From Cyclobacteriaceae bacterium (lineage in GTDB: Bacteria; Bacteroidota; Bacteroidia; Cytophagales; Cyclobacteriaceae): a stretch of 64,000 nucleotides of DNA. Shown here piece after piece: positions 1 to 64,000 of the stretch. Below the pieces are notes generated by a model. The model did not search any database, was not told where the DNA came from, and saw only the letters and a list, made by a program, of their open reading frames with translations. The DNA lies in contig WFNR01000114.1 of the NCBI GenBank assembly GCA_015488485.1, forward strand, positions 1 through 64,000, given 5' to 3'. Both the position numbers and the translations under genes were made by a program. How positions within the stretch are numbered: the first letter of the stretch is position 1; each line of letters begins with the position of its first letter.

Positions 1-17
1 CACGCATTCCGCATAAT

Positions 18-106
18 CGCATTCCGCATCTACGCTTAGCCTCTTCGCGCAATTTGCGATTTCTTTGCGCCCTTGGCGGTTAAGATCCAAGATGGCAGAT
101 TGAGGA
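18..106. repeat. Degenerate intergenic repeat, copy A
   Basis: This stretch shares several blocks, in the same order, with the copy at 270-330: a GCATTCCGCATCTACGC block (18-35), a TGCGCCC(T)TGGCGGTTAAG block (66-84) and an AGATTGAGG block (97-105). No coding frame is supported here. The whole of 1-415 holds no gene that I can support; a plus-strand frame from 377 is only the antisense shadow of smc. It also holds a small hairpin at 197-210 (TCCCC-TAAA-GGGGA). The sequence looks like one of the decayed, dispersed intergenic repeats found in some Bacteroidota genomes, but its copy number cannot be judged from this window. Confidence 0.5.
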
Positions 107-219
107 TTGGAGATTTAAGAATTTATCTGAATTCTGTCCTCGGTCGTCAGTCATCAGACTTCAGCCCTCTGTCCTCAGGCCACCGCGCCCCCTCGTTCCC
201 CTAAAGGGGAGGCCCACCC

Positions 220-265
220 GCTACCAGCTACGAACTACGAGCTACCAGCTACCATCTACCAGCTA
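220..265. repeat. Short tandem direct repeat (GCTACCAGCTA-like)
   Basis: CTACCAGCTA, CGAACTACGA, GCTACCAGCT and ACCATCTACCAGCT follow one another as imperfect copies of a unit of about 10 bases. The array lies between the two copies of the longer repeat. It has no coding potential that I can support. Its origin could be slippage or decay of a dispersed element. Confidence 0.55.
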
Positions 266-269
266 AAAA

Positions 270-330
270 CGCATTTCCGCATCTACGCATTCCCTTTCGC
301 GCCCTCTGCGGTTAAGAATGAAGATTGAGG
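270..330. repeat. Degenerate intergenic repeat, copy B
   Basis: This is a second, shorter version of the element at 18-106. It has the CGCATTTCCGCATCTACGC block (270-288), a CGCGCCCTCTGCGGTTAAG block (298-316) and AAGATTGAGG (321-330). Compared with copy A the middle is deleted. It lies downstream of the smc stop codon, so it could form part of the smc 3' untranslated region. Confidence 0.5.
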
Positions 331-415
331 TAAAATAATACCACCTAATCATCAAAACGGCATATATACGGCAATTATGTCAGGCGCTGCATGCTTTGAT
401 TTTAGCCGTGATTTA

Positions 416-3400
416 TCAGGCCAACTGGCGCAAATCTACCGGCACTACCTTCGAAACACCCTGCTCTACCATGGTAATGCCGTAAATCACATCGGTATTT
501 ACCATAGTGCGCTTGTTGTGGGTGACAATGATAAACTGCGAGTCGGCCGAAAATTTCTTGATGATATTGTTAAACTTATCGATGTTGGCATCATCCAGGG
601 GAGCATCCACCTCATCGAATATACAGAAAGGGGCCGGTTTGAGCAGGTAGATGGCAAACAGCAGCGAGGTAGCCGTCAGGGTTTTCTCACCACCCGAGAG
701 CTGGGTGATGCTAAGCGGCTTTTTACCTTTGGGGCGGGCGATGATATCAATGGGCGACTCGAGCGGATTGTCAGGATCGACCAGTATCAGGTCGCAGTCG
801 TCCTCTTCAGTAAATAACGAGCGGAATACCTTTATAAAATTCTGCTCAATCTTCTTAAAGGCATCCAGAAAGGTGTTTTTGGCCACCAGGTCTATTTCAT
901 CAATGGTGGTGAGCAGCGACTCCTTGGCTTTCTGCAGGTCTTCTTTCTGGCTGGTGATAAACTTATGGCGCTCCTGTATCTCTTCAAAAGCCTCCAGGGC
1001 CATGGGGTTTATGGGCCCAATACGCTCCATCTTTTCTTTGATGCGCGCTACGGCTTGCTGTAGCTCTTCGGCTGTGCGCTCTTCCTGCTGCCGGTCATCC
1101 TCAGTCTTTTCCTGCAGGATTTCATCAATATCTATCTCAAATTCCACCGCCAGGCGCTCTTTGATGCTGCTGAGCTCCAGTTTGGTTTCATTCAGGCTGT
1201 TATGCAGTTCGAGCAGCAGTTCATCCACGCTTTCGCGCTGGTGTTGCAGCTTGCGGATGGCCTGCTCTTCTTCGTCAATAGTGCCGCGGGCAGCGTAATA
1301 GTCCTTTTCGGCCTGGTTTACTTTATTTTCCAGCTCTTCTTTCTGGCTGTACATGGCCACCAACTGCTCATCGGCCACTTCGGTAGAGGCCACCAGCTTT
1401 TTGATCTCCGCCTCGTTCTTTTGCAGTTCGCTGGTGTTCTGGTCTATCCTGGCCTTGCTGGCTTCAAAGTTTGCCTGCTTAAAGCCGATCTCCTGCTCCA
1501 GCGACTTCACCTTGTTTTCTTGCTGATGGTAGCGGATGTTGGCGGCATTATAGGCCTCTACCTGGGCACTATGCTGCTGTTCCTGTTCGTGCAACTGCTG
1601 CTTTATCGCCTGCAGTTTTTCGTGCACCCGTTGCCAGGCACGTTCTTTCTGTGCCAGGGTGGCCGGCAACTGGCGGCTGTCTTCCTGCAGTTGTTTGATT
1701 TTGGCCTGCAGGTCTTCCCGCGTGGTATTGGCCTGGTTGATCAGGTCGTTGAACTGCTCCTGGCGGGTAAGCACCGACACATGTTCTTCTTTGAGCTGGC
1801 TAAGCTCGGCCTGTAGTTGCTCCAGCAGTTCGCGGTGCGAGCTGGCTTCCAGTTGTGCCAGGCTCTCCTGGGTCTTTTTCAGCGACTGGCTTACTTTTTC
1901 CTTCTTGCTGTTGAGTTGTTTTATCTCCTTGGCCAGCTTTTCCAGGTTTTTGGCCCGGCCTATGCGTTTGCCTTCAAACAGCCCTACCGAGCCACCTGAG
2001 ATGCTAAACCTGCGCTTGGTGAGCTTGCCCGATTTGGTGATAAATATGGCATCCGGATCGTGGGGGATATGCTGCTCTTCGCCTTCTACCAGATATACCT
2101 TGTCCAGGATGTAGGCAATCAGTTGGCGGTACTTGTCCTCATACTCCATTACCTCGCTGGCGGCAATGGCATTGGGGTACATTTTGGTAGGCGAGGGCTT
2201 GAACTTGTCAAAGGCGCTTAATACAAAGAAATGCGCCTTACCACGGGCCGCTTCGCTAAGCAGGTTGACGGCCGCCAGCGCCTCGGCTTCGGTATCCACC
2301 ACATAGTAATTGAGCCAGGGCTCCAGATAATTTTCAATAGCCACCCGGTATTCATCAGCGCAGGTAATCAGGTCGGAGAGGAGGGTGGCTTTTTTGTTCC
2401 AGTTTTGTTTTTTCAAAAAGCGGATGGCCTCCGGAAAGCCCTCCAGGTTATCAACCAGCGATTTGGTCAGGTTGTATTCATTGGTTTTGGCATCCAGCTT
2501 GCGGTTGATTTCGTTCAGCTCGTCTTTTATCAGCTCAACGGTATTTTGCGTGTCAGCTATCTGCTTCTTTAGCTTTTCCTCATACGCTTCTTCCTTTTCC
2601 AGGACAGCTTTTTTGGCTTTCAGCGCCTTGTCGAGTTCTTTCAGTTTCCGCTCAAACTCAGCCATACTGGCGCTTTGTTCGGTGCTGTCTGTGGCCGCCT
2701 TTTCCAGTTGCTGGCGTAAGGCATCAATTTGTATCTGGTTGATTTCCAGTGTTTTCTTTATTTGAAAAACCTCTTCTTGCAGCGCGTTATGCAGCTCGTT
2801 CAATTCATCGTATTCTTGCCTTACAGCAGATAGCTTGGTGTCTTCGGCCAGTTTTTTGTTCTGCAGTACCAGTAGTTCATCCTTTATCTGCTGTAGCTCT
2901 TGCGTGGCTTTTTGCAATTCCTGCTGCAGACTTTGCAGGCTAAAGGCGGCCCGCTCATTACTTTTCTTATCGTGCTCGATTTGTTCTTTCAGCGATGCGC
3001 TTTTGTCGTTCAGGTAGCGCAGTCGCTCGTTCTTGATCTGCTTGTCACTCTCGTATTGCCTGATACGGCTCACATGATGGTTGAGTGCTTCCTGGGCTGC
3101 CGCCAGAGCTTTTTCTTTTTCTACCAGGTCTTTTTTGAGGTTAGCCACGGCTGCCTCCTTAGCTGCTATCTCTTTATTAAGGGCGGTTTTGCGGTCTTCT
3201 TCGGCTGCTATCTGCTTTTTCAAATTATTGAAAGTAGCCCGGTGCTCGCTTACCGTTTTGCGTGCCAGCGCTATGCTGGTGGTCTTGTATTCTTCTTTTA
3301 GCTTATAATATCTTTCGGCTTGTTTGGCCTGCTTTTCCAGGGAGCGCAGGTTTTTTTCTATTTCGTATAAAAGGTCTTCCACGCGGTCCAGGTCGGCATC

Positions 3401-3952
3401 GGTGCTTTCCAGCTTGCGCAGGGTCTCTTTTTTACGTTTTTTAAACTTGGCAATGCCGGCCGCTTCCTCAAACAGCGCTCTGCGGGAATTATCCTTATCG
3501 GCAAGCAAGTCATCCACCATTTTAAGCTCAATGATGGCGTAGCTGTTGGAGGCAATACCGGTATCAAGAAACAGGTTGGTGATATCCTTGAGGCGGCAGG
3601 GTACGCCATTGAGTTCGTATTCGCTTTCGCCCGAGCGATAGTAGCGCCTGGCAATGGTTACCGTGGAGTATTCGGTAGGTAGGATGTTTTTGGTATTGTT
3701 AAAAGTAAGCGACACCTCAGCCATTTGCATGGGCTTGCGCTTTTTGGTGCCGTTAAAGATGATATTCTCCAACTTCTCGGAGCGCAGCATCTTGGTTTTT
3801 TGCTCACCGAGCACCCAGCGTATGGCATCCACAATATTGGATTTGCCACAGCCATTGGGGCCGACAATGCCGGTAATACCCTGATCGAAATTGATGACGG
3901 CCTTATCACCAAAACTTTTGAATCCCTTGATTTCCAGACGGGCGAGCTCCAT
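416..3952 (-). CDS. smc: Chromosome segregation ATPase SMC
   Basis: SMC is the ATPase of bacterial condensin; it works with ScpA and ScpB to fold and segregate the chromosome. The 1178-residue length is normal for the family. The N-terminal ATPase half has the Walker A loop GPNGCGKS at residues 31-38. Two long coiled-coil arms flank a hinge at roughly residues 505-660. The C-terminal half carries the LSGGEKTL signature and the Walker B stretch CIFDEVDAPLDD. The start is firm because the family begins with a short strand ending in GFKSFGD directly before the P-loop domain. It is transcribed away from the small membrane protein at 4079, with about 125 bases between them. No scp genes are in the window. 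Nothing is missing or disrupted. Confidence 0.98.
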   Translation of the reverse strand: MELARLEIKGFKSFGDKAVINFDQGITGIVGPNGCGKSNIVDAIRWVLGEQKTKMLRSEKLENIIFNGTKKRKPMQMAEVSLTFNNTKNILPTEYSTVTIARRYYRSGESEYELNGVPCRLKDITNLFLDTGIASNSYAIIELKMVDDLLADKDNSRRALFEEAAGIAKFKKRKKETLRKLESTDADLDRVEDLLYEIEKNLRSLEKQAKQAERYYKLKEEYKTTSIALARKTVSEHRATFNNLKKQIAAEEDRKTALNKEIAAKEAAVANLKKDLVEKEKALAAAQEALNHHVSRIRQYESDKQIKNERLRYLNDKSASLKEQIEHDKKSNERAAFSLQSLQQELQKATQELQQIKDELLVLQNKKLAEDTKLSAVRQEYDELNELHNALQEEVFQIKKTLEINQIQIDALRQQLEKAATDSTEQSASMAEFERKLKELDKALKAKKAVLEKEEAYEEKLKKQIADTQNTVELIKDELNEINRKLDAKTNEYNLTKSLVDNLEGFPEAIRFLKKQNWNKKATLLSDLITCADEYRVAIENYLEPWLNYYVVDTEAEALAAVNLLSEAARGKAHFFVLSAFDKFKPSPTKMYPNAIAASEVMEYEDKYRQLIAYILDKVYLVEGEEQHIPHDPDAIFITKSGKLTKRRFSISGGSVGLFEGKRIGRAKNLEKLAKEIKQLNSKKEKVSQSLKKTQESLAQLEASSHRELLEQLQAELSQLKEEHVSVLTRQEQFNDLINQANTTREDLQAKIKQLQEDSRQLPATLAQKERAWQRVHEKLQAIKQQLHEQEQQHSAQVEAYNAANIRYHQQENKVKSLEQEIGFKQANFEASKARIDQNTSELQKNEAEIKKLVASTEVADEQLVAMYSQKEELENKVNQAEKDYYAARGTIDEEEQAIRKLQHQRESVDELLLELHNSLNETKLELSSIKERLAVEFEIDIDEILQEKTEDDRQQEERTAEELQQAVARIKEKMERIGPINPMALEAFEEIQERHKFITSQKEDLQKAKESLLTTIDEIDLVAKNTFLDAFKKIEQNFIKVFRSLFTEEDDCDLILVDPDNPLESPIDIIARPKGKKPLSITQLSGGEKTLTATSLLFAIYLLKPAPFCIFDEVDAPLDDANIDKFNNIIKKFSADSQFIIVTHNKRTMVNTDVIYGITMVEQGVSKVVPVDLRQLA

Positions 3953-4078
3953 AAAAAATCTGTCTTGGACAACTTATTTCAAGCAAGCAAATTTATTATT
4001 TTAAGCTGAAGAAATGGTGCCGGGCAACAAAAATAAGTTATGCTCCGGGGGTTGCCTTTTTTTATGTAAATTTGACGT

Positions 4079-4642
4079 ATGGACGACAAGCTGATTTACT
4101 GGTTGATATTCGGAGCCATATACATATTGAGCCGGGCTTTGGGTAAGAAAGACAAGCAGAAACGCCAGCCGGTGCGCAAGCCACAATACGCTGGCAGGCA
4201 AAACCGCACGGAACAGGCGCCTGTAGTTGAGCCGCCTACCCCTGCCAAGGATGCCAGAACCATGTCTTTTGAGGATATACTACGTGAGTTATCAGGCCTG
4301 CCGGCCGAAACACCTAAACCCGAACCGGTAAAAGAAGAGCCAGCCAATTATCCTGAGCTGGAAGAAATAGCGCGTCAGGAAGCCAAATCAACCGAAACGC
4401 CCTCCTGGCAGGTAGATGAAATGGATAAAATTGCCTCCCGATTGGAGCCTGCGGCCCCGTTGGGCAGTTCCGGGCCGGTAATTACTCCTGTAGACCGCCA
4501 AAAAATAAAAAAAGAGCTGGAGCGGGCGGACCCTTATGCTATTGAGGAAGAAGAAGGGGTTGACTATTTAAGCCTCCTGCGCCAGCCCAATGGGGCTGCC
4601 CGTGCTTTCGTAATGTCGGAAATTTTCCAACGTAAATTTTAA
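4079..4642 (+). CDS. Small membrane-anchored hypothetical protein
   Basis: A 187-residue protein of unknown function. An N-terminal hydrophobic helix (about residues 5-20, LIYWLIFGAIYILSRAL) is followed by a basic patch, a long Pro/Glu-rich linker, and a short C-terminal segment ending AFVMSEIFQRKF. That layout, with an anchor, a disordered acidic linker and a conserved tail, is common among uncharacterised Bacteroidota proteins, so the tail is probably the functional or partner-binding part (inference). It is divergent from smc. A TAAATTTG element at 4067-4074 matches the Bacteroidota -7 box but sits only four bases before the ATG, which would give an almost leaderless transcript. It is convergent with the giant adhesin gene, with a 5-base gap. 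Confidence 0.75.
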   Translation: MDDKLIYWLIFGAIYILSRALGKKDKQKRQPVRKPQYAGRQNRTEQAPVVEPPTPAKDARTMSFEDILRELSGLPAETPKPEPVKEEPANYPELEEIARQEAKSTETPSWQVDEMDKIASRLEPAAPLGSSGPVITPVDRQKIKKELERADPYAIEEEEGVDYLSLLRQPNGAARAFVMSEIFQRKF

Positions 4643-4647
4643 CTTTC

Positions 4648-7600
4648 TTAGTGCTGTACTACAAATCTGAAGGTGGCCGTGCCATCCTTGGTTTGTACGC
4701 TTAGATAATAGATGCCCGGATTAAAGTTTTGGGTAGCTATCTCAAAGTGCTGCCTGCCCGCTGCCACTTGCTGGTGTAGCAGGGTTTTGCCGGTAACATC
4801 GCGTATCAACAAATCGGCAGCATTTGCCAGCGGTTGTGCCAGGCGCACGTTTAGCCTTACATCGGCCGGATTGGGATACAGGGCGATGCGATTGCCGTTA
4901 TCCAGTTCTTCAACACCCAGCACCAGATTGATGGTGGGAGTGGCCCATTGTGCCTGGTGCACTTCTTTGGTCAGATTATCCTGTACAAATACCACTACAC
5001 GAAGATTGCTGGGATCAAGATTACCATTATTGAGGATATCAACCGGATCCCACGTGCTTTCTGCGGTAACAGATTGCCCTAAAGGAAGTCCACCGGCCAC
5101 TTGGGTGCCTGCTGCATCCGGCAGCATCTTGAGCAAGGTAGAATAGAAATACTCCTCTCCCGAGGCAATGCCGTTGAAGGGTATCTCGCTGGCCGCTAGC
5201 GAATCGGCCACAACAGCCATGTGTATAGTAATGTCATTGTTAATTTCATTGGAGAGAGAGGTGATAGTAGCACTAAGGTGTAGTTTGCCATCGCCCACAT
5301 CGGGCGTAGTGATGTTAATGTCAAAAGGAGATATTTGCAGTGTGCGTTGGCTGTAGTAAGTCTCGCCCCATGCTGAAAACAGCTTGTTTTCGTTTCTATT
5401 CTGACTGCCGTCAATCACCGCTCGCGGGGTAGTATCTATGCCATAGTAGAGCGCCCTGGCATCTGGTTCGGCCGGATTTATCTGATTGAAATAATCAGGG
5501 CCGTCTGCTGAAGTATGGTAGTTGATTACCACCAACTCGGCACCGGTGGGCTGGTTGGCCAGGTTACGAATGACCTGATTCTCCGTTTTGTTAACGGCAC
5601 TGCCGGCCATGCTGGTGAAATGCTCGATCAGCACGGTGCGGGTTCGGTTGCCCATAAAGACATTGTCGAAGGCAAAACCTCCGGTATTCTTGGCAGCCGG
5701 AATGCTGCCCAGCCCGAAGCGGAATACCACATTGGATTTGATTTTTTTAGCTTCATTGACATCGCTGGCTGTTTTATAGATTTCACCCAGATCGTGTTTG
5801 GCTGTTATCCATCCTGTGTTGGTACCGGTCCAGCCCAGGCCGGTAGGGTCAACACCGGGTGTACCGGCCAGCCCTACCGCATTAAACCAGTTAATACCTT
5901 CGTTTTGCTTGCCCAGCGACTGCCATTTTTTATTGGGGTCCATGATATTCAGACTATCGGTTGAGTATTCGAAGATGACCCCGTCTTGCTCTTCCAGGTC
6001 TATGAATACATCGAATTGGATCATCGGTCTGTCAAGGCTACTGAAGTCTATTACCGGACTATATACATACGAGCGTTCGGCAGAGTCGTACGGCACGGTA
6101 AGGCCGGTAACCCAGATACCCGGTTGTTGATCAGTCCCGGCCGTGATGCTTTTACCACTGGGATTACCCCAGGCCCACGATGAGGTACTTTTCGGCTGGC
6201 CGCTGGCATCGATTTCGGGCAGGGCCAGCCAGTTGCCATCGTCATTGTTAAAGGTTTCATTATAAATGCTGTCGGCCGTGCTGCCGGCTACTTTATTATC
6301 CAGAATGGCTATTTGGCGGGTCAGGCTGTCGCTGCAGCCGGTAGAGGATACCGCTACAAAGCGCACATCATACACACCCGGTGCTGAATATTGATATTTT
6401 AAAATATTGTTGTTATCGGATGTGGAGTCTTGATCATCATCAATCAAATCGAAACTGCCATTGCCATCCACATCCCATTGCACTACATCAATGGTATGGG
6501 CCAGCGAGGCACTGCTGGGCTCTACTGTAGAGGTGCTCTGGAAGGCAATGCTGTCGCGCAGGCTCAGGCCGGTAAATATAAAGGATGGTTGCGGTATGCC
6601 ACCTACTACCAGTTGCCGGCTGGTATCGGCCTGGCAGCCGTATTCACTCACTACCTGCAAGGCTACATTGTAAAGATCAGGGTCCAGGTAAGTATGTACG
6701 GTGTCTTTGCCACTGGCTGTATTGGGGTTGTTGCTGGTAGCATTGGCATCATCATCAAAGTTCCACGACCAATCCACAATAGCCGGCAATACGGCATTGT
6801 TGGTGCTGGCAGCTACAATAGCCGAGTCGCTGGCACTGTAGCCAGTATAGTCGCTAAAAGCAATGGGCGTGTCCTCGCATATAATGGCCGGTACACTGTA
6901 ATCGGCTACCGGTGCAGGATGAATGCGTATGGTTTGGGCCACGCTCGTGTTGCACAAGCTGCCGTCCTGACTGGCGACAAATTTAATATTCACCTCACCA
7001 TAACCACTGGCTGCCGCCATCTGGGCCAGGTCGATAAAGCCGGTACCATCGCCATTGTCAACCAGGCCGGGATAGCCGAGGCTGTCGGTGCTGAACTGTG
7101 TGGGGATGCTCACCGCAAAATAGCCGTTGCTGGTGCTGCCTTTAAGCTCGATGGGTGCCTCATTTACACAAAATTCCAGTTCGGGGGGTGCCTGGATGGT
7201 GGGTAGAATGTTCAGGGTGTCGAATGAGTTATCGCCAATCGAACCGTAATTGTCGATGGTGATTTCGGCCGTAGGCACAAAGTAAATTTTTACCCGCTGT
7301 TTGAGTGTATCAAATTGTGTTATATTTAAGTTACTTTGATAGATACCGGTAAACAATAATTCGCCTATAAGCCCTCCGTTGTTGGTTTGGTTGGCGCTGT
7401 TAAAGAACTTGTCGAAATTCTGTTTAATATGAAAAGTGGTGGGGGTGAAAACATAATTACTGCCGGATATAGAAAGGCTTAGGTCTTCGCTCACACCGAA
7501 GGTATTGACTGTATCCACACCGGGTGGCTGGTCGGGGGGCACATCCACAGTTAGTTGTATCAAGGTGAAGTTGGTACGTGCGGTAGAGCTGACAATGGCG

Positions 7601-10600
7601 GTATCGAGCGAGCAATACTGATTATCAAGGCCTACTATAGCATTGTCGCTATCAAAGATGCTTCTGGTAAGCGAATACTCCGACACGCAGCCCTGCTCAT
7701 CGGTATATTTGAAAGTAATGGTATGTGTGCCGATACCGGCCACCTGTGTATAAAGGGTGTCGCCAAATACACCGTTGCCAAAGAATTCACGGGTACCTTT
7801 ATCCAGTGCACTCAGGTCGGGGATAAGCGCTACACTGCCTACCGCATCTCCTATGGAGCTGGTATTGGGGTCGGTGGTGAAGGTGACAATGGGGCGCTGC
7901 GTAGTATTGAGTGAAGCCAGCACCGTGCCATCGGCAATGCTCAGGGCGCCTGTGCCGCCCAGTCTGATGATATCGCCACTGGTTCCGGCACTTCCAAGCG
8001 CTTTTACCTTCAAGTTCTTAATAATAAGCTTGTCACGCTGATTGGTGCCGGATATATCGTATGATACGGTGAGGATAGTCTGGTTCAGAAAATCATAGCC
8101 GGCATTGCTGATGTTGCCACCCTGGGCCAGCACCTCTACCGAAGTGGTATCGAACTCGAAACCGGAAGGCAGCACCAGGTTGATGGTTTGCCCGGAACCA
8201 CTTACGAAAGCATTGTTGGCGCCTTCCACCAGATTGATGGGGGCCAATACGGTTTGCGGCTCACCCAGGCAAATATCACTGGGATTACCACTGGGGGTAT
8301 TTTGTACGATGATACCACCACCTGTACTTAGCAATGTGCCATCTACGGCTACCTGGGTACCTTCAGCCATAGCGTTGGGCAAAGGCAGGGCATTATCCTG
8401 TGCGGTAATCCATACTCTGAAATCATTGCCGGCCGAGAAAACAGCCGGATCGAATATACTGAAATAGTGATAGGCGTTGCCACTGCCAATATCGGCCGAG
8501 TCGGCAGCCAGGATAGTGCCGAAGGTACGGTTGCGTATTTCAGTTACAGTGGGGGTGCCGCTGTCCACATTCGGGTCTACCACGATGTAATAAATCCGGC
8601 CGGGCTCATCTAAAGCCACCTGCAAGTCAAAGCCTACATCAATAATATTGACCGCTGCCGGTGTTAAACCGGCCGGAAAAACAGGTGGTACGTTGTCGGA
8701 GGTTTTGAATACCCAATCGTTCTTACCGGTAATACCGGCAAATTTATTGCCCGACAGGTCACTGAAAGAATTGGCGGCCACCAGAATATAGTAATTGGTG
8801 TTGTCTTGCAGCGTACTGCCTGCCACCGGAGAGGTCGGGTCATAGTAAAAGGTGACACTATCGGTACTGGCCAGCGGATCAATTTTAAGTACGGCTACCA
8901 GCGTATCGGCTGTCAGGCTGTAGATCGACAGGGTAGAGTCTACCGGCAATACGCGCTCATTGAAACGCAGTGAAATCTGATAACTGGCCGGGAAATTGGG
9001 ATCACCGTTGCGTGGGGTTAGACCATCAATTTCGGTGGTGTTGGGGTCGTCATATACAGTAGGGGGTATGGCATCGCGGAAGCCGTAGGTACGCCCGACC
9101 AGGCTGGCACGTACTGTACCACTCGACAGGTTAACATCTTGTGGCGTGGCCGGAGTAGCCGTAATAGTGGGGGTAATGGCCGGATCGGCCAGCGAGGCGG
9201 TGCTTTGTACATCCACCACTACAAACAAGTACTTGGTACCGGTTGACAGATCGAGGTTGATATTTTGAAATTCAACATCGGTAGCATTGGTAACCACTGT
9301 GGCACTTAGTGGCATGTCCGTACCCTGGTCGTATTTATTATCGGCAGAACTTACCAGGCGAATATTGCTTAGGGTGCTGGCATAGGGGTTGCCCATATTT
9401 ACTGTGAGGCTCTGCAATACAGGCTGGGCAGCAGTGCCGGTTACGGCTGTGATTTCAAAGCCGAGGATGGCCTTGTTTACGCCTGAAGCAGGCAGAAAAT
9501 TACCAGCTTCAATACCATTGTTGGTTTGGGATGTTGACCCTCCGATGTCCAGGGTGGTAAATTCGGTATGGATTACATCAACAGGTGTAGAAGTAGCGTT
9601 CAGCGAGCCGGCTACGATGGTGAGGGTGCCGTTGCCGGGAGCTGTGTAATAAAAGCCCGTGAAATTCAGCACGCCACTTACGAAGGCCGTTGGCACGTTG
9701 GCCATGCCGGCTCCGCTGGTTACGGTGGCGCTGTTGTTGAAGCTGATATCAAGGTTGCCTTTGCTGTCTTCCGCCCGTACGGTGGGCAGCACGGGGGTAG
9801 GGGCTATTTCAATTCCCTGGATGGCATCCAGAGGTGTGGTCTGGAAGACCAGTGCCGTGGCTACAATATCGAGCTTGTTTTTGGCCGGATCGGTAAAAGG
9901 TAATGACAGGGCGCCATCCATTAAAGAGCCGCCCAGCCTGGTTTCGATATTATCAATGGTAACCTGGATAACGTCACCCTCATTATAAGTGTCCTGAAAA
10001 CTGGCTACGATAGTGAATACTCTTTTATTGTCATCGGCAGCGAAGAACAAGCCATTGGCCAGGTCTTCGAAATTGATAACCGGGGCAGCATTTACCTCTG
10101 TTACCTCTACAAAAGTGCCGGAGCCAACCGGCTCTTCGATGTAGAGAGCTACTTTTTTCAGATTGGTTGAGTTGGTAATGGCTATATCCAGGTCGGTAAC
10201 CCGTGTTTCAGCGCCATCGGCATCGGGTATGCCACCAAAAGTTGGCGAAGTGCCATCGTACAGGATAAAACGGGCAATTTCCACATCGGCTACCCCATCA
10301 TTTACTATGTCATTGGCATCATACTGTACGGGCACGATGATACTATTCAATACCGCATTATCGGCTACCACAAACGATTCGGCCGAGGCCCGCACTTCAA
10401 TAGCTGTAGTGTTACTACTCAGGCCGTTGGCCTGGATCTGCAACTGTCCGGCCGGGCTGGCACCGGCATCGCGGTATTGAAAAGCCGCGTCAAAATCCAG
10501 CTTGCCGGCTGTAAAGCTATCGGCAGTGGTGGGCGCATTGAGCATGGTGAGTCCACCCTGGTTGGTTACATCGCTACTTAGGTTGAAAGTAAAATCCACA

Positions 10601-13600
10601 TCCCGGTTAGCGGCTGCATCGCGTGCTTCAGCCCTTACCTGATAAGGAGTGTTGATATAGGCAACAGCAGGTGGCTCAAGGGTAAAATCGAGAGCGGTAG
10701 CATCTACATCCAGCGCCAGCGCATCACCCGAACTGGTACTTTCACCGGCACCTATCTGGCTTGAGTTGGTTTGTACGTTGAAATACATCTGCTCGGCAGT
10801 GAATTCAAGTTTCTTGTTATCAACCAGTACGGTAGGCTCCATATATCCGGTCATGGGGAAGGCAAAGCCGCTTACCCTGAAATCGAGCGAATCGTATAAC
10901 CAGATGTTCAAGGTGTAGGTTTTGCTGGTATTGTCGCTTACATAGCCAATGCTATCGGGAGCGGTGCTGAGCGATTTAAATCTGATATCGGTAGGAGTAA
11001 TAACTCCGTTGGCCGTATTCCCCATGTCATCGGTCAGGGTGGCACCGGCAATTATTTGCGTCCAGTCGTTAAAGGCGGCATCATTATAGGTTGCACCGGG
11101 GGTAATCAAAATGTCAGAGAAGATCGTGGCAATACCGTCATCTTCGGCACCGCCATCATCTGCTATCACAAAATCAAATACGGCAACACCGGGGGCGGCT
11201 GTATTTAAGGATGAAATGTTGGCCGGCTCACTCAGGCTGCCGGCAGTGATCAGGGTGGTTTGGGCTACCCGTACGGTTACGCTGTTACTCACAGCAATGT
11301 TTGGTATTATACCATCGGCATTTGTATTTGTAGCACTAACCCCCAATGTGCCATTACCGGCCGAGCCATCGCTCACATCGGTGTACTGGAAGTTGGCGGG
11401 AAATGTTGCAATGCCATTGGTTATGTTGGTCGGTACATTGCTCATGCCCAACCCCTTGGCGTTACCGACCGTAATCGGTGATGAATAATCCAGGTCGGTA
11501 TTGCCCAGGGCATCAACGGCTGCCACTACCGGTGCCGGGCTTACATTGGCCAGCACAAAGGCAGTGACAGGTGGCTGGGTGGTAAAACTTAATTGGGTAG
11601 TTACCACCTCAATACGGTTGAGGTCGCCTGTTGAAGGTGTGGCGGCTGCAAAAGAGGCAAAATCCGAACTTTGGGAATCGGTAGTTACATTGGTGATGGT
11701 GAATACCGATTGTTCATTATCATCTACCACGCTATTGTAGCTTACGTAAAGTTTCAGGGTAGCAGAAGCGTTGTCAGGGGTAACGAAATTAAGGCCATTA
11801 AAAACCACAGTAGCTGCTCCGGGCATTTCGGCTAACTCGGTTGTGTCGCTATATAAAGCGATGCGTCTGATATTTTCAAAATTGCTGATACTCACTTCCA
11901 AAGAGGTGATGGTGGTAGGGGCGGTATCGGGGTCGGACAGGTCTGCGCCTCCGTCTTTAACAATAAACTCGCCAACCTGTATTTCACCAATGCCATCCAG
12001 TACAATATCATTTTCCTGGTAATTGATGTAGCGAATGTTGGCCGCAGGCGTAAAAGCCGTAGCTTCCAGGGTGGATTCCACGGATACAAAGACCTCAAAA
12101 GGAGTGCTTACGGAAGGGGTATGGCCGGTCAGTGAGGCTGTCAGCGTCAGATTGGTGCCTTTGGCGGTGTGCACGATGGCCGGGGCCATGCCAAAACCGT
12201 TAATAAGTGGTACTGCCAAGGGGTCGCCCGTCATCGTGCCTGATGAGGACAGACTTACAGTAGCATTGTTGTCGAGGTCACGATTGTTGTTGGCGTCAAT
12301 GACCTCCAGGGTTACGGACGGAGTCATGGTAGCCGATAGGGTTACATTGCTCGGCTGGGTAATAAAAGCCAGCCGGTCAGAAGTAACCTCAATGCGGTTG
12401 TTATCACCTGTTAGCGGACTAGCAGCCCCTCCGGCATCGGGAGCAGCAAAGGTAGAACCGGTGGCTGTAGCTGCTGTTACGGTAAATTGAAAATTCTGGT
12501 TGTCAGTAACCGTGCTGTTGAAACTTACATAGAGGCTGAATGTCTTGCTGCCGTCATCGGGAGCCTCCAGATTCAGGCCGGTAAAAGTAACGCTGGCGGC
12601 AGCCGGCTGGTTGGCAATGATACTGGTGCCATCATGTAAGCCGATGTTACGAACATTAGCAAAATTGCTTAGGCTAAAGGTAATATCCTCTAATACCGTA
12701 GCTGCATTGTCGGGGTCATTGGCTGCTCCACCGTCACGAATAGTGAATTCCGCTACTTTAATATCACCTACGCCATCTCCATTTACTGTTGCTTCCTGGT
12801 AGTTTTGATAAGGAATATTATCAGTAGGGTCAAAGGTCGTAATTACAATATCCGACTGGGCATCACCGGAGACAAAAGTATAGGGCCCGGTATCATCGGA
12901 GGCAAGCCCGGACAAGCTGGCCCGGAAAGTATAAGTGCCGGCTTTATGCACCTGCATATCAGTTCGTGTGAAGGCACCGTTCACCAGGTTTTCATCCGTG
13001 TCGTTTGGAAAACCATCCGATTCCAGATAACCACCGGGAGGGGCACTGACGGCAGTCATGCTAACGTTGCCCGTACGATCAAAATCGCGGTTGAGGTTGG
13101 CATCGGTAGCCTGTACGGTCACCGTAAAGTTGGCATGCGGGTAACTGATACCGCTTACCGACTGCCAGTAAAGGCGGCTGGCAGTTACAGTAACCGTATT
13201 GTTGCTATTGCCCGAAGAAGCAGAAGAGCCTGTAAACTGGCTACCGTTGGGAGGCCCGCTTGCCAGAGTAATATCACCATCGGATATTGAGAATACCAGA
13301 TTTTTGTTGTCAATATCCAGGCCGGTGGTTACGATATCGCTACGCAGCCATACCCTGATTTCGTAAGTTTTGGTGGCGTTGTCGGCTATGTAACCCAGGC
13401 TGCCGCTGCTACTGGGTATATTGCTGATCGTGATGCTGTTGGCAGCGATCACGAAATCACCAGGATTGTCCTGCGAGTTGATGCTGTTGGCACCGTCCGA
13501 GAAGATCACCCCGGCAATCACCTTGGTCCAGTCACCGGTATTGTCGGCTGCTGCACGGTTGATCACCATCTGACTGATCAGGGTAGGGGCGGTATCCACA

Positions 13601-15378
13601 TTGCTATTGCTGCCGTCATCGCGGATATCGAAGGTGAAGTTAGCGGCTTGCGCCTGGGCATCGGTTTTGCTGTTGACCATAGAGGAATAACTGGCCGTGC
13701 CGCTGCCATTCTGAATGTTGGTAGAAGAGCCTACCGGCAACGTGGTATTGTCTTCCGGTACCGGTGCTGAGGTTTTATAGTCAATAACCGCTCCGCTATT
13801 GGTGTAGGGGTAAATGCGGAACACATAGTTACGGCCGGAGGTGAGGTTGCTGACTGACTGTGAAGTGGTGCCGGCAACTACGTTTATGGCATAGTTGCCA
13901 TCGGCCCAGTTGTTGTCATCGGCTACCGGGGTACCGTCCGTTACCGTGGCAAAGGTGCCGGTCAGGGCATCACGCCCCACAATCAGGTAACCGTCCGGCT
14001 CCTGACCACCGGCCACTTCCATCCAATTCAAATCTATAACGGTAGTGGAAGATGCGGTAGCCGTGAAGTTGTTGACATGGTTGGTCGGCTCGGGTAGCGG
14101 ATTGACGTTGTTGGTGACACTGAAATTGCTGAAAGTGTTCAGGTCAATATTCGCACTGTTTTGGGCATTACCGGTGCCATCATAAGAAAACAGCAGGGTT
14201 TCACCATATAATACATTTTGCGTAAGCGTGAAAGTAAGGGTATTGCTACCGCTACCGCTAACCGAAGAAATACTACCTGAAGTACCTGATATTGCAAAGC
14301 CATTGGCGTTGCTAAGCGTAATGGCATCATCAAAAGTAGCCTCCAGTTGGTTAGGTGTGGCATCCTGCACTACGGCCGATACTATCTTGGGCCCCACATT
14401 GTTGGTGATGGACTGATTTAGAAAGCTATTAAGCGGGTTGCCAGCGGCATCGGTGGCATTGCCGCTGCCGTCATAGCTTAGCGTTATGCTTTCGCCCGAT
14501 ACTACCGTGCCGGCTATGGTAAAGGTAACACTGCTGCCACTGGCAGAGGCCGCTGTAATGGTGCCGTTGCTGGTGCCGCCTACAGTAAAGCCACTGCCAT
14601 CGGTAATGCTCATGTTCTCATCAAAATTCACTACCAACTGATCGGGATTGGCATTGGTGATGCTACCATCCACAAAAGAGGGTGATATGCCATCAGCTAC
14701 GCTGTTGTCGTTGTCTGTGCTATTACTATTACCAGCCAGATCTTCTACGGCAGCAGCGTCTATATCCAGGTTATTGGTGGTATAGTCGGGCGCTACGGCA
14801 TTTATAGTAAGGTTGACAATCGTATTGTCCATGGCATCAACCGCAGCGGCAGTTACAGTAGGATTTCCTGAAAAACTGGTGTAGTCTGGATTTTGTACCG
14901 GTTCATTAAATGTAACGGCAATATTGGTGGTGGTAGTCGTTTTGGCACTTACGAATACCGGTGGAGCTTCATCGTTCAGGTTGTCAGATACCGATTCGCT
15001 GGCGGCCATGGGTTGGTCACTGCCATTGTAGATCGAAGTTCCGTCTGCCGGTTGCACGGTTAGCAATTCGCTGCCGTCAGGGGTGCCTGAGAGCGTTAAA
15101 TTAATAGTAGCTGTGGCATCTCCGGCTGTATGCACTACCGAAAAACTGCTCAAAGTAGCCGTACCTCCGCTAATGGAAACTGTCAAGTCAGTATTTACCA
15201 GATCACCGGTACTACCCGTATTGGTGTAAACCCCTTCACTAAAAGTAATTGTGGCACTGCTGTTATCCGCAGCTACCACCAACGAGGTCATAGTAGGCTG
15301 GGCCTGCAGTATGGCACCAAAGCTGCTAACTACGATAAATAACCCTAAAATTATGCTTCGGTGTATCAGTTTCTTCAC
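4648..15378 (-). CDS. Giant T9SS-exported multidomain adhesin-like protein
   Basis: A 3576-residue secreted protein, the last gene of the six-gene operon. A signal peptide covers residues 1-26. Next come several Ig-like or SwmB-like repeats (about 28-430), a fibronectin-III-like domain (430-550), and a tandem array of five composite units of about 280 residues (590-1900). An SbsA-like Ig domain lies near 2100-2210, two PKD domains at about 2820-3025, and a cleaved-adhesin or jellyroll-like segment at 3030-3240. An Omp28/thioredoxin-fold-like region starting TVLIEHF covers about 3240-3440. The last 82 residues (3495-3576) are a type A T9SS sorting domain with the LYPNPA motif. It should cross the outer membrane by T9SS and be anchored on the surface. 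The start is GTG, in frame with and 12 bases after the stop of the preceding lipoprotein gene. The adhesive role is inferred from the domains; the ligand is unknown. Confidence 0.9.
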   Translation of the reverse strand: MKKLIHRSIILGLFIVVSSFGAILQAQPTMTSLVVAADNSSATITFSEGVYTNTGSTGDLVNTDLTVSISGGTATLSSFSVVHTAGDATATINLTLSGTPDGSELLTVQPADGTSIYNGSDQPMAASESVSDNLNDEAPPVFVSAKTTTTTNIAVTFNEPVQNPDYTSFSGNPTVTAAAVDAMDNTIVNLTINAVAPDYTTNNLDIDAAAVEDLAGNSNSTDNDNSVADGISPSFVDGSITNANPDQLVVNFDENMSITDGSGFTVGGTSNGTITAASASGSSVTFTIAGTVVSGESITLSYDGSGNATDAAGNPLNSFLNQSITNNVGPKIVSAVVQDATPNQLEATFDDAITLSNANGFAISGTSGSISSVSGSGSNTLTFTLTQNVLYGETLLFSYDGTGNAQNSANIDLNTFSNFSVTNNVNPLPEPTNHVNNFTATASSTTVIDLNWMEVAGGQEPDGYLIVGRDALTGTFATVTDGTPVADDNNWADGNYAINVVAGTTSQSVSNLTSGRNYVFRIYPYTNSGAVIDYKTSAPVPEDNTTLPVGSSTNIQNGSGTASYSSMVNSKTDAQAQAANFTFDIRDDGSNSNVDTAPTLISQMVINRAAADNTGDWTKVIAGVIFSDGANSINSQDNPGDFVIAANSITISNIPSSSGSLGYIADNATKTYEIRVWLRSDIVTTGLDIDNKNLVFSISDGDITLASGPPNGSQFTGSSASSGNSNNTVTVTASRLYWQSVSGISYPHANFTVTVQATDANLNRDFDRTGNVSMTAVSAPPGGYLESDGFPNDTDENLVNGAFTRTDMQVHKAGTYTFRASLSGLASDDTGPYTFVSGDAQSDIVITTFDPTDNIPYQNYQEATVNGDGVGDIKVAEFTIRDGGAANDPDNAATVLEDITFSLSNFANVRNIGLHDGTSIIANQPAAASVTFTGLNLEAPDDGSKTFSLYVSFNSTVTDNQNFQFTVTAATATGSTFAAPDAGGAASPLTGDNNRIEVTSDRLAFITQPSNVTLSATMTPSVTLEVIDANNNRDLDNNATVSLSSSGTMTGDPLAVPLINGFGMAPAIVHTAKGTNLTLTASLTGHTPSVSTPFEVFVSVESTLEATAFTPAANIRYINYQENDIVLDGIGEIQVGEFIVKDGGADLSDPDTAPTTITSLEVSISNFENIRRIALYSDTTELAEMPGAATVVFNGLNFVTPDNASATLKLYVSYNSVVDDNEQSVFTITNVTTDSQSSDFASFAAATPSTGDLNRIEVVTTQLSFTTQPPVTAFVLANVSPAPVVAAVDALGNTDLDYSSPITVGNAKGLGMSNVPTNITNGIATFPANFQYTDVSDGSAGNGTLGVSATNTNADGIIPNIAVSNSVTVRVAQTTLITAGSLSEPANISSLNTAAPGVAVFDFVIADDGGAEDDGIATIFSDILITPGATYNDAAFNDWTQIIAGATLTDDMGNTANGVITPTDIRFKSLSTAPDSIGYVSDNTSKTYTLNIWLYDSLDFRVSGFAFPMTGYMEPTVLVDNKKLEFTAEQMYFNVQTNSSQIGAGESTSSGDALALDVDATALDFTLEPPAVAYINTPYQVRAEARDAAANRDVDFTFNLSSDVTNQGGLTMLNAPTTADSFTAGKLDFDAAFQYRDAGASPAGQLQIQANGLSSNTTAIEVRASAESFVVADNAVLNSIIVPVQYDANDIVNDGVADVEIARFILYDGTSPTFGGIPDADGAETRVTDLDIAITNSTNLKKVALYIEEPVGSGTFVEVTEVNAAPVINFEDLANGLFFAADDNKRVFTIVASFQDTYNEGDVIQVTIDNIETRLGGSLMDGALSLPFTDPAKNKLDIVATALVFQTTPLDAIQGIEIAPTPVLPTVRAEDSKGNLDISFNNSATVTSGAGMANVPTAFVSGVLNFTGFYYTAPGNGTLTIVAGSLNATSTPVDVIHTEFTTLDIGGSTSQTNNGIEAGNFLPASGVNKAILGFEITAVTGTAAQPVLQSLTVNMGNPYASTLSNIRLVSSADNKYDQGTDMPLSATVVTNATDVEFQNINLDLSTGTKYLFVVVDVQSTASLADPAITPTITATPATPQDVNLSSGTVRASLVGRTYGFRDAIPPTVYDDPNTTEIDGLTPRNGDPNFPASYQISLRFNERVLPVDSTLSIYSLTADTLVAVLKIDPLASTDSVTFYYDPTSPVAGSTLQDNTNYYILVAANSFSDLSGNKFAGITGKNDWVFKTSDNVPPVFPAGLTPAAVNIIDVGFDLQVALDEPGRIYYIVVDPNVDSGTPTVTEIRNRTFGTILAADSADIGSGNAYHYFSIFDPAVFSAGNDFRVWITAQDNALPLPNAMAEGTQVAVDGTLLSTGGGIIVQNTPSGNPSDICLGEPQTVLAPINLVEGANNAFVSGSGQTINLVLPSGFEFDTTSVEVLAQGGNISNAGYDFLNQTILTVSYDISGTNQRDKLIIKNLKVKALGSAGTSGDIIRLGGTGALSIADGTVLASLNTTQRPIVTFTTDPNTSSIGDAVGSVALIPDLSALDKGTREFFGNGVFGDTLYTQVAGIGTHTITFKYTDEQGCVSEYSLTRSIFDSDNAIVGLDNQYCSLDTAIVSSTARTNFTLIQLTVDVPPDQPPGVDTVNTFGVSEDLSLSISGSNYVFTPTTFHIKQNFDKFFNSANQTNNGGLIGELLFTGIYQSNLNITQFDTLKQRVKIYFVPTAEITIDNYGSIGDNSFDTLNILPTIQAPPELEFCVNEAPIELKGSTSNGYFAVSIPTQFSTDSLGYPGLVDNGDGTGFIDLAQMAAASGYGEVNIKFVASQDGSLCNTSVAQTIRIHPAPVADYSVPAIICEDTPIAFSDYTGYSASDSAIVAASTNNAVLPAIVDWSWNFDDDANATSNNPNTASGKDTVHTYLDPDLYNVALQVVSEYGCQADTSRQLVVGGIPQPSFIFTGLSLRDSIAFQSTSTVEPSSASLAHTIDVVQWDVDGNGSFDLIDDDQDSTSDNNNILKYQYSAPGVYDVRFVAVSSTGCSDSLTRQIAILDNKVAGSTADSIYNETFNNDDGNWLALPEIDASGQPKSTSSWAWGNPSGKSITAGTDQQPGIWVTGLTVPYDSAERSYVYSPVIDFSSLDRPMIQFDVFIDLEEQDGVIFEYSTDSLNIMDPNKKWQSLGKQNEGINWFNAVGLAGTPGVDPTGLGWTGTNTGWITAKHDLGEIYKTASDVNEAKKIKSNVVFRFGLGSIPAAKNTGGFAFDNVFMGNRTRTVLIEHFTSMAGSAVNKTENQVIRNLANQPTGAELVVINYHTSADGPDYFNQINPAEPDARALYYGIDTTPRAVIDGSQNRNENKLFSAWGETYYSQRTLQISPFDINITTPDVGDGKLHLSATITSLSNEINNDITIHMAVVADSLAASEIPFNGIASGEEYFYSTLLKMLPDAAGTQVAGGLPLGQSVTAESTWDPVDILNNGNLDPSNLRVVVFVQDNLTKEVHQAQWATPTINLVLGVEELDNGNRIALYPNPADVRLNVRLAQPLANAADLLIRDVTGKTLLHQQVAAGRQHFEIATQNFNPGIYYLSVQTKDGTATFRFVVQH
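9680..13640 (-). repeat. Protein-level tandem array: five composite ~280-residue units
   Basis: Within the giant protein two motifs alternate five times. One resembles EFTIRDGGA...DITFSLSNFANVRNIGLHDG, near residues 590, 870, 1130, 1410 and 1700. The other resembles LAFITQPSNVTLS...VDANNNRDLD, near residues 734, 1002, 1262, 1564 and 1844. Spacing is about 260-300 residues. The DNA has diverged, so the array is ancient and not a recent slippage product. Positions were estimated by eye from the translation. Confidence 0.7.
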
Positions 15379-15390
15379 TTTCTTGTGTTT

Positions 15391-16569
15391 TTACTCGTTG
15401 GTTAATTTTCCTTCACGCGTTAATTTCACCAGCATCATCAAGTCCACATCGTTGGTGTTGGTCATGGTGGCCAGTATCACCAGCCCACCATCAGTGGCCT
15501 GTACCAGGGCACTGCCTGTTTCATTGCCGGTACCACCTATGATGCGGGTAAAGCCGGTCGTTCCGGTTTTGCGGACATAAAGATCATAGTCGGTGCGGGC
15601 GCCATTGCCATCCACCCGTTTGTCGGTATAGCCCAGCACTACTATGCTGCCGTCCGAAGCAGTAATAGCGGCATTGCCATACACATCGTTGCCGGCTTCG
15701 CTAAACACCAGGGGCTCACCTACCGGAGCAATACTGCCACTTGTGCTGAACATGGCCAGGGCAACGGCCGTTTTGCCGGTATCGGCCAGGCGGATGGTCT
15801 GGGTAATCATGGCCCCGATTGGCGCTTTGGCCAGACCGCCTGTTTGCGACAGTACGGTCATCCCCGGAAAGAGATCATCCAGTTGCCCACGGTGCTGGGT
15901 GTTATCGGCCGGAGTGATCATGGCGCTGATACTGTAATTGTTGCCGGCCTCCTGATTGCCGGTAGCCCAGATTATATCCCCGTTGCCAGCTTCCAGCATA
16001 TTGCCAAAGGTAATGCGCTGAGTATTGCTGGTGCCCCATTTTTGCGGCCCCCAGCTCTGGGTAAGATCGGAGGTGTAGCCGGCCAGAAAGATGGAGTCTC
16101 CGTCATTCTGGTAGCCGCTAACGATGATTTCACCGCTGGCAGCAGCCAGTATGGCACTACCGCGCAGGCCGGATAAATTGGTGTATTGACGGTTGTTACC
16201 TTCCGTATCGGTTTTGATGAGCGCCATCGCAGCGGGTAGGTTGTTGCTATTAATGCTATCACCCACTATAAAGTAACCGTTGGCGGTGACAGCCAGCGCT
16301 TTACCATCAATGTTTGGCAACTGAACAGCCCACAGCCTGTTACCCTGCAGGTCGGTTTTTATCAGCAAGGAACTGATACTGCCGTCACGACCGGTATTGA
16401 CCCCCAGGAGCAAATAGCCGTCCGCCAGCCTGGCCAGATCGCGTGCCCGGGTGTTACCGTCTTCACCATAAAACTTCATAAAAGCCTGTGTTTGGGTCGG
16501 TTCAAGGTCGTTCAGACTACAACTTGTAGTCAGTAAAAACACTGTGATATAAAGCAGATATCTGGTCAT
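15391..16569 (-). CDS. Propeller-like outer-membrane lipoprotein
   Basis: A 392-residue protein with a short signal sequence and an LLTTSC lipobox-like site, which puts the lipidated cysteine at residue 17. The mature part is built of repeated strands of the type DGYLLLGVNTG, NGYFIVGD and GEIIVSGYQNDGD, alternating with DLQGNRLW-like blades. This is typical of seven-bladed propellers related to delta-60 or quinoprotein-like repeats. The likely location is the outer membrane, on either face. It sits between the outer-membrane barrel gene (6-base gap) and the giant adhesin (12-base gap, same reading frame), so I infer that it helps display or anchor the adhesin. No catalytic motif is visible. 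Confidence 0.75.
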   Translation of the reverse strand: MTRYLLYITVFLLTTSCSLNDLEPTQTQAFMKFYGEDGNTRARDLARLADGYLLLGVNTGRDGSISSLLIKTDLQGNRLWAVQLPNIDGKALAVTANGYFIVGDSINSNNLPAAMALIKTDTEGNNRQYTNLSGLRGSAILAAASGEIIVSGYQNDGDSIFLAGYTSDLTQSWGPQKWGTSNTQRITFGNMLEAGNGDIIWATGNQEAGNNYSISAMITPADNTQHRGQLDDLFPGMTVLSQTGGLAKAPIGAMITQTIRLADTGKTAVALAMFSTSGSIAPVGEPLVFSEAGNDVYGNAAITASDGSIVVLGYTDKRVDGNGARTDYDLYVRKTGTTGFTRIIGGTGNETGSALVQATDGGLVILATMTNTNDVDLMMLVKLTREGKLTNE

Positions 16570-16575
16570 CCCGGC

Positions 16576-17643
16576 TTATAAAGGTTTAGGTATATAAATA
16601 TTCAAAGTATATCCCAGGGAGATGGCTATATGGTGCAGTTTGTAGATATCATCCTGGATAAGCGTATTGATTTGTGCAGCTTGCGATGGCTGTAATACGC
16701 TGCCGGGTTTGGTCAGGTTAGTAAAGCTATAGGCATAGCGCAGTTCCAGCGACAGGAATCCCTCGCCCACCTTGTAAGTAGTACCTAATCCGGCTTGAGC
16801 GCCAAAGTTGAGCGGTTTTTTGTCAGGGGTAGTGGTAAGCTGAAAGGTTACATCCTGGTCGTTGATCATTTGCAGCACATTGGCATCTACCGGTTTGGTG
16901 GCTTTAAGCAGATAATCAACCGACAGGCCGCCAAGCAGGTATAGCTTGAACTTAGGCTGTTTTTCAAAGGAAATGACGTATTTGGCCGATACCGGTAGTG
17001 AGAGCCATTGCATTTCCTCAAAAGTAGTGGTGCTGATATAGGGGCTACCGGTGGCCGTACCGGTTTGCGACTGGGTACGTTGAATGGCCATGTTCCTGAA
17101 TTGCAATTCGGGAAAAAGATAAAGCCTGTCGGCTATTTTATATTCAAAATTAATTCCCAGGCCAAACAAACCTACGCGCGGCTGGTAAGCCGGTTTGTCG
17201 CTGTTCAGATCCAGGGCGCTGTTGAGTTGGGTTACCTCTGCCTGCGACAAGTTCACCATATATTTAATACCTATATTAAAAACTGGCTCATGACGAAACT
17301 GATTATACAGGGTGATGAACTCGGTGGGATCGATAGCCGGGTTGGTGCGGAATTCATGGTTGGTTTTGAGCAGGCGCAACATGGTGGCCTCGGCTTTTTG
17401 ATCTTCATCCAGAAAAATATAAGCCAGCGTAAGCAGCCGCAAGGCTTCGGCTTTTTGTGCCTTGGTAAAGTCGGCCTGTTCCAGGCAGTTTAACAGCAGG
17501 GGCTCAATATCCTGAATACGCCCCTCATCGTAGCGTTGCTGGGCCGTCTGGATATTCTGCACGCATGGCTTATCTTCACTATCCTGAGCACGAGCAGAAT
17601 AAGCTAAAGCAACGATTATTAAAATACATATAATTCTCTGCAT
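16576..17643 (-). CDS. Outer-membrane beta-barrel protein with TPR-like N-terminus
   Basis: A 355-residue protein with a signal peptide ending ...ARAQ at residue 20. Residues 25-125 look like helical TPR-type repeats (QQRYDEGRIQDIEPLL, AEALRLLTLAYIFLDEDQKAEATMLRLL). The rest, from about 130, is an alternating-hydrophobicity beta barrel (FGLGINFEYKIADRLYLFPELQF, LSLELRYAYSF) ending in LGYTLNIYIPKPL. I infer a barrel of 8-10 strands with a periplasmic helical domain. It does not look like the T9SS-associated PorP/SprF family, which lacks the N-terminal helical part. The gene begins 1 base after the STAND gene ends, so the two are almost certainly co-transcribed. Confidence 0.75.
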   Translation of the reverse strand: MQRIICILIIVALAYSARAQDSEDKPCVQNIQTAQQRYDEGRIQDIEPLLLNCLEQADFTKAQKAEALRLLTLAYIFLDEDQKAEATMLRLLKTNHEFRTNPAIDPTEFITLYNQFRHEPVFNIGIKYMVNLSQAEVTQLNSALDLNSDKPAYQPRVGLFGLGINFEYKIADRLYLFPELQFRNMAIQRTQSQTGTATGSPYISTTTFEEMQWLSLPVSAKYVISFEKQPKFKLYLLGGLSVDYLLKATKPVDANVLQMINDQDVTFQLTTTPDKKPLNFGAQAGLGTTYKVGEGFLSLELRYAYSFTNLTKPGSVLQPSQAAQINTLIQDDIYKLHHIAISLGYTLNIYIPKPL

Positions 17644-17644
17644 A

Positions 17645-20600
17645 TCAGTTTGTTATATCGCAAGTATTAGTATCGTACGGATCTTGCTCGGTTATCTCCA
17701 TTACATAGGTTTCCCATTCATCTTTTGTGAAGCTACGGTTGATGAGTTTGCACAGGCGCCTGGCCATCACCTCAATGTTCATCGGCCAAACTTTCACCTC
17801 GCCCTCTTCGAAGCCTCCGCCAAAGAGATAGCGGCTGTCGGGAGAGAAAGCCAGCGAAGAGGCCCAGGCGTTCAGGGTAAGCTGATAGGGCAGGTCTTTG
17901 AGGTTGTCCATATTCCAGACGCTGATGGTCTTGTTAAGGCTGGATACGGCCATGTATTTGCCGTTGGGGCTGAATTTGACATCGGTGATGCGTGCCTGGT
18001 TATCGGAGAATATACGCTGTTGCTTTTGCAGGCGGGCATCGAACAAACGGATGAAGCCATCCAGTTCACCGGCTACCAGATAGTTGCTGTTGGGGCTGAA
18101 GCGGATAGCGGTAAACACGGCCTTGGGGTAGGTGGGGTATTCCACCAGCCGATTATTGTTTTGTAAATCCCAGACATAAATATGACCATCCTGTCCGGCA
18201 CCGGCCATGTAGCGACCGTCATTGCTGATATCGAAGTCATTGAGCTTGGCTGCCGGTTTGATGAACTCCCTGAGCTGCTTGTCGGCCGGTAGCACTTCCA
18301 TAATATTATTACCACCTTCGGCCAGTACAAAGAAACGGTTATCCGGTGTGGATACCTCTATATCCTTTATTTTGCCTTTCACACCTGGTATTTCCGTTAG
18401 CTTGCCATTGTTCAGGTTCAGTATCTCCATATACCTGGTGCCATCGGGTTTGCGAAAATCCCCAGCCAGCAGCAGTTGTGTTTTGTCAGCCGACAAAGCC
18501 ATATCATTGATAATATGGGTAGTACTGCGGGCCGGTAGCAGGGTGTCGGCCAGCACCTGTTCGCCATCTATGCGCCAGGCCAGCACCTTACCGTGTGAGT
18601 CGCCTGTATATACATAGTCATCGCTACTGCGGCCGGTAGCCAGGGCATATACCTGCTGGTCGTGGCCACGCAGCGATTGGGTAGTGATATCGTTGAAGCC
18701 GCCCTCTGCCAGAGCCGAATAGATGCCGGCATAGACATCGGCATTGAAGTCGGGGCCGTCAAACAGCACATTATACTTATAGCCCTGGGCGGCCAGCAGG
18801 CCCTTTAGCTGCGGATCGGGAAAGTTGCGGGTGGCTTTAAGCGCCAGCGCTCTTGACAACGAGAGGTAACGTTCCTTGCGGGCAAGTTCGGCTTGCTGGA
18901 TAGCCAGTTTTTTATTGTCATCGGCAATTTTACGGGCTTTGGCCTCCAGCTCTTTGGCCTTTTCTGCCGCTATCCTGCGCTGTTCTGCCAGAAAGCTGGC
19001 TGCCTTGGCGCTGTCCTCAGCCAGGCGCGCACGTTCGGCTTGTATCTCAGCCAGTTTTTTCTGCTGTAGCGCTCGGGCCGCATTTACGCGGGCGCTATCG
19101 GCATTTATTTTTGCCTGCCGGGCATTCTCATCGGCAAGCTCTTTTTGTTTTTCCGCTTCTATGCGTTTTTCTTCGGCTACCTGGGCGTTCTCATCGGCCC
19201 GCACCTTTTCGGTATAGGCAAAAAGCAGGATGATAACACTGATTACGGTGGCGCCCCCCATTACCATGGCGGTGATACGGGCGTTGCGTAACGCTCTGCG
19301 GGCCTGTAGTTCCTTAATGCGTTGTTCTTCTTCGAAGGCCTTGCGCGAATTGTCGAGAAAGACCATGGTGCGCTCATAGGCGGGGTCGTAGCGCTGCCCC
19401 CACACCAGGGTGGGTTTTTGCTTGATCTGCCAGTTAAGCGCCAATTGCAGGTCGGGAGGGCGCCACAGGCTACCCTTGCCGGCCTGGTGCAGGGCCGCGG
19501 CCTCGGCCAGGCGCAGGTACATGTTGATCGACTCGGCCTCCTCATCCACCCAGTTTTTCAGCCTTACCCAGATCCGCATGAGGCTTTCATGCGAGATGTC
19601 AATCATCGAGTCGGCCGTCAGTTCTTTGCCTGCCGGAGGCATTAGCAACGAGCGCCCGGGCTCTCTGAATTTCTCAATTACCGCAGCCACCTCTTCTACC
19701 GACACATCGGCTATGGCGGCTATCTCGCCCAGGCGGGTCGGGCGCCTGATGCCGAAGTTCTCCCCGCGCTTCTCGGTGATCGTCTTAAACAGCACGGCAC
19801 AGATATCGCGCTGCCGGTCGTTGAGCTCTTCGTAGGCTTCGTTGGCGTGCAACGAAAGCGCCTCTTTCATGGTGCCGATGGCCTCGTAATGTTTCAGGTC
19901 GATAGGCTCATCACCTTCGCGATAGCGCATCCAATAGTCGTAGGTGCGCATCAGGGCATGCTGCAAGATGGGCAGTTGGTCGGGGTTATCGCCCAGGTCG
20001 TTGAGCAGGCGTTGCACCAGGGTAGAGGTGATCTTGCCACCACCCACGGCTACCGGCCCTTCGATGGCCCTGCGCTTTTGTTCGCGGGTAAGCTGTGGTA
20101 TCAGATAGTGGCTGTCGTTGATCTTGCTGGTAAGCTCGGCATATTGGGCGCAGTCACCGATAAAATCGGAGCGCATGGTGATGGTAACATAAATGGCTGT
20201 TTCCTCGTTGTTGACCGCCTCCATCAGCAGGTTGATAAAGGCCAGCGATTCGTTGAGTGCCTGGCCGTTGGTGGTGCTGCTTTTGAACCTGAACAGCTCT
20301 TCAAACTGATCGATCAATACCAGGAAGTTCTTGCCGGTGGTCTCTTTCACCTGGCGGATGGCCTCCACCAGCCCTAACGAGCTGCTCTTCATGAGCGAAG
20401 TCAGGATGGTGCGTTTTATGCGCTGCTCATCCTCATCGGCTGCCTGGTAGGTAGGGTCTTGCTCCAGCAGCGCCTCTGCCAGATTACTGATAGGGTTGCT
20501 GCCCGGGCGGGCTACTATCACATCCCAGTTGGGACCGGCATCGGTGATAAAGCCGCCATACAGGATAGGCAGCACCCCGCAGTACACAAATGACGATTTA

Positions 20601-20776
20601 CCACTACCCGAAGGGCCGATTACCGCTACAAAACGGTGCTCAGAGAGCTTCATCAGCACCTCATCGGTTTGCCCTTCGCGCCCGAAGAAAAGGTGGCTTT
20701 CATCGATATGAAAAGCCCTTAACCCCGGAAAAGGGTTGAATATCTTGGTGGTTATGGTGGTGGCTGCGTTGCTCAC
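17645..20776 (-). CDS. nSTAND-type ATPase with membrane helix, coiled coil and WD40 propeller
   Basis: A 1043-residue STAND NTPase of the nSTAND1 type. It opens with the family hallmark NPFPGLRAFHIDESHLFFGRE, then Walker A GPSGSGKSS (54-62) and Walker B LVLIDQFEELF (152-162). A winged-helix-like region lies near 330-400. A strong membrane helix follows at about 503-525, with arginine-rich sequence before it. Then comes an Ala/Glu/Lys-rich coiled coil (about 526-645) and a WD40 propeller (about 690-1010; for example YVYTGDSHGKVLAWRIDG and GHIYVWDLQ). By the positive-inside rule the ATPase is cytoplasmic and the WD40 part periplasmic (inference). STAND proteins are signal-operated switches. The gene starts with GTG and overlaps the stop of the TIR-like gene as GTGA, which points to translational coupling. 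The barrel gene follows at once. Confidence 0.9.
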   Translation of the reverse strand: MSNAATTITTKIFNPFPGLRAFHIDESHLFFGREGQTDEVLMKLSEHRFVAVIGPSGSGKSSFVYCGVLPILYGGFITDAGPNWDVIVARPGSNPISNLAEALLEQDPTYQAADEDEQRIKRTILTSLMKSSSLGLVEAIRQVKETTGKNFLVLIDQFEELFRFKSSTTNGQALNESLAFINLLMEAVNNEETAIYVTITMRSDFIGDCAQYAELTSKINDSHYLIPQLTREQKRRAIEGPVAVGGGKITSTLVQRLLNDLGDNPDQLPILQHALMRTYDYWMRYREGDEPIDLKHYEAIGTMKEALSLHANEAYEELNDRQRDICAVLFKTITEKRGENFGIRRPTRLGEIAAIADVSVEEVAAVIEKFREPGRSLLMPPAGKELTADSMIDISHESLMRIWVRLKNWVDEEAESINMYLRLAEAAALHQAGKGSLWRPPDLQLALNWQIKQKPTLVWGQRYDPAYERTMVFLDNSRKAFEEEQRIKELQARRALRNARITAMVMGGATVISVIILLFAYTEKVRADENAQVAEEKRIEAEKQKELADENARQAKINADSARVNAARALQQKKLAEIQAERARLAEDSAKAASFLAEQRRIAAEKAKELEAKARKIADDNKKLAIQQAELARKERYLSLSRALALKATRNFPDPQLKGLLAAQGYKYNVLFDGPDFNADVYAGIYSALAEGGFNDITTQSLRGHDQQVYALATGRSSDDYVYTGDSHGKVLAWRIDGEQVLADTLLPARSTTHIINDMALSADKTQLLLAGDFRKPDGTRYMEILNLNNGKLTEIPGVKGKIKDIEVSTPDNRFFVLAEGGNNIMEVLPADKQLREFIKPAAKLNDFDISNDGRYMAGAGQDGHIYVWDLQNNNRLVEYPTYPKAVFTAIRFSPNSNYLVAGELDGFIRLFDARLQKQQRIFSDNQARITDVKFSPNGKYMAVSSLNKTISVWNMDNLKDLPYQLTLNAWASSLAFSPDSRYLFGGGFEEGEVKVWPMNIEVMARRLCKLINRSFTKDEWETYVMEITEQDPYDTNTCDITN

Positions 20777-22233
20777 AATACTTTGGTCAGGTTGGCAATA
20801 AAGGCATCAATCTGTTGTGCCAGAGGTTCCTTGTCTTCCAGGCGCAGTATTTCAATGTCGTGTTCACCATAGAGGTCAAGGGCGGGGGCATTACCCTCTG
20901 CGACAATCACTGCCCGGCCGACAATCGGTTTTTGACGTCCCAGCCCCGGGGCTTTAAGCAGATCAAGGGTTTTCATTCTTACCCAATTGTCTTTTACCTT
21001 GCCTTTGAAGATTATACCTATGTCCATAGCTTGCAGGCGCTCGATATGGGCTTTGCGCAAGGTCAGCACATCTCCGTCCAGTTCAGGGTGTATTACATTG
21101 AGGCCGGCCTTGGTTAGCTCCTTACCGGCCAGGCGTGCTTGCTCTTCATCCACCTTGTCATAGATCAGATAAACATTCAACTTGTTATCCTCCAGTTTTA
21201 CTGTGCTGGCTTGTTGATGCTGAACCGAGCCGTTTTGCAGGTATAATTCTTCCCGCAGGGTATTTTTAAAATCCTCCAGGGGCACCTGGAATATCTCGGT
21301 GGCTTCCAGGGCACTCAGGTCCCGCTGGATATTTTCAATAAAAGCCAGCTGCTGGTCGGTGGCCTTATCGATATTGGGATTTATCCAGATAAGACGTTGC
21401 AGCTTACGATGGCTGGGGTTGTTCTTTATTTTCTCGATAGCCAGGCGGTTTTGCAAATCTACCAGTGAACGCGTACCGCCTTCCGGAATATCGCCATAAA
21501 TCGTGCCTATCAGGTGGATAGACATCGTACTGGTGTCAAGCAGTTTTTTGATCATGGCCTCGGCAGCCTCCCGGGTATGCGGCAACGCTTGTGTGGGCAC
21601 TACCCGAAAGCCATGACGCTGCAATTCTCTGCGGATGATATTGCGCTGCACCACCAGGTCTTTGGCCGTTTCGGCCAGGTAGATAGTTTCACGGTCGTAC
21701 AGGGGTTTTATGCCGTCTGTAGCTTTGTTTATACTTATAGCCACCAAGGCATCGTGCAGGTCGTAGGCCAGATCAACCATTTTCATCCAGTAAATATGCT
21801 CGGCTTCCGGAGAGAAATAGTCATCGAAAATCAGCGATTCGCCCGATTCATAATCCAGGTCATAAAGCTCGTAAGGCAGAATAGCCTGAAGTACGGCCGG
21901 CTGTTCGCTATAGGGGACATCAGTCAGCATAACCTTAAAAAGCAAAGGCGGGTCGTGCGGGCCGTGCAGTTTGTGAAACTCCTCCACTGCTTCGCGGCAG
22001 TTGGCGCTCTTAACGAAGTTAGGCGATACCACCGACAGCAGCAGACGGGTATTCTCCAGTTCGCCATGGGTAAGCACCTCTTTATCGGATTTTTTAAGAA
22101 TCTTTGGCGGATGGCCGGTAATCTGGCTCAACATGATGGTAAGAAAGCGTTCGAAATCAGCCACCCAACCACGTTTGCCCTCTTTTGCCAGGTTGTCTTG
22201 TTCGCTATAGTTGATAATCAGATCGTTTTGCAT
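20773..22233 (-). CDS. Protein with three TIR/DUF4062-like segments
   Basis: A 486-residue cytoplasmic protein. Residues 1-165 look like a TIR domain: LIINYSEQDN on the first strand, then LLLSVVSPNFVKSANCREAVEEF. Residues 184-330 resemble the DUF4062/TIR-like fold (IYLAETAKDL...RRELQRHGFRVVP...SIHLIGTIYG). Residues 352-480 have a third TIR-like pattern (LNVYLIYDKVDEEQARLAGKELTKAGLNVI...DIGIIFKG). Where active TIR NADases have a Glu three residues after the Cys, the simplest alignment puts Ala82 here, with Glu81, Glu84 and Glu85 nearby. Enzyme activity is therefore uncertain and a scaffold role is possible. It is encoded 12 bases after the transporter-like gene and is translationally coupled to the STAND gene, so it is a likely signalling partner of the latter. 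Confidence 0.7.
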   Translation of the reverse strand: MQNDLIINYSEQDNLAKEGKRGWVADFERFLTIMLSQITGHPPKILKKSDKEVLTHGELENTRLLLSVVSPNFVKSANCREAVEEFHKLHGPHDPPLLFKVMLTDVPYSEQPAVLQAILPYELYDLDYESGESLIFDDYFSPEAEHIYWMKMVDLAYDLHDALVAISINKATDGIKPLYDRETIYLAETAKDLVVQRNIIRRELQRHGFRVVPTQALPHTREAAEAMIKKLLDTSTMSIHLIGTIYGDIPEGGTRSLVDLQNRLAIEKIKNNPSHRKLQRLIWINPNIDKATDQQLAFIENIQRDLSALEATEIFQVPLEDFKNTLREELYLQNGSVQHQQASTVKLEDNKLNVYLIYDKVDEEQARLAGKELTKAGLNVIHPELDGDVLTLRKAHIERLQAMDIGIIFKGKVKDNWVRMKTLDLLKAPGLGRQKPIVGRAVIVAEGNAPALDLYGEHDIEILRLEDKEPLAQQIDAFIANLTKVL

Positions 22234-22245
22234 ATTCTACTATTT

Positions 22246-25200
22246 TTAAACTGACACAGCATTGGTTTGATAGGGTTTACCTGCCAGGGCAAAGAACCTC
22301 TCCAGCATGTCAGGATAATTTATCATGATATCAAAAATATTATTAATCGGAATGGCAAGCAACTGCACATTGCCTTGTGCCTGAAGTATTTGCCGGCTGC
22401 TTTCGTTATGGCAAAGCCAGGAGCCGGCCACATGGGTATCGGTAGGCAAGACCACGCTATGTAACTCGCTGCTTACCCGGGCTTTGCCATCGAAGAGCAC
22501 AAAAAGCTGCTGCCGGTAGTTGTGCAGGGGTAACTCTTCATTGCTGCTCAGGGTTTGCCAGTGAATAGCCTCAACCATCTGCGACAGCAACAGGCCGGTA
22601 ATATGTTGAAATTCGGGTAGTTGCTGCAGGTAGCGGACTACATCAAAGCGGAAAGGTATCTGGCGTTCAATTTTATGCACGATACGTTCAAAAAACTGTA
22701 CCCGGCCGGGCAAGCGCTGCAATACACTGCGATATTGATCGGGCCGGGTGTTGTAGGTAATCCAGGTAGCCAGCTCCGCCAGCATAATGTCATCATTAAA
22801 CATGTGGGCGACAATATTGTCGTCAACCTTCATTTCCGGATTTTGCGAGATTGCCCACAGGGTGCAGGCGCGTGTCCAGGGGTTCAGATTGGTGCATTCC
22901 TTGTTTAAAATATAATGGTAGGTTTCCTGTTCCTCGTACCACTCACGGGGGTAATAGATCTGCAGTTTATCCAGTTTCTTTTTGGCATCAATATCATCCA
23001 GCAGTGGGAACAACCTGGGTTTGATGTCTTTGGCCAGAAAAATATCGAGCAGTTCAATGGCATAGGCAATGCTTTCTGTGGTACCCAACTCCATATTCTC
23101 TTTTACCAGTGCCACTGATTGCGGATCGTAAATAAGCCCCAGCAACATGTAGATAAAATCGAAATTACTTTGAATTTCTTCATTAAGGGCTGCTTTGAGT
23201 GGTTGATTATAGTCGTTGTCCGATAGTTCTTCAAGCGCTACCGTGCTCCACAGGGCTTTGCCTATTTCCTCAATGAGCAAGTCGTTGAAGGTAAGTTTTT
23301 CTTTGTCGGTAGCCTGGTAGTTCTGGCGACTGAGGGCGATCAGCACCTGCTTGACGATCTTGCGGTTTGGGAAGTCGATTTTTTGCCAAAGCAACCGATG
23401 CGCTTCGGGGCCGCCAATTTCCACCATTATATTGATAATTTTAAGCATGCCGCTCAGAATCTGTCCGGAGCGGTGAAAGGCATTTTCCAATACGGGCAAC
23501 ACCTCTTCACCGGCAGCCACCAGGGCAGCGGCTGCTTCATAGGTAAAAGTACCGTGGTTGATCAGCTCGAGCAAGAGCGGCCAGGCTTCTTTGCGGCCTA
23601 CCTTGCGGGCGGTGGCAATAGCCTGCTTGCGCACTTCGGTATCCGGATCGCGCAGCAGCTCGAGCAGTACGAATATATTGCTGTCGTTGATGTGGCTACG
23701 CAAAAGCTTGGCGGCCAACAGGCGATCCGCTTGTTGGCGGCTCTTGGCCAGGGTATATAGCCGGTCGTCCGATACCGAGATTACATTGCTGCTGTCGGCC
23801 TGATGAACGGCATCCTGAGCCAGCTTGCTGATAGTATCGCTGGCTTTTTCCTGATCGAACTGCAGGTCCATCTCCTTAATCTTTTGTTGGGCGTAGGATT
23901 GAACCATGCCCGTACCTTCCTTGGCGAGTCGCAGCATTTCAACCTCGAAGAGGGCCGGAGCAGTCTTTTCAAGCATTTTAAGCTTGTTGAGATTGTTGTC
24001 GTCAAGGTGACTATCTGCTTGTTCTTCGGCCATTTCAACCGATTTGGCTTTTTTGCCTTCTTCCAGGGCATTTTGCAGGGTGTGCCGGTAGCCGCCATAC
24101 ATACGTTGGGTAAGGTAAAACCATATCAGCAAAACGGGTATAACGCCTAGCACGATATAAATCTGCGACAAATGGAACTGGTTCATCAACAACAGCAAGC
24201 CACCGGCCAGAAAACCACCCAAAGCCATCACCGTACCTTCTATTTTGGTGTTTACATCCATCTTGATGTTGCTGTTGATGGGTAGGAAGTACAATTTAAA
24301 AGTAGGGCCATCAAGGGCGTCTTTGAGAGAGTCGATGAATAGCTTGGTGGCGGCAATGGCCAAAAAGAAATAGGTGATATTGACTCCCGGCCCCGGCTGA
24401 TACCCGAAGAACATGCCCACCAATACGGCCCCGCCAATCAGCAGTACCGATAAAAACGGGTTTATCAATAAGGAAATTTTAAGGCCATAATTTTCTATCA
24501 ACCAGTCGGTTACGAATGTTTGAAACAAAAAACTAAAGATAACCACGGTGACTTCAAAGCTGGCCAGAAAGGAAGTCTTTTCAGCTTCGGTGGCCCATTT
24601 GGCGTTGATGACGTTCAGAAAAGAGTAATCAACCATGGTGAGGGCTATAAGTGATATAAGGATGAAGCCCACCATAAGTTTGGTATAGGGGTTGGTAAAT
24701 AGCTTGCGGTAGGGCAGCGTACGTTTACGGATGTCACCTTTTTGAGAGGTATGCAGTTTGTGACCCCTGAAAAGGGCAATGGAGGTAAACAGCATACCGG
24801 TTACACCGATGGCGCTGACCAGGAACAGGTCCACGGTTTGGATGATGTTGTTGTTGATAACAAAGGTGATACTAAAAAGTGCCACAATGGCTGCCACTAA
24901 CTGACCTGTATCTATACCGCCAATCAATCTTTTGGCCTGCTTTAGGTTAAAAACCCGGTTGAAAAAGCCCCAAAAGAGCAGTAAAGCAATATAAGAGAAA
25001 GGTAGCGCCAGTACAAAGCCGATGAACACCACTACCGGATGTTGTTGGCGAAAAGCCGAGAGCATCCAGACGGTAGTGGTAGTGAGCAGCATCAGACCGG
25101 TAAAACTGATTACCAGTATTTTGAAAGGAATACGGGCCTGCAGATAAGAATATATGGCCGTACTGATAATGCCAACGAATCCCGAAACCAGAAAGGCCTG

Positions 25201-25365
25201 GGCAAGAATGTTTTCATCCTCAAAATAATTAAGGAAAATTGCCGGAGCAGCCACATCATAGGTTGCCAGGAAGACACCCATAAAAAAGCCCAGCAAAAGC
25301 ATAAGCTGTACGCTCGGTATCTCCTCCGGCCTGGCATTCAGGACGTTAATAAGTAACTTTTTCAA
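22246..25365 (-). CDS. Npt/MFS-like membrane protein with HEAT repeats and cNMP-binding-like C-terminus
   Basis: A 1039-residue, three-part protein and the first gene of the operon. Residues 1-430 contain about 12 membrane helices and resemble the Npt1/Npt2-type nucleotide transporter branch of the MFS. Residues 440-870 are helical HEAT-like repeats (for example DPDTEVRKQAIATARKVGRKEAWPLLLELI). Residues 915-1039 look like a Crp-type cyclic-nucleotide-binding beta roll followed by helices (LFVLFDGKARVSSELHSVVLPTDTHVAGSW). The usual phosphate-binding GE...R(S/T)A cassette is not recognisable, so ligand binding is doubtful. The start is TTG at 25365; an in-frame TAG lies directly before it and no ATG occurs until residue 22. 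I infer an inner-membrane sensor or transporter feeding the TIR-like/STAND pair. Confidence 0.8.
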   Translation of the reverse strand: MKKLLINVLNARPEEIPSVQLMLLLGFFMGVFLATYDVAAPAIFLNYFEDENILAQAFLVSGFVGIISTAIYSYLQARIPFKILVISFTGLMLLTTTTVWMLSAFRQQHPVVVFIGFVLALPFSYIALLLFWGFFNRVFNLKQAKRLIGGIDTGQLVAAIVALFSITFVINNNIIQTVDLFLVSAIGVTGMLFTSIALFRGHKLHTSQKGDIRKRTLPYRKLFTNPYTKLMVGFILISLIALTMVDYSFLNVINAKWATEAEKTSFLASFEVTVVIFSFLFQTFVTDWLIENYGLKISLLINPFLSVLLIGGAVLVGMFFGYQPGPGVNITYFFLAIAATKLFIDSLKDALDGPTFKLYFLPINSNIKMDVNTKIEGTVMALGGFLAGGLLLLMNQFHLSQIYIVLGVIPVLLIWFYLTQRMYGGYRHTLQNALEEGKKAKSVEMAEEQADSHLDDNNLNKLKMLEKTAPALFEVEMLRLAKEGTGMVQSYAQQKIKEMDLQFDQEKASDTISKLAQDAVHQADSSNVISVSDDRLYTLAKSRQQADRLLAAKLLRSHINDSNIFVLLELLRDPDTEVRKQAIATARKVGRKEAWPLLLELINHGTFTYEAAAALVAAGEEVLPVLENAFHRSGQILSGMLKIINIMVEIGGPEAHRLLWQKIDFPNRKIVKQVLIALSRQNYQATDKEKLTFNDLLIEEIGKALWSTVALEELSDNDYNQPLKAALNEEIQSNFDFIYMLLGLIYDPQSVALVKENMELGTTESIAYAIELLDIFLAKDIKPRLFPLLDDIDAKKKLDKLQIYYPREWYEEQETYHYILNKECTNLNPWTRACTLWAISQNPEMKVDDNIVAHMFNDDIMLAELATWITYNTRPDQYRSVLQRLPGRVQFFERIVHKIERQIPFRFDVVRYLQQLPEFQHITGLLLSQMVEAIHWQTLSSNEELPLHNYRQQLFVLFDGKARVSSELHSVVLPTDTHVAGSWLCHNESSRQILQAQGNVQLLAIPINNIFDIMINYPDMLERFFALAGKPYQTNAVSV

Positions 25366-25398
25366 CTAGTAGCCAGGTTAGTTAGTGTTTTTCAGCTG

Positions 25399-25428
25399 TT
25401 AAAATAGCCGTATTTTCGGGGAAAACAA
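25399..25428 (-). promoter_or_regulatory. Possible promoter of the six-gene operon
   Basis: On the minus strand TTG (25426-25428) is followed after 19 bases by TATTTTAA (25399-25406). This matches the Bacteroidota consensus TAnnTTTG except at its last two positions. It would give a leader of about 25-30 bases before the TTG start codon. The match is imperfect, and read-through from queA, 150 bases upstream, is also possible. Confidence 0.35.
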
Positions 25429-25515
25429 AAAGAATAAGCTGTTTAAACAAAAGCAGTGTTGCTGGAGAGACCCGGGGAAGGCTCTTTTTTACCTTGTTTG
25501 CAGGGAAGAAAGTTA

Positions 25516-26718
25516 TCATGTGAGCAGCAAAGAGCTATCGCCAAAACTAAGGAAGCGATACCCTTGCTGCAGGGCACTATTATAGATCTGCCGCCAGTCA
25601 TCGCCTACAAAGGCGGCCACCAGCAGGATGAGCGTGCTGCCCGGTAGATGGAAGTTGGTAACCAGACCGCGGCATACCCGGAAGCGGTACCCCGGGTAGA
25701 TAAATATTTCGGTAGTACCGTGCAATTTTTCCACACCCTGACGATCCATCTCATCCAGCAGCGTCTGGCAAACCTGCTGCAAGTCCGGCAGGTCGGTTGT
25801 CTGGTGGTAGGGGAAGTCCTTGGTAATGTGGAAATGGATGCCCGGCTTTTGTTGTAGCAGCACACCATACCAATAGAGGCTTTCGAGCGTACGCATGGCT
25901 GTGGTGCCTACAGCCACCGGATAGGGAGCCTCCATCAGCGCCCGGATATTTTCTCTGCTGACTATAACTTCTTCGCGATGCATGGGGTGCTCGCTGATAT
26001 CGTCTACCTTTATGGGCTGAAAAGTGCCGGCACTTACATGAAGCGTAAGCTCCTGCATGGCAATGCCTCTGTCGCGTAGTTCCTGCAGGGTTGTTTCGGT
26101 AAAATGCAGGCCGGCAGTAGGGGCAGCCACGGCCCCCGGCTTTTTGCTGTACACCGTTTGATAGCGCTGCTTGTCCTGCGGCTCATCTGGGCGCTTAAGG
26201 TAAGGGGGCAGCGGGGTATGACCTATCTGGTCGAGAATATCGCCAAAGGTTATTTCCCGGTTATCCCAGGAAAATTCTACCAACCTGGCCGAACGATCTA
26301 ACAGCCTGGCTTGCAGGAGCAAATCGTGTTCCTTTACGGTCAGGTGGGCCTGCAATAATTCCCCGTCTTTCCATTTTTTCAGATTGCCGATGGTGCATTG
26401 ATAAGTTACCCGGTCGCTGGCTGACAAGGTATCATAGACACTGACGCCCGCTGTGGCCGGGTTCAGCAAAAATATTTCAATAAGTGCACCGGTTTTTCTT
26501 TGGAAGTAGAGGCGGGCGCTTATTACCTTTGTGTTATTGAAAAACAAGGTGGCATCTGCGGGCAAAATATGGGGCAATTGATTAAACCGGTGGTGGTCTA
26601 TGCGGCCCCTGTGGTACACCAACAACCTGGCCTGATCGCGCTGTGGCAAACCGTAGCGGGCTATGCGCTCCTCCGGCAGGTGATACTGATAATCTGTAAG
26701 ATTTATTTTGCCAGTCAT
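25516..26718 (-). CDS. queA: S-adenosylmethionine:tRNA ribosyltransferase-isomerase QueA
   Basis: QueA transfers the ribosyl group of SAM to 7-aminomethyl-7-deazaguanine in tRNA, giving epoxyqueuosine, the penultimate step of queuosine synthesis. The 400-residue sequence begins LTDYQYHLPEERIARYGLPQRDQARLL and contains the family stretches FFNNTKVISARL, PGAVAAPTAGLHFT and GTTAMRTLES, all hallmark QueA sequences. It is longer than the 340-360 residues usual in Proteobacteria, by an insertion in the middle. It is divergent from menC with 68 bases between them. A second queuosine gene, queD, lies separately at 43372-43827. The operon at 25365 follows on the same strand after 150 bases with no clear terminator. 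Confidence 0.97.
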   Translation of the reverse strand: MTGKINLTDYQYHLPEERIARYGLPQRDQARLLVYHRGRIDHHRFNQLPHILPADATLFFNNTKVISARLYFQRKTGALIEIFLLNPATAGVSVYDTLSASDRVTYQCTIGNLKKWKDGELLQAHLTVKEHDLLLQARLLDRSARLVEFSWDNREITFGDILDQIGHTPLPPYLKRPDEPQDKQRYQTVYSKKPGAVAAPTAGLHFTETTLQELRDRGIAMQELTLHVSAGTFQPIKVDDISEHPMHREEVIVSRENIRALMEAPYPVAVGTTAMRTLESLYWYGVLLQQKPGIHFHITKDFPYHQTTDLPDLQQVCQTLLDEMDRQGVEKLHGTTEIFIYPGYRFRVCRGLVTNFHLPGSTLILLVAAFVGDDWRQIYNSALQQGYRFLSFGDSSLLLT

Positions 26719-26786
26719 ATTTTGCGGGCAAAATTGAGTAATATTTTCCTTATCTTGTCCGTTTTCACCTTTATTCTCCCAATCAC

Positions 26787-27881
26787 ATGGCTTTAGCTTT
26801 TGATATCATCCCCTATGTGTTGCGTTTTAAGTTTGAAGCCCGCACTTCACGCGGCAGTCTCAGGCAACACAAAACCTGGTTTTTGAAAGTATGGGACGAA
26901 GAAAACCCCGAACGGTGTGGCTATGGCGAATGTGCGCCCTTCGAAGGGCTCAGCCCCGATGACCGCCCGGATTTCGGCCAAATTCTGCAGGATCAGGCGG
27001 CTGAATGGCAGGGGCAGCCGGCCCCTGCAGACCTCGAAGCCATAGCAGCCATGAGCGCTCAGGTACCAGCCAACCTGCCGGCTATTCGATTTGGTCTCGA
27101 AACCGCTCTGCGCGACTGGTACTATGGCGGTTGCCGCAAAATATTTGATACACCTTTTTATAATGACCACAAATCGATTGACATAAACGGCCTGGTGTGG
27201 ATGGGCAGTAAAGAAGAAATGCTTGACCGCCTGGAGATGAAGATTGTGGCCGGTTTTGACGGGGTGAAGATTAAAATCGGTTCCCTTGATTTTGCCGATG
27301 AACTGGAGGTGATCAGGCATGCTCGGGAACTGCTCGGCAACAGCGAGCTTTGTATCAGGGTAGATGCCAATGGCGCCTATGATTTTGAGCGTGCCCGTGA
27401 GGTGATGCGGCAGTTGCGCAGGCATAATGTGCATTCGATCGAACAACCCATTAAGCCCCGGCAGTATCAGTTGATGCGTCAGTTATGCGAGGAAGAACTG
27501 GTGCCGGTAGCGCTGGATGAAGAATTGATAGGTGTTACCGATTATGCCGGGAAGAAAGAACTCCTGACAACCATCCGGCCGCAGTATATCGTATTGAAAC
27601 CCACCTTGCTGGGTGGCTTTGTGGCTACCAACGAATGGATAGACCTGGCTAAGGAAATGGGCATCGGCTGGTGGATTACCTCTGCCCTGGAGTCGAATAT
27701 CGGGCTCAATGCCATCTGTCAGTTTACCTCGCAGTTTCCCCTTAAAATGCACCAGGGTTTGGGCACGGGCGAGTTATACGAAAACAATATTCCTTCCCCA
27801 CTTAAAATCACCAATGGCTGTATCCACCTGGATAAAACACGGCATTGGTATATCAAGATGGCCGAGCACCAGCCTGTTTAG
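26787..27881 (+). CDS. menC: o-Succinylbenzoate synthase (enolase superfamily)
   Basis: MenC dehydrates SHCHC to o-succinylbenzoate in menaquinone synthesis. The 364-residue protein has the enolase-superfamily capping domain at 1-125 and a TIM barrel after it. Catalytic elements are in place: K161-I-K163, D193-A-N195, E219 (SIEQP), D244 (LDEE) and K271 (VLKPTLLGG). These fit the muconate-lactonising subgroup that includes OSBS and dipeptide epimerases. OSBS is preferred because this sequence type is the usual MenC of Bacteroidota, which need menaquinone; an epimerase role cannot be excluded, and no other men gene is nearby. Its 3' end overlaps the convergent sirtuin gene by 29 bases. Confidence 0.8.
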   Translation: MALAFDIIPYVLRFKFEARTSRGSLRQHKTWFLKVWDEENPERCGYGECAPFEGLSPDDRPDFGQILQDQAAEWQGQPAPADLEAIAAMSAQVPANLPAIRFGLETALRDWYYGGCRKIFDTPFYNDHKSIDINGLVWMGSKEEMLDRLEMKIVAGFDGVKIKIGSLDFADELEVIRHARELLGNSELCIRVDANGAYDFERAREVMRQLRRHNVHSIEQPIKPRQYQLMRQLCEEELVPVALDEELIGVTDYAGKKELLTTIRPQYIVLKPTLLGGFVATNEWIDLAKEMGIGWWITSALESNIGLNAICQFTSQFPLKMHQGLGTGELYENNIPSPLKITNGCIHLDKTRHWYIKMAEHQPV

Positions 27882-28575
27882 ACTGGCCGGTGAGCATATC
27901 ATAAAGCTGTTGGGTGCCGCTGGTGGCGGGTAGGGGTATTTTGGTAAGGTTCGGAATGGTGTCTACTGCAGGTATGTTGGGGTCAATAATGTATTTGGGC
28001 TTGTCGCGCGGCACATAGTGAACCAGTCCGGAAGCCGGATAAACTACCAGCGAGGTACCGATAATCACGAAAATATCAGCTGTGGCTGCTTCTGCGGCTG
28101 CCGTTTCAAACATGGGTACCATCTCGCCAAACCATACGATATGCGGTCGCAATTGACTACCCAGTTCGCAGGTATCACCCAGGTTGAGTTCTTCGCCCTC
28201 AATATCGTAAACCAAATTGGGATTGGCAGTGCTGCGGCATTGGTCGAGACGCCCATGCAGATGAATTACCTTGCTGGAGCCACCTCTTTCGTGCAGGTCG
28301 TCCACATTCTGGGTGATGATGGTCACCTTATAATAGTCTTCAAGTTGTGCCAATAGCTTATGCGCCAGATTGGGTTGCGCTTGCCGTGCTGCCTTACGTC
28401 TTTCATTATAAAAACGCAGTACGGTGGCAGGGTCTCTTTCCCAACCTTCGGGCGAGGCCACTTCCATTATGTCATAGCCTTCCCACAGGCCACCAGCATC
28501 GCGAAAGGTGCTCAGGCCGCTTTCGGCACTTACTCCAGCCCCCGTAAGCACCACCAGATGTTGTTTCTCTGCCAT
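27853..28575 (-). CDS. cobB: Sirtuin, NAD-dependent protein deacylase (SIRT5/CobB type)
   Basis: A 240-residue cytoplasmic sirtuin that removes acyl groups from lysines using NAD. Visible are the Rossmann motif TGAGVSAESGLSTFRD (11-26), TQNVD (88-92), catalytic His107 (LHG) and FGEM near 149-152. Tyr56 and Arg59 (FYNERR) match the Tyr-x-x-Arg pair that gives class III sirtuins preference for succinyl- or malonyl-lysine. The zinc module is reduced: only Cys113 and Cys136 are seen where four cysteines are usual, so zinc is probably not bound. The 3' end overlaps menC by 29 bases, tail to tail. It is divergent from the DUF4251 gene. Confidence 0.93.
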   Translation of the reverse strand: MAEKQHLVVLTGAGVSAESGLSTFRDAGGLWEGYDIMEVASPEGWERDPATVLRFYNERRKAARQAQPNLAHKLLAQLEDYYKVTIITQNVDDLHERGGSSKVIHLHGRLDQCRSTANPNLVYDIEGEELNLGDTCELGSQLRPHIVWFGEMVPMFETAAAEAATADIFVIIGTSLVVYPASGLVHYVPRDKPKYIIDPNIPAVDTIPNLTKIPLPATSGTQQLYDMLTGQSKQAGARPS

Positions 28576-28617
28576 ATTCTTAAACCGGTATGAATTTTGT
28601 AACGTACATCTTAAGTG

Positions 28618-28636
28618 AAAAATAATGATTATTTTT
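28618..28636. promoter_or_regulatory. AT-rich near-perfect palindrome between divergent genes
   Basis: AAAAATAAT, one G, then ATTATTTTT: a perfect 9-base inverted repeat with a 1-base spacer, 22 bases before the DUF4251 start and 42 bases from the sirtuin start. A symmetric site of this size between divergent genes could be an operator. It could also be chance in an AT-rich spacer. Confidence 0.3.
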
Positions 28637-28658
28637 AAGAACCTTAAATATTGTTATC

Positions 28659-29213
28659 ATGAAAGGGATAAAGTTATTGATTTTACTGCTGCTCACCGGT
28701 ATGGTAGCCTTTGCGCAAGGCAAGGTTGATAAAAAAGCAGACAAGAAAGCCCGCAAGGAGGCCAAAATGGCCGAAGACCGGGCCAATGCCGCCCGCCTGA
28801 TGGCGCTCTTCGAGAGCCGCAGATTTGTGCTTCAGGCTGAAAGATTATATGATAAACACAACGAAAGTTTTGTGTTGGCCGACAATCTGAATTTTATAAT
28901 GTATGAGGAGGATAAAGCAACAATTCAATTGTCATTTCAGGAATTAGTTGGCTGGAATGGCCTGGGAGGAGTTACCCTAGATGGTGAAATAGAAAAAATG
29001 GAAATCACAAAAAATAAAAAAGGTGTTGGTTTTACAGCTAACAGTGTTATCAAGAATGATTTGGGTGGGGTCACGAATTTGATATTTTCTGTAAATGCTT
29101 CCGGTCAGGCCCGGGTGACATTATATGGAAGTTTTGGCAGCAGGTTGGTGCTGGAAGGACGTATTGTTACCTTGGAAGATGCCAGTATATACAAAGGTAG
29201 TCCGCGCTATTAA
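28659..29213 (+). CDS. DUF4251 secreted protein
   Basis: A 184-residue protein with a signal peptide (MKGIKLLILLLLTGMVAFAQ) followed by a very basic helix (KVDKKADKKARKEAKMAEDR). It then has the DUF4251 core, starting at LFESRRFVLQAERLYD and ending in LEGRIVTLEDASIYKGS. DUF4251 is a Bacteroidota family of beta-rich periplasmic proteins of unknown function. It stands alone, divergent from the sirtuin gene and about 150 bases upstream of glnN, which has its own promoter. Confidence 0.85.
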   Translation: MKGIKLLILLLLTGMVAFAQGKVDKKADKKARKEAKMAEDRANAARLMALFESRRFVLQAERLYDKHNESFVLADNLNFIMYEEDKATIQLSFQELVGWNGLGGVTLDGEIEKMEITKNKKGVGFTANSVIKNDLGGVTNLIFSVNASGQARVTLYGSFGSRLVLEGRIVTLEDASIYKGSPRY

Positions 29214-29297
29214 ATTGTATTAGTAGTTTAAAATTGAGCCGAAATTTTTAAAAAATACAAAAAAAGAGCAAAAACAAGTTAAAAAATAACCCTAAAA

Positions 29298-29329
29298 TTG
29301 TTTTTCAGACAAAAAATAATCTACTTTTG
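29298..29329 (+). promoter_or_regulatory. Bacteroidota-type promoter of glnN
   Basis: TTG at 29298-29300, 21 bases, then TACTTTTG at 29322-29329, which fully matches the TAnnTTTG -7 box. The predicted start of transcription is near 29336, leaving a leader of about 25 bases before the ATG at 29361. The flanking spacer is very A-rich. Confidence 0.7.
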
Positions 29330-29360
29330 GGTCAAAATTAACCCCAACCCCTGAAAAACT

Positions 29361-31523
29361 ATGGCATATTTACGATTTAAGGCCTTGGAAATGGTTCAGA
29401 CCAGGCCGGAAGTGCGGGTAGAGGCGCCTTCCAACAAGATTTCCGATTTTTTCGGTGAAAATGTTTTTGACCTTGAAAAGATGCGTGCCGCTCTGAGCAA
29501 CAATGCTTTTAAGCGGGTAAAGCAGGCTATTGAACGAGGTGAGAAAATCGATGAAGAAACGGCTGATGCCGTAGCTTCGGCTGCCAAAACCTGGGCGGTA
29601 AACAAAGGTATTACGCACTACACGCATTGGTTTCAGCCGCTTACCGGAGCTACTGCTGAAAAGCACGATTCTTTTTTCGATGCACTTGATGGAATCGAAA
29701 AATTAAAGGGCAGCGCTCTGGTACAGCAAGAGCCCGATGCCTCTTCTTTCCCCAATGGGGGTATCCGCAGTACTTTTGAGGCCCGCGGCTATACCGCCTG
29801 GGATCCCAGCTCGCCTATCTTTATCCTGGGCCGCACGCTGTGTATCCCTACCGTATTTGTGGCCTACACCGGTGAGGCACTCGATTATAAGGCGCCTTTG
29901 CTGAAAAGCATGGAAGCTATCAACAAGGCGGCTGTTAAGGTGTGCCAGCTATTCGATCGTAATGTAACCCGCGTAAACCCCTCGCTGGGTTGTGAGCAGG
30001 AGTATTTCGTGATAGACCGCGCCTTGCACGATGCCCGTCCCGACCTGGTGATGAGTGGTCGCACGGTGTTCGGGCATAATCCGGCCCGCGGCCAGCAATT
30101 GGACGACCATTATTTCGGTTCCATACCCAACCGGGTTTACGACTACATGAAAGATTTTGAGATTGAAGCGCTCAAGCTCGGCATACCCGTAAGCACACGC
30201 CATAACGAAGTGGCACCCAGTCAGTTTGAGGTAGCTCCGCTTTTTGAAGAAATCAATGTAGCCACCGACCACAACCAGTTGCTGATGGAAGTGATGAACC
30301 GCGTGGCGGTCAAGCACAAGCTCAAGGTGCTCTTCCATGAAAAGCCCTTTGCCGGTCTTAACGGCAGTGGTAAGCACAACAACTGGTCGCTGATTACCAA
30401 TACCGGAGTCAACCTGTTCCAACCCAGTTCATCGGCTCGTGAAAACCTGCAATTCCTGACTTTCTTCGTATGTACCATCAAGGCCATCTATAAAAATGCC
30501 GCTTTGCTACGCGCCAGTATAGCCTCGGCCGGCAACGATCACCGCCTGGGGGCTAACGAAGCGCCTCCGGCCATTATGTCGGTGTTTATTGGTGAGCAGC
30601 TAACCGGCATTCTTGATGAAATAGAGAAAAATGGCAATGTGAAGGTTCGCAAAGGGGAGAATATGTACCTGAAACTCGGTATCGACAAAATACCGGAAAT
30701 CTTTCTCGACAATACCGACCGCAACCGTACATCGCCTTTTGCCTTTACCGGTAATAAGTTCGAGCTGCGGGCTGTTGGGGCTGATGCCAACGTAGCGGCA
30801 CCCATGACGGTGCTCAACCTGATTGTGGCCGATGTGCTTACCGAATTCTATCAGGAGGTTGATAAGGAATTGGCCAAAGGCAAGGATAAGAAAATTGCCA
30901 TTGTGCAAATTCTGCAAAAGTATATCAAGGAGTCAAAGGCCATCCGTTTTGAAGGTGACGGTTATTCGGAAGAATGGGTGAAAGAAGCGAAAAAGCGTGG
31001 TTTGCCTAATGTGAAGGATACCCCACGTGCCCTGGATGCATTTCTGGCCAAAGATGCCATTAAGCTCTATGAAAAATTCAATGTAATGAATAAGGTAGAG
31101 CTGGAAGCCCGCAATGAAATCATGCTGGAGAATTATATAATGAAAATACAAATAGAAGCGCGGGTAATGGGCGATCTGGCGCACAATCATATTGCACCTA
31201 CGGTAATCAAATACCAGAATAAATTGCTGGAAAATGCCCGCGGCCTGAAGGAGCTGCGCCTCGACAACAAGCACATCAAGCAAACGTTGCAGGAGGTAAA
31301 CAAATACCTGCAAATAATGATGACCGAGGTGGATAAGATGGTAGAGGAGCGCAAGCGGGTAAACAAAATTGCTGATGTGCGCAAGCGGGCCATCGCCTAT
31401 TGCGATGACATCAAGGGCAAGTACTTTGATAAAATCAGGGATGCAGTGGACCACCTGGAGCTGCTGGTAGATGATGAGGACTGGCCATTGCCCAAGTACC
31501 GCGAGATGTTGTTTATTAAGTAA
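29361..31523 (+). CDS. glnN: Glutamine synthetase type III
   Basis: GSIII makes glutamine from glutamate, ammonia and ATP, and is the main ammonia-assimilating synthetase in many Bacteroidota. The 720 residues are the normal length, against about 470 for GSI. The GSIII-specific N-terminal part (FGENVFDLEKMRAAL, THYTHWFQPLTG) is present. So are the metal- and substrate-binding stretches NPSLGCEQEYFVID, VATDHNQLLMEV, FHEKPFAGLNGSGKHNNWS and NRTSPFAFTGNKFELRAVG. The helical C-terminal extension is also complete. It is monocistronic: its own promoter lies upstream and a strong terminator sits 24 bases after the stop. Confidence 0.97.
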   Translation: MAYLRFKALEMVQTRPEVRVEAPSNKISDFFGENVFDLEKMRAALSNNAFKRVKQAIERGEKIDEETADAVASAAKTWAVNKGITHYTHWFQPLTGATAEKHDSFFDALDGIEKLKGSALVQQEPDASSFPNGGIRSTFEARGYTAWDPSSPIFILGRTLCIPTVFVAYTGEALDYKAPLLKSMEAINKAAVKVCQLFDRNVTRVNPSLGCEQEYFVIDRALHDARPDLVMSGRTVFGHNPARGQQLDDHYFGSIPNRVYDYMKDFEIEALKLGIPVSTRHNEVAPSQFEVAPLFEEINVATDHNQLLMEVMNRVAVKHKLKVLFHEKPFAGLNGSGKHNNWSLITNTGVNLFQPSSSARENLQFLTFFVCTIKAIYKNAALLRASIASAGNDHRLGANEAPPAIMSVFIGEQLTGILDEIEKNGNVKVRKGENMYLKLGIDKIPEIFLDNTDRNRTSPFAFTGNKFELRAVGADANVAAPMTVLNLIVADVLTEFYQEVDKELAKGKDKKIAIVQILQKYIKESKAIRFEGDGYSEEWVKEAKKRGLPNVKDTPRALDAFLAKDAIKLYEKFNVMNKVELEARNEIMLENYIMKIQIEARVMGDLAHNHIAPTVIKYQNKLLENARGLKELRLDNKHIKQTLQEVNKYLQIMMTEVDKMVEERKRVNKIADVRKRAIAYCDDIKGKYFDKIRDAVDHLELLVDDEDWPLPKYREMLFIK

Positions 31524-31546
31524 ACAGTTTAAGATTTTTGGTGATG

Positions 31547-31572
31547 AAAGCGACCTGCTGGTCGCTTTTTTT
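31547..31572 (+). terminator. Intrinsic terminator of glnN
   Basis: A perfect 9-bp stem AAAGCGACC / GGTCGCTTT with a TGCT loop, followed by a T run. It lies between glnN and the convergent epimerase gene, whose stop codon is directly next to it. Confidence 0.9.
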
Positions 31573-31573
31573 G

Positions 31574-32587
31574 TCAGCTATCGCCAAAAAATCTGCTAAT
31601 CATAGCCGTATCCTGGGTTTTAAGGGCCTGCATGGGTTCGGAATGTGCCAGCAATTTTTTCTTGATAAACGGGCGTAATAACCTGGTGAGCCACCTGGTA
31701 AGCGGTTTGGTAGCAGCCTGGCGCAGGCGGAAAAAGTCTTCTACCGTATCTTGTCTGAAATGCAGGAGATCTTCCAGTTGGTCGCCATCGGCATAATAAC
31801 CGCAATGGAAATTGATGCGCGCAAAACTTTTTTCCGGCAGGTCGAACCGGCCCAACCCGGCAATATGAAAGCTACGTTCCAACAACTCGCGATAGCCGAT
31901 GCGGCAGGCCTCGCCACCGCTAAGGTTAAAAATTCGGCCTTTTAAGTCCTCCCGGTGGGCCACGGCAGCCGCAAAAGCCCGACCGGCATCATCGGGGGTG
32001 ATAAGCTCTATGGGTGTATCGAGCGGCATATGAAACATCAGCTTGGAAATCTGGTGGTTGTCACCACCCATGACGGCCGTAATGCGGAAGATGGTATAAT
32101 CCAGTCCCGACTCCTGCACCAGTTTTTCGGCTGCTATTTTGGTCACGGCATATTCATCGCCCACACTGGGCTGTAAAGGATCGCCCACCTTTATCCACGG
32201 ATTGGCCAGCCGGTCGCCATATACCGATATGCTGGAGCCGTAAACAAAAAAACAGCCGGCTGCCTGTTCATGGGCCAGCTTGAGCAAATGCCGGGTGCCT
32301 TCCACATTTACCTGTCGGGCCAGTTCGGACTGCTCATCGGCCAGTGGCGGTATTACGGCCGCCAGGTGGATAATGACATCCTGGCCTTTAACCAACGGCT
32401 TAAGGGTAGTTGGTTGGGTCAGGTCGGCTGTTATGGTTTTTACCCGGTTGTTAAAATGCTTGAATACCTGCCGTGTTTGCTTGTTGTCAAGGTCGGTGGC
32501 CGTCACCTCATACTGCGGGTGCTTGCTTAATTGCTCTACCGTGGCTTTACCCACGGTGCCGGCCGCTCCGGTTACCAATATGCGCAT
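31574..32587 (-). CDS. NAD(P)-dependent epimerase/dehydratase (extended SDR)
   Basis: A 337-residue extended short-chain dehydrogenase. It has the nucleotide-binding GAAGTVG (7-13), NVEGTRHLL, catalytic Ser119, and Tyr146-x-x-x-Lys150 (EYAVTK). The substrate is probably a nucleotide sugar or another small molecule and cannot be deduced. I chose the ATG at 32585-32587, which gives the standard start MRILVTGAAG; the frame stays open 15 codons upstream but that extension does not fit the fold. It is convergent with glnN and divergent from the M20 peptidase. Confidence 0.85.
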   Translation of the reverse strand: MRILVTGAAGTVGKATVEQLSKHPQYEVTATDLDNKQTRQVFKHFNNRVKTITADLTQPTTLKPLVKGQDVIIHLAAVIPPLADEQSELARQVNVEGTRHLLKLAHEQAAGCFFVYGSSISVYGDRLANPWIKVGDPLQPSVGDEYAVTKIAAEKLVQESGLDYTIFRITAVMGGDNHQISKLMFHMPLDTPIELITPDDAGRAFAAAVAHREDLKGRIFNLSGGEACRIGYRELLERSFHIAGLGRFDLPEKSFARINFHCGYYADGDQLEDLLHFRQDTVEDFFRLRQAATKPLTRWLTRLLRPFIKKKLLAHSEPMQALKTQDTAMISRFFGDS

Positions 32588-32715
32588 CTTTGCTAAAAAA
32601 TTTTCACAGTAAAGATAACCGGCCGCTACCACTTATCATTTTTCCGATGTCATTCTTATGCAGACGAGCCATTCTTGCTATTTTTAAGACGAATTTTTGG
32701 GTAAATCACATTAAT

Positions 32716-34020
32716 ATGAAAATGCGTAACGTAACGATAATCTTTTTGGCTATGGTAATAGCCGGCATTTCTGCACAGGCGCAGAAGTTGTCCCGTACTG
32801 AAAAGCAAATTCTTAAAATAGTAAGCCAGAATAACCGGGATGCCCTGGCTTTTCTGGAGAAAGTGGTGAATATCAACAGCGGCACCATGAATCTGGACGG
32901 AGTGCGGGCTGTAGGCCGGGAGTTTGATACGGCCTTTGCGGCCATCGGTTTTGAGACCCGCTGGGTGGATATGCCGGCAGAGATGCAACGTGCCGGACAT
33001 TTGTTTGCCGAACACCGCGGCAGCAAGGGCAAGCGCCTGCTTTTGATCGGTCATCTCGATACGGTTTTTGAAAAAGACAGTCCCTTTCAGAAATATGAAG
33101 TACAGGGCGATACCATAGCCCTGGGGCCCGGCACGGAAGATATGAAGGGCGGTGATGTGATAATGTTGTATGCCCTGAAAGCCTTGTATGAGGCCGGGGT
33201 GCTGGATGATACGCAGATTGTGGTAGCCCTGCATGGCGATGAAGAAGAAACAGGCAAGCCGTTGAGTATTAGCCGGGAAGACATTATCGAGGCCGGTAAA
33301 TGGGCCGAGATTGCCCTGGGTTTTGAGGCTTCTACCGGTTTTAATGAGGCCACCATAGCCCGCAGGGGTTCCAGCGGCTGGAAGCTGGATGTGAGTGGTA
33401 AGCGCGCTCATAGTGCGGGCATTTTCAGCGAAGAAGATGGCGCGGGAGCCATCTTTGAGGTGTCACGCATCCTGTACCAGTTTTATGACCAACTGCATGC
33501 CGAGCAATACCTTACCTTTAACCCGGGCGTAATCCTGGGTGGCACTTTTGTAGAGTACGACCGTGCCAACTTCAAGGGCACGGCCTACGGCAAATCGAAT
33601 GTAATCCCCCAAACGGCTGTGGTCACCGGTGGGCTACGCTTTATTTCCGAAGATCAAAAAGAGCATGCCCGCGAAGTGATGCGCCAGATCGTGGACAACC
33701 ACCTGCCGAAAACGGATGCTCAAATCGAATTCTGGGACAGCTATCCGGCTATGCCACCTACCGAAGGTAATATGGCGGTGCTGGAAATACTAAGCCAGCT
33801 AAGCCAGGATATGGGACAGGGGCCGGTAAAACCTTTTGATCCGCTTAAGCGGGGGGCGGCCGACATTTCTTTCGTAGCTAAATATGTTGATGGGCTGGAC
33901 GGGCTCGGTGCTATGGGCGGTGGTGGTCATACTCCTCATGAATACATCGACCTGACCACATTCGAGGCCCTTACGCAGCGCACTGCTTTGCTTATCTACC
34001 GCCTGACCAGGGGCGAATAG
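32716..34020 (+). CDS. Secreted M20 family metallopeptidase
   Basis: A 434-residue zinc peptidase with a signal peptide (MKMRNVTIIFLAMVIAGISAQAQ), so probably periplasmic. The M20 motifs are GHLDTVF with metal ligand His113 and Asp115, GPGTEDMKGG with bridging Asp142, HGDEEETG with the Glu pair, and GGGGHTPHE near the C-terminus with the last metal ligand. The dimerisation domain lies in the middle. Relatives cleave C-terminal Glu/Gly (carboxypeptidase G2 type) or dipeptides; the substrate here is unknown. The ATG at 32716 places the signal peptide at the N-terminus; the frame is open further upstream but that part is not protein-like. Confidence 0.9.
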   Translation: MKMRNVTIIFLAMVIAGISAQAQKLSRTEKQILKIVSQNNRDALAFLEKVVNINSGTMNLDGVRAVGREFDTAFAAIGFETRWVDMPAEMQRAGHLFAEHRGSKGKRLLLIGHLDTVFEKDSPFQKYEVQGDTIALGPGTEDMKGGDVIMLYALKALYEAGVLDDTQIVVALHGDEEETGKPLSISREDIIEAGKWAEIALGFEASTGFNEATIARRGSSGWKLDVSGKRAHSAGIFSEEDGAGAIFEVSRILYQFYDQLHAEQYLTFNPGVILGGTFVEYDRANFKGTAYGKSNVIPQTAVVTGGLRFISEDQKEHAREVMRQIVDNHLPKTDAQIEFWDSYPAMPPTEGNMAVLEILSQLSQDMGQGPVKPFDPLKRGAADISFVAKYVDGLDGLGAMGGGGHTPHEYIDLTTFEALTQRTALLIYRLTRGE

Positions 34021-34026
34021 TAGCTC

Positions 34027-35376
34027 CTATAAGCTTCTGTTGGGGTCGAAAGCCTCCAGGTAGTCGGCCACCTTACGCACTACCATACCTCCCAGGGCGC
34101 CATCTACTACGCGGTGGTCGTACGAGTGCGACAGGAACATCTTATGGCGGATGCCGATGAAGTCACCCTCCGGAGTTTCAATCACGGCCGGTTTCTTAAC
34201 AATGGCTCCCAGCGCCATAATGGCTACCTGCGGCTGTACGATGATAGGCGTACCCATTACGTTACCGAATGAACCGACATTGGAAATAGAGAAAGTGCCT
34301 CCGGCCAGTTCATCGGGCTTTAACTTGTTTTCACGTGCCCTGCGGGCCAGATCATTTACTTTCTTGGCCAGCCCCACCAGGTTGTACTGGTCGGCATGGT
34401 GAATAACCGGTACAATCAGGTTGCCACTCGGCAAGGCCACCGCCATGCCGATATTGATATCACGATGGCGGATAATCTTATCGCCCTCTACCGATACATT
34501 GATCATCGGGAAGTCCTTGATGGCCTGTACAATGGCCTCAACGAAGATAGGAGTGAAGGTCAGCTTTTCGCCTTCACGTGCTTCAAACTCTTTCTTTACC
34601 TTATTGCGCCAGTTGACAATATTGGTCACATCTGCTTCTACAAAGGAGGTAACATGCGGTGATATGCGCTTCGATTCCACCATGCGCTCGGCAATCATTT
34701 TGCGCATGCGGTCCATTTCAATGATTTCATCTCCGGCACTTATTGAGGGGCTTGCGCCTGTTACCGGAGCGCTGGCTGCCGGTGCTGTTTGGGTGGCAGG
34801 AGCCTGAGCCGGAGCAGGTTCGCTTACTGCCGGTGCGGCCTGGCGCTGCTTCACATAGGCGAGGATGTCTTTTTTGGTTACGCGGCCGTCCTTGCCGGTA
34901 CCCGGTACGGTCTCCAGCTCGGCCATGGATATATTCTCCTCACGGGCAATATTCAATACCAAAGGAGAATAAAAGCGGCTGTCAGAGGTAGCTTGCTTAG
35001 CCGGTGCGGCTGCCGGTGTCGCCTGGGGTGCAGCAGTGGTTGTCTCCATTACTGCTTCAGGCTCGGCTACCGGTTGCGGTGCCGGCTCCGGAGTAGCCGG
35101 ACTGGCACTACCGTTGCTGCCGGCTTTTTCTTCGGCATCAGTAGTAATGATGGCTATTGGCTGCCCAACGGGTACTACTTCCCCTTCCTGGGCCAGTATC
35201 TTGCTCAGCACACCGGCATGGGTGGCAGGCACTTCGGTATCAACCTTGTCGGTGGCTACTTCCAGCACCGATTCATCTTCTTCTATACGGTCACCTTCCT
35301 TTTTCAACCAGGACAGGATGGTGGCTTCCATGATGCTTTCACCCAATTTGGGCATAACCATTTCTACTTGTGCCAT
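34027..35376 (-). CDS. 2-oxo acid dehydrogenase E2 (dihydrolipoyl acyltransferase)
   Basis: The E2 core subunit of a 2-oxo acid dehydrogenase complex, 449 residues. It has one N-terminal lipoyl domain with lipoyl-Lys44 in ATDKVDTE. An Ala/Pro-rich linker leads to a peripheral subunit-binding domain (SPLVLNIAREENI...GTGKDGRVTKKDIL), then an Ala/Pro linker. The catalytic domain ends with SHSYDHRVVDG, with His421 and Asp425. A single lipoyl domain and this catalytic type fit branched-chain or 2-oxoglutarate complexes as well as pyruvate. E1 and E3 are not in the window, so the substrate is open. It lies 76 bases after cinA on the same strand. Confidence 0.92.
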   Translation of the reverse strand: MAQVEMVMPKLGESIMEATILSWLKKEGDRIEEDESVLEVATDKVDTEVPATHAGVLSKILAQEGEVVPVGQPIAIITTDAEEKAGSNGSASPATPEPAPQPVAEPEAVMETTTAAPQATPAAAPAKQATSDSRFYSPLVLNIAREENISMAELETVPGTGKDGRVTKKDILAYVKQRQAAPAVSEPAPAQAPATQTAPAASAPVTGASPSISAGDEIIEMDRMRKMIAERMVESKRISPHVTSFVEADVTNIVNWRNKVKKEFEAREGEKLTFTPIFVEAIVQAIKDFPMINVSVEGDKIIRHRDINIGMAVALPSGNLIVPVIHHADQYNLVGLAKKVNDLARRARENKLKPDELAGGTFSISNVGSFGNVMGTPIIVQPQVAIMALGAIVKKPAVIETPEGDFIGIRHKMFLSHSYDHRVVDGALGGMVVRKVADYLEAFDPNRSL

Positions 35377-35427
35377 GATATTTTTTGCTTTGATTTAACC
35401 AGCGCCAACAGCCTTCGTTTGGCTTTG

Positions 35428-35435
35428 CAAAAATA
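35428..35435 (-). promoter_or_regulatory. Possible -7 box upstream of the E2 gene
   Basis: The minus strand reads TATTTTTG, a full match to TAnnTTTG, in the 76-base gap between cinA and the E2 gene, about 50 bases before the E2 start. No TTG is found at the usual distance upstream, so it is only a partial promoter match. Confidence 0.35.
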
Positions 35436-35452
35436 CGAAAAAGCAGGCTATT

Positions 35453-36709
35453 TTAGTCCTTTCGGGTTAAAATTCTCCACAGCAGGCCAAGGGTAAAGAT
35501 GGCTGTCAGGCGAATATTTACTTCTCTGTTTTTGAACAGGTTAAGCAGCTTGGTTGCAGTACCATGCGGATGCGCCACGGCTATCCATATGGTACCTACA
35601 GGTTTATCGGGGGTGCCGCCTCCAGGGCCGGCAATACCCGAGGTAGCCAGGCCGTAATCGGTACCCAGACGCCTTTTTACGCCCTCGGCCATAGCCTTTA
35701 CGGTTTCTTCACTCACGGCACCGTGCTTTTGCAAGGTAACAGCAGATACACCGAGCTCTTTTTCCTTGATTTCATTGGCGTAGGCAATGATGCTGCCCCG
35801 GTAATAATCGGAGCTGCCGGCTACGCTGGTGATCAGGTGGGCCAGGTAACCGCCCGTGCAGCTCTCGGCCGTAGCCAGTGTTTGTTGCTGTTTGCGCAAC
35901 AAATCACCTATTACCTGCTCGATTTCATCCTGATCGTAGCCATAGATGTACTTGCCGGCATATGGCTGTAAACGCTGCACTTGCTCATCAATAGCCCTGC
36001 GCATAGCATCCGGGTCGTGGCCGCTCATGGTCAGGCGCAGCTTCACCTGCCCCGGTGAAGGGAGGTATGCCAGCTTGATTTCCTTGGGCAATTGCTGCTC
36101 CCAGGGGGCTATTTTCTCGGCCAGCCACGACTCACCAATGCCGATGGTCTTAATCATTTTGTGTACTACTTCCGGCACATGAAATTTCTCTTTAAGTCGT
36201 GGTAGCACCTGCTCGCTCATCATGGCTTTCATCTCATGTGGCACTCCGGGCATCGACACATATACTTTGCCATTTTCTTCTATCCAGATTCCCGGAGCAG
36301 TGCCCAGCCGGTTGGTGATGTGGCTGGCATTGGCCGGCAGGTGGGTTTGGGCAATGTTGATGTCGGTAAGCTCACGCTTAATCTGCCTGAAAAGCTCCTT
36401 CAGCTCTTGTAAAGCCGCTTCATTTGGCACAAGTTCTACACCAAAATATCTGGCCAACACCGGTTTGGTCAGGTCATCGGCAGTAGGGCCCAGCCCACCG
36501 GTAATTAAGATGATGTCGGCCTGCCGGCCGGCAAAGTCGAGGGCCTGTACTATATCCTCTTCCTTGTCGCCAACGGTAGCTTTGTGTACCAGGCTAAAGC
36601 CGGCCTTATCAAGCTCTATGCTTAGCCACTGTGAGTTGGTGTCGAGGGTCTGACCATACAGGATTTCATCGCCAATGGTGATAATCGCTACCCGTACCTG
36701 TTTGCTCAT
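35453..36709 (-). CDS. cinA: CinA family protein (competence/damage-inducible; NMN deamidase domain)
   Basis: A 418-residue full-length CinA. The N-terminal MoCF-like domain (5-170) begins AIITIGDEILYGQTLDTNSQWL and has ITGGLGPTADDLT; in characterised CinA proteins it acts as an ADP-ribose pyrophosphatase. The C-terminal PncC domain (about 255-410) has ATAESCTGGYLAHLIT and ATSGIAGPGGGTPDKPVGT, the nicotinamide-mononucleotide deamidase active-site region. Together they recycle NAD breakdown products. The gene starts 3 bases after the DnaJ-type zinc-finger gene in a compact minus-strand operon. Confidence 0.95.
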   Translation of the reverse strand: MSKQVRVAIITIGDEILYGQTLDTNSQWLSIELDKAGFSLVHKATVGDKEEDIVQALDFAGRQADIILITGGLGPTADDLTKPVLARYFGVELVPNEAALQELKELFRQIKRELTDINIAQTHLPANASHITNRLGTAPGIWIEENGKVYVSMPGVPHEMKAMMSEQVLPRLKEKFHVPEVVHKMIKTIGIGESWLAEKIAPWEQQLPKEIKLAYLPSPGQVKLRLTMSGHDPDAMRRAIDEQVQRLQPYAGKYIYGYDQDEIEQVIGDLLRKQQQTLATAESCTGGYLAHLITSVAGSSDYYRGSIIAYANEIKEKELGVSAVTLQKHGAVSEETVKAMAEGVKRRLGTDYGLATSGIAGPGGGTPDKPVGTIWIAVAHPHGTATKLLNLFKNREVNIRLTAIFTLGLLWRILTRKD

Positions 36710-36712
36710 GTG

Positions 36713-37405
36713 CTATTGCTCAGGTTGATGGTTACAGATAATATCGCTTACTTTTTTGCCGGTACCCAGGCATACGCTACAGCGGCCGCTCAGCTCTTTT
36801 TTGCCATGACATACCGGACAAACGATATAGCCCTTGGTATCGCATAGGTCACAAGGCTCGTAAATGGGATCGCCTAGTTGGTCGTGGTGAATAAGTACGC
36901 CCTTGCCGATGCACTTGGGGCACATTACCATGCCATTGCCGTGGCAGTTGTAGCATTCTTCTACCGTCACCCCCAAACCGTTGCAGTTGTCGCACAGCAC
37001 ATAGCGGTAGCCGCTCAGGTTGCAATACTCGCAGTTTTTGATTTTCTCAAATTCATCATCTATCATCTTTTTCAACGCCAGGGCATCTTCGTAGTAATCG
37101 CCACTGCGGCCGGCCAACTGCAGGTATTTTTCTACAAAATTCTTGGCATTCTGATTTTGATGGATGATAAACAGGGTTTTGGCAAAAAAATACGACATGG
37201 AAGCAGGCAACACCTTTTTGGTGGCCAGGGCTTGACGAAAGGTGATGTTGGCACCTTCATAATCGCCCTTATCCATCTGGGCCTTGGCCTTGTCAATTAA
37301 GGCCAGCACATCCGGGTCGAACTGGGGCGGTGGTGGTATGGTCTGCGCCAGACTGCCCGACAGCCCGACCCAAACGCAAAGTACAATAAAGAATATTCTG
37401 TGCAC
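36713..37405 (-). CDS. Secreted protein with TPR region and DnaJ-type zinc-finger domain
   Basis: A 230-residue protein with a signal peptide (cleavage near ...SLAQ, residue 21). A helical TPR-like region covers about 28-115. A cysteine-rich C-terminal half (about 122-225) has seven C-x-x-C pairs, several in the form CxxCxG (CDNCNG, CYNCHG, CPVCHG). The latter is the pattern of the DnaJ central zinc-finger domain, which binds unfolded protein; there is no J domain. I infer a periplasmic zinc protein with a chaperone-like or redox role. It sits between a hydroxyacyl-CoA dehydrogenase and cinA, with gaps of 4 and 3 bases. Confidence 0.85.
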   Translation of the reverse strand: MHRIFFIVLCVWVGLSGSLAQTIPPPPQFDPDVLALIDKAKAQMDKGDYEGANITFRQALATKKVLPASMSYFFAKTLFIIHQNQNAKNFVEKYLQLAGRSGDYYEDALALKKMIDDEFEKIKNCEYCNLSGYRYVLCDNCNGLGVTVEECYNCHGNGMVMCPKCIGKGVLIHHDQLGDPIYEPCDLCDTKGYIVCPVCHGKKELSGRCSVCLGTGKKVSDIICNHQPEQ

Positions 37406-37409
37406 CTGA

Positions 37410-38300
37410 TTATTTTTTAAATCCTGCTGCTACAACGAGATCTTTGCTGCCGTGGTTCCAGTCGTAAAAACCACTGCCCGATTTTACGCCCAGATGCCCG
37501 GCCTCCACCATGTTAACCAGCAGCGGACAAGGGGCGTATTTGGGGTTGCCAAAGCCATCGTGCAGCACGCGCAGGATTGACAGGCATACATCCAGCCCGA
37601 TAAAATCGGCCAGTTGCAAGGGCCCCATGGGGTGGGCCATGCCCAGTTTCATCACCGTGTCTATCTCGGTTACGCCTGCCACGCCTTCATAAAGCGAATA
37701 AATGGCCTCATTGATCATCGGCATCAGAATGCGGTTGGCCACAAAGCCGGGATAGTCGTTTACTTCCACGGGCACTTTGTCCAGCTTTTTCGATAAGGTC
37801 ATAATGGTTTCCGTGGTGGCATCGCTGGTGCTATAGCCGCGGATGATCTCCACCAACTTCATCACCGGTACGGGGTTCATAAAGTGCATGCCGATTACTT
37901 TGTCGGGCCGGTTGGTGACCGATGCTATTTTGGTAATGGAAATGGAAGAAGTGTTGGTAGCCAGAATGCAGTCATCCCGGGTGCTATCGTCCAGTTGCCG
38001 AAAAATATCCAGCTTAAGATCGACATTTTCGGTGGCTGCCTCCACCACCAGATCGGCTTCTTTTACCCCTTCCGAAATGGTGGTGAAAGTGCTGATACGT
38101 GCCAGGGCCGCTTCTTTTTCTTCCTGGGCAATGATTTCTTTCTTTATCTGCCTGTCCAGGTTCTTGCCTATTACGGCCAGTGCCTTGTCCAGGGCTTCCT
38201 GCGATATATCAATAAGGTTTACCTGATAACCGGCAGTGGCAAACACATGCGCGATACCATTACCCATGGTACCCGCGCCTATTACTGCAATGTTGTTCAT
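37410..38300 (-). CDS. 3-hydroxybutyryl/3-hydroxyacyl-CoA dehydrogenase
   Basis: A 296-residue NAD-dependent dehydrogenase that oxidises or forms 3-hydroxyacyl-CoA. It opens with the Rossmann motif AVIGAGTMGNGIAHVFA, followed by ATNTSSISIT and the family signature HFMNPVPVMKLVEI. The C-terminal domain includes GFVANRILMPMINEA and AHPMGPLQLADFIGLD. The length fits the single-function enzymes of Hbd/PaaH type and not the fused fatty-acid-oxidation enzymes. Its place is fatty-acid degradation, butyrate-type or phenylacetate metabolism, with no neighbour to decide. Confidence 0.93.
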   Translation of the reverse strand: MNNIAVIGAGTMGNGIAHVFATAGYQVNLIDISQEALDKALAVIGKNLDRQIKKEIIAQEEKEAALARISTFTTISEGVKEADLVVEAATENVDLKLDIFRQLDDSTRDDCILATNTSSISITKIASVTNRPDKVIGMHFMNPVPVMKLVEIIRGYSTSDATTETIMTLSKKLDKVPVEVNDYPGFVANRILMPMINEAIYSLYEGVAGVTEIDTVMKLGMAHPMGPLQLADFIGLDVCLSILRVLHDGFGNPKYAPCPLLVNMVEAGHLGVKSGSGFYDWNHGSKDLVVAAGFKK

Positions 38301-38312
38301 TTTAAAAAATGT

Positions 38313-38810
38313 TTAAAATTCGGATGTTAAACTGTCAATAGCTTTCTTTTTGTCCTCAGCAATAATTTTGTTGATGTCTTTGGCTATGTATGTAAGCAAG
38401 ACGTTTTTCTTACCTTCGGGACGATAGGTAAGACGCACTTTGGCACCTTCCCAGTACGATACCTGTGAGCCCATTGAGTACTTGATTTTCCCGAAGGCTT
38501 TTTCCAGACTACGGAATAGTTTTTCGTCTTTGGCCACCAGCACTTCGATACGATAAATCAGGTTGCGATAGGTATAAACCTGCAGATTGCGGATAGGTAC
38601 ATCGCCAATGCTTTCGTAGTGCCCCTTAACAGCCTTGTAGATAGCATGTTGTGGTTCATCCTTTAGTGCTTTGTTGTAGCTCAGCCCGCCATAATCTGTT
38701 ACATTGCTTAGCAACCGGATGTCTTTAAAGCCGTTTTTGGCATCCAGCGCATCGTTCTGGGCCAGGCAAGTGACGGTGGCCGCCAGCAGCAGAAGTAGTG
38801 TCAGGCGCAT
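38313..38810 (-). CDS. Small secreted hypothetical protein
   Basis: A 165-residue protein with a signal peptide (MRLTLLLLLAATVTCLAQ). The mature part is a mixture of strands and helices (NVTDYGGLSYNK, IRNLQVYTYRNLIYRIEVLVAKD, AKVRLTYRPEGKKNVLLTYIAKD) with no motif I recognise. It is the first gene of the minus-strand group that continues with the hydroxyacyl-CoA dehydrogenase 12 bases later. The promoter must lie in the 137-base gap to the divergent AhpD-like gene. Confidence 0.7.
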   Translation of the reverse strand: MRLTLLLLLAATVTCLAQNDALDAKNGFKDIRLLSNVTDYGGLSYNKALKDEPQHAIYKAVKGHYESIGDVPIRNLQVYTYRNLIYRIEVLVAKDEKLFRSLEKAFGKIKYSMGSQVSYWEGAKVRLTYRPEGKKNVLLTYIAKDINKIIAEDKKKAIDSLTSEF

Positions 38811-38902
38811 AGGCAGAATTTGCCCACAAATATAAGCCTGTAGTCAATGGGTTGAACATTTTGCCCCAATAAATTGTTTACCCATAAATTGATGGGGCCG
38901 GC

Positions 38903-38936
38903 TTGGCGGAAAGACGCGCCACATTGGTTAGTTTTG
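38903..38936 (+). promoter_or_regulatory. Promoter of the arsenosugar-type trio
   Basis: TTG at 38903-38905, 23 bases, then TAGTTTTG at 38929-38936, a full -7 match. The ATG of the AhpD-like gene follows 11 bases after the box. The presence of this promoter inside the longer open frame from 38903 supports the start at 38948. Confidence 0.55.
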
Positions 38937-38947
38937 ACCAAAAAAAC

Positions 38948-39283
38948 ATGAGCAAACCGTACTACATAGAGGAAGATCTGAAGAAATTCGGTCAAATCAG
39001 CGAGTTTCAACCTGAGCTGGGAAAGAAATTTTTCGATTGGTACAATGCCGTCTTTGAAGAAGGAGCCCTTACGCAACGTGAAAAAGCCCTGATAGCCCTG
39101 GCCGTGGCCCACGCCATTCAGTGCCCGTACTGCATAGATGCCTATACGCGCAGCTCGCTCGAAAAGGGCGCTGACGAAGAGCAAATGATGGAAGCCATTC
39201 ATGTAGCCTCGGCTATCAGAGGGGGTGCCAGCCTGGTGCATGGCGTGCAAATGATGAACAAAACCAAAGACCTGACTCTTTGA
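38948..39283 (+). CDS. AhpD-like carboxymuconolactone decarboxylase family protein (ArsS-associated)
   Basis: A 111-residue all-helical protein of the AhpD/CMD family. The redox pair is Cys59-Pro-Tyr-Cys62, in AIQCPYCIDAYTRSS, matching the peroxidase-like partner usually found next to ArsS. It is presumed to supply a peroxidase or thiol-redox step in arsenosugar metabolism; the precise reaction is not established. Both positions of the pair are Cys here. I chose the ATG at 38948 (MSKPYYIEEDL) because the longer frame has no family similarity at its start. The stop overlaps the ArsS start as TGATG. Confidence 0.85.
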   Translation: MSKPYYIEEDLKKFGQISEFQPELGKKFFDWYNAVFEEGALTQREKALIALAVAHAIQCPYCIDAYTRSSLEKGADEEQMMEAIHVASAIRGGASLVHGVQMMNKTKDLTL

Positions 39284-40311
39284 TGGCAACGTTGTATAGA
39301 AAAGAACACGAACTAGCCTCCGGTGCCCGACAGATAGAGGTGCTGGAAGCCAGCGATCATGAGCCTTTTACCCGGAAACTGGCCAATCTGGGTATGTTGC
39401 CACTCAAGCCAACGGGCATCGATATTTTGCAGGTAAATGTGGGCAAAATGTGCAACCAGACCTGTCGCCACTGCCATGTAGATGCCGGCCCTGACCGCAA
39501 AGAAATTATGTCCCGGGCTACCATGCAGGCCTGTTTGGATGCCGTGCAGAAGGGCAATATCAGAGTGGTGGATATAACTGGTGGCGCTCCCGAAATGAAC
39601 CCGGAGTTTCGTTGGTTTGTCGAGCAACTGGCTGCTCTGGGAGTACATGTGATGGTGCGCAGTAACCTGACCATTATTCTGGCCAACAAGAAATATCACG
39701 ACCTGCCGCAGTTTTTCGCCCGTCATGGGGTAGAGGTTATCTCCTCGCTGCCACATTACTCGCGCCTGCGTACCGATGCCCAACGGGGAGAGGGGGTCTT
39801 CGAAAAGTCTATTAAAGCGCTGCAAATGCTAAACGAAGCAGGCTATGGCCGGGAAGACAGCGGGTTGCATCTCAATCTGGTGTACAATCCTTCAGGAGCT
39901 TTGCTGCCCCCGGCCCAGGCATCGTTGCAACGCGATTTTAAGGAACGCCTGCTGCGTCAGCATGGTGTGGTGTTCAACAACCTGTTTGTTATTACCAATA
40001 TGCCCATCAGTCGCTTTCTCGATTATTTGCTGAAGAGCGGCAATTATGAAAAATACATGGAAGAGCTGATTGCCAATTTCAATCCGTTGGCGGTGGAGTC
40101 GGTGATGTGCCGCAACCTGCTATCGGTGGGTTGGGATGGGCGCCTGTACGATTGCGACTTCAACCAGATGCTCGACCTGCCCGCGGCCGGAGTCAGCCAT
40201 ATTGCAGATTTTGATGCGGCCCAACTGATGGCACGTAGCATCAAGCTAGGACAGCATTGCTATGGTTGTACAGCCGGCTCGGGTTCATCCTGTGGCGGAG
40301 AAATCGTTTGA
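39283..40311 (+). CDS. arsS: Arsenosugar biosynthesis radical SAM protein ArsS
   Basis: A 342-residue radical SAM enzyme. The 4Fe-4S cluster motif is Cys57-x-x-x-Cys61-x-x-Cys64 (CNQTCRHCHVDAGP), followed by VDITGGAPEMNPEF for SAM binding. The C-terminal DUF3641 part has conserved cysteines in CRNLLSVGWDGRLYDCDFN and CYGCTAGSGSSCGG, probably binding further clusters. ArsS attaches the deoxyadenosyl group to methylated arsenic, an early step to arsenosugars. The start is the ATG at 39283, one base overlapping the AhpD stop. The methyltransferase ArsM that normally provides the substrate is not in this window. Confidence 0.93.
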   Translation: MATLYRKEHELASGARQIEVLEASDHEPFTRKLANLGMLPLKPTGIDILQVNVGKMCNQTCRHCHVDAGPDRKEIMSRATMQACLDAVQKGNIRVVDITGGAPEMNPEFRWFVEQLAALGVHVMVRSNLTIILANKKYHDLPQFFARHGVEVISSLPHYSRLRTDAQRGEGVFEKSIKALQMLNEAGYGREDSGLHLNLVYNPSGALLPPAQASLQRDFKERLLRQHGVVFNNLFVITNMPISRFLDYLLKSGNYEKYMEELIANFNPLAVESVMCRNLLSVGWDGRLYDCDFNQMLDLPAAGVSHIADFDAAQLMARSIKLGQHCYGCTAGSGSSCGGEIV

Positions 40312-40314
40312 AGT

Positions 40315-41274
40315 ATGCCGCTGGTTGATTCTGCTTACCGGGCGCCCTGGTGGCTGCGTAATGGCCATCTGGCTACCATCATTCCCAGCGCTTTTCGTAA
40401 GATACCTGTAACCTATGTGCGCGAGCGTATCAGCACCCCCGACAATGATTTCCTTGACCTGGACTGGCGCACCGCAAGGGGCAATGAGCAGGTAGTGATA
40501 GTGCTGCACGGGCTGGAAGGTCATTCTTACCGCCACTATGTGGCCGGTATGGTCAATTACTTTGCCGACCAGGGGTGGGATGCAGTAGCCTTTAACAGCC
40601 GCAGTTGCTCGGGTACCATGAACCGCCAGCCGCGCTTGTACAGCCATGCCGATGCCCCCGATCTGGCAGTAGCGGTAGCGCATGTGGTGCAAAAAGGTTA
40701 TAAACAGATTGCCCTGGTGGGCTTTAGCATGGGTGGTGCTATCATTCTAAACTACCTAAGTAAACTCACCGAACAGGTGCCTGCAGCTGTGATGGCTGCC
40801 GCTGCCCTGTCGGCACCGGTTGATGTGGGGGCCAGTGCCCGTGCTCTGGCCAGGCGCCAAAACAGCTTCTACCGCAGACGCTTTCTCAAAAAAATGATAG
40901 CCCGTGTCAAGCGAAAGGCTGCCCAGTTTCCCGGCTTGCTCGACACTACGGATATTGACAAGATTACCACTTTTGATGAGTACGACAGGCGGTTCACTGC
41001 TCCCTTGCAGGGCTACCATACGCCTGCTGAGTTTTATAAAGACGCCTCTTCCTTACATCATTTATCGAATATACTGGTGCCCACCTTGCTGCTTATTGCC
41101 CACAACGACCCCTTTATGCCACCTGCCTGCTACCCATACGAACAGGCACAAGCAAGTGAGTCTCTGTTTCTTGAAACACCGCAGCATGGTGGGCATGTGG
41201 GGTTTACCGCCACCAGATTGGCCGATTCCTGGGCGGAGGAGAGGGTGTTTGCCTTTGTGAATGCCCATAGCTAA
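40315..41274 (+). CDS. YheT-like alpha/beta hydrolase
   Basis: A 319-residue alpha/beta hydrolase of the YheT (UPF0017) family. It opens with PWWLRNGHLATI, typical of this family, and has the oxyanion region LHGLEGHS. The nucleophile elbow is GFSMGG with Ser138, the acid is in HNDPFMPP, and the base is in HGGHVGF. Family members are esterases or lipases with poorly known substrates. It starts 3 bases after arsS, so it is co-transcribed; an esterase could act on arsenolipids, but that is only a guess. Confidence 0.9.
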   Translation: MPLVDSAYRAPWWLRNGHLATIIPSAFRKIPVTYVRERISTPDNDFLDLDWRTARGNEQVVIVLHGLEGHSYRHYVAGMVNYFADQGWDAVAFNSRSCSGTMNRQPRLYSHADAPDLAVAVAHVVQKGYKQIALVGFSMGGAIILNYLSKLTEQVPAAVMAAAALSAPVDVGASARALARRQNSFYRRRFLKKMIARVKRKAAQFPGLLDTTDIDKITTFDEYDRRFTAPLQGYHTPAEFYKDASSLHHLSNILVPTLLLIAHNDPFMPPACYPYEQAQASESLFLETPQHGGHVGFTATRLADSWAEERVFAFVNAHS

Positions 41275-41290
41275 AATATTCTGCATTCAA

Positions 41291-41321
41291 TTGTCTTTAT
41301 TTAACAAGTACCCTATTTTTG
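41291..41321 (+). promoter_or_regulatory. Promoter upstream of tRNA-Thr
   Basis: TTG (41291-41293), 20 bases, then TATTTTTG (41314-41321), a full -7 match. It is followed by a structured stretch of about 80 bases and the tRNA at 41404. Confidence 0.65.
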
Positions 41322-41324
41322 CCC

Positions 41325-41392
41325 AGCCAATCCGGGTGGCAGCCTTTGAGAAAAGCTCAGGCTAAGAGACAAGGTGAAACCCTGCATTGGCT
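41325..41392 (+). other. Structured leader before tRNA-Thr
   Basis: The arms AGCCAAT (41325-41331) and ATTGGCT (41386-41392) can pair over 7 bp. Inside, an AGCCT...GAG-AAAAG-CTC-AGGCT hairpin can form. It could be the 5' leader removed from the tRNA precursor or a small RNA. I recognise no known RNA family here. Confidence 0.35.
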
Positions 41393-41403
41393 TGCCAAAA
41401 CAC

Positions 41404-41477
41404 GCCTCCGTAGCTCAGCTGGCCAGAGCAGCTGACTTGTAATCAGCGGGTCGGCGGTTCGAATCCGTCCGGGGGCT
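41404..41477 (+). tRNA. tRNA-Thr(TGT)
   Basis: A 74-base cloverleaf: acceptor GCCTCCG/CGGGGGC with one G-U pair, D arm GCTC/GAGC, anticodon arm GCTGA-CTTGTAA-TCAGC with anticodon TGT (41438-41440), and T arm GGCGG-TTCGAAT-CCGTC. The CCA end is not encoded. It has its own promoter upstream and a strong terminator 11 bases downstream. Confidence 0.97.
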
Positions 41478-41488
41478 CTGAAGAACGG

Positions 41489-41526
41489 AAAAAGTGTGGA
41501 ACAGGGGGTGTTCTACACTTTTTTGT
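41489..41526 (+). terminator. Intrinsic terminator after tRNA-Thr
   Basis: A stem of about 15 bp: AAAAAGTGT, one G-U pair, and GAACA pair with TGTTC...ACACTTTTT around a GGGGG loop. A T run follows. Confidence 0.9.
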
Positions 41527-41602
41527 TTTTTGCTTGTTGTATTTCAAGGATTTGTTGACAATAAAATCCATGACGCAGTAAAATGCATTAATAATCTGAA
41601 CA

Positions 41603-43375
41603 ATGAATGCTTCCAGGTATGTCCGGATTCTATTGCTTTTCATAAGCATCTTAGCATATATGCATACTATGGCCGGTCCTTTTTTATCTGATGACCCCAG
41701 GCCGATTACCATTCACCTTACCTGGCAGCATCAGTTTCAGTTTGCCGGTTACTATGCCGCCCTCGAAAAAGGTTATTTCAAAGAACGGGGCCTGGATGTG
41801 CGATTAGAGGGGCAAATAATGGGAGATAACATCACGCCTGTAATTGAAGGTAATTATGACTATGGCTTGGCAACTGGTGTTTCTTTGCTTACCCACCCTC
41901 GTATGTCGGAAATAACCGTACTGGCGGGTATCTTCCAGCAGTCACCGGTAGCGTTAATGGCCTTGCGATCCAGGGGCATACACAATCTGGGTGATTTTAC
42001 CGGGAAGAAAATTTACGGTGGCTCGGAAATTAAGGCGATGTTAATCAATGCCGGGGTAGATATTTCGCAGGTAGATTTTCTGGGTAAAATCGGTAGCATA
42101 GGCTGCGTGGTTAGCGGAGAATGTGATGGTACTTCTTTCTTTATTACCGATTTTGCCAGCCAGTTGCATGCCGATACGCTCCAGTATGTTGTTTTCCGTC
42201 CGCTGGAATACGGCCTTAATTTTTATGGTGAATGTCTTTTTACCAGCAAAAAAAGAGTGGCAAAATACCCCGATGAAGTGGCCAGAATAAGAGAGGCGGT
42301 GATTGCCGGCTGGCAGTATGCTGTGGAACATCCCGAAGAAATAGCTACTTTGATAAACAGCAAATATAATCCTGCCATGAGCCGGGAGACGCTCATGCGC
42401 GAAGCGGAAGCTACTATTCATTCGCTTATCTTGCCGCGCTTTTACGATATTGGCGATATGCAGCAAAGCAAGTGGCGGCATTCTTTAGACCTGCTCAGGA
42501 ATTTAGGGTTGGTTGATGAAACTACTTCACTGGATGGCTTTGTTTACCAGCCGCAAGATTATGCCGGTAGTAGTTTAATAGGTAAATATCTTTGGCAGGT
42601 TGCGCTGGCAATAGCAGTGGTTGCCGCAGTAGTATTGTTTTTGTTGTTTTACAATTATCACTTGCAGAAAGCGGTAAGCAAGCGCACTGCCTCACTTGAA
42701 AAGGCGATGGCTGAAATGGATAAATTCGTATATACCGTGGCACACGATATTCGTTCGCCCCTGTCTTCAATCCTTGGTCTGGTAAATATTATGCGTGTAG
42801 ATACAGCCAATCGCGACAAGTACATCGATATGATTGAGCAAAGTATAAGGCGGCTCGATCAGTTTACCCAGGATATCCTTGATTATAACCGGATTTCCCG
42901 TGCATCGCTAAAATATGAGCCAGTGGATATAAAATCATTGGTGGAAAAAATTGTTGACCAGCATAAATATGCCAATAATAACAACGGGCTCGGTATAACC
43001 CTGGATATTAACCTGAGTAAACCTTTTGTAACAGACCCCTGGCGACTGGAGGTGGTGCTGCGCAATGTAATAGGCAATGCCATTAAATATCGTGATCCGC
43101 AAAAGCCGCAGCACCTGGTCAAGATACAGGCTACCCTTGACGGTCATAATTTACGCTTTGTGATTGAAGACAATGGCAAAGGTATAGCCCGAGAGCACCT
43201 TGACAAGGTATTTCAAATGTTCTACCGCGCCAGTGAAGACTCACAGGGCACCGGCATGGGTCTTTATCTGGTAAAAGAAACAATCAATCTGCTGGGTGGC
43301 ACCCTCGACATCCAGTCAACAGAAGGTCAGGGTACTACCTTTTTCTTTACCATACCGGAAGGAAAACTAAGCTAG
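41603..43375 (+). CDS. Hybrid sensor: NMT1-type periplasmic binding domain fused to a histidine kinase
   Basis: A 590-residue inner-membrane sensor kinase. An N-terminal signal or anchor (about 7-25) precedes an NMT1/THI5-like substrate-binding domain (about 33-320; ITIHLTWQHQFQFAGYYAALEKGYFKERGLDV). Next come a membrane helix (about 333-355), a HisKA domain with phospho-His381 (VAHDIRSPLSS), and an HATPase domain with NVIGNAIKYRD, EDNGKGI and GTGMGLYLVKE. NMT1 domains bind thiamine-precursor-, nitrate- or sulfonate-like small molecules; the ligand here is unknown. No response regulator lies next to it. The stop codon is shared in part with the convergent queD gene through a CTAG palindrome. 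Confidence 0.9.
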   Translation: MNASRYVRILLLFISILAYMHTMAGPFLSDDPRPITIHLTWQHQFQFAGYYAALEKGYFKERGLDVRLEGQIMGDNITPVIEGNYDYGLATGVSLLTHPRMSEITVLAGIFQQSPVALMALRSRGIHNLGDFTGKKIYGGSEIKAMLINAGVDISQVDFLGKIGSIGCVVSGECDGTSFFITDFASQLHADTLQYVVFRPLEYGLNFYGECLFTSKKRVAKYPDEVARIREAVIAGWQYAVEHPEEIATLINSKYNPAMSRETLMREAEATIHSLILPRFYDIGDMQQSKWRHSLDLLRNLGLVDETTSLDGFVYQPQDYAGSSLIGKYLWQVALAIAVVAAVVLFLLFYNYHLQKAVSKRTASLEKAMAEMDKFVYTVAHDIRSPLSSILGLVNIMRVDTANRDKYIDMIEQSIRRLDQFTQDILDYNRISRASLKYEPVDIKSLVEKIVDQHKYANNNNGLGITLDINLSKPFVTDPWRLEVVLRNVIGNAIKYRDPQKPQHLVKIQATLDGHNLRFVIEDNGKGIAREHLDKVFQMFYRASEDSQGTGMGLYLVKETINLLGGTLDIQSTEGQGTTFFFTIPEGKLS

Positions 43376-43827
43376 CTGCCGGCCTGATCTTCGGCATACC
43401 ATTCACAATAAGCAGTGGCAGTTTCATGCAGGCGTAAACAATGAAGACGTGTATTTTTCGGCAAGGCAGAGCCAATACGTTTGGCGAAATCGGCAATAAG
43501 ATTCTCACAGGTAGGCTGATAATCCACGTAGATCATGCGGCTAAAATGCCTGTTTAATTGATCGACCAAACTCTTGTCATAGTTATTTTGCATAACCAGC
43601 GCATGGTCGAAGACATCCACTACTGTGCCGTTTACCAGCTTTTTTAAGTCACCAAAATCCATCAGCAAGCCGTCATCGGGTTGGCCGGGAGCCACTTTCG
43701 GTTGACCGATAATGGTTACCTCCAACTTATAGGAATGACCATGAATATTACGGCACTTGCCGTCATAATTGTAAAGGGCGTGTGCCATTTCAAAAGTAAA
43801 TGTCTTGGTAAGTCGTACGGTTGCCAT
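43372..43827 (-). CDS. queD: 6-carboxy-5,6,7,8-tetrahydropterin synthase QueD
   Basis: QueD converts dihydroneopterin triphosphate to 6-carboxytetrahydropterin, the second step toward queuosine. The 151-residue protein has the zinc ligands His16, His29 and His31 (FEMAHALYN, NIHGHSY) and the catalytic Cys25 (KCRN). VDVFDHALVM and PTCENLIADF follow as expected. The -7 element TACCTTTG lies four bases before the ATG on its strand. It overlaps the kinase gene by four bases, tail to tail. It pairs functionally with queA at 25516. Confidence 0.95.
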   Translation of the reverse strand: MATVRLTKTFTFEMAHALYNYDGKCRNIHGHSYKLEVTIIGQPKVAPGQPDDGLLMDFGDLKKLVNGTVVDVFDHALVMQNNYDKSLVDQLNRHFSRMIYVDYQPTCENLIADFAKRIGSALPKNTRLHCLRLHETATAYCEWYAEDQAGS

Positions 43828-43954
43828 GCTGCAAAGGTAGGTATTGTCCTGATATTATCATTTTATGTGACTGACATGATACACAAAATTTTGTCGGGAG
43901 TTAAGGCTGAGGATTTTTTTATTTCTAAACTTGCAGAAATTCATTTAATCAATT

Positions 43955-44821
43955 TTGCGCCTGCTATACTACCTTTTACTTAAGCCGCTGTCGTACATGC
44001 CATTAAGGCTGTTGTACGTTTTTGCCAATGGTATTTATTTTATCATTTATAAAGTGCTGGGCTATCGCAGGCAGGTAGTGTGGACGAACCTAAGCAAGGC
44101 TTTTCCTGATATGCTGGAAGCCGAACGTAAAGCCTTGATGAAGCGCTTTTATCGCCATATGAGTGAGTTGATGGTAGAAACCTTATGGTGCTTTAGTCTT
44201 TCTGAAAAAAGACTGAAGAAAAGCCTGCAGGTTAAAAACCCCGAATTGCTCAACAAATATTACCAGCAAGGCAGGTCGGTGGTATTGGTGCTGGGGCATT
44301 ATAGTAGCTGGGAGTTTGTGCTGGCCGGGCTCAACTATTTTGTCCGGCACCTGGTGGCGACTATTTACATCCCCCTTACCAACAAGACGCTTGACCGGGC
44401 TTTTCACCGTATGCGCGTGCGTTTTGGTGCTGAAATGATTCCCAAGAAAGAATTTTCCGCCAATATGCAGGCTGGCAGCAACGAGCCGCGGGCTATTATA
44501 TTCGGAGCCGACCAGTCGCCCTCAATCAGCAAGAATATTTACTGGACCGATTTCCTGAATCAGGATACGGCCGTGGCCATGGGCGTGGAGAAATACGCCA
44601 AGAAGTACGACATGCCGGTGATTTTTACGTGGTTGCACAAGCTTGCCAGGGGTCGTTATCAGGTTGAATTTGAGTTGATCACTGACCGGCCGCAGGAGGA
44701 GCCGCAAGGGGCTATTACCGAAAAGCACGTACGGCTTATGGAAAAGCAGATTCGTCAGCGCCCCGAACTCTGGATGTGGTCGCACCGCAGGTGGAAGAAG
44801 AAGCGTGAGTTAAATGGTTAA
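43955..44821 (+). CDS. LpxL/HtrB-like lipid acyltransferase
   Basis: A 288-residue membrane-associated acyltransferase of the lipid A biosynthesis (lysophospholipid acyltransferase) superfamily. It has an N-terminal hydrophobic segment (RLLYYLLLKPLSYMPLRLLYVFANGIYF) and the H-x4-E active site His115...Glu120 (GHYSSWE). A later GADQSPS stretch matches the GxDQ region of LpxL. It probably adds a secondary acyl chain to lipid A. The start is TTG at 43955, which yields the family-typical N-terminus; the first ATG, at 43997, would cut away part of the membrane segment. It ends on a TTAA palindrome shared with the convergent gene. Confidence 0.9.
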   Translation: MRLLYYLLLKPLSYMPLRLLYVFANGIYFIIYKVLGYRRQVVWTNLSKAFPDMLEAERKALMKRFYRHMSELMVETLWCFSLSEKRLKKSLQVKNPELLNKYYQQGRSVVLVLGHYSSWEFVLAGLNYFVRHLVATIYIPLTNKTLDRAFHRMRVRFGAEMIPKKEFSANMQAGSNEPRAIIFGADQSPSISKNIYWTDFLNQDTAVAMGVEKYAKKYDMPVIFTWLHKLARGRYQVEFELITDRPQEEPQGAITEKHVRLMEKQIRQRPELWMWSHRRWKKKRELNG

Positions 44822-46092
44822 GTTTTTTGCTTTTTCTTGCGGGCGGCAGGGAAGAGAATATTATTGAGAATAAGCCGGTAACCCGGTGAGTTGGGGTGCA
44901 GGTTCAGATCGGTAGGTTCTTCGCCCACCAGGTGCTGGTAATCCTCGGGGTCGTGGCCACCATAGAATGTCCAGAAGCCGCGCCCATAGGTGCCGTGGAT
45001 GTATTTTACCTCACCGGCCGCCTTGTTTTCGCCCATTATCACCACATCGGGTTTCACCAGGCTCTTGCGGTAGGCGGTGGTTTGCCCCATGAACCCTTTG
45101 ATTACATGCACATGGTTTTGAGTGAGCATGGTCGGAATGGGATCCCACTTGGCCGAAAACTCGAATAATTTGAAATAATCGTTTTGCTCGGTAAGGCCGC
45201 GCTCTTGCGGCTGCATATCGATATTGGAAAACTCATACTCGGTTGGGTCACGCGAAATGGTGAAGTTTTGAAAAGCAAAGGTGTTGTTGAAATTAAGCTT
45301 TTGCTGGGCACGCGGATCGGGTGGGTCGCCATCATACATATAGTCCACGATATCTACACCATCAGCCGCCAGGGCTATATCGTAGGTATCGGTGGCCGAG
45401 CACATGGCAAAGAGAAAACCGCCTCCCAGCACAAAGTCCCTGATTTTCTTAACCACGGCCTGTTTGAGTTGCCATACCTTGTCGAAGCCATGCTTGCGGG
45501 CCGAAGCCTCGAATTCTTGTTGCTGCTTGATATACCAGGGAAAATTGCGGTAACTGCGCCAGAATTTGCCGTACTGGCCGGTAAAATCTTCATGATGCAG
45601 GTGCAACCAGTCGTATTTGGGTAGTTCGCCAGCCATGATTTCATCATCGAAAATCACATCATAAGGTATCTCGGCATAGGTAAGCACCAGCGTAACGGCA
45701 TCATCCCAGGGCTGTTTGCTTTTGGGCGAATACACGGCTATGCGCGGGTATTTCTCGAGCTTCATCACATCCATATTGCTGGCCGGGCTGGCTATTTCCT
45801 GCAAAATACCATTGTAGGCAGCATCGGAGATTACCTCATAGCTTACCCCTCTGATAATCAGCTCATTCTCAAACTTAATCTGGTGCTTAAAAGCAAAGCT
45901 GCCACCCCGGTAGTTGAGCAACCAGTCCACTTCCGTCTGATTTTGCAATACCCAAAAAGCAATGCCGTAAGCTTTCAGGTGGTTGGTCTGCATTTCGTCC
46001 ATAGGGATAAGCAGATAACTGGCCGATGCCGGCAACCAACCTATGGATAAGAAAAAGACAATAAAAAATATCCGGCTGCGTAACATTTTCAC
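44818..46092 (-). CDS. Secreted GATase-like protein (often named asparagine synthetase B)
   Basis: A 424-residue protein with a signal peptide (MKMLRSRIFFIVFFLSIGWLPASA). It resembles a Bacteroidota family often labelled asparagine synthetase B, but no N-terminal Cys amidotransferase or ATP pyrophosphatase motif is visible and the protein is exported. The middle has FVLGGGFLFAMCSATDTYDIAL and LHLHHEDFTG, and the end GRGFWTFYGGHDPEDYQH, a layout that recalls the class I glutamine amidotransferase-like fold, with Cys in FAMCSA as a possible nucleophile. The real function is unknown. It is convergent with the acyltransferase and divergent from the ABC permease. Confidence 0.8.
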   Translation of the reverse strand: MKMLRSRIFFIVFFLSIGWLPASASYLLIPMDEMQTNHLKAYGIAFWVLQNQTEVDWLLNYRGGSFAFKHQIKFENELIIRGVSYEVISDAAYNGILQEIASPASNMDVMKLEKYPRIAVYSPKSKQPWDDAVTLVLTYAEIPYDVIFDDEIMAGELPKYDWLHLHHEDFTGQYGKFWRSYRNFPWYIKQQQEFEASARKHGFDKVWQLKQAVVKKIRDFVLGGGFLFAMCSATDTYDIALAADGVDIVDYMYDGDPPDPRAQQKLNFNNTFAFQNFTISRDPTEYEFSNIDMQPQERGLTEQNDYFKLFEFSAKWDPIPTMLTQNHVHVIKGFMGQTTAYRKSLVKPDVVIMGENKAAGEVKYIHGTYGRGFWTFYGGHDPEDYQHLVGEEPTDLNLHPNSPGYRLILNNILFPAARKKKQKT

Positions 46093-46169
46093 CTGTTTTT
46101 CGACTTATAGTAACGGAAAAGCCCGTACAATGTTAAGGATTTTACCGCATGAAAGGGGTAACAATTACT

Positions 46170-46177
46170 TAACTTTG
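46170..46177 (+). promoter_or_regulatory. Possible -7 box of the ABC permease gene
   Basis: TAACTTTG, a full match to TAnnTTTG, about 50 bases before the GTG start. A TTG at the proper distance upstream is not seen. Confidence 0.35.
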
Positions 46178-46226
46178 TTTTGTTGGACTGTTGATTTGAT
46201 AAAAACTGTAAACCGGCTGCACAAGC

Positions 46227-47459
46227 GTGAACATTATTCAAAATATAAAAGAAGGTATAGCTGCCATCCAGGCCAATATCTTACGTAGTATTCTCACGGC
46301 TCTGATCGTAGCCATTGGTATTACTTCGCTGGTAGGCATCATCACAGCCATTGATGGCATCAAGGCGTCCATTTCCGAGAGTTTTTCCGATCTGGGTGCC
46401 AATTCGTTTACCATACAGGTACGTAAGCCGCTGGGTCGCAGGCGCGGACGCATGCAGCAGATTTACCCACCCATTACTTATAAAGAAGCTATGGAATTTG
46501 CCAGGCGCTACAAGGTGCCGGCTTCGGTAAGTGTTTCTACCATTATCACCAGCGTGGCCGAGGTGAAACGCCTGTCGGAAAAAACCAACCCGAACATTAC
46601 TCTGATTGCCGGTAATGAAAACTACATCTACCAGGAAGGGTTGGAGATTGAAAAAGGGCGGAATTTCACCGCCCGGGAGGTACGCCTGGGTGCCAATGTA
46701 GCAGTACTGGGCAGCAAAATTGTCGAGACCTTGTTTGACGACAAGGAAGACCCACTGGCGGGGGAGATTTCGGTTTGGGGTACGCGCTATAAGGTAATTG
46801 GTGTACTCAGCAAGCAGGGCGCCATGGATGGTGGTAGCTCCGATTTGCGTGTGATCATACCCTTGCAAAGCGGCCGCCTGCTGGCTGCGGGACGTAATTT
46901 GCAATACGATATAGACGTGTTGGTAAAAAACAATGTGGACATGGAAATGGCTATGGGCGAGGCCTCAGGCCTGATGCGCCTGGTACGCCACGACCCCATT
47001 GGCAAGGAATCGTTTGAGGTAAAGAAGAGCGAATCGCTGGCTGCTACGCTGGATGAGGTCTCGGGTTACCTGAAATGGGGCGGCCTGGGTATCGGCCTCA
47101 TCACCTTGTTGGGGGCGTCTATCGGTCTGATGAATATCATGATGGTATCGGTAACCGAACGTACCCGCGAAATCGGTATCCGCAAGGCCCTGGGAGCCAC
47201 CCCGAAGCTCATTCGTCAGCAGTTTATTATCGAGGCCATTGTAGTGTGCCAATTGGGTGGCATTGCTGGTATCCTGATGGGCATAGGCATTGGCAATGTG
47301 ATAACCCGGGCCATTGGCGATGAGGTGGTTTTTGTGATACCCTGGCTGTGGATATTGCTGGCATTTGCACTCGGTGTAATAGTAGGGGTCGGATCGGGGT
47401 ATTATCCGGCCTGGAAAGCCTCACGCCTTGATCCGATAGAATCGCTCAGATTTGAGTAG
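46227..47459 (+). CDS. ABC transporter permease, MacB/FtsX type
   Basis: A 410-residue inner-membrane permease. An N-terminal helix (about 18-42) precedes a large periplasmic MacB-like domain (about 45-275). Three further helices form the FtsX domain (about 285-400), with the stretch VTERTREIGIRKALGATPKLI typical of MacB-type permeases. Such proteins move lipoproteins, peptides or drugs or transmit force across the envelope, and need an ATPase, which is not encoded beside it. The start is GTG at 46227, giving the typical MNIIQNIKEGIAAIQANILRS. It is followed 9 bases later by a secreted protein gene. Confidence 0.93.
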   Translation: MNIIQNIKEGIAAIQANILRSILTALIVAIGITSLVGIITAIDGIKASISESFSDLGANSFTIQVRKPLGRRRGRMQQIYPPITYKEAMEFARRYKVPASVSVSTIITSVAEVKRLSEKTNPNITLIAGNENYIYQEGLEIEKGRNFTAREVRLGANVAVLGSKIVETLFDDKEDPLAGEISVWGTRYKVIGVLSKQGAMDGGSSDLRVIIPLQSGRLLAAGRNLQYDIDVLVKNNVDMEMAMGEASGLMRLVRHDPIGKESFEVKKSESLAATLDEVSGYLKWGGLGIGLITLLGASIGLMNIMMVSVTERTREIGIRKALGATPKLIRQQFIIEAIVVCQLGGIAGILMGIGIGNVITRAIGDEVVFVIPWLWILLAFALGVIVGVGSGYYPAWKASRLDPIESLRFE

Positions 47460-47468
47460 ATTTGTCCT

Positions 47469-48320
47469 ATGGACAAGCTGTTTATTTGCTTTCTTTTCAC
47501 GGTATTGCTATTTGGTATTCAACCGGCACAGGCACAGGATACTCTTTATGTAGAAGGTGTGTATCGTGGCAAAGACCTGTATATTCAAAATCCTTATTTG
47601 AATGTAGAAGGTGCTTTCTGCATTGAAAGCGTCCTGCTGAATGGTGAATTGATAATGGAGAGGCCGGCTGTTTCGGCCGTAAAAGTGGACCTGAGCAATC
47701 TGCAGATAGATGATCCGGTGCATATTGCTATCGTGCATAGTAGTGCCTGCACACCCAGGGTGCTCAACAGCGAGGTGCTTGAGCCGGGTGATAGCTTCCG
47801 GTTTATCCAAACTATTACCGATGCGGCCACGGTATCGTGGGTGACCACCGGTGAAAAGCCGGGCAGAGGAGAGTATGTAGTAGAAAAATGGAAGCTGGCC
47901 GGCTGGCAGCCGATTGCCAGAATGCCTGCCAAGGGCAATCTGGATACCAACCAGTATAGTATTGCCGTGGAGCATTATGCCGGTGATAACCTGTATCGTA
48001 TCTGGTATATTGATGGTAAGGACTCGGTGATGTCGGAAGAGATGTCGTATTATTCCGACCTGGAACCGATAACTTTTTTTCCGGAAGATGAGGTGGATGA
48101 TGTTATTTCACTCAGCCGGCCTACCGATTACCAAATCAAAGATTTTGATGGCACTGTATTGCTAGAGGGCTATGGCCAGGATATCAATGTAGAAGCCTTG
48201 CCTTATGGTGAATATATTCTGGTAATCGAAAACCGCGAAGAGAATTTCTATAAGCCCGAACCGGAGATTATACTGCCACCTAAAAAAACTGGCAAGAAAA
48301 AGAAAAACGGGCCTCATTGA
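47469..48320 (+). CDS. Secreted hypothetical protein with C-terminal beta domain
   Basis: A 283-residue protein with a signal peptide (MDKLFICFLFTVLLFGIQPAQAQ). The N-terminal part (about 25-150) has the pattern DTLYVEGVYRGKDLYIQNPYL...CIESVLLNGE. The C-terminal 60 residues (DYQIKDFDGTVLLEGYGQDINVEALPYGEYILVIEN) resemble the core of a T9SS sorting domain, but the usual PNP motif is missing and a Lys-rich tail follows, so T9SS export is doubtful. It is co-transcribed with the permease. Its stop codon lies inside a hairpin at 48305-48331. Confidence 0.7.
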   Translation: MDKLFICFLFTVLLFGIQPAQAQDTLYVEGVYRGKDLYIQNPYLNVEGAFCIESVLLNGELIMERPAVSAVKVDLSNLQIDDPVHIAIVHSSACTPRVLNSEVLEPGDSFRFIQTITDAATVSWVTTGEKPGRGEYVVEKWKLAGWQPIARMPAKGNLDTNQYSIAVEHYAGDNLYRIWYIDGKDSVMSEEMSYYSDLEPITFFPEDEVDDVISLSRPTDYQIKDFDGTVLLEGYGQDINVEALPYGEYILVIENREENFYKPEPEIILPPKKTGKKKKNGPH

Positions 48321-48331
48321 GAGACCCGTTT
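48305..48331 (+). terminator. Hairpin spanning the stop codon of the 47469 gene
   Basis: AAACGGG and CCCGTTT pair over 7 bp, with an inner CTC/GAG and an ATTGA loop that holds part of the stop codon. The T run after it is only three bases, so it may act as a weak terminator or protect the 3' end. Confidence 0.4.
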
Positions 48332-48404
48332 AACCGGTACATTCGTACTGTTGTTTTTCATGTAAGCAAGTAAACCCAGTGGTTTACCCTAACCAAAACT
48401 TATT

Positions 48405-48449
48405 ATGAAAACGCTGCGCAAAGCTAACGAGTGGTTGAGTAAATCCTGA
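48405..48449 (+). other. Possible 14-codon small ORF in a convergent spacer
   Basis: The spacer 48321-48517 holds no annotated gene. It has a 7-bp hairpin GTAAACC-CAGT-GGTTTAC (48370-48387). This is followed by an ATG frame coding MKTLRKANEWLSKS. An imperfect AAACAGGC...GCCCGTTTTT inverted repeat comes next and could end transcription. No promoter is clear. It could be chance. Confidence 0.2.
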
Positions 48450-48517
48450 CGCTTTTTTCTGAAAACAGGCTGTTGTTGATGAAATGCCCGTTTTTGTACT
48501 GTTTTTGATTGCCAAAA

Positions 48518-48940
48518 TTATATTTTGGCCGGATGATACATAGACTGCACCATGTGGCGGACTTCTTTTTCGCTGCTTTCGGGATGTTCTTTCAGTTGCT
48601 CGATAATCCGGTCTATTTCTTTTTTAGGAAAACCCAGCCGCAGGGCAATATCCTCGCAGAGCAAAACCTCGCGTGGATGAATAAGCCGGTCGGCCAACAT
48701 GAGAGAAAGGCTATCAGCCATATATTCTACTGCCTTGTTGTAAGTTAAGGCGCCCAGCGAACCAATGGGCTCAGGATTTTTAATCAGATCATTGCATTCC
48801 TCCTTGCTTACGCCCTGGCGCTGACAGATTTCCTGGATAAATGCTTTTTCTTTTTGAACAAAGGCACCGTCAATGCCGGCCAGGCGAATCAGGATGCTTA
48901 GTTTCTTTCTCAGGATGGGGTCCATAGTTGTTGGCTTCAT
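48518..48940 (-). CDS. TerB-like protein
   Basis: A 140-residue all-helical cytoplasmic protein. Motifs such as LIRLAGIDGAFVQKEKAFI and LMLADRLIHPREVLLCEDIALRLGF are typical of TerB-like domains, where acidic residues at helix starts bind metal. The TerB fold is found in tellurite resistance and stress operons and in many stand-alone proteins of unknown role. A later ATG at 48925 is an alternative start. It has no resistance genes as neighbours. Confidence 0.8.
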   Translation of the reverse strand: MKPTTMDPILRKKLSILIRLAGIDGAFVQKEKAFIQEICQRQGVSKEECNDLIKNPEPIGSLGALTYNKAVEYMADSLSLMLADRLIHPREVLLCEDIALRLGFPKKEIDRIIEQLKEHPESSEKEVRHMVQSMYHPAKI

Positions 48941-48962
48941 GTAAAATTAATGCATTTTCTCA

Positions 48963-48994
48963 TTGCGTAATCATCGGCAATGACACTATATTTG
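48963..48994 (+). promoter_or_regulatory. Promoter of tRNA-Met
   Basis: TTG (48963-48965), 21 bases, then TATATTTG (48987-48994), a full -7 match. The tRNA begins 35 bases after the box. This is one of the two best promoter matches in the window. Confidence 0.7.
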
Positions 48995-49029
48995 CACTCG
49001 TTTTCAGCCAACAGGGTAGAAAGCAATAT

Positions 49030-49103
49030 GGCGAGGTAGCTCAGTTGGTTAGAGCGCAGGATTCATAACCCTGAGGTCACGGGTTCAACTCCCGTCCTCG
49101 CTA
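49030..49103 (+). tRNA. tRNA-Met(CAT), elongator type
   Basis: A 74-base cloverleaf: acceptor GGCGAGG/CCTCGCT with G1-U72 wobble, D arm GCTC/GAGC, anticodon arm CAGGA-TTCATAA-CCCTG with anticodon CAT (49064-49066), and T arm ACGGG-TTCAACT-CCCGT. The C11-G24 D-stem pair is of elongator type, so it is not the initiator. An A31-C39 mismatch closes the anticodon stem. A tRNA-Ile with modified CAT is less likely from the arm sequences. A terminator follows at 49109. Confidence 0.93.
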
Positions 49104-49108
49104 CTAGC

Positions 49109-49133
49109 AGGCCGCCTTATGCGGCCTTTTTTT
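49109..49133 (+). terminator. Intrinsic terminator after tRNA-Met
   Basis: A 7-bp GC-rich stem AGGCCGC / GCGGCCT with a CTTAT loop, and a run of seven T. Confidence 0.92.
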
Positions 49134-49193
49134 ATCACTTCTTTATATATACAGGTTACGACCCAATAGTAAACACTTTAGTCAACTATATAC

Positions 49194-52100
49194 TTAACTG
49201 GTTTTCAATCCGGCACTTTGCTTTTTGTCCTTTTTGGGGGCGATGTATTGCACGCCTTTCTCACGCAGCAAGTCGTTGAAACCCTTTATATCTTCGCTGA
49301 TAATTTCCTGTAGTACGGGTTTGATTTGCTGCCATTGCTGTAGCAAGGTTTCGGCCAGTTCCTGCTCACCAACTGTAAGAGGCGGCATATTGTGGTCAAT
49401 GGTTTGCATCAAGTTGTAGAGCTGGCGGTCCAACTTGTTGCGGTAATTGATGATGTCCTGGAAGGTCTCTTGCTTAGGGGAAATAAGCTTGTCTTCCACA
49501 TCATCAATTTTCTTATTGATGGTATTGGCCAGCTCGGTAACCTCAGGGTCATCTTCCAGGCGGTCGGCCATCTGCTTTATTTGTAGCCGAACCTCTTGCA
49601 GGTCACTGAGTCCTTGATAAAGGTTGGTAATTTCGCGATAAAGCTGTTGTAGCATTTGTTGCTTGGCGGCAATTTCATCGGCAGCAGCCCCGTCACGCGG
49701 GTCGGCCAGCAGGTTAAAGGATTGCTGTTGGGTAAAATCACCATATTGCAGGGTAACCCGGTAGATGCCCGGCCCCACAGTATAGCCGCTCAGCTCCTTT
49801 TCCGGTCCGGCCGGCATTACGCCTTCGGCCACTTCGATAGGCGCCAGGGTCATATCCCAATAAAGCACGTTCATGCCTTTGTGGCGCTCGGCACGGGCCG
49901 ATTTTTTATCGGCCAGCGAAGAGTAGCTACGCAGGCTGCGGCCCTGCTCATCACTAATGGTGATAACGAGCTCGGTTGAATCTTCGGGGTCGGCTTCGTG
50001 CAGGTAGTAGCGGATAGCCACCCCCGGGTACGGGTTGGTGCCTAGTGTTGGGTTGTCGGTGCGGGCAAACGTTTTGTCGATAATAGTTGTTCGCGGTTGG
50101 TACAAATAGATATTGGCGGTAGCAACCTCCCTGGTCAGTTGGTGCAGTGGGGTAAGGTCATCCAGTATCCAGAAGCCACGTCCGTGGGTGGCAGCCAGCA
50201 GGTCGTTATGGTGTACTTTCAAATCGGTGATGGGTACCATAGGCAGGTTGCTTTGCCATTTCTGCCAGTTGCGGCCACCATCAAAACTCAGGTACAACCC
50301 TCTTTCGGTACCGGCATAGAGCAGGCCCGGCCGTTGCGGGTCTTCGCGCACCACCCGGGCATAGGCACCTTCCGGAATACCATTGTTAATTCGCTGCCAG
50401 CTTTGGCCGTTGTCGGTGGTTTTGTAGATATAGGGGGCAAAATCGTTGAACTTGTAGCGCATAAGCGTGATGTACACGGTCTGCGGCTGGTGGGGAGAAA
50501 TCTCGATTGAATTGATAATGCCTTCCAGCCCCGGAGAGACATCGTGCCAGGTGCGGCCGTCATCGGTGGTGTAGTGCAGCAGGCCGTCATCGGCACCGGC
50601 CCAGATTACCCCGGCCTGGTGTGGCGATTCGGCCAGGGTCATCAGGGTGTGGTATATCTCGCCACCGGCTGCCTCATTGGTAATCGGCCCGCCCATCAGG
50701 CCGAGGTGGGTGGTGTCGTGGCGGGTCAGGTCGGGGCTGATTACCTGCCAGTTGATAGCCCGGTTGTCGGAGCGGTGGATAACCTGGCTGCCGTAGTAAA
50801 TTACATTAGGATTATGTTGTGAAACGATTACAGGGGGATTCCAGTTGTAGCGGTATTTCATTTCGTCAGAAGGCTCGCCCAGATCGAGAATGGGCCACGG
50901 CTTTACGGCTTTTTGCTTGCCGGTTTTGAGGTTGTACTCATCAATAAAGCCGGTGATGTTGGTAGAATAAATATAGGTGGGGTCATCCGGATTGAAGGCT
51001 ATATGGGCGGCTTCGCCACCGCCTACATTGGCATGCCAACCCTGCCAGCCAATGCCCGGCCCTAAGGCAATGGATGGGATCGTTAAGGTGGTGTTGTCCT
51101 GCTGGCCGCCATAAAGCCAGTAGGGGTAGCGGTTGTCGGCATTTACCCGGTAAATCTGTGCTGTGGGCTGGTTGCGCTGGCTGCTCCAGGTGCGGCCGCC
51201 ATTGAGGCTGATGTTGGCGCCCCCATCGTTGGAGTTGATTATGATTTCCGGCTGGTCGGGATTCAGCCACAGGTCGTGGTTATCGCCATGCGGCACCGCC
51301 ACCTGCTCGAAAGTCTTGCCTCCGTCTATCGATTTGTTGAACGGGGCGTTGAGCACATAGACCACATCGGGGTTTTGCGGGTGGGCAAATACATGCATGT
51401 AGTACCACGATCGGGTACGTAATATGCGTTCCTTGTTCATCAGGCGCCAGCTCTCTCCGCCATCGTCAGAGCGGTAGAGGCCGCCATCCTCGGCCTCGAT
51501 TATGGCATACAGGCGCTCGGAGTCGGCACGTGATACAGCCACCCCAATTTTGCCCATCACACCCTTGGGCAGGCCCTTATTTAGCTTTACCCAGGTGTGG
51601 CCGCCATCGGTAGTTTTATAAATGCCGCTGCCGTGTCCGCCACTGCGTATATACCAGGGGTAGCGCTGGTGGTCCCAGTAGGCGGCATAGAGGATGCGAG
51701 GGTTGTTCATGTCCATAGCCAGGTCGCTGACCCCGCTGGTATTGTTGACAAAATGAACCTTTTGCCAGGTTTGGCCGCCATCGGTGCTTTTGTACACCCC
51801 ACGGTCGGGGGTGGGGGTGTAGGCACTGCCCTGGGCTGCTACATATACGATATCGGGGTTGTGTGGGTGTATGCGGATGGCCGAGATATGCAGGGTCTTG
51901 TCGAGGCCGATATGTTGCCAGGTTTTGCCGGCATCGGTGCTCTTATACACGCCATCGCCATGCGAGGTCATCACTCCGCGCACGCAGGCCTCGCCAGTGC
52001 CCACATATATCACATTGGGGTCGGACTCGGCCACGGCTATAGCCCCGATGGAGGTGGCATTAAAATATTTGTCGGAAATATTATGCCAGGAGACTCCGGC

Positions 52101-52343
52101 ATCGGTAGTCTTCCATACTCCACCACCGGCCGAACCGAAATAAAAGGTATAGGGCTGACCTTTTACGCCTGTGCAGGTGGTAGAGCGCCCCCCGCGAAAG
52201 GGCCCGATATGGCGCCAGGTGAGGGCGTTGAACAGGCTGTCGGAGTAGGTAACAACCGGGGACGGTTGCTTTTTCTTGTGGCGCTGGGCAAATACCCCCA
52301 GAGTAGTGGTAAATAGTATAAGCAGTAAGATGTACGACTTCAT
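49194..52343 (-). CDS. Secreted BNR/sortilin-like repeat protein
   Basis: A 1049-residue exported protein with a signal peptide (MKSYILLLILFTTTLGVFAQ). About ten Asp-box repeats are visible, such as TTDAGVSW, STDAGKTW, STDGGQTW, TTDGGHTW, SDDGGESW, TTDDGRTW and TTDNGQSW; they form one or two beta propellers of the BNR/VPS10 (sortilin) type. The last 300 residues are a beta domain followed by a coiled helical part (EVRLQIKQMADRLEDD...). This family is common in Bacteroidota and is often labelled glycosyl hydrolase, but no sialidase active-site set is seen, so catalysis is not supported. I chose the ATG at 52343; ATG codons at 52352 and 52397 are in frame but the latter precedes the promoter's expected start point. 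Confidence 0.88.
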   Translation of the reverse strand: MKSYILLLILFTTTLGVFAQRHKKKQPSPVVTYSDSLFNALTWRHIGPFRGGRSTTCTGVKGQPYTFYFGSAGGGVWKTTDAGVSWHNISDKYFNATSIGAIAVAESDPNVIYVGTGEACVRGVMTSHGDGVYKSTDAGKTWQHIGLDKTLHISAIRIHPHNPDIVYVAAQGSAYTPTPDRGVYKSTDGGQTWQKVHFVNNTSGVSDLAMDMNNPRILYAAYWDHQRYPWYIRSGGHGSGIYKTTDGGHTWVKLNKGLPKGVMGKIGVAVSRADSERLYAIIEAEDGGLYRSDDGGESWRLMNKERILRTRSWYYMHVFAHPQNPDVVYVLNAPFNKSIDGGKTFEQVAVPHGDNHDLWLNPDQPEIIINSNDGGANISLNGGRTWSSQRNQPTAQIYRVNADNRYPYWLYGGQQDNTTLTIPSIALGPGIGWQGWHANVGGGEAAHIAFNPDDPTYIYSTNITGFIDEYNLKTGKQKAVKPWPILDLGEPSDEMKYRYNWNPPVIVSQHNPNVIYYGSQVIHRSDNRAINWQVISPDLTRHDTTHLGLMGGPITNEAAGGEIYHTLMTLAESPHQAGVIWAGADDGLLHYTTDDGRTWHDVSPGLEGIINSIEISPHQPQTVYITLMRYKFNDFAPYIYKTTDNGQSWQRINNGIPEGAYARVVREDPQRPGLLYAGTERGLYLSFDGGRNWQKWQSNLPMVPITDLKVHHNDLLAATHGRGFWILDDLTPLHQLTREVATANIYLYQPRTTIIDKTFARTDNPTLGTNPYPGVAIRYYLHEADPEDSTELVITISDEQGRSLRSYSSLADKKSARAERHKGMNVLYWDMTLAPIEVAEGVMPAGPEKELSGYTVGPGIYRVTLQYGDFTQQQSFNLLADPRDGAAADEIAAKQQMLQQLYREITNLYQGLSDLQEVRLQIKQMADRLEDDPEVTELANTINKKIDDVEDKLISPKQETFQDIINYRNKLDRQLYNLMQTIDHNMPPLTVGEQELAETLLQQWQQIKPVLQEIISEDIKGFNDLLREKGVQYIAPKKDKKQSAGLKTS

Positions 52344-52368
52344 GTGATTCATTTGTTTAATATTATGC

Positions 52369-52397
52369 CTAAAATAGCAAGTTAAATCATCGTACAA
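52369..52397 (-). promoter_or_regulatory. Promoter of the BNR-repeat gene
   Basis: On the minus strand TTG (52395-52397), 18 bases, then TATTTTAG (52369-52376), which matches TAnnTTTG at all but one position. Predicted transcription begins near 52362, giving a leader of about 20 bases before the ATG at 52343. Confidence 0.55.
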
Positions 52398-52679
52398 TAT
52401 TTTTTTTGATGGGTGGCCTGAATATGTTTTCCTTGTTTTTGCGGCCGATGGTGCTTATATGAGCAAATTAAAATAATCTAACTTACTGAATTTGTTAATG
52501 AATTTCACGGAGTATTTAATTAGTCAAAGGAAATTCATAAACCACATATTATCAGTAAGATAAACAGCATATAATTAAAGATGTTCCCGTTTTTTTGTTA
52601 ATGCAGAATAAACAAGACGAATTGGTATTAAAATAGTCCAATTTTGGATTATTGAAAAATATCTGTAAAATTGAAGATT
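52398..52679. other. AT-rich intergenic spacer before the sigma factor gene
   Basis: The 336 bases between the BNR-repeat gene and the sigma gene hold the promoter at 52369 but no gene that I can support. The rest is AT-rich. A CAATTTTG near 52640 with a TTG 14 bases before it is a poor match to the house promoter, so the sigma gene may have another type of promoter. No operator-like repeat is clear. Confidence 0.5.
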
Positions 52680-53312
52680 ATGAAAGCCGGCAAGTCATAT
52701 TACAGGGCACAGAATGCTTTTGGGAAGAGTGGTAAAATACCTGATAATTTTGCTGAATATGCAGAGCTACCCGATGTTGAGATTTGGCAAAGATTCATTG
52801 CAGGCGATTGGGACGTCCTGATCTATATTTACCATGAATATACCGCCCGGCTTTTGCGGTTTGGACTACAATTTGCACCACGTGAATTGGTAAAAGATGC
52901 TATCCAGGATCTGTTTTTGTATCTGAAAGAAAGGAAGAAACAACCTCAAAAGATACAAAACATCCCGGCCTATCTGTATAAATCATTGTATCGCATCATC
53001 AGGAAAAAAGTTGAGTATGGGCAGCGGCTTGCTGTAATTGGCGAAGATCAGGTAAAAGAGTGGCGAATAGTGCTTGCAAGTGAAATCAGCTTGATTAATC
53101 AGGAACACAAAAACGAGCAGCGCAAGAAGCTTCAGCTATTGCTGGATAAGCTGTCGGCCAGGCAGCGACAGGCACTATTGCTCTATTACTACGAAGGTTT
53201 TACTTATCGGGAAATTGCCGAAATTATGGATTTGAAGGATAAGAGTTCGGTTAGGAAACTGGTACACCGGGCTATTGACATGCTCCGTGATGGCTTTACC
53301 GCCCGAACTTAA
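52680..53312 (+). CDS. ECF-type RNA polymerase sigma factor
   Basis: A 210-residue sigma-70 family factor. Region 2 lies at about 46-110 (YHEYTARLLRFGLQF...ELVKDAIQDLFLYL). Region 4 is at about 153-205 (LSARQRQALLLYYYEGFTYREIAEIM...SSVRKLVHRAIDML). This is the extracytoplasmic-function layout of the Bacteroidota FecI/PUL type. It should drive transcription of the SusC/SusD genes when the FecR protein releases it. An N-terminal extension of about 40 residues precedes region 2. The ATG at 52680 is preferred over a TTG three codons earlier. Confidence 0.93.
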   Translation: MKAGKSYYRAQNAFGKSGKIPDNFAEYAELPDVEIWQRFIAGDWDVLIYIYHEYTARLLRFGLQFAPRELVKDAIQDLFLYLKERKKQPQKIQNIPAYLYKSLYRIIRKKVEYGQRLAVIGEDQVKEWRIVLASEISLINQEHKNEQRKKLQLLLDKLSARQRQALLLYYYEGFTYREIAEIMDLKDKSSVRKLVHRAIDMLRDGFTART

Positions 53313-53382
53313 ATTTTTTTTCTACAGTATGGACACTTTGCTGTCTGGAGCCTACTATATAATTAGATAAGGCTCAAAATTC

Positions 53383-54426
53383 ATGAAATACCAGGATTAC
53401 GGTGTAGAAGATTTTATCAAGGATGAATTTTTCGTTGAGTGGGTTAAGAACCCCAACTCGAAATCCAACGACTTTTGGAAAAAATGGATGGCCAAGCACC
53501 CGGAACAGGTACCGGTTATTTTGCAGGCACAGGAGTTTATTAACTCAATGAGGTACGATGATTTTGTGGAATTACGCGAGGATGAATACCTGGATATTTT
53601 TGAGGGAATACTACGCAGGCATAAAGCAGGTAGAGTTGTTACAGTTGGTAACAGTCCGGTTGTAAAGAGATGGCAGCGTATTGCAGCTACTATTGTACTT
53701 GTGTTGGCAAGTGTTTTTGGGTTGTATTACGGCTTGCATGAAACCAATCCGGTTGGGCAGCACCCCCCTGAAGTAGTACAATTTATAAAAAAGAATCCCT
53801 TGGGTCAGAAACTGCTAGTTAGTCTTCCTGATGGTAGCAAGGTAAAACTAAATGCAGGTACCACCTTGATTTATAATTCTGAATTCGGTAAAAGCAATCG
53901 TAAGGTGGAGTTGCGGGGAGAAGCTTTTTTTGACGTGCAGAAGCGTCCTGATCTTCCCTTTGTAATAAGAAGTGGTGAGCTTACCACCAAAGTATTGGGC
54001 ACTTCCTTTAATGTACGGTATTATGAAGATGAGAACAAAATCCAGGTACTGGTGGTGCGTGGTGAAGTGGCTGTTTCGGACGATATCGGTAGCTCTATTG
54101 TGCTGAATCCGAGGGATATGTTAGAGTACAACCATGCTGATAAAAATATTCGCAAAACGGTATGTGAAGACATTGCCAGTATAATAGGCTGGAAAGATGG
54201 CATATTGAATTTTAATAACGAACCCTTTGAACAGGTGGTGGAGAAGATACACAAGTGGTACGGTGTAGATGTAGAAATTGAAGAAGGGTTACGTATAGAA
54301 GGGTATTATACCGGTGAATATAAAAACAAGTCACTCGAAAAGGTGATGGACGGTATAAGCTATGCCTCAGGTTTTAATTACCGATTTATTAATGAAAATA
54401 AAATTTTAATCTATAAGGAGCCATGA
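53383..54426 (+). CDS. FecR-family anti-sigma factor
   Basis: A 347-residue single-pass inner-membrane protein. Residues 1-95 form the cytoplasmic part that holds the sigma factor and 98-117 the membrane helix. Residues 139-235 make the FecR domain (VSLPDGSKVKLNAGTTLIYNSEF, VELRGEAFFDVQKRPDLPFVI). The C-terminal DUF4974 region (about 276-345, ILNFNNEPFEQVVEKIHKWYGV) contacts the STN domain of a TonB receptor. It lies 70 bases after the sigma gene and 162 bases before the SusC gene, the classic order. Confidence 0.95.
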   Translation: MKYQDYGVEDFIKDEFFVEWVKNPNSKSNDFWKKWMAKHPEQVPVILQAQEFINSMRYDDFVELREDEYLDIFEGILRRHKAGRVVTVGNSPVVKRWQRIAATIVLVLASVFGLYYGLHETNPVGQHPPEVVQFIKKNPLGQKLLVSLPDGSKVKLNAGTTLIYNSEFGKSNRKVELRGEAFFDVQKRPDLPFVIRSGELTTKVLGTSFNVRYYEDENKIQVLVVRGEVAVSDDIGSSIVLNPRDMLEYNHADKNIRKTVCEDIASIIGWKDGILNFNNEPFEQVVEKIHKWYGVDVEIEEGLRIEGYYTGEYKNKSLEKVMDGISYASGFNYRFINENKILIYKEP

Positions 54427-54445
54427 ACAATACAAGTTAAAAAAA

Positions 54446-54540
54446 GAAAGTTGGCCATAGGGTATATGACCAACTTTCGGCAAGAGGGCATTTACATCTG
54501 AAGATTTCCACACCTGTCCGATGTAAAATGATGCCTCTTG
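54446..54540 (+). promoter_or_regulatory. Two hairpins in the fecR-susC spacer
   Basis: First, GAAAGTTGG (54446-54454) pairs perfectly with CCAACTTTC (54470-54478), with four more inner pairs. Second, CAAGAGG-GCAT-TTACATC (54481-54498) pairs imperfectly with GATGTAA-AATGATGC-CTCTTG (54520-54540). No T run follows either, so simple termination is unlikely. They lie in the 162-base spacer, 48 bases before the susC start, and could form an mRNA leader, a processing site or a small RNA. Confidence 0.6.
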
Positions 54541-54588
54541 TGTAGCAGATAAAGCAAAACTGAAGTTTTACCTTAACCCCGTAAAAAT

Positions 54589-57500
54589 ATGAAAAATAAA
54601 GTACTATTACTACTCCTAACTATGTCGAGAAACACATTTTTTGCTTTGGTGGTTGTTTGTACCGTGGGTACAATGGTTTATGCCAACAACGCTGACGGCC
54701 AAAGCTTGCGAGAAATCCCGGTATCGCTGAGTGTAGAAAATGCCAGGCTGGTAAAGGTTTTTAATATTCTGGAAGAAAAAACCGGCTTTAAATTTACCTA
54801 CAACGATGCGGTAGTAAGCCCTGATATGAGGCTTACCTTACACATAAAGAATGCCACTCTTTACGAAGTATTGTACACTATTTCTGCCCGTGAAGACCTG
54901 CAATTTAAGCGGGTTGGCAACAATATTCACGTGGCCAGGGTAGATAGTGAGGACGAATACAATGCTGTAATCGACAATGGTTTGTTAGAGAAAATAAAGA
55001 TTAAGGGTGAAGTGGCCGATAAAGAAGGTAATCCTTTGCCCGGTGTTACTGTAATGGAAAAAGGTACCTCAAACGGAGCCATTACCGACATGGATGGTAA
55101 ATTCGAACTTGAGGTGGAAGACAATGCTGTTTTGGTGGTAAGTTTCCTGGGTTACAAAACTGTAGAGGTAGAAGTTGGTAATCAGGCCAATATCAAAATT
55201 ACCCTTGAAGAAGACGTAACCAGCCTGAATGAAGTTATCGTTACCGCTACCGGATTGCGAAGAAGAGTAGAATTGGGCAATGCTATTACCCGGCTGAATG
55301 TTGACGAGGACGTAAAAGTAAGGCCGATAAACAATATTTCCGATCTGTTGCAAGGTCAGGCGGCCGGTGTGCAGATTTTTGGTAGCGGTGGCTCTGTAGG
55401 CATGGGTTCACGTATCCGCATTAGAGGTTCTAATAGTGCCTCGCTATCGAACGAGCCGGTGATTTATGTTGATGGGGTACTTATCAACAATCAGCCTAAT
55501 TCGATATCATTTGAGACCGGTGGCCAGGCGCCCTCGCGCTTCAACGACCTTAACCCTGAAGATATTGAATCGATAGAGGTTATTAAGGGACCTTCTGCGG
55601 CCACTCTTTATGGCTCAATTGCTGCCAATGGGGTAATACGAATTACTACCAAGCGCGGCCAGAAAGGTAAGGCCAGGTGGTCGGCATTTACCGAACTGGG
55701 TTCTGTTAAAGACATCACCGCTTACCCGCTGAACTACCAGGCTTTGGATGCCAATGGTAACCCTGGGTTTAATTACGAGGCTGCTGACGGTACCTTTGAA
55801 CCTGCATCCTTGCTCAAATTTCAACCGCTGAATGACCCCCGTACCCGTCCGTTCAGGGTTGGTCAACTATTTGGCATAGGTATGAGTGTGGCCGGTGGTA
55901 CGGACGCTGTTACTTATTTTATTTCGGGTAGCTATGCCGACAATGAAGGTGTGCTTCCGGTTAACAATATCATGCGGGCCAATTTGCGGGCTAATATGGG
56001 TGCCCGTTTGGGAGAAAACCTGAAGGCCAATGTTTCGATGGGCTACACCAAAAGCGATTTTGAATTACCGCTTAACGACAACTATGCCCTCGGTCTGATG
56101 GGGCAGGGGCTAAATGGCGCCCCGCTGATTGAGCAGAACAATGGCTGGGGTGAATTTACTCCGGAGGAGCTCTTTACCATAGATACCCGCCAGAATATCG
56201 ATAGGTTTACCAGCGGGCTGAGTCTGGAGTGGACACCAATCAACAATTTGCTGGTTCGTGTAGCCGGTGGTCTGGACTTTACCTCACAGTGGGATCACCA
56301 GTTTTTCCCTACCGGAGAGGCTCCGGCATTCCTAAACTATGACAAGGGTGCCAAATTCTCCAACCGGTTCAACACCTACGTGACCACACTTGATGCGGTA
56401 GCTACTTATAATGCCAAGTTTTCTGACAATATCAGTTCAAGAACCTCTGCCGGCTTCCAGTATTTGGGTAACCTCACTCAAGGCACCTACGCTACAGGCT
56501 TACAATTGGTAGCTGGCAGTAGCTCAATAGCCGGAGCCGCTCAAACCTTTAGTGATGAGCAAACCACTGAGCAGCGAACAGTGGGTTGGTTTGTAGAAGA
56601 GCAGATTGGCTTAAACGAACGCCTGTATTTTACTGGAGCATTGAGGATAGACCGGGGTAGTGCTTTTGGTGCCGCTTTGAATGCAGTGGTTTATCCCAAG
56701 GTGAGTGCCTCCTGGTTACTTTCTGATGAAAGTTTCTTCAATGGCGGCAATATTGTTAGCTCATTGCGTTTACGAGCTGCCTGGGGTCAGTCTGGGGTAC
56801 AGCCAGGCACAAATGATGCTCTGCGCTTTTTCAACCCGATAGCGGCTACCGTAGGTGGTGAGGATGTTACTGGTGTTACCTTCGGAAGTGTAGGTAATCC
56901 CGATTTGCGTCCTGAGCGTTCTACCGAAATAGAAGTAGGTTTTGATGCTACCATGATATCCGATCGTGTAGGTATCGAGTTTACCTATTTCAATAAACAA
57001 ACCAGTGATGCCTTGATATTCAGGCAGTTGCCTCTATCTCTTGGTGTTGGTGAAGGACGATTCGAAAACCTTGGTTCAGTTAAAAACTCCGGTATTGAAA
57101 TTAGTTTGAATACCGAGATTGTCAAGATGCAGAATTTTGGCTTTGACCTGAACTTCATTGGTTCTTTCCTCGATAATGAACTGGTAGAGTTGGGTGATGG
57201 TATTGAGCCGGTAATTTTCGGTCAGCAGCGTCATGTGGAAGGCTACCCTCTGGGTGGCTATTGGGATAAACCATATACTTTTAGCGATGCCAATGGCGAT
57301 GGTTTTATAGGACGTGATGAGGTGCAGGTGGGCACTGAAGCTGTTTATCTGGGTTCTCCTTTTGCCACTACCGAAATTTCGTTTATGCCGGCCTTACGTT
57401 TTCTGAATGACCTTATTGTGCTGAGGGGCTTGATAAGCTACAGAGGTGGTCAGAAACTGTTTAACAACACCGGTGCGTGGCGTAATGGTAATGGTAATAC

Positions 57501-57834
57501 GCAAGAGCTTAATGACCCCAATGCCTCTTTGGAAGGCCAGGCGAGAGCTGTGGCAGCCAAGTTTTTTGGCACCAATGCCGGGTATATCGAGGACGCTTCC
57601 TTCTGGCGATTGCGTGAACTTTCACTTACCCTTAATGCCCCTAAGAAATGGTTGGGTACGGTTTTTACCAATATGAGTCTGACGATATCCGGGCAGAACC
57701 TGGGACTGGCAACCAAATACTCAGGTCTCGATCCTGAAATTAATGCTGCCGGTCAGCGCAATTTCGTTACGCAGGAATTCCTGAGTCAGCCGCCAGTACG
57801 TATGTGGAAGGCTCGTTTGAACCTGTCATTTTAA
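54589..57834 (+). CDS. SusC/RagA-type TonB-dependent outer-membrane receptor with STN domain
   Basis: A 1081-residue outer-membrane importer. After the signal region come an STN domain (about 50-105, RLVKVFNILEEKTGFKFTYND), which talks to the FecR protein, and a carboxypeptidase-regulatory-like domain (about 137-215, IKGEVADKEGNPLPGVTVMEKGTSNG). A TonB-box-like DVTSLNEVIVTATG comes next, then a plug (about 240-360, VIYVDGVLINNQP, SIEVIKGPSAATLYGSIAANGVI) and a barrel ending VRMWKARLNLSF. It works with the SusD-like lipoprotein encoded 24 bases later to import a large nutrient, driven by TonB. The substrate is unknown; no glycoside hydrolase or peptidase is encoded nearby. Confidence 0.97.
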   Translation: MKNKVLLLLLTMSRNTFFALVVVCTVGTMVYANNADGQSLREIPVSLSVENARLVKVFNILEEKTGFKFTYNDAVVSPDMRLTLHIKNATLYEVLYTISAREDLQFKRVGNNIHVARVDSEDEYNAVIDNGLLEKIKIKGEVADKEGNPLPGVTVMEKGTSNGAITDMDGKFELEVEDNAVLVVSFLGYKTVEVEVGNQANIKITLEEDVTSLNEVIVTATGLRRRVELGNAITRLNVDEDVKVRPINNISDLLQGQAAGVQIFGSGGSVGMGSRIRIRGSNSASLSNEPVIYVDGVLINNQPNSISFETGGQAPSRFNDLNPEDIESIEVIKGPSAATLYGSIAANGVIRITTKRGQKGKARWSAFTELGSVKDITAYPLNYQALDANGNPGFNYEAADGTFEPASLLKFQPLNDPRTRPFRVGQLFGIGMSVAGGTDAVTYFISGSYADNEGVLPVNNIMRANLRANMGARLGENLKANVSMGYTKSDFELPLNDNYALGLMGQGLNGAPLIEQNNGWGEFTPEELFTIDTRQNIDRFTSGLSLEWTPINNLLVRVAGGLDFTSQWDHQFFPTGEAPAFLNYDKGAKFSNRFNTYVTTLDAVATYNAKFSDNISSRTSAGFQYLGNLTQGTYATGLQLVAGSSSIAGAAQTFSDEQTTEQRTVGWFVEEQIGLNERLYFTGALRIDRGSAFGAALNAVVYPKVSASWLLSDESFFNGGNIVSSLRLRAAWGQSGVQPGTNDALRFFNPIAATVGGEDVTGVTFGSVGNPDLRPERSTEIEVGFDATMISDRVGIEFTYFNKQTSDALIFRQLPLSLGVGEGRFENLGSVKNSGIEISLNTEIVKMQNFGFDLNFIGSFLDNELVELGDGIEPVIFGQQRHVEGYPLGGYWDKPYTFSDANGDGFIGRDEVQVGTEAVYLGSPFATTEISFMPALRFLNDLIVLRGLISYRGGQKLFNNTGAWRNGNGNTQELNDPNASLEGQARAVAAKFFGTNAGYIEDASFWRLRELSLTLNAPKKWLGTVFTNMSLTISGQNLGLATKYSGLDPEINAAGQRNFVTQEFLSQPPVRMWKARLNLSF

Positions 57835-57858
57835 TAACTAACTAAATCTGGATATAAA

Positions 57859-59208
57859 ATGAAGAATATTATTAAAATACAAAACAAAAGAGGCACGTGG
57901 CCACTTAGTGTGCTAATGGCCGTGTTGCTGTTATTTGGAGCGACTTCATGCGACAACTTACTAAATGTAGTTGATCCGGATATTGTTACTCCCGAATCAC
58001 TTAATAGTGAAGCCGGAGTACAGACACTCAGGGCCGGTTCGTTGGGTGACTTTGCTGTAGCTATGAGCGGCTCTTCTGCCGGGCACGGGGCTACCACTGG
58101 TCTTATAGTGATGAGTGGACTCATGTCGGATGAGTATGATTACTCGGGTACCTTCCCTACCAGACGAGAGGCTGATGTGCGCAATGTGCAAAACACCAAC
58201 TTTTCTATGAACAGAATTTACGGTAATATGCACAGAGCACGGGCTTCAGCCGAAGCCACCATTGATCTGGCGCAAAATTTTGGTGGAGTTCCTGCTGTAG
58301 AAAGCGAAATGCAAAGTATAGTAGGCTATGTGTATCTGCTTTTCGGAGAAACTTTCTGTGCCGGAGTACCTTTTAGCAAGGCTACTGCCGATGGGGAAAT
58401 TATTTTCGGAGAGCCGCTGACTACCCAACAAATGTTCGAAACGGCTATATCCTGGTTCGATGAAGCTTTGATCAATGCCAATGCCGCTTCGGACGATCGG
58501 TTGGCTAATCTGGCCCGTGTAGGAAAAGCCAGGGCTCAGCTTGGTCTGGGTGATATAAGTGGAGCGGCCGCTACGGTTGCCTCTGTACCTGACGATTTTG
58601 AGTACCTGATTGAACATTCCAGCAACAGTCGCAGGCAGGAAAATGGTATTTACACCATGACGGCTGTGCGCAGGCAGTTTTCAATTGCCGATGGTAAAGG
58701 AGGCAACGGCTTGCTATATCGTAGCGCCAATGACCCACGCACCCCCTGGGATGGTGGAGATACATTCGGACAGGATGATATTACCCTCTATTATAATCAA
58801 CTTAAGTACACTTCGCCCAGCGATCCCGTAGTGCTGGCTTCAGGTATCGAAGCACGATTGATCGAGGCTGAGGCTGCTGCCAATAATGGTGATGCGGCTG
58901 CAGTAGCCAGTATTCACGATGCCCTGAGGGCAACTGTGGGGCTGCCGCCCGTTGACCTGACTGGCATGGCTAAAGAGCAGTTGTTGAAGTATCATTTCGA
59001 TGAGCGAGCTTTTTGGTTGTACAGCACGGGGCACCGTCATGGCGATATGCGTAGAATGGTACGTGTGTATGGCTTTGCCAAAGAGAATGTCTTCCCGTGG
59101 GGGCCGTATTTTAAAGGCGGAGAGTATGATAGCAATGTTACTTTCCCGGTACCTCAGTCGGAGGCTAATAACCCCAACTATGCCGGTTGCCTTAATAGTG
59201 ACCCTTGA
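57859..59208 (+). CDS. SusD/RagB-type lipoprotein
   Basis: A 449-residue surface lipoprotein that acts as the lid of the SusC barrel and binds substrate. The lipobox FGATSC puts the lipidated cysteine at residue 31, followed by DNLLNVVDPD, typical of SusD starts. The TPR-based core has ARASAEATIDLAQNFGG and YVYLLFGETFCAGVPFSKA. The end has EERAFWLYSTGHRHGDMRRM-type sequence (here FDERAFWLYSTGHRHGDMRRMV). At 449 residues it is shorter than most SusD proteins (about 500-600), closer to the small SusD-like group. A terminator follows at 59233. Confidence 0.95.
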   Translation: MKNIIKIQNKRGTWPLSVLMAVLLLFGATSCDNLLNVVDPDIVTPESLNSEAGVQTLRAGSLGDFAVAMSGSSAGHGATTGLIVMSGLMSDEYDYSGTFPTRREADVRNVQNTNFSMNRIYGNMHRARASAEATIDLAQNFGGVPAVESEMQSIVGYVYLLFGETFCAGVPFSKATADGEIIFGEPLTTQQMFETAISWFDEALINANAASDDRLANLARVGKARAQLGLGDISGAAATVASVPDDFEYLIEHSSNSRRQENGIYTMTAVRRQFSIADGKGGNGLLYRSANDPRTPWDGGDTFGQDDITLYYNQLKYTSPSDPVVLASGIEARLIEAEAAANNGDAAAVASIHDALRATVGLPPVDLTGMAKEQLLKYHFDERAFWLYSTGHRHGDMRRMVRVYGFAKENVFPWGPYFKGGEYDSNVTFPVPQSEANNPNYAGCLNSDP

Positions 59209-59232
59209 TGCCGTGAATAGTAAACTTCTGTG

Positions 59233-59268
59233 AACAAATAAAGGGGGAGCAATCCCCCTTTATTTGTT
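59233..59268 (+). terminator. Intrinsic terminator of the SusC/SusD operon
   Basis: A stem of 16 bp (AACAAATAAAGGGGGA / TCCCCCTTTATTTGTT) closed by a GCAA loop of the GNRA type. The A-rich and T-rich outer parts would allow termination in both directions. Confidence 0.9.
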
Positions 59269-59322
59269 GTATCTTTTCTTACATTTAAAACTTGAGTTTT
59301 TGATCCGGATAATTGTCGGCCG

Positions 59323-61812
59323 ATGAATAATAGTAACTTTCGTTTTGGTATCCTGGCCATGCTGTATTTTATGTCTGGTGTGGCGGGGCTTATTTTTCAG
59401 GTTGTATGGCTCTATCGTCTGGGCTTGGTGTTCGGACAAGCGGCATATGCTACAGCGGCTACCTTAACAGCCTTTTTTATAGGGCTGGGATTGGGGGGCA
59501 GGCTTGTAGGTAATTTTGCCGAGAGATTAGCCCGTCCCTTATTCATATATGGCCTCTTGGAAATAGCTATTGCGTTGTCTGCACTATTGCTGGTGCCCGG
59601 TGTCGAATTTTACGAATCAGTATATCCTTCTCTTGTTGAACTTACTGCCAACAGCAGGCCGCTGTTGATTTTGTTGAAATTTATTTTTAGCACAGCCTTG
59701 TTGTTATTGCCTACCATTTTAATGGGAGGCACCTTTCCTGTATTGGCACATTTTGTTGTGGTAAGTGGCAGCGGATTGGCCAAAAGAGGCAGCTTGCTTT
59801 ATGCCTGCAATACCCTGGGGGCGGCAACGGGCACTTTCCTGGCGGGATTTTACTTTATGAAAAACTTTGGTGTAGGAACTACCTATATAATAGCTGTACT
59901 TATGGCTCTGGGTGTAGGGGCAGGCAGCATTCTGCTACATTTGATTGCATACCGGCACAATGGGATTTTCAAGCACCATAATAAGAATGCAACTCAGGCG
60001 GCCAATGCACCGTCAACGATCGGCTTGTCGCCCAAACAATTCACCTTGTTGGCCTTTTTTTCCGGATTGTTGGCGCTGTCAGCGGAGGTACTCTGGACGC
60101 AGATGTTTGCCCAGGTATTGCAAAACTCTGTTTATTCTTTTGCGGCTATTCTGGTGGTGTTTTTGATCGCTTTGGGTGTAGGTGGCATGCTGGCCAGCGT
60201 TCTTATACGGAAGCCTTATCAGGCGCGTACTGTTATTACTGTGCTCTTGTTTGTTTCAGCTTTGTTGATTGGCCTTACGCCCGTTGTTTTTAACAACTAT
60301 ACCGATGGTCTCAATTATATGGCAGCCGGAAGCAATTGGTCGCGGCATATCAGAACGGTATTTGGGCTAGCGGCTACAGTGGTGTTTTTGCCTACTGTAG
60401 TGCTGGGCACTCTTTTTCCTTATCTGCTTAAAGTTATACCGCAGTCTTTTCGTCTGTCCGGCAAGCTAGTGGGTAATATGGTGTTTCTTAATTCGCTGGG
60501 AGGAGCCACAGGCCCTTTGTTGGTAGGGTTCGTGTTTTTACAAGTCATTGGCCTATGGGGTACCATTAAGTTGGTAGCAATGATTTATGGCTTTCTGGCA
60601 TTGTGGTTTATACGTAAAGAATTCAAAACCCGGCAAAAATCCTTAACGTGGTTGTCTATTCTTCTTTTTGCAGTAATTCTTTTATTGCCTCAGCCACCTT
60701 TGGTGAAGCTGGCACCAGGGCAAAAACTCTTAGCCCGTTGGCAATCCAATGACGGCATTCTTACAGTTGTTGAGCATCGTAAAAATTTACAGTTACGACT
60801 CAACAATTTTTACGTTTTGGGCGATTCACGATCTGCTTTGATAGAACAAATGCAGGGTCATATTCCGTTATTAATTCACCCGCAGCCCAGGCGTACTTTG
60901 TTTTTAGGAATGGGTACGGGTATTACAGCAGGCGCTGCCTTGAAACATGCAGTGAGTGAAGTAGAAGTTGTTGAATTAGTCAAAAATGTCATTAAAGCGG
61001 CCCGGTTATATTATGCGCCCTGGGCTAACAGATTGTTTGAAGATGATCGTGTAAAACTTGTACCGGACGATGCCCGCAACTACGTCTTAGGGGCGGGCAA
61101 AAAGTATGATGTTATTGTGGGCGATCTTTTTACACCCTGGCATGCCGGTACCGGCAGCCTTTATACTGTGGAACATTTTACTAATGTGAAAGCTCACTTA
61201 GATTCCGATGGTGTTTTTGCGCAGTGGTTGCCACTTTACCAGCTCACTCCCGAGAGTTTCTATGTTATCTTAAAGACCTTTATGAAAGTTTTCCCGCAGA
61301 CCACGTTATGGCGAGCCGATTTCTCGGGCAACCGCACCAGTATTGCACTTATTGGTCAGGAGGAGGGAGCCAAATTGTCACAAGAAGTTCTGACCAGGAA
61401 TATTGGCAACGTGATACAACAGCGGAGTGATAGCAGCAATCATATGGTAGGCTTGTTTTATCTGGGTAATGCCAGTACAATGCATGAGTATCTGGCTGAT
61501 GCACCGATAAATACCGATGATAGAAGGACTATTGAATTTATAGCTCCCATCAAGACCCAACAAGTAGAGTCGGGAGCCGCCAGCTTTATGGTAGGCAAGG
61601 AATTGACAGCTTTATTACACACCTTGCAGAAAAAAATGCCGCCTTCTGAAGACCCTTATTTGCAAAATCTGCCACCTGAAGAGATACGCTACGTCCGGGC
61701 CGGTATGTTATATGCAGAGTATTTGCAGTTAAGCCGTTCGGGCAGGCAAAGCGAAGCGAATAAATTGCTCAACCAGATTCGCACATTGACTCCGGATTTT
61801 CCTTTACAATAA
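59323..61812 (+). CDS. Membrane-bound spermidine-synthase-like protein
   Basis: An 829-residue protein. Residues 1-450 carry many membrane helices (LAMLYFMSGVAGLIFQVVWLYRLGLVFG, LGLGGRLVGNFAERL, LLPTILMGGTFPVLA), as in the membrane-fused spermidine synthase family. Residues 480-720 form a SAM-binding Rossmann fold of the polyamine synthase type, with FLGMGTGITAGAAL and EVVELVKNVIKAA, then DDARNYVL and GDLFTPWHAGTGSLYTVEHF. About 110 C-terminal residues follow. The usual Asp of the polyamine-binding site (in GGD/DD motifs) is not clearly placed, so the substrate is doubtful and may not be a polyamine. It stands alone after the Sus operon terminator. Confidence 0.88.
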   Translation: MNNSNFRFGILAMLYFMSGVAGLIFQVVWLYRLGLVFGQAAYATAATLTAFFIGLGLGGRLVGNFAERLARPLFIYGLLEIAIALSALLLVPGVEFYESVYPSLVELTANSRPLLILLKFIFSTALLLLPTILMGGTFPVLAHFVVVSGSGLAKRGSLLYACNTLGAATGTFLAGFYFMKNFGVGTTYIIAVLMALGVGAGSILLHLIAYRHNGIFKHHNKNATQAANAPSTIGLSPKQFTLLAFFSGLLALSAEVLWTQMFAQVLQNSVYSFAAILVVFLIALGVGGMLASVLIRKPYQARTVITVLLFVSALLIGLTPVVFNNYTDGLNYMAAGSNWSRHIRTVFGLAATVVFLPTVVLGTLFPYLLKVIPQSFRLSGKLVGNMVFLNSLGGATGPLLVGFVFLQVIGLWGTIKLVAMIYGFLALWFIRKEFKTRQKSLTWLSILLFAVILLLPQPPLVKLAPGQKLLARWQSNDGILTVVEHRKNLQLRLNNFYVLGDSRSALIEQMQGHIPLLIHPQPRRTLFLGMGTGITAGAALKHAVSEVEVVELVKNVIKAARLYYAPWANRLFEDDRVKLVPDDARNYVLGAGKKYDVIVGDLFTPWHAGTGSLYTVEHFTNVKAHLDSDGVFAQWLPLYQLTPESFYVILKTFMKVFPQTTLWRADFSGNRTSIALIGQEEGAKLSQEVLTRNIGNVIQQRSDSSNHMVGLFYLGNASTMHEYLADAPINTDDRRTIEFIAPIKTQQVESGAASFMVGKELTALLHTLQKKMPPSEDPYLQNLPPEEIRYVRAGMLYAEYLQLSRSGRQSEANKLLNQIRTLTPDFPLQ

Positions 61813-61832
61813 CAGTTTTCTTCAATCAAATA

Positions 61833-63185
61833 TTACTCCACCGCATCAATAATACCCTTTACCCATTCATTAAAATCAAAATCCGGCTCGTGATAGGTGA
61901 GGCCCAGGCGCACGAATACCAGTTCTTTGGAAGGAATAATAAACACCTTTTGCCCCTGGAAGCCATCCAGGCTGTAGAGGTCGGCAGGCAGGTCGGGGAA
62001 GCGCCCGCCTTGATTGAGCCAGAAATGGCCGCCATAGATGCCTTGGGCATTGGGAGCCGGCTGCTGTACGAAATCCACCCAGGCTGAATCGAGCAGTTGT
62101 TCACCCGCCCAATTGCCTTGCTGCAGGTAGAGCTGGCCGATGCGCGCCCAGTCGCGGGCGGTGGCCCAGCCATAGGAAGAGCCCACGAAGGCCCCACTGG
62201 CATCGGTTTCGATGACCAGGCTGTACATACCGATACGGTAAAACAGGCTGTCGTACGGGAAGCGCACATAGCTGTCGTTGTCGGGAAAATACCTGCGCAT
62301 GGCTGTTGCCAGTATATTGGTAGTACCGGATGAATACTCCCAGTGCGTGTTGGGTCGGTATTCGGATGGCATCTGCATGGCATAGGCGCCAATCGAGTCG
62401 CTATCGAACAGCATGATTACTGCGTCCGATACCTGGTCATACACTTCCTGCCAGCGCAGGCCGCTGTTCATATGCAGCAGGTGCTTCCAGGTTATTTGCT
62501 GGCGCTCATCCTGTTGCCAGGCGGCAATACCGGTAGGAGCATCCGGATCAAGGCGGCCGTTTTTAATGAGTAGCGACAGGGCAGAGGCGGTCAGGCTTTT
62601 GGTCATCGACCAGCCCATCAGCCGGCTGTCTTTGTCGAAACCGGGCGCATATTGTTCGGCTACCAGTTGGCCTTTATACAACACCAGCGCAGCGCGGGTG
62701 TTCTTGCGGGGTTGTTGTGGGTCGTCTTCTTCAAAAGCCCGGGCTACAGCCGCTTGCAGGCGTTGTTGTTGGGCGGAAGACAGATATTCTATGGTATCGA
62801 TGTACTCGAACCAGTTGGCCAGTGAGTCATAATAGGGGATATGCCAGTTGCCCCGGTAGCGGTATGCCGCCTGTGCAGGCATACGGTTGACCAGTGCACA
62901 GCCGGTAGGGCCCAGGTAATAGGCGGTTTTAGGCGCCAGCCCGAAAACCGAAGCGGTAACCGACTTCCGGACGCTGTCCACCAGCACATCGGCCAGACCA
63001 ATGATATCGAAATTCAGGTCTTCCTGCCGAACTTTGTCCGGCTTCATGCCCGCTACAAATACGCAGGAGCACATATTTTTGGCAGCATAACCCGACACGA
63101 TGATGAGTTTGGGATAGACAAGGAAATAAAATGCCGTAGCCAGGATGATGACCAGGGCCAGGAGTGTGTAAAGTATCTTTTTCAT
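61833..63185 (-). CDS. Membrane-anchored serine hydrolase (beta-lactamase class C fold)
   Basis: A 450-residue protein with an N-terminal membrane helix (about 3-24), so the enzyme domain is periplasmic. The S-x-x-K motif is Ser193-Met-Thr-Lys196 in MGWSMTKS, and the Y-x-S/N motif is Tyr284-Ser-Ser (WEYSSG). The later HFWLNQGG and LDGFQGQKV regions complete the fold. Members of this family are esterases, peptidases or beta-lactamase-like proteins; true beta-lactam resistance is not implied. The CSC pair after the helix (39-41) is unusual. It lies 59 bases after the DUF4097-like gene on the same strand. Confidence 0.9.
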   Translation of the reverse strand: MKKILYTLLALVIILATAFYFLVYPKLIIVSGYAAKNMCSCVFVAGMKPDKVRQEDLNFDIIGLADVLVDSVRKSVTASVFGLAPKTAYYLGPTGCALVNRMPAQAAYRYRGNWHIPYYDSLANWFEYIDTIEYLSSAQQQRLQAAVARAFEEDDPQQPRKNTRAALVLYKGQLVAEQYAPGFDKDSRLMGWSMTKSLTASALSLLIKNGRLDPDAPTGIAAWQQDERQQITWKHLLHMNSGLRWQEVYDQVSDAVIMLFDSDSIGAYAMQMPSEYRPNTHWEYSSGTTNILATAMRRYFPDNDSYVRFPYDSLFYRIGMYSLVIETDASGAFVGSSYGWATARDWARIGQLYLQQGNWAGEQLLDSAWVDFVQQPAPNAQGIYGGHFWLNQGGRFPDLPADLYSLDGFQGQKVFIIPSKELVFVRLGLTYHEPDFDFNEWVKGIIDAVE

Positions 63186-63244
63186 AAAATGAAAGTTAGG
63201 AATATTTTACTTGTACTTGGTATCAGACACAAAAATTCTATCTG

Positions 63245-64000
63245 TTATTTATTGCCTGGAGATGTTAGCTTTACTTTCAGGTTGTCCCCGGCTATGACCA
63301 CCTTGCCGCGGCTGCCAGTTAAGGCCAGGGTAGTAAAATGACGGTCTTTATTGGTCATTCTGAAATTTCTATCGTACTCGAGTTTACTTTTGTCGTATTG
63401 TACCCGAAAGCTGCCGCCACCGCGGGTAATTACCAGGTTTATCGTATTGTCATCTCCCGAAAATTTAAGCAGGGTATTGCTTAACAGGCTGTTTTCGGCA
63501 TAAATATCACCGTCTACACCGCGGTAGTCGATTTGGCTAAATTCGCCTTTTAAAATTTTCAGGTCAGCATCGTCCAGACGCAGGTGGAGTTTGCCCCGGC
63601 CACCTACCACCTGTACTTCTCCGTCATCGGCTGTTATATTTAGTTCATCCCCGGCAAAATCATATACCTCAATATGGGCATCATCTACAGCTATTCGCAT
63701 GTTCTGCCGTACTGCTTTGATACGATAATGGTCGTCCTGCCCACGGATATCCAGGCTGGCGTAAGCGGGAATCTGCATGTCAATGGTATATTCTTTGTCC
63801 AGCTTGCCGATTACGCGTTGATTGCCGGTTACCACTTCTTTGATTTGCAGATTGCCTTCCGGTTGTGTTACTTCCATCTTAAAATCTGTTTCGCCCAGTT
63901 TGAGGCCTTTGGCACTTGCCCGGTAGTGCACCTTGAGGGCTACATCGTTGCGCAAACCGGCTACAATATTTACCGTAGCATTTTTGGATATCAGGATTAC
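63245..64000 (-). CDS. DUF4097/DUF2807-like beta-helix protein, 5' end outside the window
   Basis: The gene is cut by the window edge; the frame stays open to 64000, and a TTG at 63955 inside it is not a believable start. The visible 251 residues are short repeated strands rich in Asp/Gly (YDFAGDELNITADDGEVQVVGG, LHLRLDDADLKILKGEFSQIDYRGVDGDIYAEN), the right-handed beta-helix pattern of the GIN/DUF4097 families. These proteins are usually secreted or lipid-anchored; function is unknown. Confidence 0.75.
   Translation of the reverse strand, partial: VILISKNATVNIVAGLRNDVALKVHYRASAKGLKLGETDFKMEVTQPEGNLQIKEVVTGNQRVIGKLDKEYTIDMQIPAYASLDIRGQDDHYRIKAVRQNMRIAVDDAHIEVYDFAGDELNITADDGEVQVVGGRGKLHLRLDDADLKILKGEFSQIDYRGVDGDIYAENSLLSNTLLKFSGDDNTINLVITRGGGSFRVQYDKSKLEYDRNFRMTNKDRHFTTLALTGSRGKVVIAGDNLKVKLTSPGNK

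Follow-up and report, generated by a model that had tools for sequence, protein, structure and literature searches.

A conserved six-gene unit of Cytophagales with TIR-like, STAND, outer-membrane and T9SS proteins: a candidate trans-envelope relay

STAND ATPases have been studied as cytosolic immune switches. In a Cyclobacteriaceae bacterium, genes for an nSTAND ATPase and a TIR-like protein lie beside genes for an outer-membrane barrel, a lipoprotein and a giant T9SS-secreted protein. In this study, we asked whether these neighbors belong to one system and, if so, what such a system might do. We analyzed the window, i.e., the whole 64,000-nucleotide stretch of DNA at hand, and compared the locus with those of related genomes.

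Gene order, conservation and inheritance

Six ORFs occupied positions 4648-25365, all on the minus strand and separated by gaps of 12, -4, 1, 6 and 12 bases, in the places that an earlier sequence-only reading had assigned to them. Their products are as follows:

22246..25365, minus strand: gene 1, NTT (ATP/ADP-carrier-like, MFS fold)-HEAT-cNBD fusion, 1039 aa (ORF, Pfam, profile search)
20773..22233, minus strand: gene 2, three consecutive TIR-fold domains, 486 aa, cytosolic, predicted non-catalytic (DUF4062/TIR_2, AlphaFold model)
17645..20776, minus strand: gene 3, nSTAND1 ATPase-TM-coiled coil-WD40, 1043 aa (Pfam, invariant Walker A and DQFEE motif)
16576..17643, minus strand: gene 4, outer-membrane protein, 355 aa (OMP_b-brl_2 5.9e-11, model pLDDT 86)
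15391..16569, minus strand: gene 5, propeller-like lipoprotein, 392 aa, lipobox Cys17 (invariant C17, blade repeats)
4648..15378, minus strand: gene 6, giant T9SS-secreted protein, 3576 aa (Por_Secre_tail, PKD, fn3, SWM repeat, TIGR04183)

The domain content was also as that reading had described it, with refinements, among them the NTT-HEAT-cNBD fusion of gene 1 and the eight strands of the gene 4 barrel. Since queA lies upstream and an SMC gene downstream, past a small plus-strand ORF, the six genes form an island set among ordinary chromosomal genes.

Among 146 genomes from the same GTDB family and order, 66 had relatives of gene 2, mostly as one copy; outside the order, such relatives were rare and divergent. 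We compared the neighborhoods of 60 loci, 80 named loci and the window, with some genomes present in both sets. Among the 140 loci with gene 2 (some genomes being counted twice), 108 carried NTT, TIR, nSTAND, OMP and LIP genes in this order, and 17 more were cut by contig ends. The same order was seen at named loci of Chryseolinea, Ohtaekwangia, Pseudochryseolinea, Fulvivirga and many Cyclobacteriaceae/Flammeovirgaceae MAGs, and the complete operon was also present in a 4,433,218-bp single-contig Cytophaga-like genome (genus of G102). Such synteny shows that the cluster is not due to chance, and the claim that the six genes belong together in one unit, which would have fallen had they been found together in no other genome, clearly survived this comparison. 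Median gaps across loci were 13, 5, 3, -4 and about 22-28 bases, and the genes often overlapped. The next ORF after the lipoprotein gene was on the same strand and directly downstream in 107 of the 109 loci where it was visible, and each of the nine sixth-gene products checked at the C-terminus (1642-5125 aa) ended in a T9SS type A tail. Judging from spacing and synteny, the six genes probably form a single operon. Conservation of gene order of this kind usually reflects joint function.

When gene 1 was used as the query, many of these genomes proved to have a paralogous second locus containing NTT, nSTAND, OMP and LIP genes and a large ORF, without a TIR gene. The genome of the window carries both forms; its TIR-less copy is split over two contigs (C23 and C169) and ends in a 2509-aa protein whose last residues, by eye, resemble a T9SS type A tail. 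Some genomes (e.g., G037, G020 and G016) keep gene 2 alone and have an NTT gene elsewhere, within a full TIR-less operon in G037 and G020 and by itself in G016. Thus, the TIR protein is an accessory of one form and not part of the core. The operon was duplicated as a block. The TIR gene is dispensable to the operon, given the second form, which counts against an immune reading.

To follow inheritance, we set the trees of the first five genes against that of rpoB in 30 genomes. Pairwise distances correlated at 0.67-0.89 among the MFS, TIR, NST, OMP and LIP trees and at 0.59-0.76 between these trees and rpoB (at most 0.42 with shuffled labels), and 8-14 of 26-27 splits were common to the operon-gene trees and rpoB. 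Because the gene trees track each other and rpoB, the unit has been passed on mainly by vertical descent, in contrast to mobile defence islands. A search for the TIR proteins on plasmids returned only two weak Caballeronia matches.

Domains and topology of the six proteins

The domains that matter for the argument are located as follows:

21736..22233, minus strand: TIR domain 1 of gene 2, aa 1-166 (Z 13.4 to MyD88 TIR, 13.0 to SPARTA TIR)
21232..21696, minus strand: TIR-like domain 2/DUF4062 of gene 2, aa 180-334 (Z 12-13 to BcmB/MilB N-glycosidases)
20776..21189, minus strand: TIR-like domain 3 of gene 2, aa 349-486, with invariant W417 and near-invariant K421 (Z 11.3 to SARM1 TIR, 12.0 to 2-deoxyribosyltransferase)
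19481..20734, minus strand: nSTAND1 NTPase domain of gene 3, aa 15-432, cytosolic (Pfam, conserved motifs)
19214..19276, minus strand: single transmembrane helix of gene 3, about aa 501-521 (hydropathy over 134 homologues)
17777..18676, minus strand: WD40 region of gene 3, about aa 701-1000, predicted periplasmic (Pfam, topology)
17290..17565, minus strand: periplasmic helical adaptor domain of gene 4, hereafter NTD, aa 27-118, with invariant C27 and C53 (conservation, model, alignment A7)
16594..17289, minus strand: 8-strand OmpA/OmpW-like barrel of gene 4, aa 119-350 (Z 17-19 to OmpA, NspA and OmpW)
4654..4881, minus strand: T9SS type A sorting domain of gene 6, aa 3500-3575 (Por_Secre_tail, TIGR04183)

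In gene 3, the nSTAND1 (E 7.1e-95) and WD40 (1.1e-26) matches in Pfam were strong, and the Walker A and B motifs were intact, with G54, G59, K60, S61 and DQFEE conserved, as in an nSTAND1 ATPase. A single transmembrane helix was found in 116 of 134 homologues, with a net charge of +4.2 on its N-terminal side and about 0 on its C-terminal side. The single helix and the strong positive-inside bias locate the ATPase on the cytosolic side; by these two criteria, hydropathy and charge, the WD40 region is predicted to be periplasmic.

For gene 2, Pfam returned DUF4062 and a weak TIR_2 match, whereas an AlphaFold model from 32 sequences (pLDDT 84) contained three TIR-fold units, all of them with the fold of TIR NADases (Z 11-13). 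A profile search of the PDB with gene 2 gave nothing useful. The catalytic Glu that is conserved in TIR NADases was not conserved here: in motif-level alignments, its position in domain 1 (Cys+3) was variable, with Glu in 11 of 145 sequences, and the matching position in domain 3 (W+4) was Lys in 143 of 145. On account of these two domains, we predict that gene 2 encodes a non-enzymatic scaffold.

The gene 1 profile matched solved ADP,ATP carriers (4e-17), and HEAT_2 was recognized by Pfam in the gene 1 of the window. Among 30 family members, HEAT_2 was found in 29, cNMP_binding in 16 and TLC in 3, with match values of 2.1e-11 for cNMP_binding and 2.2e-10 for TLC. The cNBD of the window's own gene 1 is degenerate and fell below threshold, so cNMP binding was seen in relatives only; at the family level, the order is that of the NTT-HEAT-cNBD fusions, with NTT followed by HEAT repeats and then cNBD. 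The protein probably resides at the inner membrane with its C-terminal part in the cytosol. According to Major et al. 2017 (PMC5381601), fusions of this kind are widespread, none has been characterized and transport has not been demonstrated.

Besides the OMP_b-brl_2 match (5.9e-11), the gene 4 model (pLDDT 86) showed an N-terminal helical domain followed by an 8-strand barrel. FecA-type TonB transducers combine STN, a plug and a 22-strand barrel, and gene 4 is not of this type. PorP/SprF matches were found in neither Pfam nor NCBIfam, so gene 4 does not qualify as an SprF/PorP anchor, and a PDB profile search with it gave nothing useful. In the single-contig Cytophaga-like genome, the gene 4 homologue (about 364 aa) lies at 1.18 Mb. 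We considered whether it might be CHU_1797, which Ji et al. in 2013 (a study cited in PMC7906972) reportedly described as an outer-membrane protein of C. hutchinsonii with 348 aa that is needed for colony spreading. If the genome is that of C. hutchinsonii, gene number 1797 is expected near 2.1 Mb, so CHU_1797 is probably another gene; no paper on the CHU_100x-101x genes was found in the open-access literature.

Gene 5 has an invariant lipobox Cys17 and, in the alignment, blade-like repeats; it had no firm Pfam match, and its relatives matched DUF5122/SBBP/PQQ_2. Gene 6 combines PKD, fn3 and an SWM repeat with a C-terminal Por_Secre_tail (2.6e-10; TIGR04183, 1.3e-11), as expected of a T9SS type A substrate. 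The T9SS component GldM was present in 139 of 146 relatives, including the genome of the window, and the presence of T9SS cannot discriminate operon carriers because it is nearly universal in these relatives.

The N-terminal domain of the barrel protein in other lineages

The NTD (alignment A7) also occurs in other lineages, where it is a fusion partner of TonB receptors or of further proteins. At three loci (L191, L193 and L197), it stood at the front of a large outer-membrane protein adjoining an NTT-HEAT-cNBD gene, together with a Reg_prop/Y_Y_Y protein ending in SpoIIE or a histidine kinase. The L193 fusion is a TonB-dependent receptor with plug and barrel, in which the NTD precedes the plug, and a partial nSTAND-WD40 gene lies directly upstream of it. 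TonB receptors with the NTD before the plug had nSTAND-WD40 or TM-WD40 genes as neighbors. In FecA-type transducers, the signalling domain likewise precedes the plug.

We surveyed a sample of 395 genomes of the phylum, 29 of which had the NTD, and compared 20 loci with 20 NTD genes. More than half of these genes (11 of 20) directly followed, on the same strand, a gene for an inner-membrane transducer:

nSTAND-WD40: L211, L219
TM-coiled-coil-WD40: L214
Ser/Thr kinase-TM-PEGA: L212, L213, L215, L217, L220, L228, L230
TM-PEGA: L221

The other nine had no such recognized transducer directly upstream, one of them following a hybrid histidine kinase (L216). Measured against the transducer frequency among ORFs of the same loci, the pairing had a binomial tail of 4e-8. 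This value is conservative insofar as the background is itself enriched, but loci of related genomes are not independent of one another. Most simply, the NTD would dock onto whatever portion of the transducer lies in the periplasm. The domain resembles TPR-like helices, and part of its spread could be generic. In some versions of the operon, genes for SpoIIE phosphatases, or for histidine kinases carrying Reg_prop/Y_Y_Y or HAMP, were also present, which one would expect if these are signalling systems; the inserted SpoIIE phosphatases fit a signalling output.

A putative relay and its alternatives

Taking together what the genes encode, their conservation and vertical inheritance as a unit, the predicted topology and the NTD-transducer pairing, we propose that the operon may be one trans-envelope relay from the cell surface to a cytosolic STAND ATPase, a proposal with about an even chance of being right. 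An external cue, such as surface contact, a polymer or a partner cell, would reach the giant T9SS protein and the propeller-like lipoprotein, which would lie at the outer surface or in the outer membrane. The 8-strand barrel protein would transmit this cue inward via its periplasmic NTD, which would bind the WD40 that the nSTAND1 protein, anchored in the inner membrane, is predicted to expose to the periplasm, and this contact would license ATP-dependent switching or oligomerization of the cytosolic STAND domain. The triple TIR-like protein might serve as a non-enzymatic scaffold on that domain, and the NTT-HEAT-cNBD protein might couple its state to nucleotide or cyclic-nucleotide status. We infer the NTD-WD40 contact, the direction, the scaffold role, the cue and the output from the arrangement of the parts, and the direction could equally be from inside to outside. 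We favor the relay because the NTD recurs after inner-membrane transducers and before a TonB plug. FecA, a TonB transducer, signals through its N-terminal domain to FecR, and by analogy the barrel protein may contact the periplasmic WD40. The sequence-only reading had suggested a trans-envelope role, which gains support from the predicted periplasmic WD40 of gene 3 and from the recurrence of the gene 4 NTD after other inner-membrane transducers; its proposal that the operon controls the gene 6 adhesin may also hold.

More tentatively, and with the balance somewhat against it, the relay might exemplify a general class of signalling from the outer membrane to the cytosol in Bacteroidota and related phyla. 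In this class, outer-membrane proteins of various kinds, among them 8-strand barrels and TonB receptors, would carry a small two-cysteine NTD. This domain would dock onto the beta-propeller or PEGA domains that cytosolic STAND ATPases, Ser/Thr kinases or histidine kinases extend into the periplasm. In Cytophagales, the NTD would be wired to a giant T9SS protein, such that an apoptosome-like ATPase would listen to the cell surface. If the relay of the present operon holds, a membrane-spanning STAND-WD40 protein that is linked with a barrel of the outer membrane and a T9SS surface protein would extend the STAND type of switch to sensing the outside world, NTT-HEAT-cNBD proteins would obtain their first functional setting, gliding Cytophagales would have a candidate for how they sense or control surface contact, and the NTD adaptor could be used for finding other outer-membrane signalling systems.

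The main rival reverses the arrow: the barrel would anchor or carry the giant T9SS protein, as SprF does for SprB, and the nSTAND ATPase would spend ATP to deploy, cluster or move this adhesin for gliding or attachment. The giant gene does always neighbor the barrel/lipoprotein pair, GldM is widespread in the relatives, and the barrel protein has two invariant periplasmic cysteines, which recall the twin cysteines that connect the outer-membrane proteins SprF and PorG to GldK in F. johnsoniae (PMC12635249). However, the barrel has an OmpA/OmpW-like 8-strand fold without a PorP/SprF match, the tails are of type A whereas that of SprB is of type B, and the cysteines belong to the NTD, a domain that accompanies TonB receptors and kinase systems as well; on balance, we consider adhesin control unlikely. 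A role in nucleotide acquisition appears quite improbable. In that case, gene 1 would import nucleotides that the outer-membrane proteins capture or admit, a task that would fall to the TonB receptor in the distant variant, and uptake would be regulated by the nSTAND/TIR pair. Such a role would suit the fusion family of gene 1 and the TonB-receptor variant beside NTT, but no pore is expected in an 8-strand barrel, a multi-kilobase adhesin-like gene would be superfluous for uptake, and transport by NTT-HEAT fusions is not demonstrated (PMC5381601).

Phage sensing, which had also been suggested from the letters alone, fared worse. In an anti-phage or abortive-infection system, surface parts would detect phage, the nSTAND protein would assemble and the TIR domains would deplete NAD+. 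TIR and nSTAND modules are indeed common in defence, and the model confirmed the TIR fold in gene 2. However, the unit is mainly inherited vertically with gene 2 usually in one copy per genome, a form without TIR exists, and the catalytic position holds Glu only rarely in domain 1 and is occupied by Lys in domain 3. The PADLOC defence-system models gave no system match and only weak P-loop matches (1e-4) for gene 3. With PADLOC, catalytic residues and inheritance all against it, we rejected this reading as very unlikely. Finally, the genes might be merely co-expressed in a transcription unit and act in unrelated processes, which would accord with the physical interaction of their products being a prediction, but the order is kept across several families, starts and stops are coupled by overlaps and the block was duplicated, so that this too is very improbable.

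The relay was also compared with known systems. It shares with FecA-FecR an outer-membrane barrel whose additional N-terminal domain lies in the periplasm opposite an inner-membrane transducer; in distant variants, this domain precedes the TonB plug. However, the NTD is helical with two Cys instead of an STN fold, and the transducer is a STAND ATPase or kinase instead of an anti-sigma factor. As in SprB-SprF/PorG (PMC12635249), an adhesin-like T9SS substrate gene adjoins a barrel gene with conserved periplasmic cysteines, but here with an 8-strand barrel, a type A tail and additional STAND, TIR and NTT genes. The nSTAND and TIR-like modules are shared with STAND/TIR conflict systems (PMC7159879; PADLOC-DB), whereas the membrane anchor, the predicted outward-facing WD40, vertical inheritance, the lack of a PADLOC match and of a conserved TIR catalytic Glu set the operon apart. 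Gene 1 shares domain order and family matches with the NTT-HEAT and NTT-HEAT-cNBD fusions of PMC5381601, a paper that treats single proteins and in whose consulted passages no operon context with nSTAND, outer-membrane and T9SS parts was found. A named system with this gene set was not found in the open-access literature, which does not prove its absence. Thus, each part of the operon belongs to a known family, and by the features compared here the operon is not a member of the FecA family, of SprF/SprB or of a catalogued defence system; it would work in the manner of a trans-envelope transducer, and we regard it as a putative variant of trans-envelope signalling with a real chance of being a class of its own.

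Genes upstream of and inside the operon

Either form of the operon, with or without the TIR gene, can be preceded by a conserved gene run that encodes a small unknown protein, a rhomboid protease and an OmpH/Skp-like chaperone. Two of the loci compared in relatives, L181 and L033, carry this run, and L033 additionally has a histone-deacetylase-like gene. Upstream of its operon, L033 also encodes another small barrel protein, and similar ORFs lie upstream at the other loci of this clade (L032, L034, L039, L043-L045 and L047).

L181, 6970-8981: small unknown gene/rhomboid protease/OmpH/Skp-like chaperone run; rhomboid protease identified
L033, 2964-5934: the same run, with an ORF similar to the L181 rhomboid gene
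L033, 2132-2962: second small barrel protein, related to the gene 4 barrel, without the N-terminal periplasmic helical domain (NTD)

Between gene 1 and gene 2, a HAMP-SpoIIE phosphatase gene was found at two loci, and an ORF of comparable size occupied this position in L068 and L186.

L050, 7436-9388: HAMP-SpoIIE phosphatase gene
L069, 10928-12961: HAMP-SpoIIE phosphatase gene

Reduced and TIR-less copies

At L038, L085, L087, L067 and L159, only the triple-TIR gene was kept, the remaining operon genes having been lost at this place. The window's own genome (G000) possesses a second operon copy without the TIR gene, divided between contigs C23 (L171) and C169 (L268/L271); the protein encoded at the end of this copy has 2509 aa and a T9SS-like tail.

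NTD genes in other contexts

At L212, L213, L215, L217, L220, L228 and L230, a Ser/Thr kinase-TM-PEGA gene was directly followed by a small gene encoding the same two-cysteine helical domain as in gene 4. In L213, the gene behind this pair encodes a protein of 1422 aa that carries PKD repeats as well as a weak T9SS tail. At the distant variants L191, L193 and L197, a large outer-membrane protein fronted by the NTD (a TonB receptor in L193) adjoined the NTT-HEAT-cNBD gene. These three loci also contained a Reg_prop/Y_Y_Y protein ending C-terminally in SpoIIE or a histidine kinase, and an intervening small gene (~195-280 aa) that had no Pfam match and appeared acyltransferase-like by eye.
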